In this document: positions 1 to 64,000 of the stretch, in pieces
How the letters are laid out: every line of letters starts with the position of its first letter
Numbering within the stretch: the stretch's first letter is position 1
NCBI RefSeq assembly: GCF_002836775.1
Contig: NZ_PJAQ01000043.1
Coordinates: 185,350 to 249,349 of the forward strand
Direction of reading: 5' to 3'
From: Colwellia sp. 12G3
GTDB lineage: Bacteria; Pseudomonadota; Gammaproteobacteria; Enterobacterales; Alteromonadaceae
DNA: 64,000 bases
The notes under the pieces: generated by a model
Seen by the model: only the letters and a program-made list of their open reading frames with translations
Database searches by the model: none
What the model was told of the DNA's origin: nothing
Program-made: the position numbers and the translations under genes

Positions 1-1584
1 TGTTTTCATAATGCTATTCATCAGCAACAGCCATTTCACCTTAAAACTGTGTTAATACAACCTGCAGGTCATAAGGTTAAGGTTGAGATTATTGCAGAGG
101 TTGAGCGAGATACTAATGGCAAAGCACTAGCGGTATTTGGTGTATATAAAGATATTACGCGTAATGAAGACTTATTTGAAAAATTAAAGCTATTAGCAAT
201 GGTTAATTTTACTATAAAAGTGCCTATATTTTTTATTGATGATAATGATAATGTTGTTTATCAAGACATATCGCCCCATTATGACGGGGCTAGTGCGGTA
301 CTCTTTAATTATATAAATTTTAGTATTACTGAATATATGGAATATAAAAAACAAGCGAAGAAACAAGGACAAATTAAAGAAAATAATGTCAGTTTTGATA
401 AGTATACTTCAGTGTTTGACTTGTCGGTTACTTATGAAAGTGATGAAGGTATCTATATTTGGATCGTTGAGAATGTTACTGACAAATTTCGTACAGAGCA
501 GCAACAAGTGATTTCTAATCGCTTAGCTTTGTTAGGAAATACTTTTGGTAATGTATCTCATGATATTAATAATGTATTAGGTGTTGCTCTTGGTGCCATT
601 GAAATGTTGGAGATAAAATTCTCTCGCGGTGAAAAAGATATCTCTTCATACATAGATAGGGTCAAAAATGCGATAGATAAAGGCAAAGATGTTACCGAGA
701 GATTATTAGCTTTTACCCGTAAGCCGACGATAAAAGTGGTTAGTTTTGACCCTATTCAAGATATTTACGAGAATCAATATTTGTTTAAGCAGTTGTTGTT
801 AAGTACTATTAATGTCACCTTTAAATTTGAACCTATGCACTGCTTGATAAATTTCCCTCAAGGGGAGTTCATAAATATTTTATTAAATTTAGTGCTCAAT
901 GCTCAAGATGCTATCCAAGAAAAAGGGCTCAGTGGTCAAATAGAAATTTCAGCAAATTTACTGGATAATAATCGTTTAGAAATTCACGTGAAAGATAGTG
1001 GTGTTGGTATTGAAAAAGAGAACATAACTAAAATATTTGACCCTTTTTACAGTTCAAAGTCAGTAAATAAAGGCAATGGTATTGGCTTAGCAAATGTTTA
1101 TAGTACTATGTATAAGCATAATGGTCTAATTCAAGTTGAAGGCTCTAGTGATATTGGTGGCGCGCACTTTACCCTTGTTTTTAAATGCAAAGTATTAAAA
1201 GAAAAATATTTACCTAAAGAGGCAATATCCTCCTCTCTAAGTTATCAAAATACTAATATTTTAGTGCTCGATGATGAAATAAGTATTGCTGAATTTGTCG
1301 CCCTGTTTTTAGATAGCAAGGGAGCGAATGTGGTTGTTGCTAATAATAAAGAGCAACTAATAGAAAAAATCAATGGTGATATTGTCTTTGATATTTTCAT
1401 TACAGATATGATTTTACCTGACTTATCTGGTAAGGAGGCCGTCAATATGGTTTTAGAGAAATTTCCTGATATTAATATATTTTCAATTAGTGGCTATATT
1501 GCCATCGAAGATAGGAGCTGGGATTACCCTGTACTTAGGAAGCCATTTAATTCAAAAGAGTTAGCTGAATTTTTAGCTATTTAA
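1..1584 (+). CDS. hybrid sensor histidine kinase with C-terminal receiver (5' end outside window)
   Basis: The reading frame is open to base 1, so the N-terminus lies outside the window; the GTG at 49 is internal. The visible part begins in the end of a PAS/PAC domain (GVYKDITR), followed by a second, weaker PAS-like stretch. A kinase core follows: H-box with HDINNVLG, N-box NLVLNAQDAI, G1 DSGVGI, F-box DPFYSSK and G2 GNGIGLANV. A receiver domain (LVLDDE, phosphoacceptor Asp in FITDMILPD, Lys in LRKPF) closes the protein. No membrane segment is visible in this part. It lies 29 bp upstream of a receiver-GGDEF-Hpt gene on the same strand, which suggests a joint phosphorelay. The signal sensed cannot be told from the sequence. 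Confidence 0.9.
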   Translation, partial: CFHNAIHQQQPFHLKTVLIQPAGHKVKVEIIAEVERDTNGKALAVFGVYKDITRNEDLFEKLKLLAMVNFTIKVPIFFIDDNDNVVYQDISPHYDGASAVLFNYINFSITEYMEYKKQAKKQGQIKENNVSFDKYTSVFDLSVTYESDEGIYIWIVENVTDKFRTEQQQVISNRLALLGNTFGNVSHDINNVLGVALGAIEMLEIKFSRGEKDISSYIDRVKNAIDKGKDVTERLLAFTRKPTIKVVSFDPIQDIYENQYLFKQLLLSTINVTFKFEPMHCLINFPQGEFINILLNLVLNAQDAIQEKGLSGQIEISANLLDNNRLEIHVKDSGVGIEKENITKIFDPFYSSKSVNKGNGIGLANVYSTMYKHNGLIQVEGSSDIGGAHFTLVFKCKVLKEKYLPKEAISSSLSYQNTNILVLDDEISIAEFVALFLDSKGANVVVANNKEQLIEKINGDIVFDIFITDMILPDLSGKEAVNMVLEKFPDINIFSISGYIAIEDRSWDYPVLRKPFNSKELAEFLAI

Positions 1585-1613
1585 TAATTTGTTTGTAGTC
1601 TGGTGACTGTTTT

Positions 1614-2972
1614 ATGATGTTAGAGAAAGAATATAGAATACTGGTTGTTGATGATGCTAAAGATACTCAGATGTTATTGGAGTTTGATCTTAGCGCCGCT
1701 GGTTACCAAGTCACATGTTGTGATTGTGGTGAAGATGCGCTCGAGTCTATGGAAACACAAGAGGTTGATCTTATTTTACTGGACATGTATATGCCAGGGC
1801 TTTCGGGATTAGAAACATTAGCTAGAATAAAGGCACAAGCCATTAGTGCTGAAATACCTGTTATTATGTTATCTGCTTCAACGGATGAAGATGAAGTTGT
1901 TGCTGCTTTAGAATTAGGGGCAGGTGATTATGTTGCAAAACCTTATGTTGCAAAAGTACTTCTTGCTCGAATGAGAACAGCGATCCGGTTAAAAGAAAAA
2001 ACAGCTCAACTTGAATATTTGGCCAAGACTGACTTTCTAACGGGTATTAATAATAGGGGAAGTTTTTTTGAATTAAGTAATAATGCTATCAGTTTAGCAA
2101 AGAGAGCAGGGCAATCTTTAGTTGTAGCAATGTTTGATATCGATTTTTTTAAACAAGTAAATGATAATTATGGACATGATGCTGGTGATCAAGTGCTGCT
2201 TGCCTTTAGTCAAGGTATGATAGAAGTCTTTCGGGGCTATGATATTATCGGTAGAGTTGGTGGTGAAGAGTTTGCTGTGTGCTTACCTAATACTAGTAGA
2301 GAAAATGCTAATCTTGCTTGTGAGAGGTTTCGAAATTTTATAGAGCAACTCAGTGTTAGAATTATCAGTGACAATAACGTTGAAACAGAAATTCATATTA
2401 CGGTCAGTATTGGTCTAGTATTAGCTCAAAATGACTCATTAACCATTGATGAATTATTAAAATTAGCAGACAGCGCACTTTATTACGCTAAAGAACACGG
2501 CCGTAACCAAGTAGTTGATGCCATCATTCTTGCAACGACAGATGAAAGTGACAATATAGTCGTTAGTTTAATGAATACTGATGAAATAGATAACAATAAC
2601 CTTTTGCAGGACAGTGTAATTATGACGAACTTTGATGGAATCGACTTTGATGTCGGTGTGAGCAATGTATTAGGGGATGAAGATTTATTCAAAGAAATTT
2701 TAGTCATGTTTTATCAAGATCATCATCTCGATGGGGATAAATTACAAAGCGCAATACAGGAGCAAGATATAGACTCGGTCAAACACATTGCTCACACACT
2801 AAAAGGTGTTGCATGCTCTGTTGGTGCTATGGATTTATTTGAAGTAACTAAAGCACTTGATATAGCGGTTAATGATGATAAGCAGGAAGATTTTACTCGC
2901 TTATTTTCACAGCTATCACCAGAGATTAACCGAGTGATGCAAGGAATAAAATTACAGTTGGATGTTAGTTAA
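1614..2972 (+). CDS. response regulator with receiver, GGDEF and C-terminal Hpt domains
   Basis: This 452-residue protein has three modules. Residues 8-125 form a receiver with probable phosphoacceptor Asp57 (LILLDMYMPG) and Lys109. Residues about 135-305 form a diguanylate cyclase with intact GGEEF at 216-220 and an RxxD product-inhibition site at 207-210, so it should make cyclic di-GMP and be feedback controlled. Residues about 345-450 form an Hpt domain with His394 in HTLKG. An Hpt behind a GGDEF is uncommon and could take phosphate from the receiver of the upstream hybrid kinase. Two ATGs stand in tandem at 1614 and 1617 with no strong ribosome site, so the start could be either. It probably shares an operon with the kinase. 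Confidence 0.92.
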   Translation: MMLEKEYRILVVDDAKDTQMLLEFDLSAAGYQVTCCDCGEDALESMETQEVDLILLDMYMPGLSGLETLARIKAQAISAEIPVIMLSASTDEDEVVAALELGAGDYVAKPYVAKVLLARMRTAIRLKEKTAQLEYLAKTDFLTGINNRGSFFELSNNAISLAKRAGQSLVVAMFDIDFFKQVNDNYGHDAGDQVLLAFSQGMIEVFRGYDIIGRVGGEEFAVCLPNTSRENANLACERFRNFIEQLSVRIISDNNVETEIHITVSIGLVLAQNDSLTIDELLKLADSALYYAKEHGRNQVVDAIILATTDESDNIVVSLMNTDEIDNNNLLQDSVIMTNFDGIDFDVGVSNVLGDEDLFKEILVMFYQDHHLDGDKLQSAIQEQDIDSVKHIAHTLKGVACSVGAMDLFEVTKALDIAVNDDKQEDFTRLFSQLSPEINRVMQGIKLQLDVS

Positions 2973-3017
2973 TTGAAACTCTGTTTAGGGGCGTTCAAGT
3001 AGAAATTAGGTAATAGT

Positions 3018-3323
3018 CTATTCGTCTATTAGTAAGCTAATATCAGTTACAGGAACGCAACAACAAGGTAAAATTTCATTGTCACCAACAAAAGCTAAAG
3101 GCTCACCTAAAGGGTAGTTTATTTCACCTTCTATAAGTGTTATTCGACATGCACCACAAAACCCATCACGGCAATGATAATGTACTTCTACATTAGCCGA
3201 CTCTAAACAATCAAGTAATGTCTGCTCATTATTTTCATAATGAACGACTTTCCCCTGAACATTTATTTTCGGCATCAATTTAATGACATCATTCAAATTT
3301 TGAGACGCATGTATTACTTTCAT
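3018..3323 (-). CDS. yfaE: 2Fe-2S ferredoxin, NrdB-associated (YfaE-like)
   Basis: This 101-residue plant-type ferredoxin has cluster cysteines in a C-x4-C-x2-C pattern (HCRDGFCGACR) and a fourth in LPCCC near residue 90. In Enterobacteria the homologue YfaE feeds electrons to NrdB to maintain or rebuild the diferric-tyrosyl radical cofactor. Its place as the last gene of the nrdA-nrdB-ferredoxin operon, 45 bp after nrdB, supports the same role here. The length is slightly above the E. coli protein. Confidence 0.9.
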   Translation of the reverse strand: MKVIHASQNLNDVIKLMPKINVQGKVVHYENNEQTLLDCLESANVEVHYHCRDGFCGACRITLIEGEINYPLGEPLAFVGDNEILPCCCVPVTDISLLIDE

Positions 3324-3368
3324 TCTTATTAAATAGTCTTAACTAAGGCAAATGCCATTTGTCTTTTC

Positions 3369-4499
3369 TTACAAGTCAAAATCGTCAAAGTCGTCTGCAG
3401 CGACTGAAGAATCAACTTGTCCAACTAAATAGCTTGATATTTCCGTTTCTTGTGGAGCAACTTGCACGTTATCGCTAACAAGGTAGGAGTTCATCCAAGG
3501 CAAAGGGTTACTCTTAATGTCATAAGGCGCATCAAAACCGATAGCAGTTAAACGTTGATTAGAAATATATTCGATATATTGATTTAAGATATCAGCATTA
3601 AGACCGATCATTGAACCATCTTTAAATAAATACTGAGCCCATTCTTTTTCTTGTTCAACAACATCTAAAAATATCTGTAAACCCTCATCACGAAGTTCTT
3701 CACTAATCAGTTTCATTTCAGGATCATCTTTACCTGATTTCCAATTATTAAGAATATGTTGAGTGCCCGTTAAATGAAGTGCTTCGTCGCGAGCAATCAA
3801 TTTTATAATTTTGGCATTGCCTTCAAGTAACTCACGTTCAGCAAAAGCAAATGAACAAGCAAAACTTACGTAAAAACGAATAGCTTCTAACGCATTAACC
3901 GAACAAACAGCAAGGAATAAACGTTCTTTAAGTTTTCTGGTGGTTACTTCAACTGTTCTGCCTTCAACTTCATACGTACCTTCACCTTGTGATTGAAGTA
4001 ACTGTGTTGTAAGAATTACATCATCGAAGTATTTAGCAATACTAGAAGCACGTTTTAAAATCGCAGGATTCACGATAATATCATCGAATATCTCACCCGG
4101 TTCAGTAAATAAATTACGTAAAATATGGGTGTAAGAACGTGAATGAATGGTTTCACTAAAGGCCCATGTTTCTACCCATGTCTCTACTTCAGGTAAGGAT
4201 ACTAAAGGTAAAAACACTGCATTTACCGAGCGAGCAGCCATTGAATCTAATAGAGTCTGGTATTTTAAGTTAGATATAAAGATGTGTTTTTCAGAATCTG
4301 TTAGGCTCTGCCAATCAGCTCTATCTTTTGATACATCGACTTCTTCAGGACGCCAAAAGAAACTAAGTTGTTTTTCAATTAATTTTTCAAACGCCATAAA
4401 ACGCTGTTGATCATAGCGAGATACGTTAACACTATTGCCTAGAAACATTGGTTCTAGTAGTGCGTTATTAGGTGTTTGGTTAAACGTAGTATACGTCAT
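3369..4499 (-). CDS. nrdB: ribonucleoside-diphosphate reductase class Ia, beta subunit
   Basis: This 376-residue small subunit houses the diiron centre and stable tyrosyl radical that start ribonucleotide reduction in NrdA. The segment [13 protein letters not shown] holds iron ligands Glu116 and His119 and radical Tyr123, one residue offset from the E. coli numbering. A further ligand pair lies in RDEALH. The C-terminal tail ending DDFDDFDL is acidic, as expected for the NrdA-docking peptide. It lies 107 bp behind nrdA; a hairpin sits in that gap. Confidence 0.97.
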
Positions 4500-4536
4500 G
4501 TGTTGATTCCTTTAGGACTACACAGCTGTAGTAGCA

Positions 4537-4567
4537 AAAGCCTAGTACTTTGCTAGGCTTTGTTTTT
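4537..4567. terminator. intercistronic hairpin between nrdA and nrdB
   Basis: Perfect 9-bp arms (4537-4545 and 4553-4561) enclose a 7-nt loop. On the plus strand a T-rich run follows; on the nrd (minus) strand only four T follow. In the nrd transcript it may act as a weak terminator or an RNA processing or stability element that sets the NrdA:NrdB ratio. Its function is inferred. Confidence 0.5.
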
Positions 4568-4606
4568 TATATTCAGTTTGAGATATAAGGGGATTAAGTA
4601 AAACGT

Positions 4607-6877
4607 TTAAATTTTACAAGCTCCACCAGCACAACTGTCATCTTCAATCTCAATGTCATCGCTGGCACCATCACGGGTGTTATGGTAATAAAGAGTTTTA
4701 ACACCCAATTTATAAGCCGTTAGTATGTCTTTTAAGATTTGCTTAACGGGTACTTTACCACCTTCAAATTTATTTGGGTCATAATTAGTGTTGGCCGATA
4801 TAGCTTGATCGACAAATTTTTGCATGATACCAACTAATTCTAAATAACCCTGATTACTTGGAATATTCCAGAGTAATTCATAGTTACCTTTCAGTCTTTC
4901 ATATTCAGGAACAACTTGCTTTAATACACCATCTTTGCTGGCTTTAATACTGATTAGACCACGAGGTGGCTCAATACCATTCGTTGCGTTAGATATTTGT
5001 GACGATGTTTCTGAAGGCATTAATGCAGATACAGTTGAGTTTCTTACGCCGTACTTTTTAATACTTTCACGTAAGCTCTCCCAATCAAGATGAAGTTGCT
5101 CACCAGTGATGTCATCGATTGCCTTTTTATAAGTATCAATCGGTAAAATCCCTTTCGATAAACGGGTTTCATCAAACTTAGGACATGCCCCTTGTTCTTT
5201 AGCTAATTGATTAGTCGCTTTTAATAAATAGAATTGAATCGCTTCAAAGGTACGATGCGTTAAGTTATTTGCACTACCGTTTGAATAGTAAAGACCATTT
5301 TTAGCAAGGTAATATGCATAATTAATAACGCCTATACCCAACGTTCTACGTGCCATACTGGCACTTTTCGCAGCAGCAATAGGATAATCTTGATAATCTA
5401 ATAAACTATCTAAAGCGCGAACGGCTAAATCAGCTAACCCTTCTAATTCATCTAATGAATCGATAGCACCGAGGTTAAATGCCGATAAGGTACAAAGGGC
5501 AATTTCGCCATTCTCATCATTAATATCATTCATCGGTTTAGTGGGTAAAGCTATCTCTAAACACAAGTTACTCTGACGAATAGCGGCTTTAGTTGGTTCA
5601 AATGGGCTATGCGTATTGCAGTGATCAACATTTTGTAGGTAGATACGACCAGTGCTTGCACGCTCTTGAGCAAATAAGGTAAATAGTTCAATAGCTTTAA
5701 TACGTTTTTTACGAATAGAGTCGTCGTTTTCATATTGTTCATATAAACGTTCAAACTTTTCTTGGTCTTCAAAAAAAGCATCATAAAGTCCTGGAACATC
5801 GCTAGGACTAAATAAGGTAATAGAGCCACCTTTAATTAAACGTTGATACATCAGCTTATTAAATTGCACACCGTAATCTAGATGACGTACACGATTTTCT
5901 TCTACGCCACGGTTATTTTTAAGTACTAATAAACTTTCAACTTCAAGATGCCACAAAGGATAAAATAATGTAGCCGCGCCACCGCGTACCCCACCTTGTG
6001 AACAACTTTTAACAGCGGTTTGGAAATGCTTAAAGAAAGGTATACATCCTGTATGAAATGCTTCACCATTTCTTATAGTACTACCTAAAGCACGAATGCG
6101 ACCTGCATTTACACCTATACCAGCGCGTTGAGATACATACTTAACGATAGCGCTTGATGTCGCATTGATTGAATCTAAACTATCGCCACATTCAATTAAT
6201 ACACAAGATGAGAATTGACGTGTTGGTGTACGAACACCAGCCATAATGGGTGTAGGTAATGATATTTTAAAACGGGAAATTGCGTGATAAAAATTTTCTA
6301 CATAAGTTAAGCGAGTATCAGCGGGGTATTTAGCAAATAAACAGGCCGCCACTAAAATATATAGAAACTGAGCACTTTCGTAAATTTCACCAGTCACTCG
6401 GTTTTGTACTAAATACTTACCTTCAAGTTGTTTCATGGCAGCATAACTGAAGTTTAGATCGCGACTATGGTCCATAAAACTGGCCATATGTTCAAAGTCA
6501 TCTTTAGTATAATCTGCTAATAAGTGTTGATCGTATTTGCCAGCTTCAACTAATTTTACCACATGATCATAAAGAGCTGGTGGCTCGAATTGTCCATAAG
6601 CTTTTTTACGTAAATGAAAGACAGCTAAGCGAGCAGCTAAGTATTGATAGTCTGGAGTTTCCTCAGATATCAAGTCAGCAGCAGCTTTAATAATTGTTTC
6701 ATGAATATCTTCAGTTTTGATACCGTCATAAAACTGAATGTGAGATTTCAATTCAACTTGAGAAACTGATACGTGTTCTAAACCATCAGCAGCCCAAGCA
6801 ATAACTCGGTGGATTTTTTCTAAATCAATGGTTTCTTTTTTACCATTTCGTTTAGTTACAGAAAGGTTGTTATTCAT
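4607..6877 (-). CDS. nrdA: ribonucleoside-diphosphate reductase class Ia, alpha subunit
   Basis: This 756-residue catalytic subunit reduces ribonucleoside diphosphates to deoxy forms for DNA synthesis. Residues 5-95 form an ATP-cone that senses ATP/dATP for overall activity control. The active-site cysteines are visible in RQFSSCVLIECGD, SNLCLEI and IALCTLSAFN, and the swinging redox pair is in the C-terminal tail DDSCAGGACKI. The Tyr-Tyr radical-transfer pair is in TLYYHN. Length and order match E. coli. It is the first gene of nrdA-nrdB-yfaE. Two NrdR-box-like sites lie 140-190 bp upstream, so repression by NrdR is likely. Confidence 0.97.
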   Translation of the reverse strand: MNNNLSVTKRNGKKETIDLEKIHRVIAWAADGLEHVSVSQVELKSHIQFYDGIKTEDIHETIIKAAADLISEETPDYQYLAARLAVFHLRKKAYGQFEPPALYDHVVKLVEAGKYDQHLLADYTKDDFEHMASFMDHSRDLNFSYAAMKQLEGKYLVQNRVTGEIYESAQFLYILVAACLFAKYPADTRLTYVENFYHAISRFKISLPTPIMAGVRTPTRQFSSCVLIECGDSLDSINATSSAIVKYVSQRAGIGVNAGRIRALGSTIRNGEAFHTGCIPFFKHFQTAVKSCSQGGVRGGAATLFYPLWHLEVESLLVLKNNRGVEENRVRHLDYGVQFNKLMYQRLIKGGSITLFSPSDVPGLYDAFFEDQEKFERLYEQYENDDSIRKKRIKAIELFTLFAQERASTGRIYLQNVDHCNTHSPFEPTKAAIRQSNLCLEIALPTKPMNDINDENGEIALCTLSAFNLGAIDSLDELEGLADLAVRALDSLLDYQDYPIAAAKSASMARRTLGIGVINYAYYLAKNGLYYSNGSANNLTHRTFEAIQFYLLKATNQLAKEQGACPKFDETRLSKGILPIDTYKKAIDDITGEQLHLDWESLRESIKKYGVRNSTVSALMPSETSSQISNATNGIEPPRGLISIKASKDGVLKQVVPEYERLKGNYELLWNIPSNQGYLELVGIMQKFVDQAISANTNYDPNKFEGGKVPVKQILKDILTAYKLGVKTLYYHNTRDGASDDIEIEDDSCAGGACKI

Positions 6878-7443
6878 GAAATACCTGCAAAGCGATTATT
6901 GTTATTGTTTATTATTCCTAATAAAAGGATCTAAAACGTCCCTAATAAAAAACCCCACATACGTATTAGAAATAAGTGACTAAATACGTAGTATTAAAAA
7001 TAACAACTGGGCATCAAATGCACAATATCTAGGGTTTTTTATAATTCTAGACACAAGATAGTGAGGTTTACCCTGTTTTGCAAGAGATAAAACAAGTTGA
7101 TCTTTGTGAATATTTTTGCCTTGTTTTTAGGGTTAGTGATGACTAACCTAGCAAGACTTTTTCATTTTGGAATTTACTAAAAGCAACGATTATTTTATTT
7201 TATTTAACGCTAATCATTTTGATAAATTATTTTTGTTAAATATTCATGTTCACTATAGTTAATTAATCTAAATAAAATAAACTACTTGTTTTACAGTGGT
7301 TTACGTGGATTTGACTGGTGTAGATTAATGTTTAAACAACTTGATTGTTTATACAACAATAATTCAACACTTAGCTGAAGCAATAGATTTATCACTAATG
7401 AGTACTCCTTCAGCTATATAGTAAGCATTATTCGTGAGTATTT
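6878..7443. other. intergenic region between ubiG and nrdA
   Basis: This 566-bp AT-rich gap carries the NrdR-like pair and the nrdA promoter region. An inverted repeat of TACGTAT-type arms lies around 6959-6990. A further 8-bp inverted repeat (AGCTGAAG at 7373-7380, CTTCAGCT at 7408-7415) lies just behind ubiG; it lacks a T-run, so it is only a weak terminator candidate. No gene is supported here. Confidence 0.6.
7020..7066 (-). promoter_or_regulatory. paired NrdR-box-like sites upstream of nrdA
   Basis: Two 16-bp sites at 7020-7035 and 7051-7066 match the palindromic NrdR consensus (acaCwAtATaTwGtgt) at about 13 and 12 of 16 positions. Their starts are 31 bp apart, the three-helical-turn spacing typical of functional NrdR pairs. 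They face nrdA, whose start is at 6877. Base matches and spacing are seen directly; repressor binding is inferred. Confidence 0.65.
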
Positions 7444-8184
7444 TTAAAGCTTTCGACAACACAATATATAATTGACATCAAGGGAGTCCGTTAGCTTATG
7501 ATTTCCAGTCATGGGATTGTAATGAATGCCACTCGCATCAATACACTTTAAATCATATTCTTCAGCCCAGCTAATCAGTTGTGATGGGCGAATAAACTTA
7601 TCATGGTCATGAGTACCATCAGGAACGATTTTGAGCAGTTTTTCTGCGGCAACAATGGCAAGTAGATAGGCTTTTATACTTTTGTTCAGGGTTGAAAAGA
7701 ATATCAAGCCTCCTGGTTTTACTAAAGTAGAACATGCTTGAATTACCGACGCTGGGTCAGGCACATGTTCTAACATTTCCATACAGGTCACTATATCGAA
7801 GCTGGCTGGATTTTTTACTGCTTTTTCTTCTGCAGTAATTTTTTCATAATTGATAGACAAGCCCGTTTCTAGGGCATGTAGTTTAGCGATATTTAACGGC
7901 TCACTACCCATATCAATACCTGTTACTTTAGAACCAAGTTTTGCAAGCGATTCAGACAATATACCGCCACCACAACCCACATCAATAACTTGCTTGTCAT
8001 AAAAACCATTACTTGAGTGAACATCATTAACCCCAAGAGCAATGTGTTGACTTATAAATTGCACTCTTAATGGGTTAATTTGATGCAAGGGCTTAAAATC
8101 ACCAGTTAAATCCCACCATTGACTAGCAACTTGCTCGAATTTTGCGATTTCATCTTCATTTACGTTAAGAGGTTTAGTTGACAT
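7444..8184 (-). CDS. ubiG: ubiquinone biosynthesis O-methyltransferase
   Basis: This 246-residue S-adenosylmethionine methyltransferase performs both O-methylation steps of ubiquinone synthesis. The SAM-binding motif I is [19 protein letters not shown] near residues 67-86, and the N-terminal [19 protein letters not shown] block is typical of UbiG. It stands back to back with gyrA, as in E. coli. Its own promoter should lie in the 335-bp gap shared with gyrA. Confidence 0.95.
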
Positions 8185-8519
8185 ATACTCACTACTTTAA
8201 ATTAACTTTCAATATCTCGATTCTAAACGAAAGTCATTTTTAAACAAAGGGGATAGATCAAATCTAGGCTTTTTAGGTGCTTTTTAGGTGCTTTTTTAAG
8301 CTGATCATTAGCCCTAAAAAAACCTTTAAATAAAGCTGTATGGCATCAACAATTTTTATGCTAGTATGCTGCGTTGATTACTATTATTAGTGTCTGTTAT
8401 ATAACAATTACATAACAATAAAATCTTTAAAATACTGTTTATTCAATACTAAAAATTAGCCTTGCTATATAAAAGAGTATTGTTAAGCAAAAGAATTAGT
8501 TAAGGGATACCATCGATTT
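8185..8519. repeat. ubiG/gyrA divergent region with 11-bp tandem repeat
   Basis: This 335-bp gap holds the divergent promoters for ubiG and gyrA. An 11-bp unit GCTTTTTAGGT is repeated head to tail from 8268 to 8297, with two full copies and a partial third. The gyrA ribosome site (AAGGGAT) lies a little further from the ATG than usual. Promoter hexamers could not be fixed with confidence. Confidence 0.55.
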
Positions 8520-11234
8520 ATGTCCGATCTGGCCAAACAAATAGTTCCAGTTAATATTGAAGATGAACTAAAAACCTCCTATTTAGATTATGCCATGAGT
8601 GTAATAGTTGGGCGCGCATTGCCTGACGTTCGTGATGGCTTAAAACCTGTACATCGTCGGGTGTTATTCGCCATGGACGTACTAGGTAATGATTGGAATA
8701 AAGCCTATAAAAAATCAGCCCGTGTGGTTGGTGACGTTATAGGTAAATATCACCCTCATGGTGATACAGCTGTCTACGATACAATCGTTCGTATGGCACA
8801 GCCATTCTCCTTACGTTACATGCTTGTCGATGGACAAGGTAACTTCGGCTCTGTTGATGGTGATAGCGCAGCAGCAATGCGTTATACCGAAATTAGAATG
8901 TCTAAAATTGCACATTCTATTCTTGCCGATTTAGATAAAGAAACCGTTGACTTTGTACCTAACTATGATGGTACCGAGTACATACCAGCGGTTATGCCAA
9001 CCCGTGTACCTAATTTACTCGTTAATGGTACGTCAGGTATTGCTGTTGGTATGGCAACCAATATTCCACCGCATAATTTAACTGAAGTTATCAATGCCTG
9101 TTTAGCGCTTATTGATAATAGTGAATTAACGTTTGAAGAAATTTTACAGCATATCCCTGGTCCTGACTTTCCAACGGCAGGTATCATTAGTGGCCGAGCT
9201 GGCATTGAAGAAGCCTACCGCACTGGCCGTGGTAAAATAAAGATCCGTGCTCGTGCAAGCATTGAAGTGCATGAAACCACGGGTAAAGAAACAATAATTG
9301 TTCACGAACTGCCTTATCAAGTAAACAAAGCGCGCTTAATTGAAAAAATGGCTGAGCTTGTTAAAGAAAAACGTCTTGAAGGTATTTCGGCTTTACGTGA
9401 TGAATCTGATAAAGACGGCATGCGCATGGTTATTGAAATCAAGCGTGGTGAAGTGGGTGAAGTTGTTTTAAATAACTTATACAAACTGACACAAATGCAA
9501 GTTTCTTTTGGTTTAAATATGGTGGCATTAACCAATGGCCAACCTAAAATATTTAATATTAAAGAAATGTTAGAAGCGTTTGTCTTACATCGCCGTGAAG
9601 TTGTTACTCGTCGTACTATATTCGAATTAAGAAAAGCGCGTGACCGTGCACATATCTTAGAAGGTTTATCAATTGCTTTAGCAAATATAGACCCGATCAT
9701 TGAAATGATTAAAAATTCGAACAACAGAAAAGAGTCTGAAGAAAAGCTTATTGCTCAAGGTTGGGAACTAGGTAATGTTGCTAACATGCTCAGCGAAGCG
9801 GGTAATGATGCAGCACGTCCTGAGTGGTTAGAGCCTGAATATGGTATTCGTGATGGTTTATATTACTTAACCGCCGAGCAAGCAAAAGCAATCGTCGACC
9901 TACAGTTATACAAATTATCTGGCATGGAACACGATAAGATTCTAAGCGAGTACAAAGCGTTATTAGACCTGATTGCAGAATTAATGCATATTTTGGCTAC
10001 GCCAGCTCGCTTAATGGAAGTGATTTGTGAAGAGCTTGTTGCCATTCGTGATGAATTTGGTGATGAGCGTAGAACTGAAATTACTAATGCTTCGCATGAT
10101 TTGTCTTTAGAAGACTTAATCACTGAAGAAGATGTTGTAGTAACGTTGTCACATGAAGGTTATGTTAAATACCAGATATTAAGTGATTATGAATCTCAAC
10201 GTCGTGGTGGTAAAGGCAAAGCCGCAACTAAGATGAAAGAAGAAGATTTCATCGAACGTTTATTAGTGGCTAATACACATGACACTATTTTATGTTTCTC
10301 AGATCGCGGTAAATTATATTGGTTGAAAGTTTTCCAGTTACCATTAGCAAGTCGTACCGCAAGAGGTAGACCTATTGTAAACATCTTGCCGTTAGAAAGT
10401 GATGAACGTATTACCGCTATCTTACCAGTACGTGAATATGCCGATGATAAATATATCGTTATGGCAACAGCTTCAGGAACGGTTAAGAAAACTCGTTTAG
10501 ATGCCTACTCGAACCAACGTGCTAACGGTATTATTGCGTTAAACCTTCGTGATGATGATACCTTAATTGGTGTTGATATTACCGATGGTAATAACGATAT
10601 TATGTTGTTCTCTGATGCAGGTAAAGTTGTGCGCTTTAACGAAAAAGTGCGTGATAGCGAAACAGGTGAAATAAAGCTTGATCCAGAAACGGGTGAACAG
10701 CGTTGGGCGTTAAAACCAATTGGTCGCACAGGTACTGGCGTTCGTGGTATGAAGCTTGAAGGGGAGCAAAAAGTTGTTTCACTTATTGTGCCTAAAAATG
10801 ACGGACCTATCTTAACCATTACTGAAAATGGTTTTGGTAAACGAACTGACTTAGCTGAATACCCAGCTAAAAGTAGAGCAACGAAAGGTGTTGTTTCTAT
10901 TAAAGTCAGTGAACGTAATGGTAAAGTTGTTGGTGCGGTTCAAGTTGAAGAGCTTGATGAGATCATGTTAATTACTGACAGCGGTACGTTAGTTCGAACT
11001 CGTGTTAATGAAGTAAGTGTTATCGGTCGTAATACTCAAGGTGTGCGTTTAATACGTACTGCTGATGATGAACACGTGGTTGCACTACAACGTATTGATG
11101 AAATTGAAGAGCCCGAACAGCTTGAAGAAGTTGTCGAAGGTAATGAAGTTATTGAAACGAGTGCAGAGCATAATCCTGAGCATAATGCTCAACAGGATGT
11201 TACTGATAGCTCACAAGACGACAATCAAGAATAA
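8520..11234 (+). CDS. gyrA: DNA gyrase subunit A
   Basis: This 904-residue subunit breaks and rejoins DNA during negative supercoiling. The active-site Tyr122 is in [11 protein letters not shown]. The quinolone-resistance region reads [10 protein letters not shown], with Thr at position 83 (Ser in E. coli, Thr in some species such as Pseudomonas aeruginosa) and Asp87 retained. The C-terminal beta-pinwheel carries the GyrA-box QRRGGKG. The tail is long and acidic (glutamate, aspartate and glutamine rich from about 860), which accounts for the extra length over E. coli. A strong terminator follows within 20 bp. Confidence 0.97.
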
Positions 11235-11250
11235 TTGTCGTAGTAACATT

Positions 11251-11278
11251 AAAAAGGCGGCTAATAACCGCCTTTTTT
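11251..11278 (+). terminator. rho-independent terminator of gyrA
   Basis: The GC-rich arms AAGGCGG and CCGCCTT enclose a 7-nt loop and are followed by a T-run. The element lies 17 bp after the gyrA stop codon. Confidence 0.9.
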
Positions 11279-11353
11279 AATGTTATTTTTTAAGTAAAAA
11301 GTCTTAAATAAAACCAAGCAATCCAAATAGCAGTTAAGATAATAGGAATGATA

Positions 11354-12439
11354 ATGTCAGAAGTTTTTAATTTTTGTGCTGGCCCTGCCATGTTGCCAAA
11401 ACCTGTAATGGTAAAAGCACAACAAGAGTTTGTTAATTGGCAAGGGACGGGTAGTTCTGTGATGGAGTTAAGCCATCGTAGCGGTATTTACATGGCAATG
11501 GCTGCACAAGCGGAAGCAGATTTGCGTGAGCTCATGTCTATTCCAGATAATTATAAAGTTTTGTTTTGTCATGGTGGCGGGCGTGGACAATTCTCTGCTG
11601 TTCCATTGAATTTATTACCTGCAGGAAAAATGGCTGATTACATTGTTGATGGCTCATGGTCTAAAGCTGCAGCAGCCGAAGCAAAAAACTTTGGTGATAT
11701 TAATGTTATTAACATCACCAAAGAAGATAATGGTAATATTAGTGTCCTTAACCCAACAGAATGGCCAATAAGTCCCAACGCGGCTTATGTTCATTATTGC
11801 CCAAATGAAACTGTTAACGGTATCGAAATTAATGAAATACCAGAAACTAATGGTGTGCCTTTAGTTGCTGATATGTCTTCAACTATTTTATCCCATGAAG
11901 TCGACGTTAGTAAGTTTGGCTTAATCTATGCTGGAGCACAAAAAAATATCGGCCCATCGGGATTAACCATTGTTATTGTTCGAGAAGACTTATTAGGTCA
12001 TGCTCAAATAGCAACTCCATGTATCATGAATTACAAATTAGCTGCAGATAATGACTCAATGTATAACACCCCACCAACATATGCTTGGTATCTTGCTGGT
12101 TTAGTCTTTCAGTGGCTAAAAGAGTTAGGTGGTGTAAAAGCCATTGCTAAAGTAAACAAAGCTAAAGCTGAGTTACTTTATCAAGCGATAGATAACAGTG
12201 AATTTTACCTTAATCACATAGACTCGCAGTATCGTAGCAAGATGAATATTCCTTTTTGGCTAAAAGATGAAACTTTAAATAACAAGTTCTTAAGTGAATC
12301 AGAAGCTGCGGGTTTAACTGCACTCGAAGGTCATAGAATGGTTGGAGGAATGCGCGCAAGCATCTATAACGCAATGCCACTTGAAGGTGTACAGGCGCTT
12401 GTAGAATTTATGCAACAATTTGAACAGAGGAATAGGTAA
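11354..12439 (+). CDS. serC: phosphoserine aminotransferase
   Basis: This PLP enzyme converts 3-phosphohydroxypyruvate to phosphoserine (serine synthesis) and also serves pyridoxal phosphate synthesis. [15 protein letters not shown] matches the family N-terminus. The PLP-binding Lys is in [13 protein letters not shown]. The ATG at 11354 is chosen over an in-frame ATG at 11348 because the TAGGA ribosome site at 11343-11347 is 6 bp from 11354 but touches 11348. The product is 361 residues. aroA starts 1 bp after the stop, the classic serC-aroA operon. Confidence 0.95.
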
Positions 12440-12440
12440 C

Positions 12441-13721
12441 GTGGAACAGTTAACATTAAACCCGATAGCTAAAATTAATGGCGAAATATTTTTACCTGGT
12501 TCAAAAAGCTTATCGAACCGCGCATTGCTCATTGCGGCCTTAGCGAATGGTGTTACAAAAATTACTAACTTATTAGTGAGTGATGACATTAATCACATGT
12601 TAGATGCGTTAAAAAGCCTTGGTATTGAATATACGTTAAGTGATTGTGGCACAGAGTGCACAGTTGTCGGTAATAATGGATTTTTTAATGCCAAAGAACC
12701 ATTGGAATTGTACTTAGGTAACGCGGGCACCGCGATGCGTCCATTGTGCGCAGCACTTGCAGCGAGTAAGGGCGAATTTATCTTAACTGGCGAACCAAGA
12801 ATGAAAGAGCGACCTATTGGACATTTGGTTGATGCTTTAGAACAGCTTGGTAGCGATATAGAATACTTGGAAAATAAAGATTACCCACCCGTAAGAATTA
12901 AGGGCAAAGCGTTAACTGGTAATACAGTGACTATCGATGGATCTATATCGAGTCAATTTTTAACAGCGATTTTGATGATTTCACCTTTATTAGACACTGA
13001 TACCACAATAGAAATCGAGGGTGAATTAGTTTCAAAGCCTTATATTGATATTACACTTGATATTATGCGTAGATTTAATGTTAATGTTCAAAATAATGAT
13101 TATAAGTCTTTCAGTGTTAGTGGTAATCAGTCATATCAAGCGCAAGAAAAATATATGGTGGAGGGTGATGCATCATCTGCCTCATACTTCTTAGCTGCAG
13201 CGGCTATCAAAGGCGGTCAGGTCACTGTTCATGGTGTTGGTAAACTAAGTGTTCAGGGTGATAAGCACTTTGCCGATGTGCTTGAAAAAATGGGCGCAGA
13301 AGTTCATTGGAAGGATGAGTCAATCACGGTTGTTGGAAAACCCTTAACAGCAGTTGATATGGATATGAATCACATACCTGATGCAGCAATGACCATTGCA
13401 ACTACGGCACTCTTTGCCACAGGCTCAACAACCATTCGAAATATTTATAATTGGCGTGTAAAGGAAACCGACCGTTTAACAGCGATGGCTACTGAGTTAA
13501 GAAAAGTTGGTGCCGAGGTCGTTGAAGGTGAAGATTACATAACTATTACACCACCTAAGACGCTAAAGTATGCTGAAATTGATACCTACAATGACCATAG
13601 AGTAGCGATGTGTTTTTCACTTGTTGCATTGGGTAACACACCCGTTACCATTAATGATCCTAAGTGTACGGCTAAAACATTTCCTGATTATTTTGACAAG
13701 CTAGCACAAGTTTCTTGTTAA
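12441..13721 (+). CDS. aroA: 3-phosphoshikimate 1-carboxyvinyltransferase (EPSP synthase)
   Basis: This 426-residue enzyme is the sixth step of the shikimate pathway, joining phosphoenolpyruvate to shikimate-3-phosphate. Family motifs are [24 protein letters not shown] (class I type with the glycine that makes the class glyphosate sensitive), KETDRL and [12 protein letters not shown] start at 12441 gives [14 protein letters not shown], which aligns with the family N-terminus; the frame is open upstream inside serC but that extension has no family support. The ribosome site AGG lies inside the end of serC, suggesting translational coupling. Confidence 0.95.
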
Positions 13722-13807
13722 TTATTTTAGAGAAAAACATTTTTATGCGATTTTACGATATAAATCCCGTATAATTTCGCCGATTTTCGATGTTAGGAGA
13801 AAAAGGT

Positions 13808-14488
13808 ATGCAGGAAAGCAATCCGGTAATTACCATTGATGGCCCAAGTGGAGCAGGGAAAGGAACCGTTGCTAGAATAGTTGCGGATCAATTGGGTTGG
13901 CAACTTCTAGACAGTGGTGCTATTTACCGTGTCTTAGCAGTAGCGATTCAGCATCATCAACTTGCTTTAGATGATGAAGAAGCTTTGATTCCAATGGCTG
14001 CCCATCTAGATGTGCAATTTCAAATTAATAGCCAAGGAGAAAGTAAAGTTATTCTAGAAGGCGAGAATGTAACTGATATTATACGCACTGAAGAAATTGG
14101 TGAGTTAGCATCAAAAATAGCTGCATTCCCACGTGTTAGAGAAGCACTTTTACGAAGACAACGCGCTTTTAGTGTCAGCCCAGGCTTAGTTGCCGATGGA
14201 CGTGACATGGGCACGGTTGTTTTTACGCAAGCACCAGTAAAAATATTCTTGACTGCCAGCGCTGATGAACGTGCACAACGACGATTTAATCAGTTGAAAG
14301 AAAAGGGAATTGATGTTAAGATCGGTCGCCTTTTGGATGACATACGTCAGCGAGATGAGCGGGATCAAAACCGAAAGGTAGCTCCACTTATCCCGGCAGA
14401 AGGAGCGTTAATTATTGATTCTACTGATATTTCTATAACGGAAGTGGTCAATAAAATCCTTATTTTTGCAAATGGCAAATTAACGTAA
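13808..14488 (+). CDS. cmk: cytidylate kinase
   Basis: This 226-residue enzyme phosphorylates CMP and dCMP. The P-loop [19 protein letters not shown] and the [15 protein letters not shown] and [10 protein letters not shown] blocks match the family over its whole length. The ATG at 13808, behind a GGAG/AAGG ribosome site, starts just ahead of the family's [10 protein letters not shown]; an ATG at 13790 would add six residues without support. A TATAAT at 13770-13775 may be the -10 element of its own promoter. rpsA follows after 152 bp, as in most gammaproteobacteria. Confidence 0.95.
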
Positions 14489-14640
14489 AACAAACAGCTT
14501 TGTGCTAGCGTAATCATTAATACCAGCTAGTATTAAAGAACTTTTAATAGAAAGCCTACTGTATGGACACACTGGGCATACTTAATAACCCCATGAAACA
14601 ATGACGTTGACTGGATTAATAGCTGAGTTTATAACAAGTT

Positions 14641-16299
14641 ATGGAAAATTTTGCACAACTTTTTGAAGAAAGTTTAAAAGAAATCGAAACACGTCCTGGA
14701 TCAATCATCCGTGGAACAATCGTAGCCGTTAACAAAGACAATGTAATTGTCGATGCGGGCTTAAAATCTGAGAGTGTTATCTCAATTGATCAATTTAAAA
14801 ACGCTGCTGGTGAAGTTGAAGTAGTTGTTGGTGATGAAATCGACGTAGCCTTAGATGCAACAGATGATGGTTTCGGTGAAACTATTCTATCTCGTGAAAA
14901 AGCAAAACGTCACGAAGCATGGCAAGTGCTTGAAAAAGCATACGAAGAAAAAGAAACTGTTATCGGTGTTATCAACGGTAAAGTTAAAGGTGGTTTCACT
15001 GTTGAAGTTAGCGATATCCGTGCTTTCTTACCAGGTTCATTAGTAGATGTTCGTCCAGTACGTGACACTGCTCACCTTGAAGGCAAGCCTCTAGAATTTA
15101 AAGTTATTAAGCTTGATCAAAAGCGTAATAACGTAGTTGTTTCACGTCGTGCTGTAATCGAAGCTGAAGGTAGCGCAGAACGTGATGAATTACTTGAGTC
15201 ATTAGCAGAAGGCCAAGAAGTTAAAGGTATCGTTAAGAACCTTACTGACTACGGCGCATTTGTTGACTTAGGCGGCATTGATGGTTTACTACATATCACA
15301 GATATGGCTTGGAAACGCGTTAAGCACCCAAGTGAAATCGTAAATGTTGGCGATGAAATACAAGTTAAAGTATTGAAGTTCGACCGTGAGCGCACTCGTG
15401 TATCTCTAGGTATGAAGCAGTTAGGCGAAGATCCATGGGTAGCAATTGCTAACCGTTACCCAGAAGGTTCTAAACTTTCTGGTCGCGTAACTAACTTAAC
15501 TGACTACGGTTGTTTCGTTGAAATCCAAGAAGGCGTTGAAGGTTTAGTTCACGTTTCTGAAATGGATTGGACTAACAAAAACATCCACCCATCTAAAGTT
15601 GTTAACTTAGGTGACACAGTTGAAGTTCTAGTATTAGAAATTGATGAAGAACGTCGTCGTATTTCTTTAGGTCTTAAACAGTGTATTGCTAACCCTTGGG
15701 AAGAGTTTGCTAAAAACTTCAACAAAGGCGACAAAGTATCAGGTAAAATCAAGTCAATCACTGACTTTGGTATCTTTATCGGTCTTGACGGCGGCATTGA
15801 TGGTTTAGTTCACTTATCTGATATTTCATGGGCTGGCGGTGAAGAAGCTGTTCGTGATTATAAGAAAGGCGATGAAATCGACGCTATCGTTCTTCAAGTT
15901 GACCCAGAACGTGAGCGTATCTCGTTAGGCGTTAAACAAGCTGAAGACGATCCGTTCAATATGTATCTTGCAGATAAGAAAAAAGGTGCTATTGTTAACG
16001 GTAAGGTAACTGAAGTTGATGCTAAAGGCGCAACTATCTTGTTAGCTGAAAGTGTTGAAGGCTACCTACGTGTTAGCGACATTTCTGTAGAGCGTATCGA
16101 AGATGCATCTACAGTATTAAAAGTTGGTGACGACGTTGAAGCTAGATTTATGGGTGTGGATCGTAAGAACCGTACTATTAGTCTATCTATCAAAGCAAAA
16201 GATCAAGCTGATGAACGTGAAGCAATGGATAACCTAAACCAAGTAGAAGAAACTGGTTTAAGTGCTATGGCTGCAGCGTTTAAAAACGCTAAAAACTAA
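14641..16299 (+). CDS. rpsA: 30S ribosomal protein S1
   Basis: This 552-residue RNA-binding ribosomal protein has six S1 repeats, beginning near residues 20, 105, 190, 275, 360 and 448. The blocks [19 protein letters not shown] and [18 protein letters not shown] mark repeats 3 and 4. It lets the 30S subunit bind structured or weak-SD mRNAs. Codon use is visibly that of a highly expressed gene (CGT for Arg, GGT for Gly, TTC and AAC favoured), unlike its neighbours. A terminator follows. Confidence 0.97.
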
Positions 16300-16357
16300 T
16301 ATTCCTTAACCGGAAATAGTTTTACTTTGCAATGGTGCTGTAATTAATACAGCAGGT

Positions 16358-16404
16358 GAAAAGAGTATTTATCACTATCGTGGTGATACTCTTTTCTTAT
16401 TTTT
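16358..16404 (+). terminator. rho-independent terminator of rpsA
   Basis: A long stem (GAAAAGAGTAT with ATACTCTTTTC, extended by ATCAC/GTGGTGAT) closes on a short loop and ends in a T-rich run. Confidence 0.85.
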
Positions 16405-16491
16405 AACGCCATTGGCGGAGCCAATTTTTACTATTATTTTTTTATTCATTAGTAAAGTTGCGCGGTGCTAGGTAAATACTGAGAGGTCAAA

Positions 16492-16779
16492 ATGACTAAG
16501 TCAGAACTTATTGAGAAATTAGCCGATAAATTAAGTCATTTATCCGCTAAAGAAGTGGAAAAATCTATAAAAGAAATTTTGGAATTAATGGCGCAATCCT
16601 TGTCAAAAGGAGAGCGTATTGAAATTCGAGGTTTTGGTAGTTTTTCATTGCATTATCGCGCTCCACGAGTTGGTAGAAATCCAAAAACTGGTGAATCGGT
16701 TGAGTTAAACGGTAAATACGTTCCTCACTTTAAGCCGGGTAAAGAATTACGTGAAAGAGTTAATCTTTCAGTAGCATAA
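16492..16779 (+). CDS. ihfB: integration host factor subunit beta
   Basis: This 95-residue DNA-bending protein pairs with IhfA. The signature [22 protein letters not shown] holds the intercalating Pro of the beta-ribbon arm. [11 protein letters not shown] is the typical start, preceded by a GAGAGG ribosome site. Its position directly after rpsA is conserved across gammaproteobacteria and separates it from hupA/hupB. A strong terminator follows. Confidence 0.96.
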
Positions 16780-16810
16780 ATTGCAAAGCTAACTAAAAAA
16801 TTAGATAATA

Positions 16811-16840
16811 AACGGCATGTTAACCATGCCGTTTTTTTTT
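16811..16840 (+). terminator. rho-independent terminator of ihfB
   Basis: The arms AACGGCATG and CATGCCGTT enclose a 5-nt loop, followed by an uninterrupted run of T. Confidence 0.92.
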
Positions 16841-16860
16841 GACAGAATTTTATAAGGCTG

Positions 16861-17112
16861 ATGATAGTGCGATTATATTTAACACTCTTTTTTATTTTAG
16901 TTTTACTGGCCGTAGCATTTATTTTTGGTAGCCAAAACGATCAATTACTCACATTAAACTATTTAGTTGCACGCACAGAAATAACTGTGGCTGCCGCCGT
17001 GAGTTTATTTACCGGTTTGGGCTTTATGCTAGGCTTATTAGTTACTATTCTTTGGCGTATAGTACGAAAAAGTAAAAAGGCACTCGCAAAAAACAAATCC
17101 CAGGAAAAGTAG
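16861..17112 (+). CDS. lapA: lipopolysaccharide assembly protein A (LapA, DUF1049)
   Basis: This 83-residue inner-membrane protein has two membrane segments (about residues 3-22 and 40-62) and a basic cytoplasmic tail. Family LapA/YciS proteins act with LapB in controlling LPS synthesis through FtsH-mediated turnover of LpxC. The identification rests on size, topology, the GSQNDQLLTLNYLVA stretch and position directly before lapB. A good ribosome site AAGG lies 4-7 bp upstream. Confidence 0.88.
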   Translation: MIVRLYLTLFFILVLLAVAFIFGSQNDQLLTLNYLVARTEITVAAAVSLFTGLGFMLGLLVTILWRIVRKSKKALAKNKSQEK

Positions 17113-17162
17113 ATTGAATTCTATTTTTCGACTTCACTATATAACTTGTCTCAAGAGCTCTA

Positions 17163-18326
17163 ATGATTGAATTACTCTTTTTATTATTACCCGTTGCCAT
17201 GGGTTATGGTTGGTTTATGGGGCGTAATAGCATCAAACAAAACCAACAAATGGCTAAGCAAGATTTATCGATAAAATACTCTACCGGATTAAATTACTTA
17301 TTATCTAATCAACAAGATAAAGCCATCGATTCACTACTTGACGCATTAAAAGTTGAAGACGACAGTGTTGAAGCTCACTTCGCTATGGCTAATTTATTTC
17401 GTAAACGTGGTGAGTTAGACCGCGCATTAAAAGTCCATGAACACCTTGTCAGACTTAATCACCTTCCTACTAAAGATAAACAGCAAGCTGTGTTTGAGTT
17501 AGGAAAAGACTTTCTTAGCGCGGGTTTATATGACCGTGCGGAAACAATGTTTACAAAATTATTAAAATCAAAAAACTATGGTCTAAAATCTTTAACTTAT
17601 CTATTGAAAATATTTCAATCGACTAAAGATTGGCAACAGGGCATAGATAAACAAAAATTAATTGTTAAATATAACGATAAGCGATCGTTACACACACTTG
17701 CGAATTTTTATTGTGAGTTAGCAACAACGGCTTTTGAAAAAGATCAATTTATCGAAGTGATTGAACTACTAGAGCAAGCACTTATACTCGATCCCAATTC
17801 ATGTCGTGCTAATTGGCTGATGGCAAAAATTTATGAAAACCACCAGCAATGTGAATTAGCGGCTAAGTGTTATCAAGCTATCTATCATCAAGATAATGAG
17901 TTCTTTCCTGATGTTATTGAGCCCATGTTAGCTTGTTATACACGATTAGATGAACTGGATGAATTCTATGCCTTTATTAAAAAGGTTTATGATGAAACGG
18001 CAAGTTCAAGTGCTTTAATTTGTTATCTCAGCCATGTAGAAAAAAAGCATAGTAAGAAAAAAGCGTTAGAGTTTATTTTGTCTGCATTAAAACGCAGACC
18101 TACTATTCGTGGCTTTGAGCATTTTGTTAAGATGCAAATTAATCAAGTCGATATCAATGATGATAGTTTAGACTTAATTAAAGAATTAATTGGTGAATAT
18201 TTGAAAGTTAAACACAGATATGATTGCCGTAGCTGTGGTTTTAATAGCCAAATTCATTACTGGTCTTGTCCATCTTGTCATGAATGGGAACAGCTTAAGC
18301 CCATTCGTGGCCTCGAAGGGGAATAA
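17163..18326 (+). CDS. lapB: lipopolysaccharide assembly protein B (LapB/YciM)
   Basis: This 387-residue protein has one N-terminal membrane segment (residues 2-18), then tetratricopeptide repeats through about residue 340, then a rubredoxin-like metal site with two CxxC pairs (CRSC and CPSC) in the last 35 residues. In E. coli LapB is an adaptor for the FtsH protease that controls LpxC and so balances LPS with phospholipid. Length and domain order match. It lies 50 bp after lapA and in the usual place before pyrF. Confidence 0.95.
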   Translation: MIELLFLLLPVAMGYGWFMGRNSIKQNQQMAKQDLSIKYSTGLNYLLSNQQDKAIDSLLDALKVEDDSVEAHFAMANLFRKRGELDRALKVHEHLVRLNHLPTKDKQQAVFELGKDFLSAGLYDRAETMFTKLLKSKNYGLKSLTYLLKIFQSTKDWQQGIDKQKLIVKYNDKRSLHTLANFYCELATTAFEKDQFIEVIELLEQALILDPNSCRANWLMAKIYENHQQCELAAKCYQAIYHQDNEFFPDVIEPMLACYTRLDELDEFYAFIKKVYDETASSSALICYLSHVEKKHSKKKALEFILSALKRRPTIRGFEHFVKMQINQVDINDDSLDLIKELIGEYLKVKHRYDCRSCGFNSQIHYWSCPSCHEWEQLKPIRGLEGE

Positions 18327-18340
18327 TAATCCCTTTCTTT

Positions 18341-18423
18341 GTTGTAAAACACAATAGCTTCATCGAAGGTACTTACTGACTATCGTCAGCTCCGTGCTTC
18401 TCTTTGCTCTTGCACTTTACAAC
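18341..18423. repeat. 83-bp imperfect palindrome (possible MITE-like element)
   Basis: The outer arms GTTGTAAA (18341-18348) and TTTACAAC (18416-18423) are perfect, and the pairing continues inward with interruptions to a terminal hairpin CTGAC-tatc-GTCAG (18376-18389). There is no T-run, so it is not a standard terminator for lapB. It may be a small palindromic repeat or a processed RNA hairpin. Confidence 0.5.
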
Positions 18424-18575
18424 GTTGAAACGAATCATTATTAGTTGTAATAGCTGCCAATAGCAAACTTATTATCATTCTCGACAGTTAATTCGGGAAT
18501 TAACTTATTGTCATTTCCGAACCTTCTATGTGAAGAGTTGTCGGGAATCTATTGTTTTTAAAAGTAGGAAACCCC

Positions 18576-19271
18576 ATGAACGATCCAAAAGTAGTAGTCG
18601 CGCTAGACTTTGATAACAAAAAAGATGCCTTATCCTTTGTTGATAAGATTGAGCCTACCGATGCTCGCTTAAAAGTTGGCAAAGAGATGTTCACTTATTT
18701 TGGGCCTGAATTTGTTAAGCAGTTAACCAGTAAAGGTTTTGATGTTTTCCTTGATCTTAAATTTCATGATATTCCTAATACGGTAGCAAAAGCGGTTACT
18801 GCGGCTGCCGATCTAGGCGTATGGATGGTCAATGTTCATGCAAGTGGCGGTAGTCAGATGATGATAAAAGCAAAACAAGCCCTAGACACCTATGGTGAAG
18901 ATGCACCCTTATTGATTGCTGTTACCGTTTTAACAAGTATGAATGAAGCCGATTTACGTGGTTTAGGTATTCAAAAAACACCAGCAGAGCAGGTTAAGTT
19001 TTTAGCTGACTTAACTAAGCAAAGTGGCTTAGATGGTGTCGTTTGTTCTGCTTGGGAGGCTGAACAATTAAAGTCTGATTTAGGTAAAGAGTTTAAACTA
19101 ATCACGCCAGGTATTCGACCTGCGGGCTCTGCGCAAGATGACCAACAACGAATTATGACACCAAAACAAGCAATAGATGTTGGCGTAGATTATCTAGTGA
19201 TAGGGCGTCCAATTACCAAAGCAATTGACCCTCAATTAATACTACAAGAAATCAATGCATCTATTCGTTAA
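18576..19271 (+). CDS. pyrF: orotidine-5'-phosphate decarboxylase
   Basis: This 231-residue enzyme makes UMP from OMP, the last step of pyrimidine synthesis. The catalytic Asp-Lys-x-x-Asp array is in [12 protein letters not shown], and the phosphate-binding loop is in TPGIRP and YLVIGRPIT. The ATG at 18576 is used because TAGGAA lies 5-10 bp upstream and [12 protein letters not shown] matches the family start. It follows lapB after a gap with a long palindrome and ends before a bidirectional terminator shared with gapA. Confidence 0.95.
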
Positions 19272-19312
19272 GCTGCAAAATGACTTGTTTTGCTACAGCA
19301 AAATGTCAAGAT

Positions 19313-19344
19313 AAAAAAAGCTAGGTCATTGACCTAGCTTTTTT
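19313..19344. terminator. bidirectional terminator between pyrF and gapA
   Basis: Perfect 11-bp arms (AAGCTAGGTCA and TGACCTAGCTT) are flanked by an A-run on the left and a T-run on the right, so it can stop transcription from both convergent genes. A smaller hairpin lies just before it at about 19280-19309. Confidence 0.9.
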
Positions 19345-19372
19345 GTTTCTATGACTAATACTTATCTAACTT

Positions 19373-19411
19373 TATTAGTTAAGTATTAGTTAAGTATTAG
19401 TTAAGTATTAG

Positions 19412-19414
<3 letters not shown>
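19373..19414. repeat. 11-bp tandem repeat at the 3' end of gapA
   Basis: The unit TATTAGTTAAG is repeated 3.8 times with no mismatch. The last unit supplies the gapA stop codon (19412-19414, minus strand), so slippage here could move the end of the gene's 3' region. Confidence 0.85.
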
Positions 19415-20464
<1,050 letters not shown>

Positions 20465-20672
20465 TTATTACAAGCTAAAGATGGCTTTTGTGACTAAAAA
20501 GTTTCAGTTTTTATGTGTTATTTTGACTTAATTACTAAATTTTCTAGTTATAGTTTAATTATTTTTGCATTTTGTATAATACTTTCTAAATAGCATGGTA
20601 GAATGCGCGAAATTTTCTATAATAGTCGACTGACTGAGACTATTGATCTTATCTGACATAGGATAAATATTT

Positions 20673-22205
20673 ATGACACAAGATAAAATATTGTGTGACA
20701 TCGGCTTCATTGGCCTAGGTGTTATGGGTAAAAACCTGGTGCTCAATTTAGCTGATAATGGCTATAATATTGCCGCTTTCGATTTAAGTGATGAAAAAGT
20801 CCAAGCAGTTATTGCACAAGATGAGGTAGAAAATTCTACCGATACTCCACGTGTTTATGGGTGCTCATCCTATACTGAATTGTTGTCGCAGCTTAAAGCA
20901 CCACACCTTATTGTATTAAGTGTTCCAGCTGGTGCTCCAGTAGACCAAGTATGTGAAAACCTTATTGGTGCCGGTATTCAGCCGGATGATATTATAATTG
21001 ATACAGGCAACAGTCTCTGGGTCGATACAGTTGCTAGAGAAAAGAAGTACAAAAGTAACTTTTTATTATTTTCTTCTGCTGTTTCGGGAGGAGAAGTGGG
21101 TGCTCGTTTTGGCCCTTCATTAATGCCAAGTGGCTCTCCATATGCTTGGGCTAGAGTTAAACCTATTTGGGAAGCAATAGCCGCTAAAGTGGATACGAAA
21201 ACGGGTAAGCCAATAGAGCGTACTTTGCCAGGTCAAGTTATCACTGATGGTGAACCTTGTGCTGCCTATATTGGTCCAGCTGGAGCTGGTCATTACGTTA
21301 AAATGGTACACAACGGTATAGAATATGCCGATATGCAAATTATCTGTGAAGCCTATCATGTGTTGAAATCAGGTCTAAATTTAACATGTGACGAAATAGC
21401 AGACATTTTTTCACAATGGAATGATGGCCCATTAGATAGCTACTTGATGGAAATATCCGTTGAAGTATTACGTCATAAATCATCAGATACCAATACGCCA
21501 CTTGTTGATTTGATTTTAGACAAAGCAGGGCAGAAAGGGACTGGGCTTTGGACTGCTATGAGCAGCTTAGAAGTGGGTTGTCCAGCACCTACTATCGCTC
21601 AAGCGGTATATGCTCGCTCTATCTCTTCATTTAAAGAACTTAGAGCTCAGGCATCATCATTACTTGGTGGCCCAAAGCCTTCACCATTATTGGCAGAAGA
21701 GCAACAGCAAGTTATTGAGCAATTACATGATGCAATGTACTGCGCTAAAATTTGTGCTTATGCGCAAGGTTTTCAGTTAATGAAACTTGCGGCTAAAGAG
21801 CATGGTTGGACATTAGATTTTGCTAGCATTGCTAAAATTTGGCGTGCAGGCTGTATCATTCGAGCTGCATTCTTGCAGTCGATAACTAACGCTTATGAGC
21901 GTAATGAAGATTTAGATAACTTATTGCTTGATGATTTTTTTGTTCAAGAACTCAATAGTCGTCAACAAAACTGGCGTAAGGCTATTTGCCATGCAACAAT
22001 GCAAGGTGTACCTATAGGCGCATTGTCTTCTTCACTTGCTTATTATGATTCAATACGCAGTGAAACATTGCCTGCTAATTTATTACAAGGCCAACGAGAT
22101 TATTTTGGTGCTCATACTTTTGAGCGAATAGATAAAGCGTCAGGTAAAAAATACCATGTAGAATGGTCAACTGATGAGAGAAAAACCATACTTGTTGATG
22201 GGTAA
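20673..22205 (+). CDS. gnd: 6-phosphogluconate dehydrogenase, decarboxylating
   Basis: This 510-residue enzyme oxidises 6-phosphogluconate to ribulose-5-phosphate in the pentose phosphate pathway. Family marks are the N-terminal GFIGLGVMGKNL dinucleotide fold, the SGGEVGAR(F)GPSLMPSG substrate loop and the catalytic Lys in GAGHYVKMVHNGIEYADMQ. A TATAAT lies at 20575-20580 in the gap to gapA. msrB begins 11 bp after the stop, so the two are probably co-transcribed. Confidence 0.94.
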   Translation: MTQDKILCDIGFIGLGVMGKNLVLNLADNGYNIAAFDLSDEKVQAVIAQDEVENSTDTPRVYGCSSYTELLSQLKAPHLIVLSVPAGAPVDQVCENLIGAGIQPDDIIIDTGNSLWVDTVAREKKYKSNFLLFSSAVSGGEVGARFGPSLMPSGSPYAWARVKPIWEAIAAKVDTKTGKPIERTLPGQVITDGEPCAAYIGPAGAGHYVKMVHNGIEYADMQIICEAYHVLKSGLNLTCDEIADIFSQWNDGPLDSYLMEISVEVLRHKSSDTNTPLVDLILDKAGQKGTGLWTAMSSLEVGCPAPTIAQAVYARSISSFKELRAQASSLLGGPKPSPLLAEEQQQVIEQLHDAMYCAKICAYAQGFQLMKLAAKEHGWTLDFASIAKIWRAGCIIRAAFLQSITNAYERNEDLDNLLLDDFFVQELNSRQQNWRKAICHATMQGVPIGALSSSLAYYDSIRSETLPANLLQGQRDYFGAHTFERIDKASGKKYHVEWSTDERKTILVDG

Positions 22206-22216
22206 TAGCTAAAATT

Positions 22217-22591
22217 ATGAAAGATGATGATTATAAAGACAAGTTAACCGACGCTGCTTATAAAGTATGTCGCTTAGCGGCAACTGAACAGCCCTTTAGT
22301 GGTATTTATAATGATCATTGGCAGCAAGGTACATATCATTGTGCCTGCTGTGATCAACCTTTGTTCAGTAGTGAAAGTAAATTTAATGCTGGCTGTGGTT
22401 GGCCAAGTTTTTTTGCTGCGATTGAAACTCAAGTTGCTTACAAGTCTGATAGTTCTCATTTAATGCAGCGTGTAGAAATTCAGTGTGAACATTGTCAATC
22501 TCACCTTGGACATGTCTTTGATGACGGGCCAAAACCTTCGGGTAAACGCTATTGTGTTAATTCACTCAGTTTGAAATTTCAGCCAGAATAA
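22217..22591 (+). CDS. msrB: peptide-methionine (R)-S-oxide reductase
   Basis: This 124-residue enzyme repairs methionine R-sulfoxide in oxidised proteins. The catalytic Cys113 is in KRYCVNS. Zinc is held by two CxxC pairs (Cys42/45 and Cys90/93), and Cys60 in NAGCGWPSF may be the resolving cysteine. It is the short single-domain form. It trails gnd by 11 bp; linkage with an NADPH-generating enzyme fits its need for reduced thioredoxin. Confidence 0.95.
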   Translation: MKDDDYKDKLTDAAYKVCRLAATEQPFSGIYNDHWQQGTYHCACCDQPLFSSESKFNAGCGWPSFFAAIETQVAYKSDSSHLMQRVEIQCEHCQSHLGHVFDDGPKPSGKRYCVNSLSLKFQPE

Positions 22592-22604
22592 CCCTTCAAC
22601 ATTT

Positions 22605-22638
22605 AAGAGAGAATAAGCATTAGTGCTTATTCTCTCTT
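22605..22638. terminator. bidirectional hairpin between msrB and the lipoprotein gene
   Basis: Perfect 15-bp arms (22605-22619 and 22624-22638) enclose the 4-nt loop TTAG. It lies between convergent genes. T-runs are short, so termination strength is uncertain. Confidence 0.75.
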
Positions 22639-22653
22639 AGTCATGAAATTTAT

Positions 22654-22674
22654 AATCACTAATCACTAATCACT
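22654..22674. repeat. 7-bp tandem repeat at the end of the lipoprotein gene
   Basis: Three perfect copies of AATCACT lie head to tail; the last overlaps the stop codon (22673-22675) of the minus-strand lipoprotein gene. It parallels the 11-bp repeat at the gapA stop. Confidence 0.8.
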
Positions 22675-23512
22675 AATAACTCGGGCTAGTAAATTCGCCT
22701 GCTTCAATTTTAGTTAACGTAGTGCTAGCGACCTTATCAAGAAAGTCCGCATCCAATCCTTTTGCTCGCTGATAGCTATTGAGGCTAGTCTCGATCATTT
22801 CATCTGGCTCATCTTGTAATAGCTGATAAGTACGTAACCAAATATATGCCTGCTTATACTGTCTTTTTTTAGTAAATATCGTCGCCAGTGTTTGTAATAT
22901 TTCAGGAGAGAGTTCAGTTCCAGGTTGATGAAGCTCTAGTGCATGGTATAACAGTCCCAATGTTTTATTACTGTCCCGCTTTATATAATATGTCGCTAGA
23001 TGATACTGTGCGGTTGAGTTTTCGAGTATCTGATCTCCCTCTAATTGTAGAAACGCTTCTAAAGCCAATGCGCTAGAACCTCTTGACCAATGATAATAAA
23101 GCAGATGTGGGTGTTTAGAGTCAGCACTTTGCTCAGACAATTGCGCTAACTGGGTTTTAGCCTTAAACAAATTATCATTTCTGAGTGTTGTTTTTTCTTT
23201 AGATTTCTTATGTTGGATTTGTGAAGCCAAAGACATACATTGTATGTAATCCTCATAAGAAATAAGTAACTTATATTTATCTTCATCAAGATTATTGTTT
23301 TTTACTTTTATCCGGTTTAATGCAACGTCTATTCGCTGACCTTTACACCAACTGTCTTTGCCAAATTCATTACATATTTCTGCATTTTCGTTGCAAAGTT
23401 GCTTCAAGTTAACATTGTTATCACAACCATTGAGAAGCAACACTAATAATACAGCGCTAAACTTAACGGTATCGAAGAATGTAAGCTGTTTTATTTTTCG
23501 AAAATTTATCAT
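22673..23512 (-). CDS. DUF2989-type lipoprotein
   Basis: The product of 279 residues has a lipoprotein signal peptide: a basic start, a hydrophobic stretch and lipobox LLNGC with the acylated Cys near residue 30. The mature part opens with LCNENAEIC and DSWCKGQR, resembling the DUF2989 family of Alteromonadales and Vibrionaceae. Later parts look alpha-helical and TPR-like (AYIWLRTYQLLQ). The ATG at 23512 is preferred to a TTG at 23524. Function is unknown; the protein is expected to be membrane anchored and periplasmic. Confidence 0.75.
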   Translation of the reverse strand: MINFRKIKQLTFFDTVKFSAVLLVLLLNGCDNNVNLKQLCNENAEICNEFGKDSWCKGQRIDVALNRIKVKNNNLDEDKYKLLISYEDYIQCMSLASQIQHKKSKEKTTLRNDNLFKAKTQLAQLSEQSADSKHPHLLYYHWSRGSSALALEAFLQLEGDQILENSTAQYHLATYYIKRDSNKTLGLLYHALELHQPGTELSPEILQTLATIFTKKRQYKQAYIWLRTYQLLQDEPDEMIETSLNSYQRAKGLDADFLDKVASTTLTKIEAGEFTSPSY

Positions 23513-23666
23513 AAAAAATACCAAAAAGTTTTTTGTAGCCTATAGAGAAATCTTTCATACTCAATTACAATACGCCTGTAAATATACTCTCAACTAGCAA
23601 TTATCGTATGTAATACCTTATGATAGTAGCCTAATGTTTAATTGACTGAAATAAAAGGTTTAAGTA

Positions 23667-25118
23667 ATGACTTCTCATCTTGAGGAAACGTATCAAGCAA
23701 GCTGGCAAGAACGTCAAACGTTCGCTGAAAATATGCAACCAATTATTGGACAGCTGTTTCGTAACAAAGGCATAGAAATTTTAGTGTACGGTCGCCCACT
23801 ACTAAATGCATCTTCGATTGATATTATTAAAGCACATAAATCGGTTGCTCTCCATGAAGAAAGTAAATTGCGTTTACGTGAAAGTTTCCCTTTTGTAGAA
23901 GCAATTAACAAAATGGACTTAGCACCTGCGCGTATCGATGTAGGTAAGTTAGCTTATAACTATTTATATCATGGTCAAGCTAATGACCTTTCTATTGAAC
24001 AATATTTAGATAAAGAATTATCAGCAGAAAGCCGTGAAAATTCAAATCAAAAAAGCCAAGATGTTGTTTTATACGGTTTTGGTCGAATAGGTCGTCTTTT
24101 AGCGCGTTTATTAATAGAACGAGCAGGCCCAAATGCAAAGCTAAATCTTCGTGCTATCGTTTTACGCCCAAGTAAAGGCGGAGATGATTTAGAGAAGCGT
24201 GCAAGTTTATTACGTCGTGATTCAGTACATGGTGCTTTTAACGGCAGCATTACTATCGATAAAGCAAATAACGTCATTAAAGCTAACGGTGCTTTTATTA
24301 AAGTTATCTATGCAAAATCACCAGCTGAAGTTGACTATACAGAACATGGTATCACTAACGCATTAGTCGTTGATAACACGGGTATCTGGACTGACGAAGA
24401 TGGCTTAGGTCAACATTTACAATCAAAAGGTGTTGCTAAAGTATTACTTACTGCACCAGCTAAAGGCGATATCAAAAACATCGTTTATGGTGTTAATCAC
24501 GATATGATTTTGGCTTCTGATACTATCATCTCTGCCGCTAGCTGTACCACTAATGCGATTACACCGGTATTAAAAGCGCTTAATGATGAATATGGTATTC
24601 GCAATGGCCATGTTGAAACGATCCATTCATATACTAACGATCAAAACTTAATTGATAACTATCATCCTGCACCTCGTCGTGGTCGAAGTGCTCCTTTAAA
24701 TATGGTTATCAGTACTACTGGTGCAGCAAAAGCAGTCGCTAAAGCATTACCAGAGCTTAAAGGTTTACTAACAGGTAACGCAATTCGAGTTCCAACGCCG
24801 AATGTTTCAATGGCTATTATGAACTTGAACTTAAAGAAAGCGACTGATAAAGCAGCGTTAAATGATTATTTACGTAATATTTCATTAAACTCACCGTTAC
24901 AAAATCAAATTGATTACACAGCTTCAAACGAAATCGTTTCTACTGATTTAGTCGGTTCACGTTATGCTGGTGTTGTTGATTCACAAGCGACTATTGTTGA
25001 CGGTGATCGCGCAGTATTATACGTTTGGTATGACAACGAGTTTGGTTATAGCTGTCAAGTTGTTCAAGTTATGCTTGAAATGGCTGGTATTACAGTTCCG
25101 AGCTTACCACTTAAATAA
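23667..25118 (+). CDS. long-form glyceraldehyde-3-phosphate dehydrogenase
   Basis: This 483-residue protein carries an N-terminal extension of about 130 residues ahead of the Rossmann motif YGFGRIGR (136-143). The catalytic Cys293 is in SAASCTTNAITP, and WYDNEFGYSCQ lies near the end. This long GAPDH type is known from marine gammaproteobacteria and co-exists with the normal gapA, as here. The role of the extension is not known to me; gluconeogenic use is a guess. Codon use suggests high expression. It has its own terminator. Confidence 0.88.
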   Translation: MTSHLEETYQASWQERQTFAENMQPIIGQLFRNKGIEILVYGRPLLNASSIDIIKAHKSVALHEESKLRLRESFPFVEAINKMDLAPARIDVGKLAYNYLYHGQANDLSIEQYLDKELSAESRENSNQKSQDVVLYGFGRIGRLLARLLIERAGPNAKLNLRAIVLRPSKGGDDLEKRASLLRRDSVHGAFNGSITIDKANNVIKANGAFIKVIYAKSPAEVDYTEHGITNALVVDNTGIWTDEDGLGQHLQSKGVAKVLLTAPAKGDIKNIVYGVNHDMILASDTIISAASCTTNAITPVLKALNDEYGIRNGHVETIHSYTNDQNLIDNYHPAPRRGRSAPLNMVISTTGAAKAVAKALPELKGLLTGNAIRVPTPNVSMAIMNLNLKKATDKAALNDYLRNISLNSPLQNQIDYTASNEIVSTDLVGSRYAGVVDSQATIVDGDRAVLYVWYDNEFGYSCQVVQVMLEMAGITVPSLPLK

Positions 25119-25137
25119 CCTGTTTATTTTAGTTATT

Positions 25138-25175
25138 AAAAAGGCGCATATTATTTAATAATATGCGCCTTTTTA
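25138..25175 (+). terminator. rho-independent terminator of the long GAPDH gene
   Basis: The arms AAAAAGGCGCATATTATT and AATAATATGCGCCTTTTT meet at a very short loop and end in a T-run. Confidence 0.92.
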
Positions 25176-25280
25176 TTTTAAATTCGTATTAATTAATAAT
25201 TTCAGAAAACTAGAAGTAAAGTTTTAGCTCATTTTGCCGCTAACTATATATTACTAATTCAAATACGAGGAGTAGGGAAT

Positions 25281-25478
25281 ATGTCGATAAGTTTAGGTCA
25301 AAATAATTCTGTAGCCGCGCAACCGACCTCTGGAGCAGAGTTACTTACTGCAGCATTGTCTAAAAGTCAGCAGGAGATAGAAGGAAAAATGGCATTGCAG
25401 CTTATTCAATCAGCTAAAATCAATAGTGTACCTGCGCCTACGGGTAATAGTGGTTTTCAGGTCAACATTAAAGTTTAA
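25281..25478 (+). CDS. small putative motility-type protein (YjfB-like)
   Basis: This 65-residue protein has a very good ribosome site (AGGAG, 7-8 bp upstream), its own leader, and no overlap with other genes, which support its being real. The middle part SKSQQEIEGKMALQLIQSA is amphipathic and helical, and resembles the short YjfB family annotated as putative motility proteins. The similarity is weak and the function is not established. There is no signal peptide or membrane segment. Confidence 0.6.
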   Translation: MSISLGQNNSVAAQPTSGAELLTAALSKSQQEIEGKMALQLIQSAKINSVPAPTGNSGFQVNIKV

Positions 25479-25519
25479 TGATGACGGCAGCACGCGGGTC
25501 TATTTGATAAAAACTAAGC

Positions 25520-25858
25520 CTAAATACAACGAGCAGGTTTTGGTAGCCCAGCATACTTAGTCGCTTGTTTTGCTGGTCCTTCAGGAAATAATTTATATAA
25601 ATATCGACTGCTTGCCTTTGCTTCACCAAATTCAACCTTCATCGCTTTAGTCAATGCACGAATAGCAGGAGAGGTGTTATAGGTTAAGTAAAACTGCCTT
25701 ACAAAGTTAATGACTTCCCAATGTGCATCTGTCAGTTCAAATTCATCATTATTTGCCATAACCAACGCTAACTCTTTCTGCCACACTAGGTGATCAAGCA
25801 AATAACCTTGTTTATCTGTTGCAACTATATTGTCTTCAAATGTTAAAACTATTGCCAT
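25520..25858 (-). CDS. tusE: sulfurtransferase TusE (DsrC family)
   Basis: This 112-residue protein takes persulfide sulfur from the TusBCD complex and hands it to MnmA for 2-thiolation of U34 in tRNA. The conserved penultimate Cys111 in the C-terminal PARCI is the sulfur carrier. LTDAHWEVINFVRQFY is a family block. The start overlaps the end of tusB by 10 bp, so translation is probably coupled. In E. coli tusE is apart from tusDCB; here it closes the operon. Confidence 0.93.
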   Translation of the reverse strand: MAIVLTFEDNIVATDKQGYLLDHLVWQKELALVMANNDEFELTDAHWEVINFVRQFYLTYNTSPAIRALTKAMKVEFGEAKASSRYLYKLFPEGPAKQATKYAGLPKPARCI

Positions 25859-26145
25859 GTGATCACTTTATTGTGGTTAAAGGTTAAATCAACAACATCA
25901 GCCATGTCTATATGGTTAATTGTTGCCATCGTTTCAATGGCTCTTGCCTTTGCGTGGCTGGCAATAATATTGATGTTCAATGTGCCATCTACTCGTTTGA
26001 GTAAGCTATCCATCAATGAATGTTTAAGGCTATAACACCCATCATCCATTAACACGATAGAATCTTGATGATCAAACACGCTTAAGCATTGTGCGAAATC
26101 ATTAGTAGCAAAAGCTGATTGTCTTACTAAATGTAAAGTGCTCAT
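25849..26145 (-). CDS. tusB: sulfurtransferase complex subunit TusB (DsrH family)
   Basis: This 98-residue subunit belongs to the TusBCD heterohexamer of the tRNA thiolation relay. MSTLHLVRQSAFA and the mid-protein SIVLMDDGCYSL block fit the DsrH fold. It lies 25 bp behind tusC and overlaps tusE by 10 bp. The sequence is divergent, so the assignment leans on size and operon position. Confidence 0.85.
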   Translation of the reverse strand: MSTLHLVRQSAFATNDFAQCLSVFDHQDSIVLMDDGCYSLKHSLMDSLLKRVDGTLNINIIASHAKARAIETMATINHIDMADVVDLTFNHNKVITWQ

Positions 26146-26170
26146 GTTTCATTCCCTTAAATATAATGAC

Positions 26171-26569
26171 TTAGAACCTGAGTATATGTTGATGACGGTT
26201 AAGTGCTAAACCAAACTCAATACTTGTTAATACTTGCACATCATTAATATGAAATGCTTCATCAAGTTGACGATTAACTAAAGATTGCTGGCATACATAA
26301 ATGTCTTCAATATCATAGAATTCAAAAGCAGAAAATGTTTTTAAATAGTCTTTAATTGACACTAAACGACCATCTTGATTAGCAATTAACTGATAAACAC
26401 CATCACCTTGAAAAAATAACGATACCTTTTGCTCAAAGGAGCCAAAAATTAACGCAACATCTAGAGCATCTTTACCGTAGGTACTGCTAAAAGGTGCTTT
26501 ACTGTTGATAATGGCTAAGCCACATTCTTTGGATAACACAACGGATGTTGCTAGCTCTATCGAAGTCAT
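26171..26569 (-). CDS. tusC: sulfurtransferase complex subunit TusC (DsrF family)
   Basis: This 132-residue DsrE/DsrF-like subunit of TusBCD carries the family block ALDVALIFGSFEQKVSLFFQ. The start codon shares one base with the tusD stop, so the two are translationally coupled. It has no catalytic cysteine at the TusD position, as expected for this subunit. Confidence 0.88.
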   Translation of the reverse strand: MTSIELATSVVLSKECGLAIINSKAPFSSTYGKDALDVALIFGSFEQKVSLFFQGDGVYQLIANQDGRLVSIKDYLKTFSAFEFYDIEDIYVCQQSLVNRQLDEAFHINDVQVLTSIEFGLALNRHQHILRF

Positions 26570-26937
26570 TAAAACTGCACCAAGCGAGAAGCTTTTGTTG
26601 TTAACTCAACCAACTCACCTAAACCTGACACCGTAAATGCCTTGTTGATTTGATTGTTATCTATTACGTCACAGGCTATACCACGTTTTTCAGCTGCAGT
26701 AATACATATATGTAAGGGTAATTGATACTGTTGGTGTAATCGTTGCCAGTGTTCTATTGCCTGATATTCATCACTGGCAATACTAATGTTTTTATTAGCA
26801 TGCATAGCACCGTCTTGATAAAAAAATACGCCAATAACATTAATGCCTGCGACTAATGCCGCCTCAACATACGTGAGTGCCGTTATTGTTAAATGGCTAT
26901 AAGGGGGAGTAGTAACTACTACAGCAAGAGTTTTCAC
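26569..26937 (-). CDS. tusD: sulfurtransferase complex subunit TusD (DsrE family)
   Basis: This 122-residue subunit accepts persulfide sulfur from TusA. The active Cys78 in LHICITAAEKRG sits at the position of the E. coli sulfur-carrying cysteine. It is the first gene of tusD-C-B-E. A terminator upstream (26963-26993) separates it from the YccA-family gene, so the tus operon needs a promoter in the short gap. Confidence 0.92.
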   Translation of the reverse strand: MKTLAVVVTTPPYSHLTITALTYVEAALVAGINVIGVFFYQDGAMHANKNISIASDEYQAIEHWQRLHQQYQLPLHICITAAEKRGIACDVIDNNQINKAFTVSGLGELVELTTKASRLVQF

Positions 26938-26962
26938 AACACATCCAAATTATCAAGGGAAT

Positions 26963-26993
26963 AAAAAAGCCCCGCAATTGCGAGGCTTTTTAT
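26963..26993 (-). terminator. rho-independent terminator behind the YccA-family gene
   Basis: The arms AAAAAGCC-CGCA and GCG-GGCTTTTT pair around a small AT loop. It lies 55 bp after the stop of the YccA gene in its reading direction and ahead of tusD, with T-rich flanks on both strands. Confidence 0.85.
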
Positions 26994-27047
26994 TATAAAA
27001 CATTATAAATAATTATAATGCTTTATAACGTAAATTTTTAATATTTA

Positions 27048-27716
27048 CTAATCATCGTTGCCTAATACACCAAGTAACGATAATAAATGTACAAAAATAT
27101 TGTAGATATTTAAGTATAAAGAAACTGTGGCACGAATGTAATTACGTTCGCCACCATTAATTATACGGCTTGTATCGTACAAAATTAAACCAGACATAAT
27201 CATTATTACTGCAGCACTAATTGCTAGTGACAGCGCAGGGATTGCGAAGAAGATGTTAGCTAGACTTGCTACCACTACTACTATCAAACCAACCATCAAA
27301 AAGCCACCCATAAAGGAGAAGTCTTTTTTACTGGTTAGCGCATAACCTGAAAGTGCGAAAAATATTAATGCAGTTCCGCCAAGCGCTTGCATTATCATCG
27401 CTGGGCCACCGGGCATTGCTGCGTAAGCACTAAGCATAGGGCCTAATGAGGCACCCATTAAACCAGTGAAAGCAAAAATCCAATAAACACCACTAGCAGA
27501 ATCCGCTTTTTTGTTTACAACAAACATTAAACCGAACGCGACTAACATCATAATAAGCGCAGCACCGTGTGGTAGGTTCATCGCCATTGAAATGCCAGCT
27601 GTTACAGCACTAAACGCAAGTGTCATTGATAACAACATGTAAGTATTTTTTAATACTTTATTAATCTCTATCGCCGAACTTTTGCTCGCCGTTTGAAAAC
27701 TCATATTAGATTGCAT
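27048..27716 (-). CDS. yccA: Bax inhibitor-1 / YccA family inner-membrane protein
   Basis: This 222-residue protein has seven strongly hydrophobic segments from about residue 25 to 215, the fold of the BI-1/YccA family. The C-terminal block SLYLNIYNIFVHLLSLLG is a family signature. In E. coli YccA binds and moderates the FtsH membrane protease. In E. coli yccA is also next to tusE, so its position beside tusDCBE keeps part of that linkage. Paralogues such as YbhL exist, so the symbol is probable only. Confidence 0.85.
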   Translation of the reverse strand: MQSNMSFQTASKSSAIEINKVLKNTYMLLSMTLAFSAVTAGISMAMNLPHGAALIMMLVAFGLMFVVNKKADSASGVYWIFAFTGLMGASLGPMLSAYAAMPGGPAMIMQALGGTALIFFALSGYALTSKKDFSFMGGFLMVGLIVVVVASLANIFFAIPALSLAISAAVIMIMSGLILYDTSRIINGGERNYIRATVSLYLNIYNIFVHLLSLLGVLGNDD

Positions 27717-27982
27717 AAAACTTCCTTAAGAATTTAATTCTATTTACTTGTTATAAGCTAAGATAAGGTCATTTTAGATAAGTTCAAGTTTTTATTATTT
27801 ATTTAAAAAGAATAACTGACTTACGCTAACTTAGTGCCTTATGACATATTATGGCATGGTGATTTTTAAAATACTACGCTTTGCTTTGTTTAAAAGTGGC
27901 AATAATTTGTTTTATTTTGTAACAAGCAATTAAAATAAACTAACCTATTCAACATATAAAGTGAACAATGAAAGGCCGTTAG

Positions 27983-28600
27983 TTAACATTGAAGCCAGTC
28001 TAGCCCCAATGATAGGTAACTGTTTATAATCGCTTGTTTTCTGTTGCAATTATTACTGTGGTCGTTAATCAAACCAGAGGCTTGCAGATGAGCATAAATA
28101 GTAGTTGAACCAACGAATTTAAAGCCTCTTTTTTTTAAATCTTTACTTAACAGATCTGAAATAGGCGAGGTGGCAATATAATCACTTGGCTTGTTTATAT
28201 TACTTACTTGCACTTTGTTATCAACAAATGCCCATATATACTTAATAAAGCTACCAAACTCTTCTTGTATAGCAATAAAACATTTCGCATTATTAACGGT
28301 TGCAGCAATTTTACCTTTATGACGGATAATACTAGGGTCTAGCACCAAGCGCTCTTCATCTGCAAGGGTATATTGAGCGACTTTGGCAACATTAAAGTTG
28401 GCAAATGCTTTTCTATAGCCATCACGTCTTTTTAAAATGGTATACCAACTTAAACCCGCTTGGGCTGATTCAAGTACAATATACTCAAACATTTTATTAT
28501 CTTCAAGAACGGGAACACCCCACTCTTCATCATGATATTTAACATAGTCAGCTTTTGATGTGTCTAACCAGGGGCATCGACAAGTGGTTTCGGCTGTCAT
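27983..28600 (-). CDS. tag: DNA-3-methyladenine glycosylase I
   Basis: This 205-residue base-excision repair enzyme removes 3-methyladenine from DNA. CRCPWL and YHDEEWGVP near the start and the C-terminal HSNNCNRK supply the Cys/His ligands of the structural zinc site, and the ESAQAGLSWYTILKRRDGYR block surrounds the catalytic region. It is about 18 residues longer than the E. coli enzyme. It stands alone, with 266 bp of gene-free AT-rich DNA between it and the YccA-family gene. Confidence 0.93.
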   Translation of the reverse strand: MTAETTCRCPWLDTSKADYVKYHDEEWGVPVLEDNKMFEYIVLESAQAGLSWYTILKRRDGYRKAFANFNVAKVAQYTLADEERLVLDPSIIRHKGKIAATVNNAKCFIAIQEEFGSFIKYIWAFVDNKVQVSNINKPSDYIATSPISDLLSKDLKKRGFKFVGSTTIYAHLQASGLINDHSNNCNRKQAIINSYLSLGLDWLQC

Positions 28601-28774
28601 TGTGTTATTCCTTGTTTATTTTTATCTTAACTGCTTGAAATAAAAGCAAGGTGATTGTTTTTCTAGCAAACAAGCTCAATTGTTAAGATAGTGCTTTACA
28701 ACCTGTAGGAGAGACTTTAATATCTGCCTCGTTCTCAAGCAAGCATTGTTTTACTCGCTTAATTGTTAACTTCA

Positions 28775-28865
28775 GGTGAGATGGCTGAGTGGTCGAAAGC
28801 ACCGGTCTTGAAAACCGGCAAGGGTTTGTAGCCCTTCTAGAGTTCAAATCTCTATCTCACCGCCA
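28775..28865 (+). tRNA. tRNA-Ser (anticodon UGA), copy 1
   Basis: This 91-nt class II tRNA has an acceptor stem GGTGAGA/TCTCACC, discriminator G and encoded CCA. The anticodon stem is CCGGT/ACCGG with loop CTTGAAA, giving anticodon UGA. A long variable arm (AAGGG/CCCTT) is present, as in all tRNA-Ser. An identical gene lies at 48026-48116, with about 120 bp of similar upstream DNA. Confidence 0.96.
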
Positions 28866-28875
28866 TATTAAAAAG

Positions 28876-28907
28876 AACCCGTTAATCGAAAGATTAACGG
28901 GTTTTTT
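28876..28907 (+). terminator. rho-independent terminator of tRNA-Ser copy 1
   Basis: The arms AACCCGTTAATC and GATTAACGGGTT are capped by a GAAA tetraloop and followed by a T-run. The same hairpin recurs behind relics at 39282-39309 and 41997-42026 and behind the second tRNA. Confidence 0.92.
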
Positions 28908-28935
28908 GCTTTTTTAAGCTAACAATATAAAACAA

Positions 28936-28990
28936 CGGGTTTATAGCGGCAAATCTTCGAGTAGAGTTTAAATCTTTATCTCACCGCCGC
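28936..28990 (+). repeat. decayed tRNA-Ser 3' half (relic)
   Basis: The stretch restarts within the variable arm (GGGTTTATAGC), has altered intervening bases, and returns with a near-perfect T-arm and acceptor end (AGAGTTTAAATCTTTATCTC, then ACCGCC). No 5' half exists, so it cannot be a functional tRNA. It lies only 70 bp behind the intact gene. Confidence 0.75.
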
Positions 28991-29465
28991 ATTTTATGGA
29001 TAGGTCTATGTTTTTAGAAGGTTTTTTTACACCTATTACTTTTTGAACCGTCAAAGAGACCGTCATTTATATTCGTTACAAATAAATTGGTTTTTCTAGC
29101 GTTAGTTGCTGACCTATCTCAACAAGTACCACAAAGAAGACATAATTTAGGTGCGTACTTATCACAATAAATAGTCCTCTATGCCAATAGGTCATTATGA
29201 CTTTTACGTTTTACGAAAAACTTTACAACAAAGAATTATGAATTGATTAAATTGGATCGCTCGAACATCTTTTGTAGCTATAGAATTTTTTCTTATCTGA
29301 GGGCATAAACCAGTGAGCATTATTAAAGTCAGTAGTTGATTTAATGCTCTCATAATTAGCCTATTTCAACAGCGGTCTAATTAAGCTTTAAACTTATTAA
29401 GTAACTAGCTATTCGGTTAAAATCGTAGAAGCTTAATAGTCCTTTTAAATAAAACATCGATTCAG
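28991..29465. other. gene-free stretch behind the first tRNA relic
   Basis: This AT-rich DNA of 475 bp has stop codons in all frames and no long inverted repeat or recognisable gene fragment. It separates the tRNA end from the HTH-receiver gene. Confidence 0.6.
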
Positions 29466-30023
29466 TTAATCTCCTATAAAGGATTCCACCGCTCGTTTTA
29501 ACACAGATAATTTTATTGGTTTTATTAAAAATGCATTAGCACCTGAAGCAATAATTTTATCTTGATGTTCTTGTTGTGAAAGTCCAGACATAGCTATAAT
29601 GGGAGTATCTTTAGTCTCTTCATTTTCTCTGATATATTTGCATACAGCAAAACCATCAATATCAGGCATAACTAAATCGAGAAAAATAAGACTTGGTTTG
29701 ATATTCTCTATCATGCTCCCAGCTTCAAAGCCGCTATTGGCAACTTCAACCCCAAACTCGGGATATAACACTTCAATAAACTCTACCAATAAATCGGCAT
29801 GTTGTTTGTCATCTTCTACTATGACAATAGTTTTACCTTTTTTAGCAACTAACTTACCTTCAGTTAATCTCTCTACTTCAGAGCGTTCAAACCTGCGATG
29901 GCCCCCAGGAGTGGTAATAAACTTTAAACGCCCGTCTTTAGCCCAGAATCTAACAGTTATAGGCGACACGCTTAACAGTTTCCCAACTTGTGCTGGAGTA
30001 AGTAACTTTTCTGGATTATTCAA
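29466..30023 (-). CDS. MerR/excisionase-type HTH fused to a receiver domain
   Basis: This 185-residue protein has residues 5-55 as a helix-turn-helix of the MerR/excisionase type (LTPAQVGKLLSVSPITVRFW, with the GGHRRF wing). Residues 65-183 are a receiver with IVEDD, phosphoacceptor Asp116 (LIFLDLVMPD) and Lys in FLIKPIK. DNA binding at the N-terminus and phosphorylation at the C-terminus is the reverse of the usual response regulator order. No cognate kinase is adjacent; the sensors at 30593-38570 are candidates. The target genes are unknown. Confidence 0.88.
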   Translation of the reverse strand: MNNPEKLLTPAQVGKLLSVSPITVRFWAKDGRLKFITTPGGHRRFERSEVERLTEGKLVAKKGKTIVIVEDDKQHADLLVEFIEVLYPEFGVEVANSGFEAGSMIENIKPSLIFLDLVMPDIDGFAVCKYIRENEETKDTPIIAMSGLSQQEHQDKIIASGANAFLIKPIKLSVLKRAVESFIGD

Positions 30024-30131
30024 TTTGTTTAATTCTCAAATATATTAAAGTAATTTGCTAAGAAATAATTGATTTCAGTAAAATCTATCATATTACTTTA
30101 AAAGTTAATATAGCGATATCGTTTTTATCGA

Positions 30132-30359
30132 TTGCATGTTCAACAATATCGTTTACAATCTATTTTTTTTGAGCGGTTGGGAGAAAATATTAAGTTATTG
30201 ATGCCAAAATCAAGAGCCGTAAAACATGACTCTTACCTAGAGAGTTATCAAAAAACTAAAGAAGCTAAACTTATAGGTAAAGGCGGTAGCGTAATAGTGC
30301 GTAATAAAAATGGTCAAGAGTTTCCTATTTACTTAGCCATTGCTCAATTTGAAAATTGA
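30132..30359 (+). pseudogene. PAS-domain fragment
   Basis: This 75-codon frame can only start at TTG. From about residue 14 it matches the second half of a FixL-type PAS domain (GENIKLLMP, HDSYLESYQKTKEAKLIGKG, GQEFPIYLAIA) and then stops. The first half of the PAS fold and any output domain are missing. It is most simply a relic of a larger sensor, lying next to an intact PAS chemoreceptor gene. Confidence 0.6.
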
Positions 30360-30592
30360 TTAAATGATTTTCATAGCAATATTAATTAAAACTATGGCAC
30401 GTTTACACCATACCACTGTTATTACGTTTTGTAGCAGTCCTAACAAACATTATTGTAGTAAATGACTGCGCCCGAATAACGGGTTCGTTTTACTTGAATT
30501 GATAAGGTTTATGGCAATTTGGGTTAGCCAGAATATATCGATAGTCTTTATCTTTTTTTGTGGCTCTACAATTAAACAGGAATTTAAGAATA

Positions 30593-32134
30593 ATGAATAA
30601 TCGTTTCAATAATAACGAAACTAGGTTTGCTACTACTGAGCAATTAGTATCAATTACTGACCTCGATGGGAAAATTACTTATGCGAACCCAGAGTTCTGC
30701 AAGGTTGCTGGATATGAACTTGAGGAATTAGTAGGGCAACATCATAATATTGTTCGCCACCCAAATATGCCTAAAGCTGCATTTTCGGATCTATGGGAAA
30801 AACTTAAACAAGGTGATTCATGGCGAGGGATGGTAAAAAACCGTTGTAAAAATGGTGGTTTTTATTGGGTTGATGCCTATGTGACTCCTTTATATGAAAA
30901 GGGGTCTATAAAAGGCTATCAGTCAGTTAGAACATGTCCCACAGAAGAGCAAAAAATTAAAGCTCAACAACTTTATGACACGTTAAATAGCGGTAAATCC
31001 ATACGTGATATTAGATCGAATATCAGCTTGAAGCGACTTTTTGCCACAATGATTATTATATTATCGTGCATGATTAATTGGATATACGTGGGCTCTATCA
31101 TCTCAATTGTCATCTTATTAATGTCTTTTATATTAGTTTTTATAACTTTTTCAGAAGAGCTAGTCGCTTTTCCAAATGCAACGAAAAAAATCAAATTGTT
31201 GTTTGATAGTCCGTCACGCATCATATATTCAGGAAAAGGGTTAACAAATATTCTCAATTATCCCGTAGAGCTATATAAAGCACGCGTTGGAACTATACTG
31301 GGTAGAAGTAGTGATTCAGGAAGAGTGCTTGTAAACCTAGCAAGTGAACTGGAAAAAGTATCGAGCGAAATGCTTGAAGGTATCAATGATGAAAACTCAC
31401 ATTTAGCGCAATTTGCTACGGCAATTACCGAAATGAGTGCGACGATTGATGAGGTTAGTAGCAATACAACTCAAACCCATGACAAAGTTATAAATATTCA
31501 AAATGAATGTAAACAAAATATTGAAGTGATTGAAGTTAGTCAAAACAGAATACATAATTTAACTGGGGATGTCGAAAATGCAGCCACGAATGCAATAACT
31601 TTAGTGACAGACGTTGATAAAATCTCTACCGTTATGTCTGAAATTCAGGGCATTGCTGATCAAACAAACTTGTTAGCTTTGAATGCTGCGATAGAGGCTG
31701 CGAGAGCTGGCGAACAAGGACGTGGTTTTGCTGTGGTTGCTGATGAAGTAAGAACACTGGCAAGTAGAACGCAAGATGCAACGGTTCAAATTCAGACTTC
31801 AGTTCAAAAGTTGCAAACAACCTTAAAAGAGTGGAGCCAAGTAATGCTTGTTAATAAATCTAACGCCGAAAAATGTTCTGAAGATACAGTGAATATCAAA
31901 TCTGCAATGGAAAGTATTATTGTGAATGTTACTGATGTGAGTGATATGACAGCACAAATTGCTACAGCAACAGAAGAGCAAAGCGTGGTAGCGAATCAAA
32001 TCAATCAAAGTATTCTTAACATTGATGAAATATCTAAAAACAACGCTTTGTTGGCACAAAAAGTCAATAAAACCGGTGTTGATGTATACGAAAACGCGAC
32101 AATTATCGATGCGTTAAGCGCAACATTTAAATAA
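30593..32134 (+). CDS. PAS-containing methyl-accepting chemotaxis protein (Aer-like)
   Basis: This 513-residue receptor has an N-terminal PAS domain (about 15-125) with the Aer-type blocks [11 protein letters not shown] and [12 protein letters not shown], then a hydrophobic pair (about 150-195), then a methyl-accepting signalling domain with the tip [20 protein letters not shown]. There is no periplasmic sensor domain, so it should sense redox or oxygen from the cytoplasm through the PAS, perhaps with FAD. The ATG at 30593 gives the family start; a GTG at 30560 would add 11 residues. Confidence 0.92.
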
Positions 32135-32248
32135 TAGAATAGGGGAGTGCTTAATACAACTGCCCTTACCGAAGATATTATTCAAGCCAACAATATTTTT
32201 GTTTGCAAGTAATTTATACATAACTTTACTCGATTATGTATTTTAAGG

Positions 32249-35200
32249 ATGTTTGTGAAAAAGTTATTTAACCCGGCTATAAATGTAATGAACAATCTAA
32301 GTTACCCTCGTAAGTTTATGTTACTTGGGGGACTTTCTCTCCTAGCATTATTGATTGTTTCAATTTCTTTAATCAGATATTTATCAGGGTCAATCAATAC
32401 AGCTAATTTGCAATTAGAAGGTATTCATCAGGCTCAAAAGACATCACAACTGATTCATTCACTACAACAACATAGAGGGATTTCTACAGCTGTTTTTTCA
32501 GGTGTTAATGAAAGTCCTAATCATCTTCTATCAATTAATAAAAAAGTCGTTGATACCCTCAACGTTCTTAGTACTGACTTGCCGTTAGAGTTAAAGGAAA
32601 TAGCAAAATGGTCTTCTATTATTCATCAGTGGGAATATTTAAATACTAACGGGCTTACTTTAGGGCTAGATGAGAGTTTGCATTTACATAAAGAATTAAT
32701 TAACAATATCAATTCTTTACAGCTAAATTTGGCTGACTACTATTATTTGTTAGTCATGGATGATCTGGACTCCTATTATCTAACCAATAGTTTCTTATTC
32801 ACAGTTCCGATCACATTAGAGCTGCTAGGACAAGCGCGTGCTGTTGGTGTTTCATATTTAGTGAATAAAAGTACAAAAAATAAAAATACCATAATAAAAT
32901 CCTTATCGAATACCATCGTCCCATTAGGCGTGTTCAAAGAGAATATACGTAAGATTAAAAGGGAACTGATTTCGGACGGAGAAAGTATTTCAGCTCAAGC
33001 TCTAATTAAAACAATCCAGAACCATACAAAAGTCACCTTAGACGAAATATTAGCCGATACAACGTCTTTAAGTCCTTTAACATTTTATGATGACTCAACT
33101 TCCGTTATTGATAAAGGGTATGATTTTTTAGATAACTCACTTTACTTTACACTACGGAGCTTACTTCACAGCAAAGTTAATCAGGCAAACACTCAATTAA
33201 TCTTGAGTATTGGTTTTTCGTCAACGCTATTTATTATTGTCCTTTATTTTATAGTAGGACTGTATTTCTCAACAATTAGAAGTATAAATTATTTAATTAA
33301 AGTAACGGACGATTTTTACGGTGGGGATCTTGATGCTCGTGTTACGCTTTATACGAATGATGAGCTAAATAATCTTGCGATTGGATTTAATGAAATGGCT
33401 GAATCTTTTCAAAAATTACTGATTGATAAGGAAGAAATAAGCACAAGATTACGCGCTATTATTGATAATTCACCAATAGGAATTTGGTTTGCAGGTATAG
33501 ATGGTCGTTACCACTTTGTAAATAAAACATTCTGTACCTTAGCCGGAATAGAAGAAAAAGACATGCTAGAAACGCCTATATCTAAATTAGCCCATTTATT
33601 GGGAGATGAGATGGCACAGCATTGTTTCGACTCCGATATAGCGGCCTTAGGACAAGATGTTCCTCATGTTTCCTATGAAAAAATCCCCCGTTTAAATAAA
33701 AAACCATACCAGCTTGAAATAACAAAAGTAAAATTGCTAAATACACAGGGTGAAGTTATTGGTTTGATAGGGATCAGCAACGATATAACAGATAAACGCC
33801 AACAAGAAGATGATTTAAAACTTGCAGATATGGTGTATCAAAATAGTTCTGAAGCAATGATGATCACTAATGTTGATAATGAGATTGTGGCGATTAACCC
33901 TGCTTTATCTAACATCACTGGTTATAGCAAAGATGAACTAATAGGAAAAGACCCCAAAATATTTAGTTCGGGTAAACAAAGCCACCAGTTTTACCAATCA
34001 ATGTGGGAGGAATTACAACTAACAGGAAGCTGGCAAGGTGAAATTTGGAATACCAAAAAAAATGGCAGTGACTATGTCGAATGGATTTCAATTAACACCA
34101 TTTATGATGATTATGGCAAAGTTTTCAGACGAATTGCATTATTTTCAGATATTACTGAAAAGAAAGAGGCGGATGAATTGATATTAAGGCAAGCTAATTA
34201 TGACAGCCTAACGAAACTCCCCAACCGAAGAATGTTTATTGATCGGTTGGAGCAAGAAATCAAAGTATCACATCGTAAGAAACAAGAATTCGCTTTAATT
34301 TTTATTGACATAGATAACTTTAAAATAATTAATGACAGTATGGGTCATGATTATGGTGATGCACTTCTTGTCGAAGTAGGGAAAAGAATTACTCATTGTA
34401 TTCGAGAAGCAGATACTGTTGCTCGAATAGGTGGTGATGAATTTACAATTATTTTGTCTGACTTATCGGAACTATATAATGTTGAATCTATTTGCCAAAA
34501 AATATTAATAGCCCTAAACAAACCTTATTATATATCTGAAATGCCGACATATATATCTGCTAGCATAGGCATAACAGTCTCTCCAAATGATGGCAATACT
34601 ACTTTGGAGTTATTTAAGAATGCAGATCAAGCCATGTATCTTGCTAAGAGTCTTGGGCGTAATAGATTTTGTTATTTTACCGCATCAATGCAAGAAGAAG
34701 CACTAAACAATTTAGCATTAATGAATGACTTGCGTAAAGCCATTAGCTTGAATCAACTTGCTGTATTTTATCAACCTATTGTCGAATTACAAACAGGTAT
34801 TATTCGTAAAGCAGAAGCCCTTTTACGTTGGAAACATCCTGTTCGCGGCATGGTGAGTCCCGCAGAATTTATACCTATGGCTGAAGAATCAGGCTTAATC
34901 GTAGAAATTGGTGACTGGGTCTTTAAAGAAACAGTTCAGCAGATTAAAAAATGCAAAAAACAGCTCGGTTTAGACATACAAATTAGTGTCAATAAGTCAC
35001 CTGTACAATTTAGAGAAACAACCATTCAATTAGATTGGCTAAGCTATCTTACTGAAAATGAATTATCAGGGGAAAGCATTGTTATTGAAATAACAGAAGG
35101 TCTATTAATGGATAATAATACGAGCACCATAGAGCGACTTTCTCAGTTCAGAGCGGCTGATATTGAGCTGTCTATGGATGATTTTGGTACAGGGTATTCG

Positions 35201-35524
35201 TCACTATCGTACTTGAAAAAATTTAACCTTGATTATCTAAAAATTGATCAGTCATTTACTAAAAACCTAGCCCCTGGCTCAGTTGATATGATTTTATCAG
35301 AAGCTATTATCACAATGGCTCAGAAGTTAGGGTTAAGAGTTATAGCTGAAGGAATTGAAACAAAAGAACAAATGAAGTTACTCATGGATTCTGGATGTGA
35401 TTATGGCCAAGGTTATTACTTCTCAAGACCTATACCTGGAGATGAATTTATGCAGTTATTATCTCGAACTAACCATTTCCTGAATTCGAATAGTCTAGGA
35501 TTAAACATTGAAAATCACAGTTAA
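32249..35524 (+). CDS. membrane cyclic di-GMP enzyme: NIT-HAMP-PAS-PAS-GGDEF-EAL
   Basis: This 1091-residue protein has a membrane segment (about 25-45), a periplasmic NIT-like domain (QKTSQLIHSLQQHRGIS resembles nitrate/nitrite-sensing domains), a second membrane segment (about 318-345) and a HAMP linker. Two PAS domains (about 400-510 and 525-640) follow, then GGDEF (motif near 728) and EAL (EALLRW near 854; DDFGTGYSSL later). Both catalytic motifs look intact, so synthesis and breakdown of cyclic di-GMP are both possible. An ATG at 32249 abuts its AAGG; a GTG at 32255 has better ribosome-site spacing and may be the true start. Confidence 0.9.
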   Translation: MFVKKLFNPAINVMNNLSYPRKFMLLGGLSLLALLIVSISLIRYLSGSINTANLQLEGIHQAQKTSQLIHSLQQHRGISTAVFSGVNESPNHLLSINKKVVDTLNVLSTDLPLELKEIAKWSSIIHQWEYLNTNGLTLGLDESLHLHKELINNINSLQLNLADYYYLLVMDDLDSYYLTNSFLFTVPITLELLGQARAVGVSYLVNKSTKNKNTIIKSLSNTIVPLGVFKENIRKIKRELISDGESISAQALIKTIQNHTKVTLDEILADTTSLSPLTFYDDSTSVIDKGYDFLDNSLYFTLRSLLHSKVNQANTQLILSIGFSSTLFIIVLYFIVGLYFSTIRSINYLIKVTDDFYGGDLDARVTLYTNDELNNLAIGFNEMAESFQKLLIDKEEISTRLRAIIDNSPIGIWFAGIDGRYHFVNKTFCTLAGIEEKDMLETPISKLAHLLGDEMAQHCFDSDIAALGQDVPHVSYEKIPRLNKKPYQLEITKVKLLNTQGEVIGLIGISNDITDKRQQEDDLKLADMVYQNSSEAMMITNVDNEIVAINPALSNITGYSKDELIGKDPKIFSSGKQSHQFYQSMWEELQLTGSWQGEIWNTKKNGSDYVEWISINTIYDDYGKVFRRIALFSDITEKKEADELILRQANYDSLTKLPNRRMFIDRLEQEIKVSHRKKQEFALIFIDIDNFKIINDSMGHDYGDALLVEVGKRITHCIREADTVARIGGDEFTIILSDLSELYNVESICQKILIALNKPYYISEMPTYISASIGITVSPNDGNTTLELFKNADQAMYLAKSLGRNRFCYFTASMQEEALNNLALMNDLRKAISLNQLAVFYQPIVELQTGIIRKAEALLRWKHPVRGMVSPAEFIPMAEESGLIVEIGDWVFKETVQQIKKCKKQLGLDIQISVNKSPVQFRETTIQLDWLSYLTENELSGESIVIEITEGLLMDNNTSTIERLSQFRAADIELSMDDFGTGYSSLSYLKKFNLDYLKIDQSFTKNLAPGSVDMILSEAIITMAQKLGLRVIAEGIETKEQMKLLMDSGCDYGQGYYFSRPIPGDEFMQLLSRTNHFLNSNSLGLNIENHS

Positions 35525-36203
35525 ATAATTATAATTTTGGACTACATAAATTAACTAGTGATTACATGAAAAAGTAAAAACGACATACTGATTTGAGCAT
35601 GTATTAATCTTTTTTTAACGAAGATAAATTAACACATTTATCACAAATCCAATGTAATTCTAATGTTATATATTCGATTAAATTGATTTCATATACTTTA
35701 GATTTACCCATAAAAATAAATGAAAGGTATCGTTAAAGGCGATTTCAATAATAAACCTATGTGTATTGATAGAGTTTTTTATCCTATTAATGTAATAAAA
35801 AATTATTGATTTATCTTGGTTTTTGATGCTATTCCACTGATATTAATAGTTTTCACATATACCCTTAAGCTTTATTATAAAGGTAAAGGAATAGTTATTT
35901 CCCAGCTCTCATATTCATACAATTTTCTCCGCCACATTAAAATAATCCGCTATCCGAAATGTTAGCGGATTTTTACTTTCTATATTTTGATATTGTTAAA
36001 AAGTTTGTATTAAAAAAATCAGATTACTATCATAAACCAAATTACTTTGGTGATTTCAGTTGTGGTTTTAAAAATTAAATTAATTGAAAACAGTATTAAG
36101 GATTACTTTTTATGCAATATAGTCCTTTCACTCTGAACAAATCTATAATTAGGATGGTCAGATCATATGCCAATTTCATACGAATATTGTGCACTCATTA
36201 TTC
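35525..36203. other. gene-free stretch between two sensor genes
   Basis: This 679-bp AT-rich DNA lies between convergent sensor genes. The only structure seen is the tRNA-like tail with hairpin at 35901-35975. No coding stretch is supported. Confidence 0.6.
35901..35975 (+). repeat. tRNA-like 3' tail with terminator hairpin (relic)
   Basis: A tail ending TTTTCTCCGCCA then CATTAA resembles the 3' end of a tRNA-Ser plus its trailer. The hairpin AATCCGCTA/TAGCGGATT with T-run (35944-35975) follows. The rest of a tRNA cannot be folded. It matches the layout of the other relics but not their exact hairpin sequence. Confidence 0.5.
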
Positions 36204-38570
36204 TTATATTTTCTTATTCAATAATTTTTGCAATCTTTGCAATAAGATCTGAGAATTTATTGGTTTTAACAATAGCTGCTCATGAATAGTCCCATCTGTT
36301 TTCAATTGTTTCTTTTGATCAGTAAAGCCGCTAACTAACTGAATCTGCACCGTTGGGTAATTCTCTTTTACAATTGCTGATAATTGGTAACCATCCATGT
36401 TGGGCATTATCACGTCTGAGAGTAATAAATCGATATGTTGAGTTTTTAGTATTTCTAAAGCTTGATTAGCGCTATTAACACTAATCACATGATAATTCTG
36501 CCGCTTAAGTATTTCACTCGTTGCATGGAGAAGAGCAGGCTCGTCATCTACCACTAAGATAGTTGAGTTTTTATTTTTCTCTATTGTTAAAGGGATTTCA
36601 ATATGTGTTTTATTCTTAATATTGCCAGGGGAACGAGGGAAGTATAAAGAAAAGCAACTTCCACAATCTAATTTAGAAGTAACTTGAATAATGCCATGAC
36701 TTCGCTTCATAAAATTAAAAACAAGTGATAACCCAAGGCCTGTACCCTTTTCACCCTTTGTTGAATAAAAGGGATCAAATATCCTTTCTTTAACTTCTTC
36801 GGTCATTCCTTCGCCAGTATCCGTAAAGGTAAGCAAAACGTAATCCCCACATTTTACGTCGAAAATTGATGCTTGCTCTTCACTCAGCTGATCATTGTAT
36901 GTTCGAATAATAAGTTGACCGCTACCATCTATGGCATGCATAGCATTGATAGATATATTGATAATGACATCTTCTAAGTCATTTATGTCTACTGAAATAG
37001 GCCAGAGATCATTAGTGAGTTCGTATGTTAACTGGATCCTTGACGTGAGTGTTTTCTCCAACAAATCTTGGTTTTTATTTATCAAGTTATTAATATTTAC
37101 AATTTCATTACTTTCACCCTTATCTTGAGTTAAGTTTAATAATTTCTTTGTTAGATTAGAGCCTCTAGCACAAGAGTCGTTTATGTTATTAGCATAACCA
37201 AGTAACTTAGGTTGATCACTTAGATTTAGCTGTAGTAGCTCACTATACCCCATAATAATACCTAACATATTGTTATAGTCATGAGCAATACCGCTAGTTA
37301 ATGTAGCAAGAGCATTCATTTTATTAACTCGGTTTAAATGCTTTTGATGGTTTATTTGATCTGTAATGTCTGTTGAAACGCAACAAACAGCATAGATATC
37401 GCCATTACTCTCAAATAATGGGAATTTAATTAATAAATAATGATGAATACCATCAATTTGAAGGATCTCTCCTTTAAAGTTTATTTTTTCTCTTTTTCTA
37501 ATAACTTCCTTATCTTGCATTGATAACTTATCGGCAAGGTCTTTAGGGAAAAGGTCGTAATCTGTTTTTCCAATAGCCTCTTTCTGAGGGATATTAATTG
37601 CCTTTGCAAATTCACTGTTGACAAATTCATACTTGCCTTGTGTGTTTTTTACATGAATAAAATTTGAAGTATTATCCATAATCGCTTGTAAATTATGTTT
37701 ATTTTTTTTAATTTCTTCAAACGTTCTACTGAGTAAAAATAATGGGAATAAAATGAATAATAAAATTATAAATAGCTTTATTCTAAAAATAAATTTATTA
37801 GAATTTACTAGCCAACCAGATTTTGGTGTTGCCAAAATTGTCCATTGACTAAATGGTGATGACATAGTTAAGATCACAGGATCAAACATACTCACTTCGT
37901 CTTTACCCAAAATGAGATGTTGGGTGGTACTATCCAAAATTCTAATGTTTAAATTCTTTAAAAGTGGATTTAGTCCACTTTGTTCAAAAAATACGTCTAC
38001 ATTAATCACTGAAGAAATAATTCCCCAAAAATAGGATTTGGAATTAGCGGTTGGCTGAATAAAAACAGGAAATCGAGTAATAAAGCCTTGTCCCCCTTGT
38101 ATAAGGTTGACAGGTCCTGTCATATTCAACTTTCTACTGACCCGTACTTTATTTATAGCTATCAATTGGTCAGGTATATCACGATAATCAATACCTATCG
38201 CTAGTTCATTTCCTGCTTTTGGGTTCATATACTTGATGATTAGATTGGGAGCAATTGCAATATGCTGTATTTGAGGGTTGTTGGTAAGTAAGGGCGACGA
38301 TAGTGCGATAAACTTCTCTTCTGACATAGCAGGTTCTAGGGTGACTGAAATAACTAACCCTTTGATTAATTGCATATTACTACTGATATTCCCCTCGAGC
38401 TTAGCTTTTACCTCTGCCACATCATTGAGAACATCATGCCGTAGTTGTTGAGTGTTTTTTTCCGAATCTAAATGATCAATATATAAAATAAACCCTAAAA
38501 GTATTAAAGAAACAAATACAAGGGGATATAAAATGAATTTTCCATAATGAGGTAGCTTAAATATTTTCAT
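36204..38570 (-). CDS. CHASE-domain hybrid histidine kinase with receiver
   Basis: This 788-residue protein has a membrane segment near the N-terminus, a periplasmic CHASE-like domain (about 45-240, including the LAIGIDYRDIP block), a second membrane segment (about 260-280), a PAS domain (about 290-400), a histidine kinase core with H-box GIAHDYNNMLG (His near 429), FDPFYSTKGEKGTGLGLS ATPase boxes, and a C-terminal receiver (LVVDDE, LLLSDVIMPNMDGYQ). CHASE domains bind small extracellular ligands; which one is unknown. It is not in an operon and lies in the tRNA-bracketed segment. Confidence 0.92.
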   Translation of the reverse strand: MKIFKLPHYGKFILYPLVFVSLILLGFILYIDHLDSEKNTQQLRHDVLNDVAEVKAKLEGNISSNMQLIKGLVISVTLEPAMSEEKFIALSSPLLTNNPQIQHIAIAPNLIIKYMNPKAGNELAIGIDYRDIPDQLIAINKVRVSRKLNMTGPVNLIQGGQGFITRFPVFIQPTANSKSYFWGIISSVINVDVFFEQSGLNPLLKNLNIRILDSTTQHLILGKDEVSMFDPVILTMSSPFSQWTILATPKSGWLVNSNKFIFRIKLFIILLFILFPLFLLSRTFEEIKKNKHNLQAIMDNTSNFIHVKNTQGKYEFVNSEFAKAINIPQKEAIGKTDYDLFPKDLADKLSMQDKEVIRKREKINFKGEILQIDGIHHYLLIKFPLFESNGDIYAVCCVSTDITDQINHQKHLNRVNKMNALATLTSGIAHDYNNMLGIIMGYSELLQLNLSDQPKLLGYANNINDSCARGSNLTKKLLNLTQDKGESNEIVNINNLINKNQDLLEKTLTSRIQLTYELTNDLWPISVDINDLEDVIINISINAMHAIDGSGQLIIRTYNDQLSEEQASIFDVKCGDYVLLTFTDTGEGMTEEVKERIFDPFYSTKGEKGTGLGLSLVFNFMKRSHGIIQVTSKLDCGSCFSLYFPRSPGNIKNKTHIEIPLTIEKNKNSTILVVDDEPALLHATSEILKRQNYHVISVNSANQALEILKTQHIDLLLSDVIMPNMDGYQLSAIVKENYPTVQIQLVSGFTDQKKQLKTDGTIHEQLLLKPINSQILLQRLQKLLNKKI

Positions 38571-39128
38571 TTATTAGCTCGAATAATCATTGAACATGTG
38601 AGATTAACATCATTTTTTCATAAATTGACTATATAGGAAATTAAAATACGTCCGTAGAACAGTTAATTTAACGTATGGGATAATTGCCTAACTATAGGTC
38701 ACATAGACTAATAAATGAATTAGCATCAAAAAACACATACCTTTATCTATGGAGGACGACCGTTATCACAAATTTGCAAGCTTTATGGGTTTATTGACCT
38801 ATGACCGTTCTAGATCAAAATATACAAATGTTTCAGTATAAATTTCCAAATGCTAATTTCCCCAAAGTAGTATTAGTTTGCATTAGGAAATTAATGCAAC
38901 GCATCATGAAATCATCGGGTTCAAATGTATTCTTGACAAAAGTAAACATAAGAAGTCAATCTATATAATGTTTGGCAATCTCAAACATTATGCGTAGTCA
39001 CATATTTATTAAAATCTATAATAAACAGCTCAAGTTATTTTATAAACTGTTTAATATATACGCTTTAGTTTTATATAATATCTAGCCTAAGGGCAATTTT
39101 ATTGAATAAAACCAGTGCCCATACTCGT
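38571..39128. other. gene-free upstream region of the CHASE kinase
   Basis: This 558 bp of AT-rich DNA must contain the promoter of the minus-strand kinase gene. All frames are broken and no gene fragment is recognised. It is bounded on the right by three tandem tRNA-end relics. Confidence 0.55.
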
Positions 39129-39187
39129 CCCATTCTGCCCGCCACATTCTAAGAAACCGCAACTTTAACAAGTCGCGGTTTTTTTTT
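39129..39187 (+). repeat. tRNA-like tail with hairpin, family B copy 1
   Basis: CCCATTCTGCCC-GCCA is followed by a short spacer and a hairpin AACCGC/GCGGTT with a nine-T run. A close copy lies at 44011-44068. It looks like a tRNA 3' end with terminator, but the tRNA species cannot be identified. Confidence 0.6.
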
Positions 39188-39215
39188 GCCTTGAATGTGA
39201 GGATAGAAAATAGAT

Positions 39216-39309
39216 AAAGGGTTTGTAGCGTTAAACCTTCGAGTAGAGTTCAAATCTCTATCTCGCCGCCACATTAAGAAAAGCCCGTTAATCGAAAGAT
39301 TAACGGGCT
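39216..39309 (+). repeat. tRNA-Ser 3' half plus terminator (relic)
   Basis: AAGGGTTTGTAGC of the variable arm is intact, 15 bases are replaced, and then AGAGTTCAAATCTCTATCTC and CGCCA follow with one change (A to G in the acceptor). The hairpin AGCCCGTTAATC-GAAA-GATTAACGGGCT with T-run is nearly the tRNA-Ser terminator. No 5' half is present. It is the best preserved relic in the window. Confidence 0.8.
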
Positions 39310-39345
39310 TTTTGATTTCTGCTGTTTATAAAAGCTAAACAATGA

Positions 39346-39397
39346 GTGTATAGCGCTAAACCCCACATAGAGTTCTAATATCTATCGCACCGCTACA
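39346..39397 (+). repeat. strongly decayed tRNA-Ser 3' half (relic)
   Basis: The order GTATAGCGCTAAACC, TAGAGTTCTAATATCTAT and CGCACCGCTACA follows the tRNA-Ser 3' half with many changes. There is no hairpin behind it. It lies between the preceding relic and the 3' end of radD. Confidence 0.55.
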
Positions 39398-39416
39398 TCC
39401 ATATAACCCATTAGGT

Positions 39417-41309
39417 TTATCTTAGCTCATTAGCTTTTCGATATTTACCTTGGTAGTCAAAAAGTCTGTCTTTAATACGCCAGTAGAATTTTTGCTTTCT
39501 GGCAACGACAAAGTCAGGACAAGGCAATAGGTTTGCTAACTTTAAGGCTTGTTCAATATTAGTCACTTCAAACGATTCAGTAGAGCCCAATTGAACACTG
39601 ATTTTAGCGCTAAGGCGTTTAGAAAAAATATCATTGAACGTTTTAACTTGATTAGGCATAGCGAAGTCAAAAGATTCACTGAGTTCAGTGCCTTCCTCGT
39701 CATGGTAAGTGATTTTTAACTTATCAGCTCCCCCTTTGTCACTGAGTTTGTCACTGTCCTTGCCATTAACTCGGGTTAAATTAAGACCTGCGCAGCGAAT
39801 AATTTTTGAATCTTTAAGTTGCAGTGCCTTTTTTAACATATCATCGGGGTCAACCAAGACCTCATGACACTGTAAGCAGTTACGAGCAGCTATGTCATTT
39901 TCACCACCGCAGTGAGGACACTCTTTAAATACAAAACGATAGTCACATTGACTCTGGCTTTCTACTTGGTATGCTTGTTCTTCACTGCCAGTATCGACGA
40001 GGCCTTTGCATCGTCGGCCGTAGTGCTCCACTAAATAACCATCATCATCACAAATGCCCCAAAATATATTGGGAAATTCACAACTTGGGCAAACAACTTG
40101 CACTGGCTGACTTTTACTATTCGGCTTTTTCTCTCCGACTTCTGGATGATAGAGGTCAAAATCATTACCGGTATAGTCAATTACCAAGCAATCTTTTTTG
40201 TTATCACTCAAACGCAGACCACGACCGATGATTTGCTGATAGAGACTAACCGATTGTGTTGGACGTAATATCGCAATCATATCGACATGGGGCGCATCAA
40301 AGCCAGTGGTTAATACTGAAACATTAACCAGGTATTTAATTTCTTTACGTTTGAATGCCTTAATTAACTGATCGCGCTCAGTGTTGTCGGTAGCCCCGGT
40401 AATTAACGCACTCAATGTTACGGGTAAATAACTAAAGACTTCCTTTGCATGCTCAACTGTAGCGGCAAATACCATAATACCTTGACGTTTATGGCCTAAC
40501 TCAATGACCTGTTCAATAATGCCTTGAGTCACCCGGGGATGTTTGTTTAATAGATGATTAATATCCGTAGGGCTATAGTCGCCAGAAGCGTTTGCTCGCA
40601 GGCTACTAAAATCGTAGTGTTCTATGGTGGCATCGACTAAATTGGGTTCGGTTAAATACTGGCGTTTAATTAAGTAGCTTAGCGGAAGTTCATAAATACA
40701 GTGCTCAAAAGGCCGCTTTTCTTCACTTCGCATGAAACCACGATAATGCTTTTTATAAATCCAGCCCATACCTAAACGGTAAGGGGTTGCGGTTAAACCC
40801 AATAATTTTACCTCGGGATTAACTTGCATCAATTTTTCAATAATTTGTTGATACTGATTACTATTGGACAGCTTGCTTTTAGCTTTATCTTTAGACTGTT
40901 CATTAGGCTTTTCATTAGACAAGTCAGGGCTAGCTAAGTTAACTCTATGACATTCGTCAATAATAATTAAGGAGTAGGGCTCACTAAAGTCATCTAGATT
41001 GCGGGCTGCCGATTGTATGCTGGCGAACGTGACTTGGTGTTGAGTTTCTTTAAGTTTTAATCCAGCAGAATAAATACCGGCAGTAACACCATAGCTTTCA
41101 AATTTTTCATGATTTTGCTCGACCAACTCTTTAACGTGAGTTAGCACGAGTATCTTTCGTCTTGCTAAGCGAGCAAGCTCGGCAATTACCAGACTTTTAC
41201 CTGACCCAGTAGGTAAAACAATCACCGCAGATTCGTTGGTTTTTCGAAAGTGCTTGAGCACCGCAGAAACGGCTTCTTGTTGATAATCTCTAAGTTGAAA
41301 AACTGCCAC
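39417..41309 (-). CDS. radD: superfamily 2 helicase RadD (YejH)
   Basis: This 630-residue DNA-repair helicase has motif I LPTGSGKSL (32-40), motif II DECH (118-121), motif VI QQIIGRGLRLS and a four-cysteine zinc site in the region of about 410-490 (CPSC, CPHCGG, CLQC). In E. coli RadD supports RecA-dependent strand exchange and double-strand break repair. It is about 45 residues longer than the E. coli protein. The ATG lies near 41309; the next gene fragment is divergent, 58 bp away. Confidence 0.92.
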   Translation of the reverse strand: MAVFQLRDYQQEAVSAVLKHFRKTNESAVIVLPTGSGKSLVIAELARLARRKILVLTHVKELVEQNHEKFESYGVTAGIYSAGLKLKETQHQVTFASIQSAARNLDDFSEPYSLIIIDECHRVNLASPDLSNEKPNEQSKDKAKSKLSNSNQYQQIIEKLMQVNPEVKLLGLTATPYRLGMGWIYKKHYRGFMRSEEKRPFEHCIYELPLSYLIKRQYLTEPNLVDATIEHYDFSSLRANASGDYSPTDINHLLNKHPRVTQGIIEQVIELGHKRQGIMVFAATVEHAKEVFSYLPVTLSALITGATDNTERDQLIKAFKRKEIKYLVNVSVLTTGFDAPHVDMIAILRPTQSVSLYQQIIGRGLRLSDNKKDCLVIDYTGNDFDLYHPEVGEKKPNSKSQPVQVVCPSCEFPNIFWGICDDDGYLVEHYGRRCKGLVDTGSEEQAYQVESQSQCDYRFVFKECPHCGGENDIAARNCLQCHEVLVDPDDMLKKALQLKDSKIIRCAGLNLTRVNGKDSDKLSDKGGADKLKITYHDEEGTELSESFDFAMPNQVKTFNDIFSKRLSAKISVQLGSTESFEVTNIEQALKLANLLPCPDFVVARKQKFYWRIKDRLFDYQGKYRKANELR

Positions 41310-41367
41310 GCAGTGCTGCTGCCTTATAGGGAACTAAAAGCGGCCATAATAGCAAAATAGCGGATAA

Positions 41368-41901
41368 GTCCAAAATTTAAAACAAACTATTTATCTGTTT
41401 TATTCTGATGTCGATATCATTGCTAAATTACGCTTAAATCAGCAAGAAGGTTGGAACAAGTTATTAAGTGAAAGCAAGCACATTAAACATTATGTCAACA
41501 ATTGTACGGTAACAGCAACGCATCCGTGGTCTCGCCCTGCATTTAGCCAAATAAGCGTGGCTGACAATGTTAGCAACTTTGTAGCTATTGGTGATGCCGC
41601 CTGTGCTTTTGACCCCATTTCGTCAATGGGCATAGGCTTTGCTATTTCTTCAGCTTGCCATGGCGCAAATGCGATAATGGCTCAGTTGAATGCTAATAAT
41701 TTAACTGCTAGTACTGCAAATGTTAATCAGGCGATAAAGCAGTATAATTTGGATTTGAAAAATCAGTTCGATAATTACCATGTACTCAAACAGCAATTTT
41801 ATCAACAAGAGCAACGTTGGTCTCAGGCACCTTTTTGGCAACGAAGAGTCCTTAATACCAGTGACCTTGAAGAGTTGGCGATTGATAATAGTATAACGTG
41901 A
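41368..41901 (+). pseudogene. C-terminal fragment of an FAD oxidoreductase (LodB/halogenase-like)
   Basis: An open frame of about 177 codons has no good start and upstream stops at 41347-41367. It carries the C-terminal FAD motif GDAACAFDPISSMGIGF, as in flavin-dependent halogenases and LodB/GoxB-type cofactor-maturation flavoproteins. The whole N-terminal half with the GxGxxG dinucleotide fold is missing, so the gene is 5'-truncated at the radD boundary. A GTG at 41557 could only give a 114-residue piece. Loss probably came with the rearrangement that placed radD here. Confidence 0.75.
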
Positions 41902-41947
41902 TTTTATTTGGACCAGATTAATCGTGTGATTGGGGTTTCGCCAAATA

Positions 41948-42026
41948 GGGTCTAAACCTTAGCAGAGTTAAGATGGCTATCTCACCGACACATTTAAAAC
42001 CCGCTAATCGAAAGCTCAGCGGGTTT
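41948..42026 (+). repeat. tRNA-Ser 3' half plus terminator (relic)
   Basis: AGGGTCTAAACC, AGAGTTAAGATGGCTATCTC and ACCGACACA follow the tRNA-Ser 3' half with changes, then the hairpin AAACCCGCT/AGCGGGTTT (41997-42026) appears, with the AATCGAAAG loop like the tRNA-Ser terminator. It lies between the flavoprotein fragment and the DUF885 gene. Confidence 0.65.
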
Positions 42027-42199
42027 ATACTTTTCAGACGTTGCATTTTATCGCTAAGGATTATTGCAAAGTTTTATAATACAGCATCTTCTACGTAGTT
42101 TTCAGGATACTCATCATAAAATTTATTCGATTATCAATAAGTTGTCTAAGGTGATATAAAAGTAACTATAAAAGTCATATAAAACAGAAACGAGCATGA

Positions 42200-44002
42200 A
42201 TGATGATAAAAAAGAAAAATAAAATGTTAAACAATATCCGAGGGTTGTGTCTTATTTTATCAACGCTCATCTTTGCGACAAACCTTATGGCTGACGATAA
42301 AGTATCAGTAAACGCGGATAAAAAGTTAGAAAAGCTGATTGCACAGCATTGGGATTATTCGATGAAAGAAAGTCCTTTATCAGCAACATCAGAAGGTATC
42401 AGCAAATATAATCATTTACTTAACCGAGTATCAAAAATTGATAATGATAGGCGACTTGCCGCGGAGACAAAATTACTGGGGCAATTAGTAAAAATTGACC
42501 CTACGCAATTGTCTGACTCCAACCGAATAAATCATCAACTATTTAAGTGGGTGATTGAAGGCTCTATAGAAAGTTACCAACTTAATTTATCACGTATTCC
42601 ACTCAATACTTTTTATAGTTTTTTTCTACAAGTATTAAGTATGAGTAATGGTTTGCCGATGAATACCGCGAAAGATTACCACGATTACATCGCAAGAATT
42701 AACGAGATACCGCGCTATTTTAATGAAAATATAACCAACATGCGATCAGGTATTCATTCCAATTTTACCCTGCCAAAAATTGTTGTTGAAGGTATTCTTC
42801 CTACGGTACAGGCACAGATATATGAAAAGCCAACGGATAGTAGTCTTTACAAACCTTTTGTGAAAATGAGCACTAAAATATCAGAAAAAGAGCAAGAACA
42901 ACTTAGAGAATCTGCCAAGAAAGCCATATCACAATCCGCAATACCTGCTTTTAGAACATTTGCCGAGTTTTTCGGCGGAGAATATTTACAGGCAGCCACA
43001 ATAACGCTTGGCGCAGAACAAATGAATAACGGTAAAGCTTATTATGCTTCTCAAATTAAAAAATATACGACATTACCTAATATCACGGCTAAAGAAATAC
43101 ACCAAACAGGACTGAGTGAAGTCAAACGCATCAAAGCCGAAATGCTTGAAATAATAAAAGAGACAAAATTTGAAGGGACATTTGAAGAATTTACCCAATA
43201 CCTGCGAACAGACCCACAGTTTTACGCAAAAACGCCAAAAGACTTGCTAAAAGAAGCAGCGTATATTGCTAAACGCATTGATTATATTATGCCTGAATAT
43301 TTTAAAACGTTACCTCGTCTACCTTATGGTGTTGTTGCTGTGCCGAAAGAAATAGCCCCTAATTATACGACTGCTTCCTATAATTCAGCCGTTGTTGGTG
43401 GAACACGTGGTGGTGCTTATTGGCTAAATACATATCAACTTGACCAACGACCATTGTATGAACTTACCGCGTTAACATTACATGAATCAGTACCTGGACA
43501 TCATCACCAATCGGCTATATCAAGTGAATTGAAAAATGTGCCTAAATTCCGTTTAGGTCTCTATTTTAGTGCCTATGGTGAAGGCTGGGGATTATATTCT
43601 GAGAAATTAGGTGTTGAAATGGGTTTATATGATACTCCTTATGATGATTTTGGCAGATTAAGTTATGAAATGTGGCGCGCTTGTCGCTTGGTCATTGATA
43701 CAGGGATACATGCAATGAAATGGAGTCGACAACAAGGAATAGATTTCTTATCAAGTAATACCTCATTATCACCAACGAATGTTAGATCTGAGGTAGACCG
43801 CTATATATCATGGCCTGGTCAGGCACTTTCCTATAAATTGGGTGAATTACACATTTGGAAGTTAAGAAAAAAGGCAGAAAAATCATTAGGGAAACAATTT
43901 GATTTACGTGAATTTCATGATGCTTTATTGAGTAATGGTGCATTGCCATTAGCTATGGTTGAAGCTGAAATAGATCGGTATATCGCCTTAAACAAAAAAT
44001 AG
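42200..44002 (+). CDS. DUF885 family exported protein (probable metallopeptidase)
   Basis: This 600-residue protein has a Sec signal peptide (basic start, LCLILSTLIFA, then NLMADD), so it is exported to the periplasm or membrane surface. DUF885 proteins are predicted zinc metallopeptidases or carboxypeptidases; the HESVPGHHHQ motif near residue 428 and the following GEGWGLYSE are the expected metal-site blocks. The substrate is unknown. Two ATGs (42200, 42203) are possible starts. It stands alone, framed by tRNA-end relics. Confidence 0.82.
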   Translation: MMIKKKNKMLNNIRGLCLILSTLIFATNLMADDKVSVNADKKLEKLIAQHWDYSMKESPLSATSEGISKYNHLLNRVSKIDNDRRLAAETKLLGQLVKIDPTQLSDSNRINHQLFKWVIEGSIESYQLNLSRIPLNTFYSFFLQVLSMSNGLPMNTAKDYHDYIARINEIPRYFNENITNMRSGIHSNFTLPKIVVEGILPTVQAQIYEKPTDSSLYKPFVKMSTKISEKEQEQLRESAKKAISQSAIPAFRTFAEFFGGEYLQAATITLGAEQMNNGKAYYASQIKKYTTLPNITAKEIHQTGLSEVKRIKAEMLEIIKETKFEGTFEEFTQYLRTDPQFYAKTPKDLLKEAAYIAKRIDYIMPEYFKTLPRLPYGVVAVPKEIAPNYTTASYNSAVVGGTRGGAYWLNTYQLDQRPLYELTALTLHESVPGHHHQSAISSELKNVPKFRLGLYFSAYGEGWGLYSEKLGVEMGLYDTPYDDFGRLSYEMWRACRLVIDTGIHAMKWSRQQGIDFLSSNTSLSPTNVRSEVDRYISWPGQALSYKLGELHIWKLRKKAEKSLGKQFDLREFHDALLSNGALPLAMVEAEIDRYIALNKK

Positions 44003-44010
44003 GAAAGAGT

Positions 44011-44068
44011 GCCCATTCTGCCCACCATATTAAGAAAACCGCAACGTTAACGCGTCGCGGTTTTTTTT
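44011..44068 (+). repeat. tRNA-like tail with hairpin, family B copy 2
   Basis: It begins 8 bp after the DUF885 stop codon with CCCATTCTGCCC-ACCA, then the hairpin AACCGC/GCGGTT with an eight-T run (44037-44068). It matches 39129-39187 almost base for base. It now serves as the terminator of the DUF885 gene. Confidence 0.65.
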
Positions 44069-44166
44069 CGATTGAATTTGATACTTTGAATGGTAACGGG
44101 AATAAGACCTTTACTATATAATATGCGCATATGCACTCATAATTTATTATTTATCACGGAATTCAC

Positions 44167-45135
44167 ATGAATTTACAACAAGCTTTATTGGCAATAGGTG
44201 ATACACGAGACAACGAATTACCTATTACGGGTCTCGAAGTAGTTAAAGAAAAATGGCTAGAATTTTATCCTGAATTAGAACGGCTGATAGATCAATTTAT
44301 CGCAGATGATACATCGTTAACCGACGATCAGCAGACCATTTTATTTTTTGGTACTTTATTGTTAGCAGAATTAAAATATTCTCCAGCTTTAGAAAAGTGT
44401 TTGCAGTTATTTTCACGTAGCGATACGTTTTTAACGCCTCTTGAAGCGGTATTTGGCGATGCGCTTACTGAATTAACACCGACCTTATTTTATAATGTGG
44501 TCGATGGTAATACACAAGCATTGTGTAATTATATTGTTGATGGTCATCAAGCGATGTATTGCAAAGCATCTGCTATAGAAGCGGTTTTTGCTCAGTACGA
44601 AGCGGGTATTATTGATGAATTCGTATTAAGTGCACATGTAACTCGATGGCTAACTGTATTTTCGGCTTTACCGAGTTTAACCAATAGCTTTTTACTTAGC
44701 GCATTAGCCGATTCTTGCATTGAATATCAACTTGATGATTTTAAAAGTCAGTTTATTAGTTTATGTGACAAAGATTTATTTGATGAAGACCGTTTTAAAC
44801 AAGATGAAGTTAAAGTGTGGAATAGGGCAGGTACGCCTAAGTTGATTGAATCGGGTATGATTCAAACCCAATTTAATGTTGTTACCACCTTAACTGCTTG
44901 GGCTGATGATGACTCAGAAGATGAAGAACTCGATAATCTATCAAGCGAAGATCTTGAAGACTTTGATGGCTTTGATTCGTTAATGAGAGAAGGTGGTTTA
45001 TTGGCTAATATCCTGTACGACGAAAATACAATTATAGAGAACAGTGTGCCTGTTAGTTCATTACCTGTAGTTGGCCGCAATGATCCTTGCCCGTGTGGCA
45101 GTGGAAAGAAATATAAAAAGTGTTGTAGAGTTTAG
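44167..45135 (+). CDS. DUF1186 protein with C-terminal SEC-C zinc motif
   Basis: This 322-residue acidic cytosolic protein has a helical body resembling DUF1186. The C-terminus GRNDPCPCGSGKKYKKCC is a SEC-C motif like that of SecA, which binds zinc and in SecA contacts SecB and ribosomes. The same tail is found on many otherwise unrelated proteins. A strongly acidic linker (DDDSEDEELD) precedes it. Function is not known. Confidence 0.8.
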   Translation: MNLQQALLAIGDTRDNELPITGLEVVKEKWLEFYPELERLIDQFIADDTSLTDDQQTILFFGTLLLAELKYSPALEKCLQLFSRSDTFLTPLEAVFGDALTELTPTLFYNVVDGNTQALCNYIVDGHQAMYCKASAIEAVFAQYEAGIIDEFVLSAHVTRWLTVFSALPSLTNSFLLSALADSCIEYQLDDFKSQFISLCDKDLFDEDRFKQDEVKVWNRAGTPKLIESGMIQTQFNVVTTLTAWADDDSEDEELDNLSSEDLEDFDGFDSLMREGGLLANILYDENTIIENSVPVSSLPVVGRNDPCPCGSGKKYKKCCRV

Positions 45136-45186
45136 TTTAGGTCAGTCGGCTGGAACAGCTAATTGTGCTTGTATCACTCAGACATA

Positions 45187-45216
45187 CCCGTAAGAGAGTA
45201 ATAATACTCTTACGGG
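45187..45216. terminator. inverted repeat behind the SEC-C gene
   Basis: 10-bp arms CCCGTAAGAG and CTCTTACGGG enclose a 10-nt AT loop. There is no long T-run, so it is a terminator candidate only. The rest of the 276-bp gap shows no gene. Confidence 0.6.
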
Positions 45217-45411
45217 AAATATTTGTGTAACCACTTTATGTTGCTAGTTCATTCACGGCAATGGCAAGTAACGGCTCTAGATAGGCTTAATGCTAAAAGG
45301 TAATCTTGTTGATTAAGGTCAAGTAAACCCTATAAAACACGTCTATTCATATTCAATAGTGCAAGATCAGTAGTAAAATAATAGCCCTCATTAATAAACT
45401 AAGTAGTTATC

Positions 45412-45978
45412 ATGATAGTTGACCTAAATAGCCGTTACGGCTTAAATCCTGCGCATAGTGAAGTAGTAGAGGCGTGTAAAATTGTTGAGCCATGCGATAC
45501 GTTAGATATGGGTTGTTCTAATGGACGTAATGCAGTGTATCTCGGCCAACTCGGATTTAACGTTACTGCCATAGATACTAATCCTAGTGCCATTGATACG
45601 CTGAAAAATATTAGTGTTGAAGAAAATATGAATAATATTAAGGCTCACGTGTATGACATTAATAATGCGAGTCTTGGTGAAGATTATGGCTTTATTTCTT
45701 GTACTGTCACTTTAATGTTCATCGACCCCACTCGTGTTGATACTATTATTGCTGATATGCATAAGCACACTCTTGCTGGCGGTTATAATCTGATTGTTTG
45801 CGCTATGAGCACTGAAGAACACCCATGCCCAGTCCCTTTCCCTTATACTCTAAAAGCTGGCCAGTTGCGTGAGGCTTATGAAGGGTGGGAGCTGATTAAG
45901 TACAATGAAAATGTAGGTACTATGCACAATGGCGCGAAATTGCAGTTTGCGACTATATTGGCGCGTAAACCGAGCTAA
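45412..45978 (+). CDS. tehB: SAM-dependent methyltransferase, TehB family
   Basis: This 188-residue class I methyltransferase has the SAM motif LDMGCSNGRNAVYLGQLGF near residues 31-50 and the acidic motif II TAIDTNPSA. The closest known family is TehB, which detoxifies tellurite by methylation. There is no tehA beside it, so tellurite as a natural substrate is not assured. It may be co-transcribed with the radical-SAM gene 100 bp downstream. Confidence 0.8.
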   Translation: MIVDLNSRYGLNPAHSEVVEACKIVEPCDTLDMGCSNGRNAVYLGQLGFNVTAIDTNPSAIDTLKNISVEENMNNIKAHVYDINNASLGEDYGFISCTVTLMFIDPTRVDTIIADMHKHTLAGGYNLIVCAMSTEEHPCPVPFPYTLKAGQLREAYEGWELIKYNENVGTMHNGAKLQFATILARKPS

Positions 45979-46078
45979 AACATATCCATATTTCACCACT
46001 CATTAAATAAGATTGCTGAACAACGTCAGCAATCGCAGTATAATAGTGCAATATTATTCAAGGTCTTTAAAATCTAGT

Positions 46079-47749
46079 ATGGCAGAGCAACAAAATCATC
46101 CCGAATTAACCGTTATACAAATTCCTCTCACGGAAGAAAATAGGCTTGATTCAATAAACCCAGCGCCAATAAAGCCAGATTTAATAAACAAGAGTGCATC
46201 TGTTACTGATCAAAGTAGTCGAAAAGTTAATAAAGCCTCGCCTAAGATTGTACTTGCGACACTTAACGCAAGGTACTTTCATACCAGTTTTGGTTTACGT
46301 TACCTTTACGCAAATTTAAAAGAGTTACAGGAATATTGCGTAATAAAAGAGTTTATTATTCAAACTCGCGCCATTGATATTGTTGAACAAATATTAGCAT
46401 CAAAACCCGATATTGTAGGTTTTGGTGTTTATATCTGGAACATAGTTGAAACAACGGACGTTGTTAGCTTATTAAAAGTAATAGCACCAGAGATTAAGGT
46501 TATTTTAGGTGGGCCAGAAGTCAGTTATGAAACTGAGCAGCAAGCTATTGTAGCTAGTGCCGATTATGTATTAACTGGTCCAGCAGATATAAGTTTTTAT
46601 CAACTGTGTAAAGATATACTCAATGAAACGCCTCCCGACAGAAAAATTCTTAACTCAAAGCCCGTAGCGTTAGAAGAAATAGCATTGCCTTATCAGTATT
46701 ATACGGATGAAGACTTAAAAAACAGACTGCTCTATGTTGAAGCGTCGCGTGGTTGCCCCTTTAAATGTGAGTTCTGTTTATCGTCTTTAGATAAAACATC
46801 CACTCCCTTTGATCTCACATTATTTCTTGAGCAAATGGAAATACTCTATGAACGTGGAGCACGAAATTTTAAATTTATTGATAGAACCTTTAATTTAAAC
46901 ATAACAACCACCATGCAAATTATGCAGTTTTTCTTAGATAGAATGACTGACGATCTATACCTGCATTTTGAAGTAGTACCCGATCATTTACCTAGAAAAT
47001 TAAAAGCCTTGTTAGCTCAGTTTCCTGAAGGCAGTTTACAATTTGAAATAGGGATACAAACCTTTAACACAGAGGTTCAGGCTAATATTAGCCGTAAGCA
47101 AAATAACGCCAAATCAAAAGATAACTTAATCTGGTTAAGAGACAATACCTCTGCACATATTCATGCTGATCTTATTTTTGGTTTACCTGGAGAAACATTC
47201 GACACGTTTAAAGACAGCTTCAACCAACTCTATCACTGTCGCCCTCATGAAATTCAAATGGGTATTTTGAAACGTTTGAAAGGTAGTCCAATTATAAGAC
47301 ACACAGAAGCCTTTGATCTGCGTTTCAATCCATTGCCGCCATTTAATATATTAAGTACTGACAGGGTGAGCTTTACCACCATGCAACGCATTAACCGCTT
47401 TGCGCGATATTGGGACATGATTGGTAATTCTGGCCGTTTTAAATACTCATTACCCCATATACTGTCTGATAAACCTTTTGATGATTTTATGGCGATTACC
47501 GAATGGATTTTTAATAAAACGGGACAAATTCATAAAATTAGCCTGAAAAAATTATTTGAGCTAATTGCACAATCAGTAGAAGCTTTATTTCCTGAAAAGC
47601 ATCTGCTTGTTATTTCAAAGATTGAACTAGACTACGATGCATCGAAATTAAAAAGTATTTTTAGTGGGCTTAATCTTTATGCGGTTGAACAGACTGAAAA
47701 AAATAGCAAGAACAATTCATTACAACGACAACAACGTCATATGAGTTAA
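46079..47749 (+). CDS. B12-binding radical SAM protein
   Basis: This 556-residue enzyme has an N-terminal cobalamin-binding-like domain (about 55-175, GFGVYIWNIVET, LGGPEVSYE), then a radical-SAM core with the CxxxCxxC cluster motif RGCPFKCEFC near residue 225, and a DUF4080-type C-terminus. It probably performs a radical methylation or rearrangement; the substrate is unknown. The ATG at 46079 is preferred over an upstream start at 46013, because the upstream part has no domain and a TATAAT lies within it. Confidence 0.85.
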   Translation: MAEQQNHPELTVIQIPLTEENRLDSINPAPIKPDLINKSASVTDQSSRKVNKASPKIVLATLNARYFHTSFGLRYLYANLKELQEYCVIKEFIIQTRAIDIVEQILASKPDIVGFGVYIWNIVETTDVVSLLKVIAPEIKVILGGPEVSYETEQQAIVASADYVLTGPADISFYQLCKDILNETPPDRKILNSKPVALEEIALPYQYYTDEDLKNRLLYVEASRGCPFKCEFCLSSLDKTSTPFDLTLFLEQMEILYERGARNFKFIDRTFNLNITTTMQIMQFFLDRMTDDLYLHFEVVPDHLPRKLKALLAQFPEGSLQFEIGIQTFNTEVQANISRKQNNAKSKDNLIWLRDNTSAHIHADLIFGLPGETFDTFKDSFNQLYHCRPHEIQMGILKRLKGSPIIRHTEAFDLRFNPLPPFNILSTDRVSFTTMQRINRFARYWDMIGNSGRFKYSLPHILSDKPFDDFMAITEWIFNKTGQIHKISLKKLFELIAQSVEALFPEKHLLVISKIELDYDASKLKSIFSGLNLYAVEQTEKNSKNNSLQRQQRHMS

Positions 47750-48025
47750 TGGCTACGTATCACATAATTTATTCTTTGTTGTCTCAAAAGTGTCTGACCG
47801 TTGATAGAAGTAAGCTCACTGTTAAAATTAAGAGAATAGTTTACGGGTATTTGTGAATTTTATTACTAACGAGGTACGTTAGCTTCATTTTTAGTGTGTA
47901 TTTGTTTGTTTTTTTAGCAAACAAACTTAAATATTAAAATAGTGCTTTACAACTTATTGGCGAGACATTAGTATTCGCCTCGTTCTCAAGCAAGCATTGT
48001 TTAACTCGCTTAATTGTTAACTTCA
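47750..48025. other. upstream region of tRNA-Ser copy 2, duplicated from copy 1
   Basis: From 47908 to 48025 the DNA aligns with 28656-28774 upstream of the first tRNA-Ser, with scattered changes; the final 40 bp are nearly identical. This includes the tRNA promoter. No protein gene is present. Confidence 0.7.
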
Positions 48026-48116
48026 GGTGAGATGGCTGAGTGGTCGAAAGCACCGGTCTTGAAAACCGGCAAGGGTTTGTAGCCCTTCTAGAGTTCAAAT
48101 CTCTATCTCACCGCCA
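48026..48116 (+). tRNA. tRNA-Ser (anticodon UGA), copy 2
   Basis: It is identical over all 91 nt to the gene at 28775-28865, including the UGA anticodon, long variable arm and encoded CCA. It is complete and probably functional. Confidence 0.96.
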
Positions 48117-48126
48117 CATTAAGAAA

Positions 48127-48157
48127 AACCCGTTAATCGAAAAATTAACGGGTTTTT
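48127..48157 (+). terminator. rho-independent terminator of tRNA-Ser copy 2
   Basis: The hairpin AACCCGTTAAT/ATTAACGGGTT with a six-T run differs from the copy-1 terminator by one base in the stem-loop. The following 180 bp to 48336 show no gene. Confidence 0.9.
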
Positions 48158-48336
48158 TGTTTGCCCAGCGAAGCAGGCAAACCCGATAGGCTGAAAGATG
48201 CCTTATCACTTTCTTGATAGCTGACGTTCATCACAGATAAGGATATCTGTTTTTTGATGATGGTTTTTTATTAATCTGAATGCGAAATATGCCACCAATA
48301 TAGTCATTCTAAATATGCAGAATAAACCGTTTTACA

Positions 48337-49668
48337 TTACTGAGGTAGAGTAGTTAATGGGCATTCAATCAGTATGTTTATACCTTTACCCAATTCACTC
48401 TTTATTTTTATTGTACCTTTAAGTTGCTCAGTTATTAAATTATACACGATAGACATACCCAAACCTGTTCCTCCTTGACCTCTTTTTGTTGTGAAAAAGG
48501 GTAACATAATTTGACCGATATTTTCTTCTGGAATACCACAACCATTATCTATATATTCGGCAATAATATTATCTTGCGTGGTTGAAACTTTTATATTAAT
48601 TTCGGGATTGTTATTATTTTCAAATGCATGATTACAGCTATTAAGTATTAAATTAGAAAAAATTTGTGACCATGCGCTTGGATAGGAATAGATGGTTAGT
48701 TTTTCTACAACATCAAGTTTTACATTTACACCATATTTAGTCATCTCTGTTTTGAGGCTTAATACCAAAGACCTAAGCGATTTTTCAACATCAAATATGT
48801 GGATATTTTGATCACTATGATCAACCGCCGTTTGTTTAAAATGATGAATTAAATCAGCTGCCCGGCCTAAATTGTGCTCTAACATAAACAGCAGTTTATA
48901 ACTCTCTTGAAGGAATGATTTAAATAGACCTTCTGATAGTCGTCCATCTTTCATTGCTTTTTCTAATTTTTTTATGGAATCAGTAATCGCCGAACTTGCT
49001 GTTATACTTATCCCTAAAGGCGTATTAACTTCATGGGCAATACCTGCGACAAGATTTCCTAATGCCGCCATTTTTTCAGATTCAACTAATTGTGCTGTTC
49101 GCTCTTTTATTGTCTTCTCTAATTTATCATTAATATCGTTAAGTTTTTGTTCACTTTGTTTCAAAGCCTGAGCATTAATAGCTCTACCAATTAAGTCCGC
49201 CAGACTGCTTACAAAAGTCGCTTCGTCTTCAGACCATTGCCTTTTATTTCCGATATGTTCACAGCAAATAATGCCAATCATTTCTCCTTTATGTCTAATG
49301 GGTACGTCAAGCATTGAGCTTATTTCTAAGGGCGTAAGATAGCCTTCACTAAATTCACTGGTGGCGTTATTTGTATGGGCATCATTAGCTAAAATAGCTC
49401 GTTCGCCTTTAAGTGCTAACAAATATTGAGGATAATCCAATGCAGAAATAGTTAAGACTTCTATTTCTGTTTGATGGTATGTATCAATAAGTAACTGGCA
49501 ATTTATTTCAGAATAATCACCTTTTACGAACCAAACACCAGCTCGTTGAATATTCAATCCTTTATGTAAAGAACTAATAACCAATCTATAAGCTTTTTCT
49601 AGTTCGCCATTATCAATTAAGGGCGACTTAGAAACTTGATGTAAAATATCTTCTAACTGTTCATTCAT
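48337..49668 (-). CDS. GAF-domain sensor histidine kinase
   Basis: This 443-residue soluble kinase has an N-terminal GAF domain (about 15-170) and a coiled-coil linker. The H-box is GIAHEVNTPLG (His near 214), followed by the ATPase boxes NSCNHAF, DNGCGI, FFTTKRGQGGTGLGMSI. It has no membrane segment. The start is 3 bp after the stop of the HD-GYP response regulator, so the two form one operon and very likely a cognate pair. Confidence 0.93.
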   Translation of the reverse strand: MNEQLEDILHQVSKSPLIDNGELEKAYRLVISSLHKGLNIQRAGVWFVKGDYSEINCQLLIDTYHQTEIEVLTISALDYPQYLLALKGERAILANDAHTNNATSEFSEGYLTPLEISSMLDVPIRHKGEMIGIICCEHIGNKRQWSEDEATFVSSLADLIGRAINAQALKQSEQKLNDINDKLEKTIKERTAQLVESEKMAALGNLVAGIAHEVNTPLGISITASSAITDSIKKLEKAMKDGRLSEGLFKSFLQESYKLLFMLEHNLGRAADLIHHFKQTAVDHSDQNIHIFDVEKSLRSLVLSLKTEMTKYGVNVKLDVVEKLTIYSYPSAWSQIFSNLILNSCNHAFENNNNPEINIKVSTTQDNIIAEYIDNGCGIPEENIGQIMLPFFTTKRGQGGTGLGMSIVYNLITEQLKGTIKIKSELGKGINILIECPLTTLPQ

Positions 49669-49671
49669 GCT

Positions 49672-51213
49672 TTATTCCTGATCGGGATTTTCAACTCTAA
49701 TATTGACGAAAAAATCAAATTGTTCAATTAAAACATCTGCAATCATTGGATCGAACATTTGACCTGTTTGTTCAATTATAAAGTTTTTAATAGCATCATT
49801 GCTCCATGCTTCTTTATAACAACGTTTAGAACCCAAAGCATCAAATACATCAGCTAGCGCAACTATACGAGCCTCGATAGTAATATCTGTACCAGATAAA
49901 CCTTGTGGATAACCTGTACCGTCCCATCTTTCATGATGGCCACAAGCTATTTTTGCTGCAACTTGAAAAATAGTTTGTGGTGATTTAGCTAATATTTGAG
50001 CACCTATTTGTGCATGACTTTTCATCACTTCCCAATCGTTACCTTCAAGCTTGCCCGGTTTATTAAGGATGTGGTCTGGAATTGCTATTTTCCCTACATC
50101 ATGAAGAGGTGAAGCGTAACGGATTATTTCAGCTTGTTCAGGAGATAACCCTATAGATAACGCCAATGCTTCACTGATGATTGACACACGTTTAACATGT
50201 GCTCCTGTTTCTTTACTTCTACTTTCAACGGCTTCACCTAAAAGGTATACAAGTTGGCGTTGTACATCAATCATATCCTCATTTTTGAGTAGCATTTCAT
50301 AGGTGAGTGATACATTGGCACAATACAGTTCTAATAATTCTAAATCATAGTCATCAATGTCTTGTTCTGAGATAATAGCGAGTACGTTTTGATGGCCAGA
50401 CGGGGTTTTTAAATAAGCAATATATCCGTTTTCAAACTTAATACTTTTCTCTGAATTCAATGCGTCATCAAATTTAGTCTTTATCTCATCGGGTAAAGAG
50501 TCGTAAGTCGTTAAATTATTTTCATTTCTATATTCTGACGTTGACGCCATAAAATATTGTTGTCTCTCATTGTTTTCTGGGTTCGGGAAAGTTGAAGCAT
50601 ATACAGCTTGCGATTTATAACCTTGTAATACTACAATTTGCTCTAAAACAGCGTTCGCAAAATTAGAAAGTGTCGAGCTTTTTAATACATTAGAGGTTGA
50701 TTCTAGAACATTATGTATGCCTTGGCGGCTTCGTTCTATGGTTTCAATATCACGATAAGAACGTATACTGGAATAAAATAGAGTTCTTAGTTTTTGCGTT
50801 GTTAATTCTGTTTTAGATTTGTAATCATTAATGTCATATTTACTGATGACTTCACTCTCGGGTGCTTGTCCAGACTGTCCGGTTCTTAACACCAGTCTTA
50901 CTTTATGATTTTCTAGTTCGTTTCTTACAAAATCAATTAGTTCAAGACCCGCATGCTCTGACTCCATCACAACATCAACTATGGCTAAAGCTATATCAGG
51001 GTTATCCTTGAATTTTATCATCCCTTCTGCTTTGGAGTATGCACTGATAATTTCAATAGGTTTATTATCGACGGTAAAACCACTCATTGTCATTTTGGTA
51101 ATGGTATGAACATCTGCCTCGTCATCGACGACCAAAACTAGCCAAGGAGCTAACTGAATTTCATTTGTAGGGGATTCTTCTTCGGTTGAAAATAAACTAT
51201 TAGACATAGGCAA
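49672..51213 (-). CDS. HD-GYP response regulator (receiver-DUF3369-HD-GYP)
   Basis: This 513-residue protein has an N-terminal receiver (LVVDDEAD; Asp80 probable acceptor), a middle DUF3369/GAF-like domain (about 165-310), and a cyclic di-GMP phosphodiesterase HD-GYP domain with His371-Asp372 (PLHDVGKIAIPDHIL), HHERWDGTGYPQG (GYP at 434-436) and further metal ligands. All key residues are present, so it should degrade cyclic di-GMP. It is the first gene of the operon with the GAF kinase. Confidence 0.93.
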   Translation of the reverse strand: MPMSNSLFSTEEESPTNEIQLAPWLVLVVDDEADVHTITKMTMSGFTVDNKPIEIISAYSKAEGMIKFKDNPDIALAIVDVVMESEHAGLELIDFVRNELENHKVRLVLRTGQSGQAPESEVISKYDINDYKSKTELTTQKLRTLFYSSIRSYRDIETIERSRQGIHNVLESTSNVLKSSTLSNFANAVLEQIVVLQGYKSQAVYASTFPNPENNERQQYFMASTSEYRNENNLTTYDSLPDEIKTKFDDALNSEKSIKFENGYIAYLKTPSGHQNVLAIISEQDIDDYDLELLELYCANVSLTYEMLLKNEDMIDVQRQLVYLLGEAVESRSKETGAHVKRVSIISEALALSIGLSPEQAEIIRYASPLHDVGKIAIPDHILNKPGKLEGNDWEVMKSHAQIGAQILAKSPQTIFQVAAKIACGHHERWDGTGYPQGLSGTDITIEARIVALADVFDALGSKRCYKEAWSNDAIKNFIIEQTGQMFDPMIADVLIEQFDFFVNIRVENPDQE

Positions 51214-51830
51214 CTTTAAGTGAAATAAATACTATCTGTTAAATATAGCTTAAAAATTCAGGACCCTAATTTTAAATTTACAATAGTTTAAAACTGCACT
51301 GGTCATACAGAACAAGACGCATGTGTTGTGGCTTGTTTAAACACTATTTGATATGAAACTCCTCCGTCTGCAATATAGCCTTGCAGCCGTCATAGAACTT
51401 GTGCTTGTTCTATAATTATATTTTTTTAATAAAATTAGTCTCAAAAACGATTTTGGGAACGTCCGCTTTACCAATGATTTTCAATTCTGCTGTCGAATGC
51501 CTTAGGTCAACTAACTAGTGCTCAGTTGACCTCGATAAACACTCTAAATTTCAAAATACTACTTCCCTTTTGCGGACATAAAAGTCATAACAACTAATTC
51601 ATGAAACTATATTCGTATATTTATTAGCATTAAGCCAGTGTTCATCAGAGAGTTCTTCAGCTAGCCATAAGTGACGGTTAGCTATAACTCGTTATGGGGC
51701 ACATTGCGCCTTAGCGAAATTACTCTATCTGTGATTAAAGGTATAATATTTCATTGATTTAATGAATTAATTAACAATTATTGTTATCTTACCTTAATCA
51801 TTATTATTATAATTTTACTCTGTAAAAACA
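51214..51830. other. 617-bp gene-free region with two inverted repeats
   Basis: The gap separates divergent regulator genes. AGAACAAG (51309-51316) and CTTGTTCT (51404-51411) bracket an inner hairpin CTGCAA/TTGCAG. A second inverted repeat, AGGTCAACT (51504-51512) and AGTTGACCT (51524-51532), has perfect 9-bp arms and may be a regulator site or a terminator. No gene is supported. The promoters of both flanking genes should lie here. Confidence 0.55.
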
Positions 51831-54485
51831 ATGCAAAAATATTTTGTTCCAAGCAAGCCAGAAGGGTCTCTTAAAAGAGACTATTTATTAAAGCATCTTG
51901 ATAATGCTTTGAAAGACAATGCTAAATTGGCATTTATTAAAGCCCCTTCAGGTTACGGTAAAACCTATCTTATGATCGATTATGCCCATCATATTAGCGG
52001 TAAGTTGGGCATTCCTGTTTGGACAACATTAGATGAAGATGATAATTCACCAGAAGCTTTTTTTGTTCATTCCATAACGCAATTAAAGGAAATTGGGGTA
52101 TTAAGAGAGAGTTTTTTTTATGATGAAAATATATCATTACTGAGATTTATGGACCGATTTATCGAAGAAGTTTCATTATTCGATAAATCGGTTTACTTAT
52201 TTTACGAAAATTATCAACATATAAATAATCAAGTACTGGTCGATCTTATGCAGCAATTGTTATTGGTTAACTCTACCAATATAAAGATAGTTGTGAGTAG
52301 TCGGCTAGAATTACCTTTTCCTGCGGCCAAATTTTATGTTAATGAAAGAATTGTTAAAATAACCCATGATGATTTGGGATTTTCAAAGGATGAAATAAAA
52401 GATTTCGCACAACTTATTCAGCCTGAACCGTTAAGTGATGATGATGCCGTTTTAGTTTTAAATCGAACTGGAGGTTGGCCAGCTATTGTGAGTTTAGCGA
52501 TCAAAAATGTTCATCTTACTGAATCCGATCACGATAAGCTTTTTGCCAAAGCGAATTCAAATTTATCTGAATTTTTTTACCAAGAAGTAATCTGTAATAT
52601 ATCCGAAGAAGAGCGGTTCAACTTGATTTCATTATCGGTAAGTCATTATTTATGTGAACCCTTAGCTGAAATATTAATTGGTGAAAATGACTACTTCGTC
52701 AATTTAGCTGGAACTGTTCCCATTATACATTTAGAAAATCAGCATCTATCACATCGGTTCGATTGGTTTATGTTGCAGCCCTTATTGAGAAATTATTTAT
52801 ATCATCAATTAACCAGTGTTGATGACGAACTGGCAAGAATATTACATGAAAGAGTAGGTGATTGGTTTTTAGCGCAAAAAATATATGTCGAAGCTGTTGA
52901 GCACTACATTAACGCGAAGCAATATCAAAAAGCAGTTGATATATTAGTGCCTAAAGGCATAAATATCATAGCAAGGGGATATTTTCCGCGCTTTAAAAAG
53001 TTAATTCATCAATTGCCTTATGAATACTTAATTTCCAATGTAAGCTTGTTGGCGTCTCAAGGTTGGTATTACGCATTAACGTTCCAACACACTAGTGCCT
53101 TATCGACAGTACAAACGATGGATAATCTGTTGTTAGATAATCCCGATTTGGTTGAACAATTTGGTGTGCAAATATTAGGTGTTAAAGGGGCTATAGCGCA
53201 TTTTTCGGATTCTTTGTATCAACATATTGATGCGATTAAAGCTGAGCTTGAAAAGAGCCCGTTAGCCATCCCTTACGTTGAAAACTCCTTGCGCTCTATA
53301 CTCGCATTTGATTATCTCAAATCAGATAACTTTGAAGGTTTAACGCACCTCGCGACACAGGGGTTATTTTTTGCCAAAGGAGGCAGTTTATTTTTTAGCA
53401 CTGTATATTTAAAAGTCACTTTTTCCATGATGTATTTTGCACTGGGTGATTTTGAAAAATGCCGAGAGGTGTGTTGCGAGGCACAAGATTTTATTGCTAG
53501 TCAAGAGCACGATAGTCGATTGGGCCATATCATTAATGTTATTCGTGGTATGTTGGCCTATGTTGAAGGTAATTTGGAACAAGCCAAATCATTATTTGAT
53601 GAGTCAGGGGAAATGGTGGTCAATCTCGCTGATCCGTCTTTTCTTGCCTGGTATTTCCCCACACATATTCAACTATTAACTGACTTAGGTTTGCTAGAAC
53701 AGCGTGAGATGTTAGTTGAACAACTTATGGATTTATCGCGCTCGCGTCATATACCTATATCAAGGACACCTTTAATTTATGAAGCCATTGACTGTTATTT
53801 GAACCAAAATAATTATGATGATGCCTACGCACTGTACGATAGTTTCAAGCATGAGTTAGCGTTATTATCAGCACCTAAAAACGGTCATTTGTTGTTTAAT
53901 GAAGAAATGATCGACTGTTTGGTCTTGGTAAGTAAAGGACGTTATAGCAAGGTTAGGAAAATACTAACGGATTTATCTCATCAATATGAATTGTCAGGGC
54001 GTGTACTGCAACAGCTAAAGTGTTTAATTATGTTAGTGAATGTGTATATTAAAAATACTAAAACTTCATTAGCCAAACAAACATTAAAAACGGTTGTTAC
54101 CTTTGCTAGTAAGCATAATATTGTTCAATATCTTGGCAGGTTAGATGCCACTGCTATTGGGTATTTATCAGAGTGGTCATTAACAGAATGGTCACCAAAG
54201 CGAAAAGCATTTATGGACCTTGTTTGTCAGCGTTTTGAAACACAGGAAAGTAAGTTGCCGTTTTCTACGGCAAATATTGAACCACTCACGTCGAGTGAAC
54301 AAAAGGTTATGGAGTTACTGGCGCTTGGTTATTCTAATCAACAAATTGCTGATAAATTATCATTATCAATCAATACAGTGAAAACTCACTTAAAAGTATC
54401 TTATGCCAAGTTGGGCGTAAACAATCGCATACAAGCGAATATACTCTTTAGTCAAATACATTTTTCTGATAATGACAAAGTGTAG
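51831..54485 (+). CDS. MalT-like LuxR-family transcriptional regulator
   Basis: This 884-residue regulator has an N-terminal NTPase domain with Walker A APSGYGKT (38-45), a long TPR-like middle (about 340-790), and a C-terminal LuxR helix-turn-helix (LALGYSNQQIADKLSLSINT, about 827-846). This is the MalT/STAND plan: ligand and ATP binding drive oligomerisation and activation of transcription. The inducer is unknown. It ends 7 bp before the convergent end of a GlxA-type regulator gene. Confidence 0.9.
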   Translation: MQKYFVPSKPEGSLKRDYLLKHLDNALKDNAKLAFIKAPSGYGKTYLMIDYAHHISGKLGIPVWTTLDEDDNSPEAFFVHSITQLKEIGVLRESFFYDENISLLRFMDRFIEEVSLFDKSVYLFYENYQHINNQVLVDLMQQLLLVNSTNIKIVVSSRLELPFPAAKFYVNERIVKITHDDLGFSKDEIKDFAQLIQPEPLSDDDAVLVLNRTGGWPAIVSLAIKNVHLTESDHDKLFAKANSNLSEFFYQEVICNISEEERFNLISLSVSHYLCEPLAEILIGENDYFVNLAGTVPIIHLENQHLSHRFDWFMLQPLLRNYLYHQLTSVDDELARILHERVGDWFLAQKIYVEAVEHYINAKQYQKAVDILVPKGINIIARGYFPRFKKLIHQLPYEYLISNVSLLASQGWYYALTFQHTSALSTVQTMDNLLLDNPDLVEQFGVQILGVKGAIAHFSDSLYQHIDAIKAELEKSPLAIPYVENSLRSILAFDYLKSDNFEGLTHLATQGLFFAKGGSLFFSTVYLKVTFSMMYFALGDFEKCREVCCEAQDFIASQEHDSRLGHIINVIRGMLAYVEGNLEQAKSLFDESGEMVVNLADPSFLAWYFPTHIQLLTDLGLLEQREMLVEQLMDLSRSRHIPISRTPLIYEAIDCYLNQNNYDDAYALYDSFKHELALLSAPKNGHLLFNEEMIDCLVLVSKGRYSKVRKILTDLSHQYELSGRVLQQLKCLIMLVNVYIKNTKTSLAKQTLKTVVTFASKHNIVQYLGRLDATAIGYLSEWSLTEWSPKRKAFMDLVCQRFETQESKLPFSTANIEPLTSSEQKVMELLALGYSNQQIADKLSLSINTVKTHLKVSYAKLGVNNRIQANILFSQIHFSDNDKV

Positions 54486-54492
54486 GGGGAGA

Positions 54493-55509
54493 TTAATCAT
54501 CATTTGTTATTTTAGAAAATTGTCGACGATAACTTATCGGTGGTATTCCTGTGTGCTGGCTAAAAAGTTTTGAAAAGGTACTTCTGTCTTTATAACCCAC
54601 TTTTTCAATTATTCTATCAAGGTTTAAGTCACTGGTTTCGAGTAGATATTTAGCTTTATTTATTCTTAATTTTTGTACATATTTAAGTGGTGTTATCGCC
54701 AATACTTCTTTGAATTTCCTGATTAAAGTACGTTCACTTGTCGCTAATGTTTTTGAGAGTTCTTGGACTGTAAAGGCTTCATTGATGTGTTGACTGATCC
54801 ACTCTTGGGCATCTTGAATGAGTTTATTATTATGTTCTCTTGCCTGGCTGAGTAATTGTTCTGGCGATATATTTATTTTCCTGGTATCAATTAGCATCGT
54901 TTTTGCTGTTTGTTGTAGAATATGTTCGGGTATAAATCTTTTCAGTAATAAAAGCCCTAATTGAAAGTGTGAAGTTGCTGCGCTGGCGGTAATTATATTT
55001 CCTTGCTCGATAATGAGTCGATCAAACTTTAACTGTGTTAGCGGATAACGTTTTTTATATAAATGTTCTAGCCACCACACGGTGGTACTTGTCTTATTGG
55101 TAAGTAGGCCTGCTTCGGCCAAAAAAAAGGTTGAAGTACAATTGGCACAAATTATAGCGCCACCTTGGTGCTGCTTAATTAGCCATTGATATAAGCTTAG
55201 ATAACACGATAATTTTTTTGTAAAGGATTTAGCTCCTTCGTACAATATCCCCGGGATATAAATCACATCAAATTGTTGTTTACTTTGCTCTGCCAATTCA
55301 TGGTTCATAGGTAAGCCATTACTGGTTTTTATTTCATTGTGTACAGAGGTGAAAAACTGCCAATGGAGGAGGGCTTGCTGTTCGTTAAGCTCTTTTCTTA
55401 AATGTGCATTAGCGACAACCAATACGTCAGCAAGCCCATGCAGACTTGACCCATAACACCCATCAATCGCAACAATTGCAAAACTGATCATTTTGGCTGT
55501 TTTCCCCAT
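54493..55509 (-). CDS. GlxA-type transcriptional regulator (DJ-1/PfpI plus AraC HTH)
   Basis: This 338-residue protein has an N-terminal class I glutamine-amidotransferase-like/DJ-1 domain (about 8-195; the nucleophile-elbow Cys is in IICANCTS) and a C-terminal AraC pair of helix-turn-helix motifs (about 235-335, ending with the FSKLFSQHTGIPP block). It is divergent from the nitronate monooxygenase-like gene, 79 bp away from its start, so it may control that gene. The ligand is unknown. Confidence 0.9.
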   Translation of the reverse strand: MGKTAKMISFAIVAIDGCYGSSLHGLADVLVVANAHLRKELNEQQALLHWQFFTSVHNEIKTSNGLPMNHELAEQSKQQFDVIYIPGILYEGAKSFTKKLSCYLSLYQWLIKQHQGGAIICANCTSTFFLAEAGLLTNKTSTTVWWLEHLYKKRYPLTQLKFDRLIIEQGNIITASAATSHFQLGLLLLKRFIPEHILQQTAKTMLIDTRKINISPEQLLSQAREHNNKLIQDAQEWISQHINEAFTVQELSKTLATSERTLIRKFKEVLAITPLKYVQKLRINKAKYLLETSDLNLDRIIEKVGYKDRSTFSKLFSQHTGIPPISYRRQFSKITNDD

Positions 55510-55588
55510 AAAATTGTCATTTTGAATGATATTACGCGGTTATTGATGATACTACAATGATCACTTCTTACTTTATATGGAAGTCATT

Positions 55589-56578
55589 ATGGCATTACCA
55601 AAACAATTCACAGGTAAGTTAGCCTTACCTGTTGTCAGTGCGCCGATGTTTTTAGCTTCGACACCTCAAATGGTGGTTGCCAGTTGTATAGAAGGCATCA
55701 TCGGCACTTTTCCTGCAGCTAATCAACGAACAAGTGAAGGGTTGGAGCGTTGGGTCATTGATATTAAACAATCATTAATTGCTTATGAAATTGCTTCAGG
55801 AAAGCAAGCGGCACCATTTGGCGTTAATGTAATTGTCCATAAAACCAATCCTAGAGTGAAGGCCGATTTAGCGCTACTGGTTAAGCATAAAGTACCTTTA
55901 TTGATCACTTCCCTTGGGGCGGTAAGTGATGTAGTTGATGCTGTTCATTCCTATGGTGGTGTTGTCTTTCATGATGTTATCAACGCAAGACATGGGCGTA
56001 AGGCTATGCAGGCAGGTGTTGATGGCCTTATAGCTGTCGCTGCTGGCGCAGGAGGTCATGCGGGTACCTTGCATCCTTTCGCCTTAATACAGGAGTTGAG
56101 GCAATTCTTTGATAAAACGATTATTTTATCGGGGGCTATCTCAACAGGAGCTGAAATTGCGGCAGCACTTTGTTTAGGGGCTGACCTTGCTTATATGGGC
56201 ACTCGCTTTTTAGCGACACAAGAATGTCAGATAGCGAATGAGTACAAACAACTGCTTATTGAATCTAGTGCCGAAGACATTATTTATACCAATGCTATCT
56301 CAGGAATCCCTGCTAGTTTCGTCAAAAAAAGTATCGAGAATGCGGGCTACGATTTAAATAATTTACCAATACCTGATGGTTTTGATATTGGCGCGGAAAT
56401 GTCTGATGACAATAAACATCATGAAAACGCTACTGTAACCGCTAAACCATGGAAAGATATATGGTCGGCTGGTCAAGGGGTTAGCGCGATTAAACACGTA
56501 ATTTCAATTAAAGAGCTAATTAATCAACTCTCTGAAGAATTCGAGCTTGCTATGTTAAAAGTGAAAGTCAAAAGCTGA
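55589..56578 (+). CDS. nitronate monooxygenase-type flavoprotein (2-nitropropane dioxygenase family)
   Basis: This 329-residue TIM-barrel FMN enzyme has PVVSAPMFLAS at the start, the GAGGHAGT phosphate loop near residue 150, and GADLAYMGTRFLATQE near 210. The family oxidises nitronates or acts as FMN-dependent oxidoreductases such as enoyl-ACP reductase FabK; the actual substrate is not certain. The ATG at 55589 has a GGAAG ribosome site; the upstream ATG at 55577 lacks one. It precedes a dead acyl-CoA dehydrogenase gene. Confidence 0.88.
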   Translation: MALPKQFTGKLALPVVSAPMFLASTPQMVVASCIEGIIGTFPAANQRTSEGLERWVIDIKQSLIAYEIASGKQAAPFGVNVIVHKTNPRVKADLALLVKHKVPLLITSLGAVSDVVDAVHSYGGVVFHDVINARHGRKAMQAGVDGLIAVAAGAGGHAGTLHPFALIQELRQFFDKTIILSGAISTGAEIAAALCLGADLAYMGTRFLATQECQIANEYKQLLIESSAEDIIYTNAISGIPASFVKKSIENAGYDLNNLPIPDGFDIGAEMSDDNKHHENATVTAKPWKDIWSAGQGVSAIKHVISIKELINQLSEEFELAMLKVKVKS

Positions 56579-56649
56579 AGCCAAATAAAGCAGTCAACGT
56601 TCAATAAACGCAATAATCTCAATAAATTTAAGAAAATAGAAAATAGAAA

Positions 56650-57003
56650 ATGACAAATTACCCAACACGTTTAACCGATACAATATACGACGATATTTGG
56701 TTACCCGCAGAAACTATCGAAGTACGTACCAAAGTAAGAGCATTTGCTGATTATGTTTGATGTTCTATTGCTCATCAATTAAATAATATACCCGAAGTTC
56801 TTAATACACTCCCTTGGCCGTTAGTTAAACAAATGGGGGAAGCTGGTCTTTTTGCTATACCATTTGAGAAAAAATATGGTGGTGCTGGGTTATAATTTAC
56901 AACCTTAGCAACTATGGTGATGTTAGAAGAAATTGACTAGGTAAATTCGGGTGTTGCTGCTGCACTTATTGATATGCAAGTAATTGACTTTATAGATATT
57001 TAA
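56650..57003 (+). pseudogene. acyl-CoA dehydrogenase N-terminal pseudogene
   Basis: One continuous frame reads as an acyl-CoA dehydrogenase N-terminus (RAFADYV, PWPLVKQMGEAGLFAIPFEK, KYGGAGL, then NSGVAAALIDMQ) but is broken by in-frame stops at 56758 (TGA), 56893 (TAA), 56938 (TAG) and 57001 (TAA). The stops are single-base changes, not frameshifts, and the catalytic C-terminal half is absent. An intact acyl-CoA dehydrogenase gene is seen at the window end. Confidence 0.85.
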
Positions 57004-57093
57004 CCGGGAGTGTTATTGGTAGTGGTAGGTAATTTACTATCTCAAAAGTTAAAAGTTATTTTTCTTTATATAACCAAACGGTCAATTTTTAAC

Positions 57094-57243
57094 TTAAAAC
57101 AACCTCGCCATTTTGAGTGGTTAGTTTAAATATAACTATGCCACGGTCGGGTTTACTTTTTGAAGGGGTTTTCAACACAAGTGAACATGAAAGAACGTTT
57201 ATAGCCAGAACGTGCAGGCTTTCTAATTTCAAGCTTATGTTTT
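57094..57243 (-). pseudogene. fragment of a MaoC-like dehydratase gene
   Basis: The stretch aligns with the C-terminal coding half of the intact gene at 62873-63316 (about 62922-63080): AACTATGCCACGGTCGGGTT and ACTTTTTGAAGGG are shared, with deletions and changes that break the frame. No start or N-terminal part exists. The gap between the two dead genes is non-coding. Confidence 0.8.
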
Positions 57244-57265
57244 ATTACGCAAAAACTAGATAATC

Positions 57266-58126
57266 TTATCGATGCAACTTTTTTCTAAACTGCGCAGGAG
57301 TTAGTGTGTTTGCTTTTGCAAATTGCGTTGTCAGATGACTTTGACTGTTGAAACCTAATTTGTCTGCAATGTGAGTAATGGCTAAATCACTGTGCAGTAG
57401 TAGCTCTCTTGCTCGCTCAAGACGTGTTTTAATAATAAATTGATGCACTGTATTACCAGTGACTTCTAAAAATAAAATCCTAAAGTAAGACGGACTCACG
57501 TGGGCTAATTGAGATAAGTTTGCAATGCTTAAGTCACCATCAAGATGGGTATGTATATAGGTCACGCTTTCTCGAATTCTTGGTAGTTGAGCCGAGTTTG
57601 AATTTAAGAGGATAGATTTTTTATTATGTAATATACGATCAATTTGCATTAACGTAGCTGATGATATAGCGTTCAAATAATCCAGATCTTCATCTTTATA
57701 CATACTACAGCTGGATATTAATTGCCTGATTAGAGCATCTAATAACGCATCATGAAGCACTATAGGCCCCATAAGACTCATCAATAATTCACCTATTTTT
57801 TTTGTTAGCGCGTTCGTTATAGGCTCTACATAAATTATAGAAAAATCAACATTACCTTTCATTTGATAAGTAATATCCACTCCCAAAGGAAACAATGTAA
57901 CTGAGCTGGATGACGATACCTCTAGGGTATTAGCTTGGACATTGGTCCCCGCAAACTGTAAGCCAAATACGAGAGCTGGTAATGCAATGGTTTTTGGTGG
58001 CTGTTCCGCACAAATAAAACGCTCGATATGAAAAGGCGTCCGTGTGGCTACAAATTGGCTCATAACCGGCTCTGCTTTTATGACATCAACCGCCAATCGT
58101 CTAGCTTCATCTATATTACTTCGCAT
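57266..58126 (-). CDS. AraC-family transcriptional regulator
   Basis: This 286-residue regulator has an N-terminal cupin-like/AraC-binding domain (about 40-150) and a C-terminal AraC DNA-binding domain (HLDGDLSIANLSQLAHVSPS, LGFNSQSHLTTQFAK). Its gene is divergent from the fused reductase-oxygenase operon, with 139 bp between the starts, and is its likely regulator. The ligand is unknown. Confidence 0.9.
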   Translation of the reverse strand: MRSNIDEARRLAVDVIKAEPVMSQFVATRTPFHIERFICAEQPPKTIALPALVFGLQFAGTNVQANTLEVSSSSSVTLFPLGVDITYQMKGNVDFSIIYVEPITNALTKKIGELLMSLMGPIVLHDALLDALIRQLISSCSMYKDEDLDYLNAISSATLMQIDRILHNKKSILLNSNSAQLPRIRESVTYIHTHLDGDLSIANLSQLAHVSPSYFRILFLEVTGNTVHQFIIKTRLERARELLLHSDLAITHIADKLGFNSQSHLTTQFAKANTLTPAQFRKKLHR

Positions 58127-58265
58127 AGGTCAATCTATTATTGAGTATTTATGTACCATTGATAATAGTCATTTTTTGTAATAATTGCAGTCTATTTATA
58201 AAATACTGACAATTTCAATCAGTCTATAGTGGCTTTATTGAACAACAACCACACAAGATACTCCT

Positions 58266-60722
58266 ATGACATATGTTAATGCTACGATAAAATTCAGCGA
58301 TGGTGAAGTTAAAACTATTGAGGTCAAAAATAACCAAACGGTGTTGGAAGCAGCTGAAGAACAAGGCGTATATCTTATCAATGATTGCCGTGAAGGAACT
58401 TGTGGCGTCTGTATGTGCGACGGTGGTAAGGGGACTACTTCAATGGACTCATCAGCGGCACTGAGTACCAGAGAAATAAAAAAAGGTAAACTATTACCTT
58501 GTAGCCTTCGCGCACAAAGCGATATAGAGCTGTATTTTGATTACCCTATCGATCTTTGTATGCCCCAATTAAAGGGTTCTATTAAAACATCATTAGTATC
58601 TGTTGAGATGATTTCTGACAGTACGGCATTAGTAAAACTCGATGCCTCTAGTTGCGCGCATACCATTAATTTTTCAGGTGGGCAGTTTGTTTCAATGACT
58701 CTCCCCGGGACCACGGATAAACGCTCTTATTCAATGGCTAATTTGCCCAACGAAGCCAACGAGCTTGAGTTTATTATTCGTATATTACCCGATGGTTTAA
58801 TGAGTAACTACCTTCGAGATCAAGCGAAAAACGGTGACATTATTACGTTAACACCACCCAAAGGGAGCTTTAGTTTACGTAACGTTGTTCGCCCATTATT
58901 ACTTATTGCCGGTGGTACCGGTTTATCAGCTATCGTTTCGATGTTACAAGAATTGGCGCAAGGGCCAAATCGCTCACAATCTGTACGTATGATTTATGGT
59001 GTTACGGCATCCGTTGATGTTTGTTACATTGACGTATTGGAAGCACTTAAAGAGAAAATGCCTAAGTTTACCTATGATATTGTCGCCGTCAATACGGATG
59101 ATAATTGGCAGGGTCCCGTTGGATTTGTCACTGATTTAATGCAACCAGAAGATATGTTCGCTGGTGCCATTGATGCCTATTTATGTGGACCACCACCGAT
59201 GATTAATGCCGTCAAAAACTGGTTTGATCAATCAGGGCTAGAAGGCTACAAAGTGCATACAGAAATATTTGCGCCAGCGGCGATTACCACAAAATCGAAA
59301 GAACCGATTGTTGCCGGTTTAAAACCTTATGGTAGAGCCGTTGTGGTTGGCGGCAGTATGTCGGGTATGTGTACGGCGAAAGTACTGAGTGATTATTTTG
59401 ACGAAGTCATTATTCTTGATGCTGATATAGGGCATGAATTAGATGACCCGCGTGAAAAAACGCCGCAAGCTAACCATGCTCATCACCTTTTACACAGAGG
59501 TCAAGTAGAGTTAGAGCATCTATTTCCTGGTTTTTTAGAAGAGTTAAAAGCGGCAGGCGCCAAGGTGATTGACGCATCAAAAAGCTACCGTATTTTTCAA
59601 AATGGTAGCTGGAAAGTTGTTTGTGATTCTGGCGTTAAAGCCTGTGCTTTACGTCGGAGTTTATTAGAAGGGGTGTTAAGAGAGCGCATAGAAACCATCA
59701 ATAATATTGATTACCGTTACGAATCAACCGTTGATAGTTTATTACTCAATGATCAAACACAAGCCGTTAGTGGTGTGAGTTATATGACCCTCGATGGGGA
59801 AGTTACCTTAGCGGCTGATTTAGTGGTTGATAGCAGCGGTAAAAACGCTAAATTCCAAAATATAATGAGTGAATTTGACTACGAGCAACCTGAAGAAAGT
59901 GAAATGGCTATTGAAGTCACTTACTCGTCAGTGTTTTTTACGATTGACCCAAAAGATGCCCCAGCAGATTGGGAAATAATGACTATCTACAATCATCGCC
60001 CCTATGAGCGTGATGTAACCTATGCCGCCTTTTACTCTGAAGATAAATCATCATTCTTAGTGACTATGTCGAGTTATGGCAGAGACAACTCGCCAAAAAC
60101 CATTGAAGAGTTTATTGAGTGGTCGCGTGTTCTTCAGCAACCTCATGTTTACGATTTAATTCAAAAAGCGACACCAGTCACTGATGTGAAAGTGTTTAAA
60201 TTCCCACGTATGTTCCGTCGCCACTATGAAAAGCTAGCTAATATTCCAGCAGGATTTTTCGTGATGGGGGATGCGTTTGCATCTGCAGACCCTGTCTCGG
60301 CAGCAGGTATGACTAAATGTTTTCTTGAAGCTAGAGCATTGGAATCAATATTAGCTAATCCAAGTAATTCGCTTACCGATGTGCCTAAACTGCAATACCA
60401 AGCTGCTGCTAAGATTTTTGATGAAATATGGTCTGTATTGAGCGAGCAAATTTATCGTTTTCCATGGGTGGAAGGTAAAAGACCGTTCTACCAAAAAGCC
60501 ATGAACCTTTACGTTGATCATGTCATGAAAATATCAGCGTTCGATAAAGAGGCCTTCGTTGCCTTTTTGCGAGTAACCAACTTTACGGCGCCGATGCAAT
60601 CATTATTAAAGCCGCGTATTGTGTTCAAAGTAATAAAACATATGCTCACCAAAAACCTGGTGGTCAAACATGATCTGCCTGAAGTAGGTGAACGTAGAGA
60701 ACCTGTATTCTTAGACGACTAA
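58266..60722 (+). CDS. fusion protein: 2Fe-2S ferredoxin, ferredoxin reductase and FAD oxygenase-like module
   Basis: This 818-residue protein has two halves. Residues 1-95 are a plant-type ferredoxin (Cys41, 46, 49, 79). Residues 100-340 are a BenC-like reductase with FAD motif RSYS (153-156), NAD site IAGGTGLSA near 216 and YLCGPPPM near 305. Residues 355-818 form a second flavoprotein of the FAD monooxygenase/halogenase type with VVVGGSMSGMCTA near 357 and VMGDAFASADPVSAAGM near 666. Thus an electron-input chain is joined to an oxygenase-like body in one chain. I know no named enzyme with this plan. It heads an operon and faces an AraC regulator. NADH-driven oxygenation of an acyl or lipid compound is a guess. 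Confidence 0.85.
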   Translation: MTYVNATIKFSDGEVKTIEVKNNQTVLEAAEEQGVYLINDCREGTCGVCMCDGGKGTTSMDSSAALSTREIKKGKLLPCSLRAQSDIELYFDYPIDLCMPQLKGSIKTSLVSVEMISDSTALVKLDASSCAHTINFSGGQFVSMTLPGTTDKRSYSMANLPNEANELEFIIRILPDGLMSNYLRDQAKNGDIITLTPPKGSFSLRNVVRPLLLIAGGTGLSAIVSMLQELAQGPNRSQSVRMIYGVTASVDVCYIDVLEALKEKMPKFTYDIVAVNTDDNWQGPVGFVTDLMQPEDMFAGAIDAYLCGPPPMINAVKNWFDQSGLEGYKVHTEIFAPAAITTKSKEPIVAGLKPYGRAVVVGGSMSGMCTAKVLSDYFDEVIILDADIGHELDDPREKTPQANHAHHLLHRGQVELEHLFPGFLEELKAAGAKVIDASKSYRIFQNGSWKVVCDSGVKACALRRSLLEGVLRERIETINNIDYRYESTVDSLLLNDQTQAVSGVSYMTLDGEVTLAADLVVDSSGKNAKFQNIMSEFDYEQPEESEMAIEVTYSSVFFTIDPKDAPADWEIMTIYNHRPYERDVTYAAFYSEDKSSFLVTMSSYGRDNSPKTIEEFIEWSRVLQQPHVYDLIQKATPVTDVKVFKFPRMFRRHYEKLANIPAGFFVMGDAFASADPVSAAGMTKCFLEARALESILANPSNSLTDVPKLQYQAAAKIFDEIWSVLSEQIYRFPWVEGKRPFYQKAMNLYVDHVMKISAFDKEAFVAFLRVTNFTAPMQSLLKPRIVFKVIKHMLTKNLVVKHDLPEVGERREPVFLDD

Positions 60723-60727
60723 TTTTT

Positions 60728-61450
60728 ATGAAAACTTCAATGATGAGAATTGACATGAATAATAGCTATTTAAAAGTTTGTGCGTGGGGAGGGCCTATTT
60801 TTACCGTATGCTTTCTTGTTGCCTTCATTCTTCTTGCGGGTTTTTTACCGCCGCCATCACCAGCAGCTAGTGCTGAAGCCATTGCAGAATTTTATGCAGA
60901 GCATTCGATTGGCATTCGTTCTGCGTGTGTTTTAATGATGTTAGGATTTTCTTTTGCGGCACCTTTTTATGCCGCAATTACGGTACGCATGCGGCAAATG
61001 GGCAATAGCAGTCCTGCTTTGGTCGCAACATTTGCTATAGCTACAGCCGCCATCACGGCCGTTATATTCGTGGTAATAACTGCATGGGCTGCTGCGGCAT
61101 TTCGGGTTGATCGCTCTGCCGAGTTAATTCAAGCATTTAATGATTTCGCCTTCCTGCTAATTATTTGGCCTGGGTCAATTATTTCCATGTCATATTTTGC
61201 TTTGGGTTTTGCTACTATTTCAGATAATAGAGCAATTCCTGTGTTTCCTCGTTGGTTTGGCTTTATGAATTTTTGGATGGGATTCATGCTATACGGTGGT
61301 GCCATTTTATTGTTCTTTAAAACAGGGCCTTTTGCGTGGGATGGCTTATTTGCCTTTTGGATCCCAGCCGTCGCTTTCTTTGGTTGGTATATTGTTACTT
61401 CCATAGTACTCATAAAATCAATCAACAGAGACCGACACCTTAATGAGTGA
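60728..61450 (+). CDS. multi-pass membrane protein of unknown function
   Basis: This 240-residue protein has six hydrophobic segments (about 17-40, 62-85, 97-120, 137-160, 172-195 and 205-230). It starts 5 bp after the fusion gene; an internal ATG at 60755 has a better ribosome site and is an alternative start. The end overlaps the next gene by 8 bp, so translational coupling is likely. No family was recognised. The context suggests a quinone- or lipid-linked redox role. Confidence 0.7.
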   Translation: MKTSMMRIDMNNSYLKVCAWGGPIFTVCFLVAFILLAGFLPPPSPAASAEAIAEFYAEHSIGIRSACVLMMLGFSFAAPFYAAITVRMRQMGNSSPALVATFAIATAAITAVIFVVITAWAAAAFRVDRSAELIQAFNDFAFLLIIWPGSIISMSYFALGFATISDNRAIPVFPRWFGFMNFWMGFMLYGGAILLFFKTGPFAWDGLFAFWIPAVAFFGWYIVTSIVLIKSINRDRHLNE

Positions 61451-62033
61451 TAATAATGCCAGCATCGGTGATGACCCAAAAATAAGAATGACGGGTGAAG
61501 CCGGTGTCTGGGGGTTTATTATCGGTGATATGATGTTGTTCAGTACTTTCTTTATCAGTTATTGCTGGGACCGTAGCAACGATCAACTTGTATTTTTAAA
61601 TGCACAACAAGCGTTGAATCAAACCTTTGGTGTTATCAATACTTTGTTACTTTTAACTGGCTCGCTGTTTGTCGTATTAGCTCTACATTCTGCTAGAAAA
61701 GCCATGAGCACAACCGTCACTCACATGTTATTAGCCGCGATTATATGCGGTTGCTGTTTTATTGGTAGTAAAGTGATTGAGTACACTGGGAAAATACAAG
61801 ACGGTTATAGCTTACTAACCAACGACTTTTTCATGTATTATTTTATGTTAACGGCAATACACTTGTTACACGTTATTATCGGTATCGGCGTACTGTTATA
61901 TTTATGGGATAAAAGCAGGGAGCCTTCTTGCAATATCACTTTTATTCAGCATTTAGAAAGTGGCGGTGCCGTGTGGCATATGGTCGACTTACTGTGGCTT
62001 GTCTTATTTCCATTGTTGTATTTGGTGAAATAA
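61443..62033 (+). CDS. cytochrome c oxidase subunit III family protein (NorE-like)
   Basis: This 196-residue protein has five membrane segments and the GVWGFIIGDMMLFSTFF start and FYFMLTAIHLLHVIIG-like middle typical of heme-copper oxidase subunit III. Short five-segment forms of this kind are called NorE when near nitric oxide reductase genes. No catalytic heme-copper subunit is encoded here, so it may attach to an oxidase encoded elsewhere, or act otherwise. The start overlaps the preceding gene. Confidence 0.85.
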   Translation: MSDNNASIGDDPKIRMTGEAGVWGFIIGDMMLFSTFFISYCWDRSNDQLVFLNAQQALNQTFGVINTLLLLTGSLFVVLALHSARKAMSTTVTHMLLAAIICGCCFIGSKVIEYTGKIQDGYSLLTNDFFMYYFMLTAIHLLHVIIGIGVLLYLWDKSREPSCNITFIQHLESGGAVWHMVDLLWLVLFPLLYLVK

Positions 62034-62306
62034 ATGTATAGATCAAAAACATCATTCAAACATGATCTTATCTTATGGTTAGTATTGGTATTATTTACCT
62101 TATTATCATGGATTTTAGGGCATGATTTTACGGCCATTGATACCAAGATACTGTCCATCATTATTCTGATTATTGGCTTTATTAAGGTTCGTATAGTGTT
62201 AATGAATTTCATGGAAATAAAAACAGCCCCACGTTACTTACGTTGGTTTATGGATGGATGGTGCCTTGGGGTTTGTGGACTATTACTATTTATCCTTTAT
62301 CGGTAG
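62034..62306 (+). CDS. cytochrome c oxidase subunit IV-like protein (NorF-like)
   Basis: This 90-residue protein has three membrane segments and the block KVRIVLMNFMEIKTAP characteristic of the prokaryotic COX4/NorF family. The ATG comes directly after the stop of the NorE-like gene with no spacer. It is probably the last gene of the operon that begins at 58266. Confidence 0.83.
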   Translation: MYRSKTSFKHDLILWLVLVLFTLLSWILGHDFTAIDTKILSIIILIIGFIKVRIVLMNFMEIKTAPRYLRWFMDGWCLGVCGLLLFILYR

Positions 62307-62584
62307 CAGCGTAAAATATCTCAGTAAGTTTATTTTATGGTAACCTTATTACGACATACACTAATAGGATTAATATTGTAGTGACTGAGTTATTTAAGAG
62401 CATGTGCCCAGTTAAATACAAAATAAAAGAGCAAATATAGCGGTGTAGTCTTCTTTGTATTTGACCTTTTTACCGTGAAGAACAAGTATCGACTGGTCAT
62501 GACCTTGTGAGACTTATCTTAGAGTGGTTACGAAAATTGAGTTTTGAGTAGCTTTAGAATGCTTTGTTTAAACTGGCCCTTCGG

Positions 62585-62680
62585 GAGCTTTCCAGCGCTT
62601 CGATAACCGCACAGAATTTCTTTCATATAGAGTGACAATGTGAAAAAAATTCTATTTGTTCTCAAACCGCTGGCAAGCTC
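62585..62680. repeat. 96-bp imperfect palindrome (possible MITE-like element)
   Basis: GAGCTT-t-CCAGCG (62585-62597) pairs with CGCTGG-c-AAGCTC (62668-62680). An inner pair, AGAATTT (62613-62619) and AAATTCT (62647-62653), extends the stem around a central loop. No T-run or coding content is seen. Confidence 0.55.
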
Positions 62681-62694
62681 TGAGTGGAAACTAA

Positions 62695-62817
62695 CTTAAT
62701 GGACTTGGTATTAGTTCAATCAACGCTCAAATTGAAATTGCAACGGAAGAACAATCAGTCTTCACTGATGTGGTTGTTGCAAAGCATTCAAGAAGTCAGA
62801 CCAATATTAACCATTAG
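62695..62817 (+). pseudogene. fragment of a methyl-accepting chemotaxis protein gene
   Basis: The frame reads ISSINAQIEIATEEQSVFTD and ends at a TAG after NINH. The INAQI-ATEEQS block is the C-terminal part of the MCP signalling domain. Only about 40 codons survive, with no start. It borders the palindrome at 62585-62680. Confidence 0.65.
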
Positions 62818-62872
62818 ATGATGTGATTTTCGCTCACTTGTTGGCAAATATTAACGATACTCAAGCAGTACT

Positions 62873-63316
62873 TTACAAGATCATACTTTCATCTCGATAG
62901 AGCATGATAATTGACTGTTGTTTTAAAACAACATCGCCATTTTGAGTGGTTAGTTTAAGTTCAAATATAACTATGCCACGGTCGGGTTTACTTTTTGAAG
63001 GGATTTTTTTAATACAAGTGAGCATGAAAGACAGGGTATCTCCTGCACGCGCTGGTTTTGCTATTTCAAATTCATGTTTAATCCCACCTATACCAGCGTA
63101 GTCATTAGTGTCATTAAATAATTTCGAAGCAATACAAAATAAATAAGCACTTGGCGCGGTAATACCACCGTAAAAGCTTGTTTTTGCGGCAATAGGGTCT
63201 GCATGAAAAGGTTGAGGATCCCAAATGAGCGAAAATTCCACAATATCTTTTTCGTTTAAGTAAAAACTATTGCCTTGCCATGTTTGGCCGATAGTGCAGT
63301 TATCAAAATTAACCAT
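62873..63316 (-). CDS. MaoC-family dehydratase
   Basis: This 147-residue hot-dog-fold protein is of the MaoC/R-hydratase type (WDPQPFHADPIAAKTSFYGG holds the expected Asp and His active-site pattern). Such enzymes hydrate 2-enoyl-CoA. It lies downstream of the acyl-CoA dehydrogenase gene in the same direction (60-bp gap), giving consecutive beta-oxidation steps. A broken partial copy lies at 57094-57243. Confidence 0.88.
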   Translation of the reverse strand: MVNFDNCTIGQTWQGNSFYLNEKDIVEFSLIWDPQPFHADPIAAKTSFYGGITAPSAYLFCIASKLFNDTNDYAGIGGIKHEFEIAKPARAGDTLSFMLTCIKKIPSKSKPDRGIVIFELKLTTQNGDVVLKQQSIIMLYRDESMIL

Positions 63317-63376
63317 ATTTTTTACTCTAAATCAAAGCCACTTAACATCTTAAGTAGCTTTGATTGTTTATTGTTT

Positions 63377-64000
63377 TTACTCGAAGCGAGCAATGACACT
63401 CTTTCCGATAATTTCTTTCATTATCTCTGAGGTACCACCATAAATACGCTGTACACGTGCATCGACATAAAAACGTGAAATTGGGTATTCTTGCATATAA
63501 CCGTAACCGCCAAACATCTGTAGCGCTTCATCAATCACTTTACACTCCATTTCACAAGCAGAATATTTTGCGATACTGGCTTGCTCTGTCGTTAATGTTT
63601 TATTGGCTAAGAGTTCTTTATAATGCTCAAGCATAATGCGATGTAATTCAGTTTGGGTTTTCATATCAGCTATTTTATGGCGAATACTCTGTAATTTCGC
63701 TATGGGCTGACCAAAGGCGTGTCGATCTTTTATGTAGTCAAGCGCTAGGTTTAAAGCACCTTCAGCATGTGCAATTCCAATAGCAGCACAACCTAAACGT
63801 TCACGCGGTAATTCGTGCATTAGGCCTAAGAAGCCTTGGTCTAGTGTCCCTAACAAATCATCTTCAGTCACGGCAATATTATCAAAGAATAATTCCGAGG
63901 TATCTGCAGCATGTTGACCCATTTTATGAAGATTTTGACCACGGCTAAAGCCTTGTTTATCACCATCTACTAAAAAGAGTGACGTTCCTTTTGAGCCTGC
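63377..64000 (-). CDS. acyl-CoA dehydrogenase (N-terminal part outside window)
   Basis: The frame runs off the window at base 64000, so only the last 207 residues are seen; the ATG at 63922 is internal. The visible part opens with AGSKGTSLFLVDGD and holds the C-terminal helical domain (GRELPRERL-type region near ELPRERLG, AFGQPIAKLQSIRHKIADM) and the QMFGGYGYMQEYP and RIYGGTSEIMKEIIG signatures. It oxidises an acyl-CoA to the enoyl-CoA, passing electrons to ETF. It probably forms an operon with the MaoC gene. Confidence 0.95.
   Translation of the reverse strand, partial: AGSKGTSLFLVDGDKQGFSRGQNLHKMGQHAADTSELFFDNIAVTEDDLLGTLDQGFLGLMHELPRERLGCAAIGIAHAEGALNLALDYIKDRHAFGQPIAKLQSIRHKIADMKTQTELHRIMLEHYKELLANKTLTTEQASIAKYSACEMECKVIDEALQMFGGYGYMQEYPISRFYVDARVQRIYGGTSEIMKEIIGKSVIARFE

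Follow-up and report, generated by a model that had tools for sequence, protein, structure and literature searches.

The segment bordered by two tRNA-Ser(UGA) genes in a 64,000-nucleotide stretch of Colwellia sp. 12G3 DNA (the whole stretch is hereafter called the window) is, with a probability of roughly 0.8, an accretion island. It would have been built up from the 3' end of tRNA-Ser(UGA) through successive site-specific integrations at the CCA end, with each cassette bringing its own terminator. In the mechanism we envisage, small elements would recombine at the terminal CCACATT of the tRNA, presumably through integration by a tyrosine recombinase. The terminator of the incoming element would become the new terminator of the tRNA, and the older terminator would be pushed away, behind the new element's own right arm. 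If terminators are replaced and displaced in this way, then the tRNA relics that lie between the gene blocks would be right-end (attR-like) junctions. The right arm would copy the tRNA 3' half in class A, and would be a conserved non-tRNA sequence of ~55 bp in class B. The following features were assigned to the locus.

27983..28600, minus strand: Tag (methyladenine glycosylase), constant gene on the left side of the hot spot (PF03352, E=2e-72)
28775..28865, plus strand: tRNA-Ser(UGA) copy 1, putative integration target (ARAGORN; RF00005, 61 bits)
28866..28910, plus strand: terminator immediately 3' of copy 1 (profile match to column 93; sequence)
28941..28994, plus strand: class A scar, decayed tRNA-Ser 3' half without terminator (39.0 bits)
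29466..35524, mixed strands: sensor block of response regulator/MerR (minus), PAS-MCP (plus), and PAS-GGDEF-EAL (plus) (domain matches)
35926..35975, plus strand: scar of CCACATT plus terminator, arm unassigned (25.3 bits)
36204..38570, minus strand: CHASE-PAS hybrid histidine kinase cassette, ending at the class B site (domain matches)
39088..39147, plus strand: intact class B end, ~55-bp arm ending in CCCGCCACATT (71.6 bits, relatives-only model)
39148..39186, plus strand: CGCAAC-type terminator, fused to the class B end (sequence)
39222..39314, plus strand: class A unit, tail plus terminator (84.5 bits)
39351..39415, plus strand: class A scar, terminator deleted, abutting RadD (32.1 bits)
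39417..41309, minus strand: RadD helicase cassette (NF053632, 885 bits)
41389..41901, plus strand: LodB C-terminal remnant from a LodA-LodB cassette (81% to LodB residues 237-403 of G054)
41946..42029, plus strand: class A scar with terminator (41.8 bits)
42200..44002, plus strand: DUF885 cassette (PF05960, E=3e-166)
44008..44031, plus strand: class B end lacking 11 bp internally (sequence; same junction in G024)
44032..44069, plus strand: CGCAAC terminator at the left margin of the SECC cassette (16.0 bits; same region before SECC in other genomes)
44167..47749, plus strand: SECC, TehB, and B12-radical-SAM genes (domain matches)
48026..48116, plus strand: tRNA-Ser(UGA) copy 2, preceded by an upstream region of its own, within the variable zone (ARAGORN, BLAST)
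48117..48160, plus strand: copy 2 terminator (profile match)

An initial examination based on the nucleotides alone (the sequence-only reading) had described two identical tRNA-Ser(UGA) genes bracketing the segment, and ARAGORN confirmed these as identical genes of 91 nucleotides each. Only these two tRNAs pass the gathering score in an Rfam scan of positions 27500-49000, and position 48158 is the end of the terminator of the second copy. A third tRNA-Ser(UGA) copy is present in this genome at C30:312803.

The same reading had listed four decayed tRNA-Ser 3' halves and three further tRNA-like tails. The four halves were recovered by BLAST (28962-28988, 39244-39271, 39368-39393, and 41964-41990, the last at E=0.014) and also by a tail profile trained on 33 units from other genomes. 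This profile found all seven named tails on the plus strand, with matches at 28941, 35926, 39138, 39222, 39351, 41952, and 44018 scoring 39.0, 25.3, 26.7, 84.5, 32.1, 41.8, and 16.0 bits, respectively. The top score among 200 dinucleotide shuffles of 28866-48025 was 11.6 bits, with none at 15 bits or above. Five of the seven matches (35926, 39138, 39222, 41952, and 44018) cover the terminator columns, as expected from the earlier count of terminators, and those at 28941 and 39351 miss these columns.

The assertion that relics always preserve the tRNA 3' half is correct for the four class A tails, which are decayed tRNA-Ser(UGA) 3' halves, but two scars (39129 and the truncated 44011) belong to class B and resemble tRNA solely from CGCCA on, with other conserved sequence upstream. 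The scar at 35926..35975 is most similar to the sequence that follows the third tRNA copy (87% over 54 bp). When the genome was searched with the tRNA tail plus terminator as query (E<=0.001), matches were confined to the window locus, the third tRNA-Ser(UGA), and tRNA-Ser(GGA). At the sensitivity of this search, which is low because it recovered three of the seven window relics, the relics are not scattered across the genome.

Comparison with relatives (genomes denoted by G numbers) reveals a hot spot in which Tag is followed by tRNA-Ser(UGA) and then by variable cassettes. Of the 21 genomes examined at the Tag locus, 20 have this tRNA next to Tag, and the contents behind it differ; in the 21st (G018), the contig ends there. 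Exceptions are G011 and G015, where, by coordinates, about 26 kb separate Tag from the nearest tRNA-Ser(UGA). Among the 39 genus genomes, this one included, RadD is present in 18 and SECC in 20, their blocks stand in different orders, and the genes of the window sensor block are singletons among the loci compared. The interpretation of the relics as island scars would be difficult to maintain if the blocks were constant among relatives or if the relics were dispersed through the genome. It survives on both counts because the blocks come and go and, at the sensitivity of the search, the relics are not scattered.

What had been called a flavoprotein fragment is indeed a fragment, now identified as the C-terminal ~167 residues of LodB (81% to complete LodB). 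In G054, LodA-LodB is complete, with class A units on one side and a class B end on the other. The A-RadD junction is common to G000, G017, and G026 (by eye for the latter two), and the truncated B-SECC junction is common to G000 and G024. Therefore, the layout is partly inherited. No empty tRNA-SECC site was seen in the loci examined. At a second site (beta), c11 directly follows tRNA-Ser in G000, G004, G005, G007, G010, and G026, with the tRNA of G007 cut by the contig end. In G019 and G022, class A units separate tRNA-Ser from c11, and in G023 they precede c13.

The junctions themselves indicate where recombination might have occurred. We compared SECC upstream regions in 19 genomes, of which 11 have a recognizable CCA junction (four class A, seven class B); the eight regions whose CCACATT junction is not recognizable were left out, and a partial match in G001 and a second piece in G014 were not used. 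Left sides of class A versus class B junctions share 0.48 identity over 60 bp, compared to a baseline of 0.50 (28 pairs), and the right sides share 0.73. Left sides within class B (6 pairs) share 0.72 for 60 bp and 0.51 further out. In these alignments, homology at the SECC junctions stops at CCACATT. The RadD cassettes of G007, G010, and G026 show a similar break: identity is 0.80-0.85 up to class B, 0.92-0.95 across it, 0.54-0.64 in the next 100 bp (terminator), and 0.49-0.51 thereafter.

These breakpoints bear on a replacement-type island, in which incoming DNA would be exchanged by homologous recombination anchored in the tRNA copies and conserved flanks. Several complete tRNA-Ser copies do lie inside islands, and in G025 a single segment runs between Tag, which flanks the first site (alpha), and c11, which flanks site beta. 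However, the breakpoints fall at the tRNA end, and the ~60 bp of shared ends that bound cassettes of about 1.3-2.5 kb are probably too short for efficient homologous recombination. We consider this explanation very unlikely.

In many genomes, tRNA-Ser is followed by arrays of class A units, the repeat period being 115-128 bp in most cases (~120 bp). It had been suggested as a rival view that the tail-terminator units spread as small repeats. Slippage or unequal crossing-over would then multiply them, they would become scattered, and the gene blocks would be incidental. Such repeats are familiar from the rtT repeats of E. coli tyrT, which are tandem, lie behind the tRNA, and contain its 3' end, as do the window units; to our knowledge, however, rtT repeats do not separate gene cassettes as the window units do. 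For 34 of 85 class A units, the nearest neighbor is in the same genome, compared to a label-shuffle mean of 3.5. The small-repeat view is therefore partly true, because the ~120-bp class A units also multiply locally as tandem repeats. As the full explanation it is improbable: the nearest neighbor is in another genome for 51 of the 85 units overall and for each of the four window units compared (unit 39222..39314 is 94% identical to one in G008), and neither the class B ends on different cassettes nor the homology break at CCACATT is accounted for.

Class B is a conserved ~55-bp non-tRNA end joined to tRNA-derived CCACATT and a terminator. The intact window copy attains its score with a model of 17 sites from relatives only (shuffle maximum, 10.6), and the overall alignment comprises 22 sites chosen from those seen. 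According to Pfam, NCBIfam, and PADLOC scans of chosen ORFs, cassettes ending in class B carry Gabija, ABC-3C-type proteins, helicases, RadD, or LodA/LodB. Within the genus, the records of Colwellia psychrerythraea ND2E and GAB14E contain class B. This end also occurs beyond the genus, in Pseudoalteromonas and Psychrobium (with CCATATT and unrelated terminators after it) and in Thalassotalea, where two tandem tRNA-Ser(UGA) genes lie ~10 kb upstream of it and have homologs of Tag, BaxI, and GAPDH to their left. CCACATT is absent after the class B ends of G017, G006, and Thalassotalea. We found no class B matches in IMG/VR (exact 22-base pattern) or in phage or plasmid records (blastn).

Integration at the CCA end would call for a recombinase. 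As the sequence-only reading had stated, no integrase is visible in the window: none of the genome's 14 Phage_integrase (PF00589) matches is located there, in a genome-wide recombinase search confined to tyrosine recombinases. PF00589 also detected no integrase inside a class B cassette in 20 genomes, including the 18 genus genomes with class B seen, although some of the contigs with class B span just 3.5-6 kb. No autonomous element carrying class B was seen in the loci examined. A degraded integrase lies about 15 kb from a class B end in G052. In G008, a class B end has an integrase (300-aa frame) about 9 kb away; this gene lies outside the c13...c12 flank genes, and we did not count it.

One relative, G025, does carry an integrase element at the tRNA end. 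Its 5.3-kb segment behind tRNA-Ser(UGA) contains a split tyrosine integrase, the sole integrase found at this tRNA, and terminates with a repeat of the tRNA 3' end (24 of 25 nt). The three integrases most closely related to it, those of G003, G023, and G060, are directly behind tRNA-Ser(GGA), and three more distant ones (G011, G017, and G058) are without a tRNA in the stretch examined. The tRNA-Ser(GGA) integrase loci have no convincing distal tRNA-like repeats; the sole repeat seen, of 12 bp, encloses ~2 kb in G023. Serial insertion at one tRNA is thus favored by the break at the CCA end and by the G025 element, but some scars are old shared junctions and a recombinase for the window's own blocks was not found. 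We infer that these blocks arrived by such integration and that most cassettes are non-autonomous, moved by a recombinase that acted in trans or has since been lost.

Mobile integrons likewise array small cassettes with a shared end, and this genome has two integron integrases (TIGR02249, 464 and 459 bits), at C30:37.6-38.6 kb and C11:713.4-714.3 kb. A cryptic integron, with class B (or A) serving as an attC-like site for these enzymes, is nevertheless the least probable explanation that we considered. Both integrase genes are away from the locus, the sites are at a tRNA end, and most junctions contain tRNA-derived CCACATT. Moreover, the class B alignment yields no supported attC-like hairpin (RNAalifold, -0.31 kcal/mol, with 5 pairs of which none shows two-sided changes).

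An accretion island fits the pattern of known tRNA-anchored additive islands. In the available excerpts of reports on Alteromonas (PMC4119200), Ca. Actinomarinales (PMC7771536), and Ca. Methylopumilus (PMC10872708), a conserved tRNA is the insertion target, strains differ by added cassettes, and insertions are marked by directly repeated stretches of the tRNA. Similarly, the tRNA-Ser(UGA) locus has cassettes present or absent at the same location among relatives (with the placement exceptions G011 and G015) and cassette borders that bear class A copies of the tRNA 3' end. The excerpts describe no non-tRNA end common to many cassettes, no terminator exchange such as we propose, and no ~120-bp tail-terminator arrays; the class B end and terminator exchange distinguish this locus as a new form of the known type. 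Islander, as excerpted (PMC4383910), defines islands by an intact tRNA at one end and a displaced fragment at the other, with tandem arrays known. The window has both in the same orientation, but Islander needs an integrase per island, and none was detected (PF00589) in the window or in the class B cassettes examined. Tycheposons, as described in PMC10872708, are also tRNA-linked, and two complete tRNA-Ser copies border the window segment, but tycheposons carry a tyrosine recombinase and the window has none.

We tentatively suggest that class B might represent an undescribed, integrase-less cassette system in Alteromonadales. Its cassettes would share one ~55-bp right arm, carry a left-end terminator that replaces that of the tRNA, and be added in succession at the tRNA-Ser(UGA) CCA end through a trans-acting recombinase. 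The site could then be an integron-like tRNA platform that collects anti-phage systems among other cargo.

With this interpretation, scraps of tRNA become readable as recombination junctions. The class B end plus CCACATT provides a compact search mark for cassettes that integrase-based island finders reject, and it makes the absent recombinase a concrete target. Because known defense systems (Gabija) lie beside uncharacterized genes in some cassettes, the site is a place to seek new ones. Finally, since most junctions carry their own terminator, the tRNA gene may have been invaded repeatedly while remaining expressible.

The sequence-only reading had listed two tRNA-Ser(UGA) genes and seven tRNA-like 3' tails in this part of the genome (5.06 Mb in 68 contigs; the window lies at C30:185350-249349). 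All seven tails were recovered, at 16-85 bits, by a profile of tRNA-tail-plus-terminator units trained without any window sequence, compared with a best score of 11.6 bits over 200 dinucleotide shuffles of the segment. Five of the seven retain a terminator, as had been proposed. The features are as follows, in window coordinates unless a contig is named (G numbers denote relatives' genomes, G000 the own genome, and L numbers fetched loci).

28775: tRNA-Ser(UGA) copy 1, identical to the copy at 48026
48026: tRNA-Ser(UGA) copy 2, identical to the copy at 28775
C30:312803, minus strand: third tRNA-Ser(UGA)
28941, 39222, 39351, 41946: class A tails, 3' halves of tRNA-Ser whose variable arm is modified
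39088-39147: class B end, about 55 bp unrelated to tRNA, then CGCCACATT and a terminator
44011: tail equal to class B minus 11 bp, with an identical junction in G024

The regions upstream of the two tRNA copies (28660-28774 and 47905-48025) are alike by eye, and their last 22 bp are identical, which suggests that whole tRNA-Ser transcription units, beyond the tRNA alone, may have been duplicated. The proposal that the relics always preserve tRNA 3' halves holds for the class A tails but not for the class B arms (39088-39147 and 44011), which are unrelated to tRNA. In the tail at 35901, the closest match of CCACATT and the terminator is to sequence 3' of the third tRNA copy. Class B sequence also occurs at cassette ends in other genomes, with a mean column identity of 83% in an alignment of 22 chosen sites. 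When 51 genomes were searched, it turned up in 15 of 31 from the genus, own one counted, and beyond the genus a single genome, from another family, gave a weak match (E=0.006).

A tRNA 3' end plus terminator query has matches in 31/31 genus genomes and 44/51 genomes overall, intact tRNAs counted. For the site that we call alpha, the locus of the methyladenine glycosylase gene Tag was fetched from 21 genomes: Tag adjoins tRNA-Ser(UGA) in 20 of them, and the contig runs out in the remaining one (G018). The content downstream differs among genomes. Exceptions at this site are G011 (C1, about 2.129-2.156 Mb) and G015 (C54, about 6-33 kb), where Tag lies ~26 kb from the nearest tRNA-Ser(UGA), pointing to a rearranged or inserted stretch 5' of the tRNA that is common to both. 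At site beta, which has the layout tRNA-Ser-c11-c13, the tRNA is directly 5' of the gene c11 in G000, G004, G005, G007 (where a contig end cuts the tRNA), G010, and G026, class A units intervene between the two in G019 and G022, and in G023 such units precede the gene c13. In G020 and G001, the variable zone holds TamB and TamA homologues that follow class A units (L055:13172-18912, L062:7858-11886).

The blocks between scars come and go among relatives, as serial insertion had predicted. The cassette genes RadD and SECC are present in 18/39 and 20/39 genus genomes, respectively, and their order differs: RadD-DUF885-SECC in the own genome, RadD-SECC-DUF885 in G010, RadD-ORF-SECC in G016, and SECC-B-NERD-two ORFs-B in G052 (B, class B). 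RadD lies directly 3' of tRNA-Ser(GGA) in G012 and G057 (L091, L101), and the G057 tRNA has a CGCAAC-type terminator, as in tRNA-Ser(UGA) units. Six genomes (G001, G002, G011, G020, G054, and G055) have RadD with no units within the fetched stretch.

Exact-pattern class B matches were also found in Thalassotalea sp. PP2-459, Pseudoalteromonas sp. SMS1, a Psychrobium MAG, and a gammaproteobacterial MAG, the last being possible contamination because its sample also yielded Colwellia MAGs. The Pseudoalteromonas and Psychrobium ends continue into CCATATT and have different terminators. The Thalassotalea end lies ~10 kb 3' of two tandem tRNA-Ser(UGA) genes, which have homologues of Tag (65%), BaxI (81%), and GAPDH (88%) on their left, and thus site alpha is present there. 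CCACATT follows neither this end nor two of the Colwellia class B ends. A decayed class B end with terminator is also found in the same orientation at C30:263.8 kb (L042:14437-14534), ~30 kb past the second tRNA, and the island may reach well beyond the window segment. The gene preceding this end, c54, has a homologue in G010 that follows a class B end.

Junctions were compared for 11 of the 19 SECC upstream regions printed, those with a recognisable CCA junction (8 were left out). Between a genome with class A before SECC and one with class B there (28 pairs), identity is 0.48 on the left side, versus a shuffled baseline of 0.50, and 0.73 on the right. Class B left sides compared with each other (6 pairs) are 0.72 identical over 60 bp and 0.51 further out. 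Among G007, G010, and G026, the RadD cassettes share 0.80-0.85 identity ahead of class B and 0.92-0.95 within it. Over the following 100 bp, which contain a terminator in each genome, identity is 0.54-0.64, and past that it is 0.49-0.51. Because the terminator is on the conserved side at SECC, it acts as the left edge of the next cassette.

Behind the alpha tRNA of G025 is a 5.3-kb stretch that encodes a tyrosine integrase in two pieces (one matching DUF6538, the other Phage_integrase) and terminates in a 24/25 copy of the tRNA 3' end. The enzyme's three closest relatives, 41-59% identical, are long tyrosine integrases (643-720 aa) directly 3' of tRNA-Ser(GGA) in G003, G023, and G060, the last from another genus of the same family (L086:5691-7622, L087:5517-7502, L134:7365-9527). 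A 12-bp repeat, TATTCTGTAAAA, flanks about 2 kb containing the integrase in G023. No tRNA occurs in the fetched stretch near the more distant relatives in G011, G017, and G058. Two integron integrases (TIGR02249) lie far from the locus in the own genome, on C30 and C11 (L190:1640-2605, L191:1371-2339).

Serial insertion at a tRNA end is supported by the conserved anchor, the variable blocks, the break at CCACATT, and, in one relative, an element with an integrase at this tRNA end. The window's own blocks would have been inserted by tyrosine recombination. No PF00589 domain was found in class B cassettes of the 20 genomes mapped, some on short contigs, and our searches recovered no class B recombinase, circular form, or empty tRNA-SECC site. 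Class B cassettes would have moved in trans, or by enzymes lost since.

The alternative that tRNA-terminator units spread as small repeats can be weighed with 85 class A units from 23 genomes, whose arrays have a period of mostly 115-128 bp. The nearest neighbour is in the same genome for 34/85 units, whereas 500 label shuffles gave 3.5 on average and at most 10. Therefore, tandem duplication, or one mini-element entering repeatedly, also shapes the site. However, for each of the four window units in this set the nearest neighbour lies in another genome, and the unit adjoining RadD matches the RadD-adjoining unit in G026.

Class B cassettes carry Gabija in G003 and G016 (E<1e-230 for the top GajA and GajB models), an ABC-3C-type set that includes NERD and NYN proteins in G002, an nSTAND-SIR2 protein in G019, DEAD helicases in G007 and G023, RadD in G007, G010, G016, and G026, and LodA-LodB in G054. 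Those in the window carry a CHASE kinase and DUF885. The LodB stub (41389-41901) is what remains of a type of cassette that G054 has in complete form at a site of the same type.

Additive tRNA-anchored islands with tRNA repeats are known in Alteromonas (PMC4119200), Actinomarinales (PMC7771536), and Methylopumilus (PMC10872708). A tRNA paired with a displaced fragment is the Islander principle (PMC4383910), and tRNA fragments have been regarded as by-products of integration (PMC9897764). A search combining Colwellia, tRNA-Ser, and genomic island turned up only a Vibrio work, and among the papers listed for tRNA hot spots, partial tRNAs, cassettes, and additive islands, no title or opening abstract lines mention a shared end like class B. 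To the extent that these sources reveal, the locus therefore varies a known theme.
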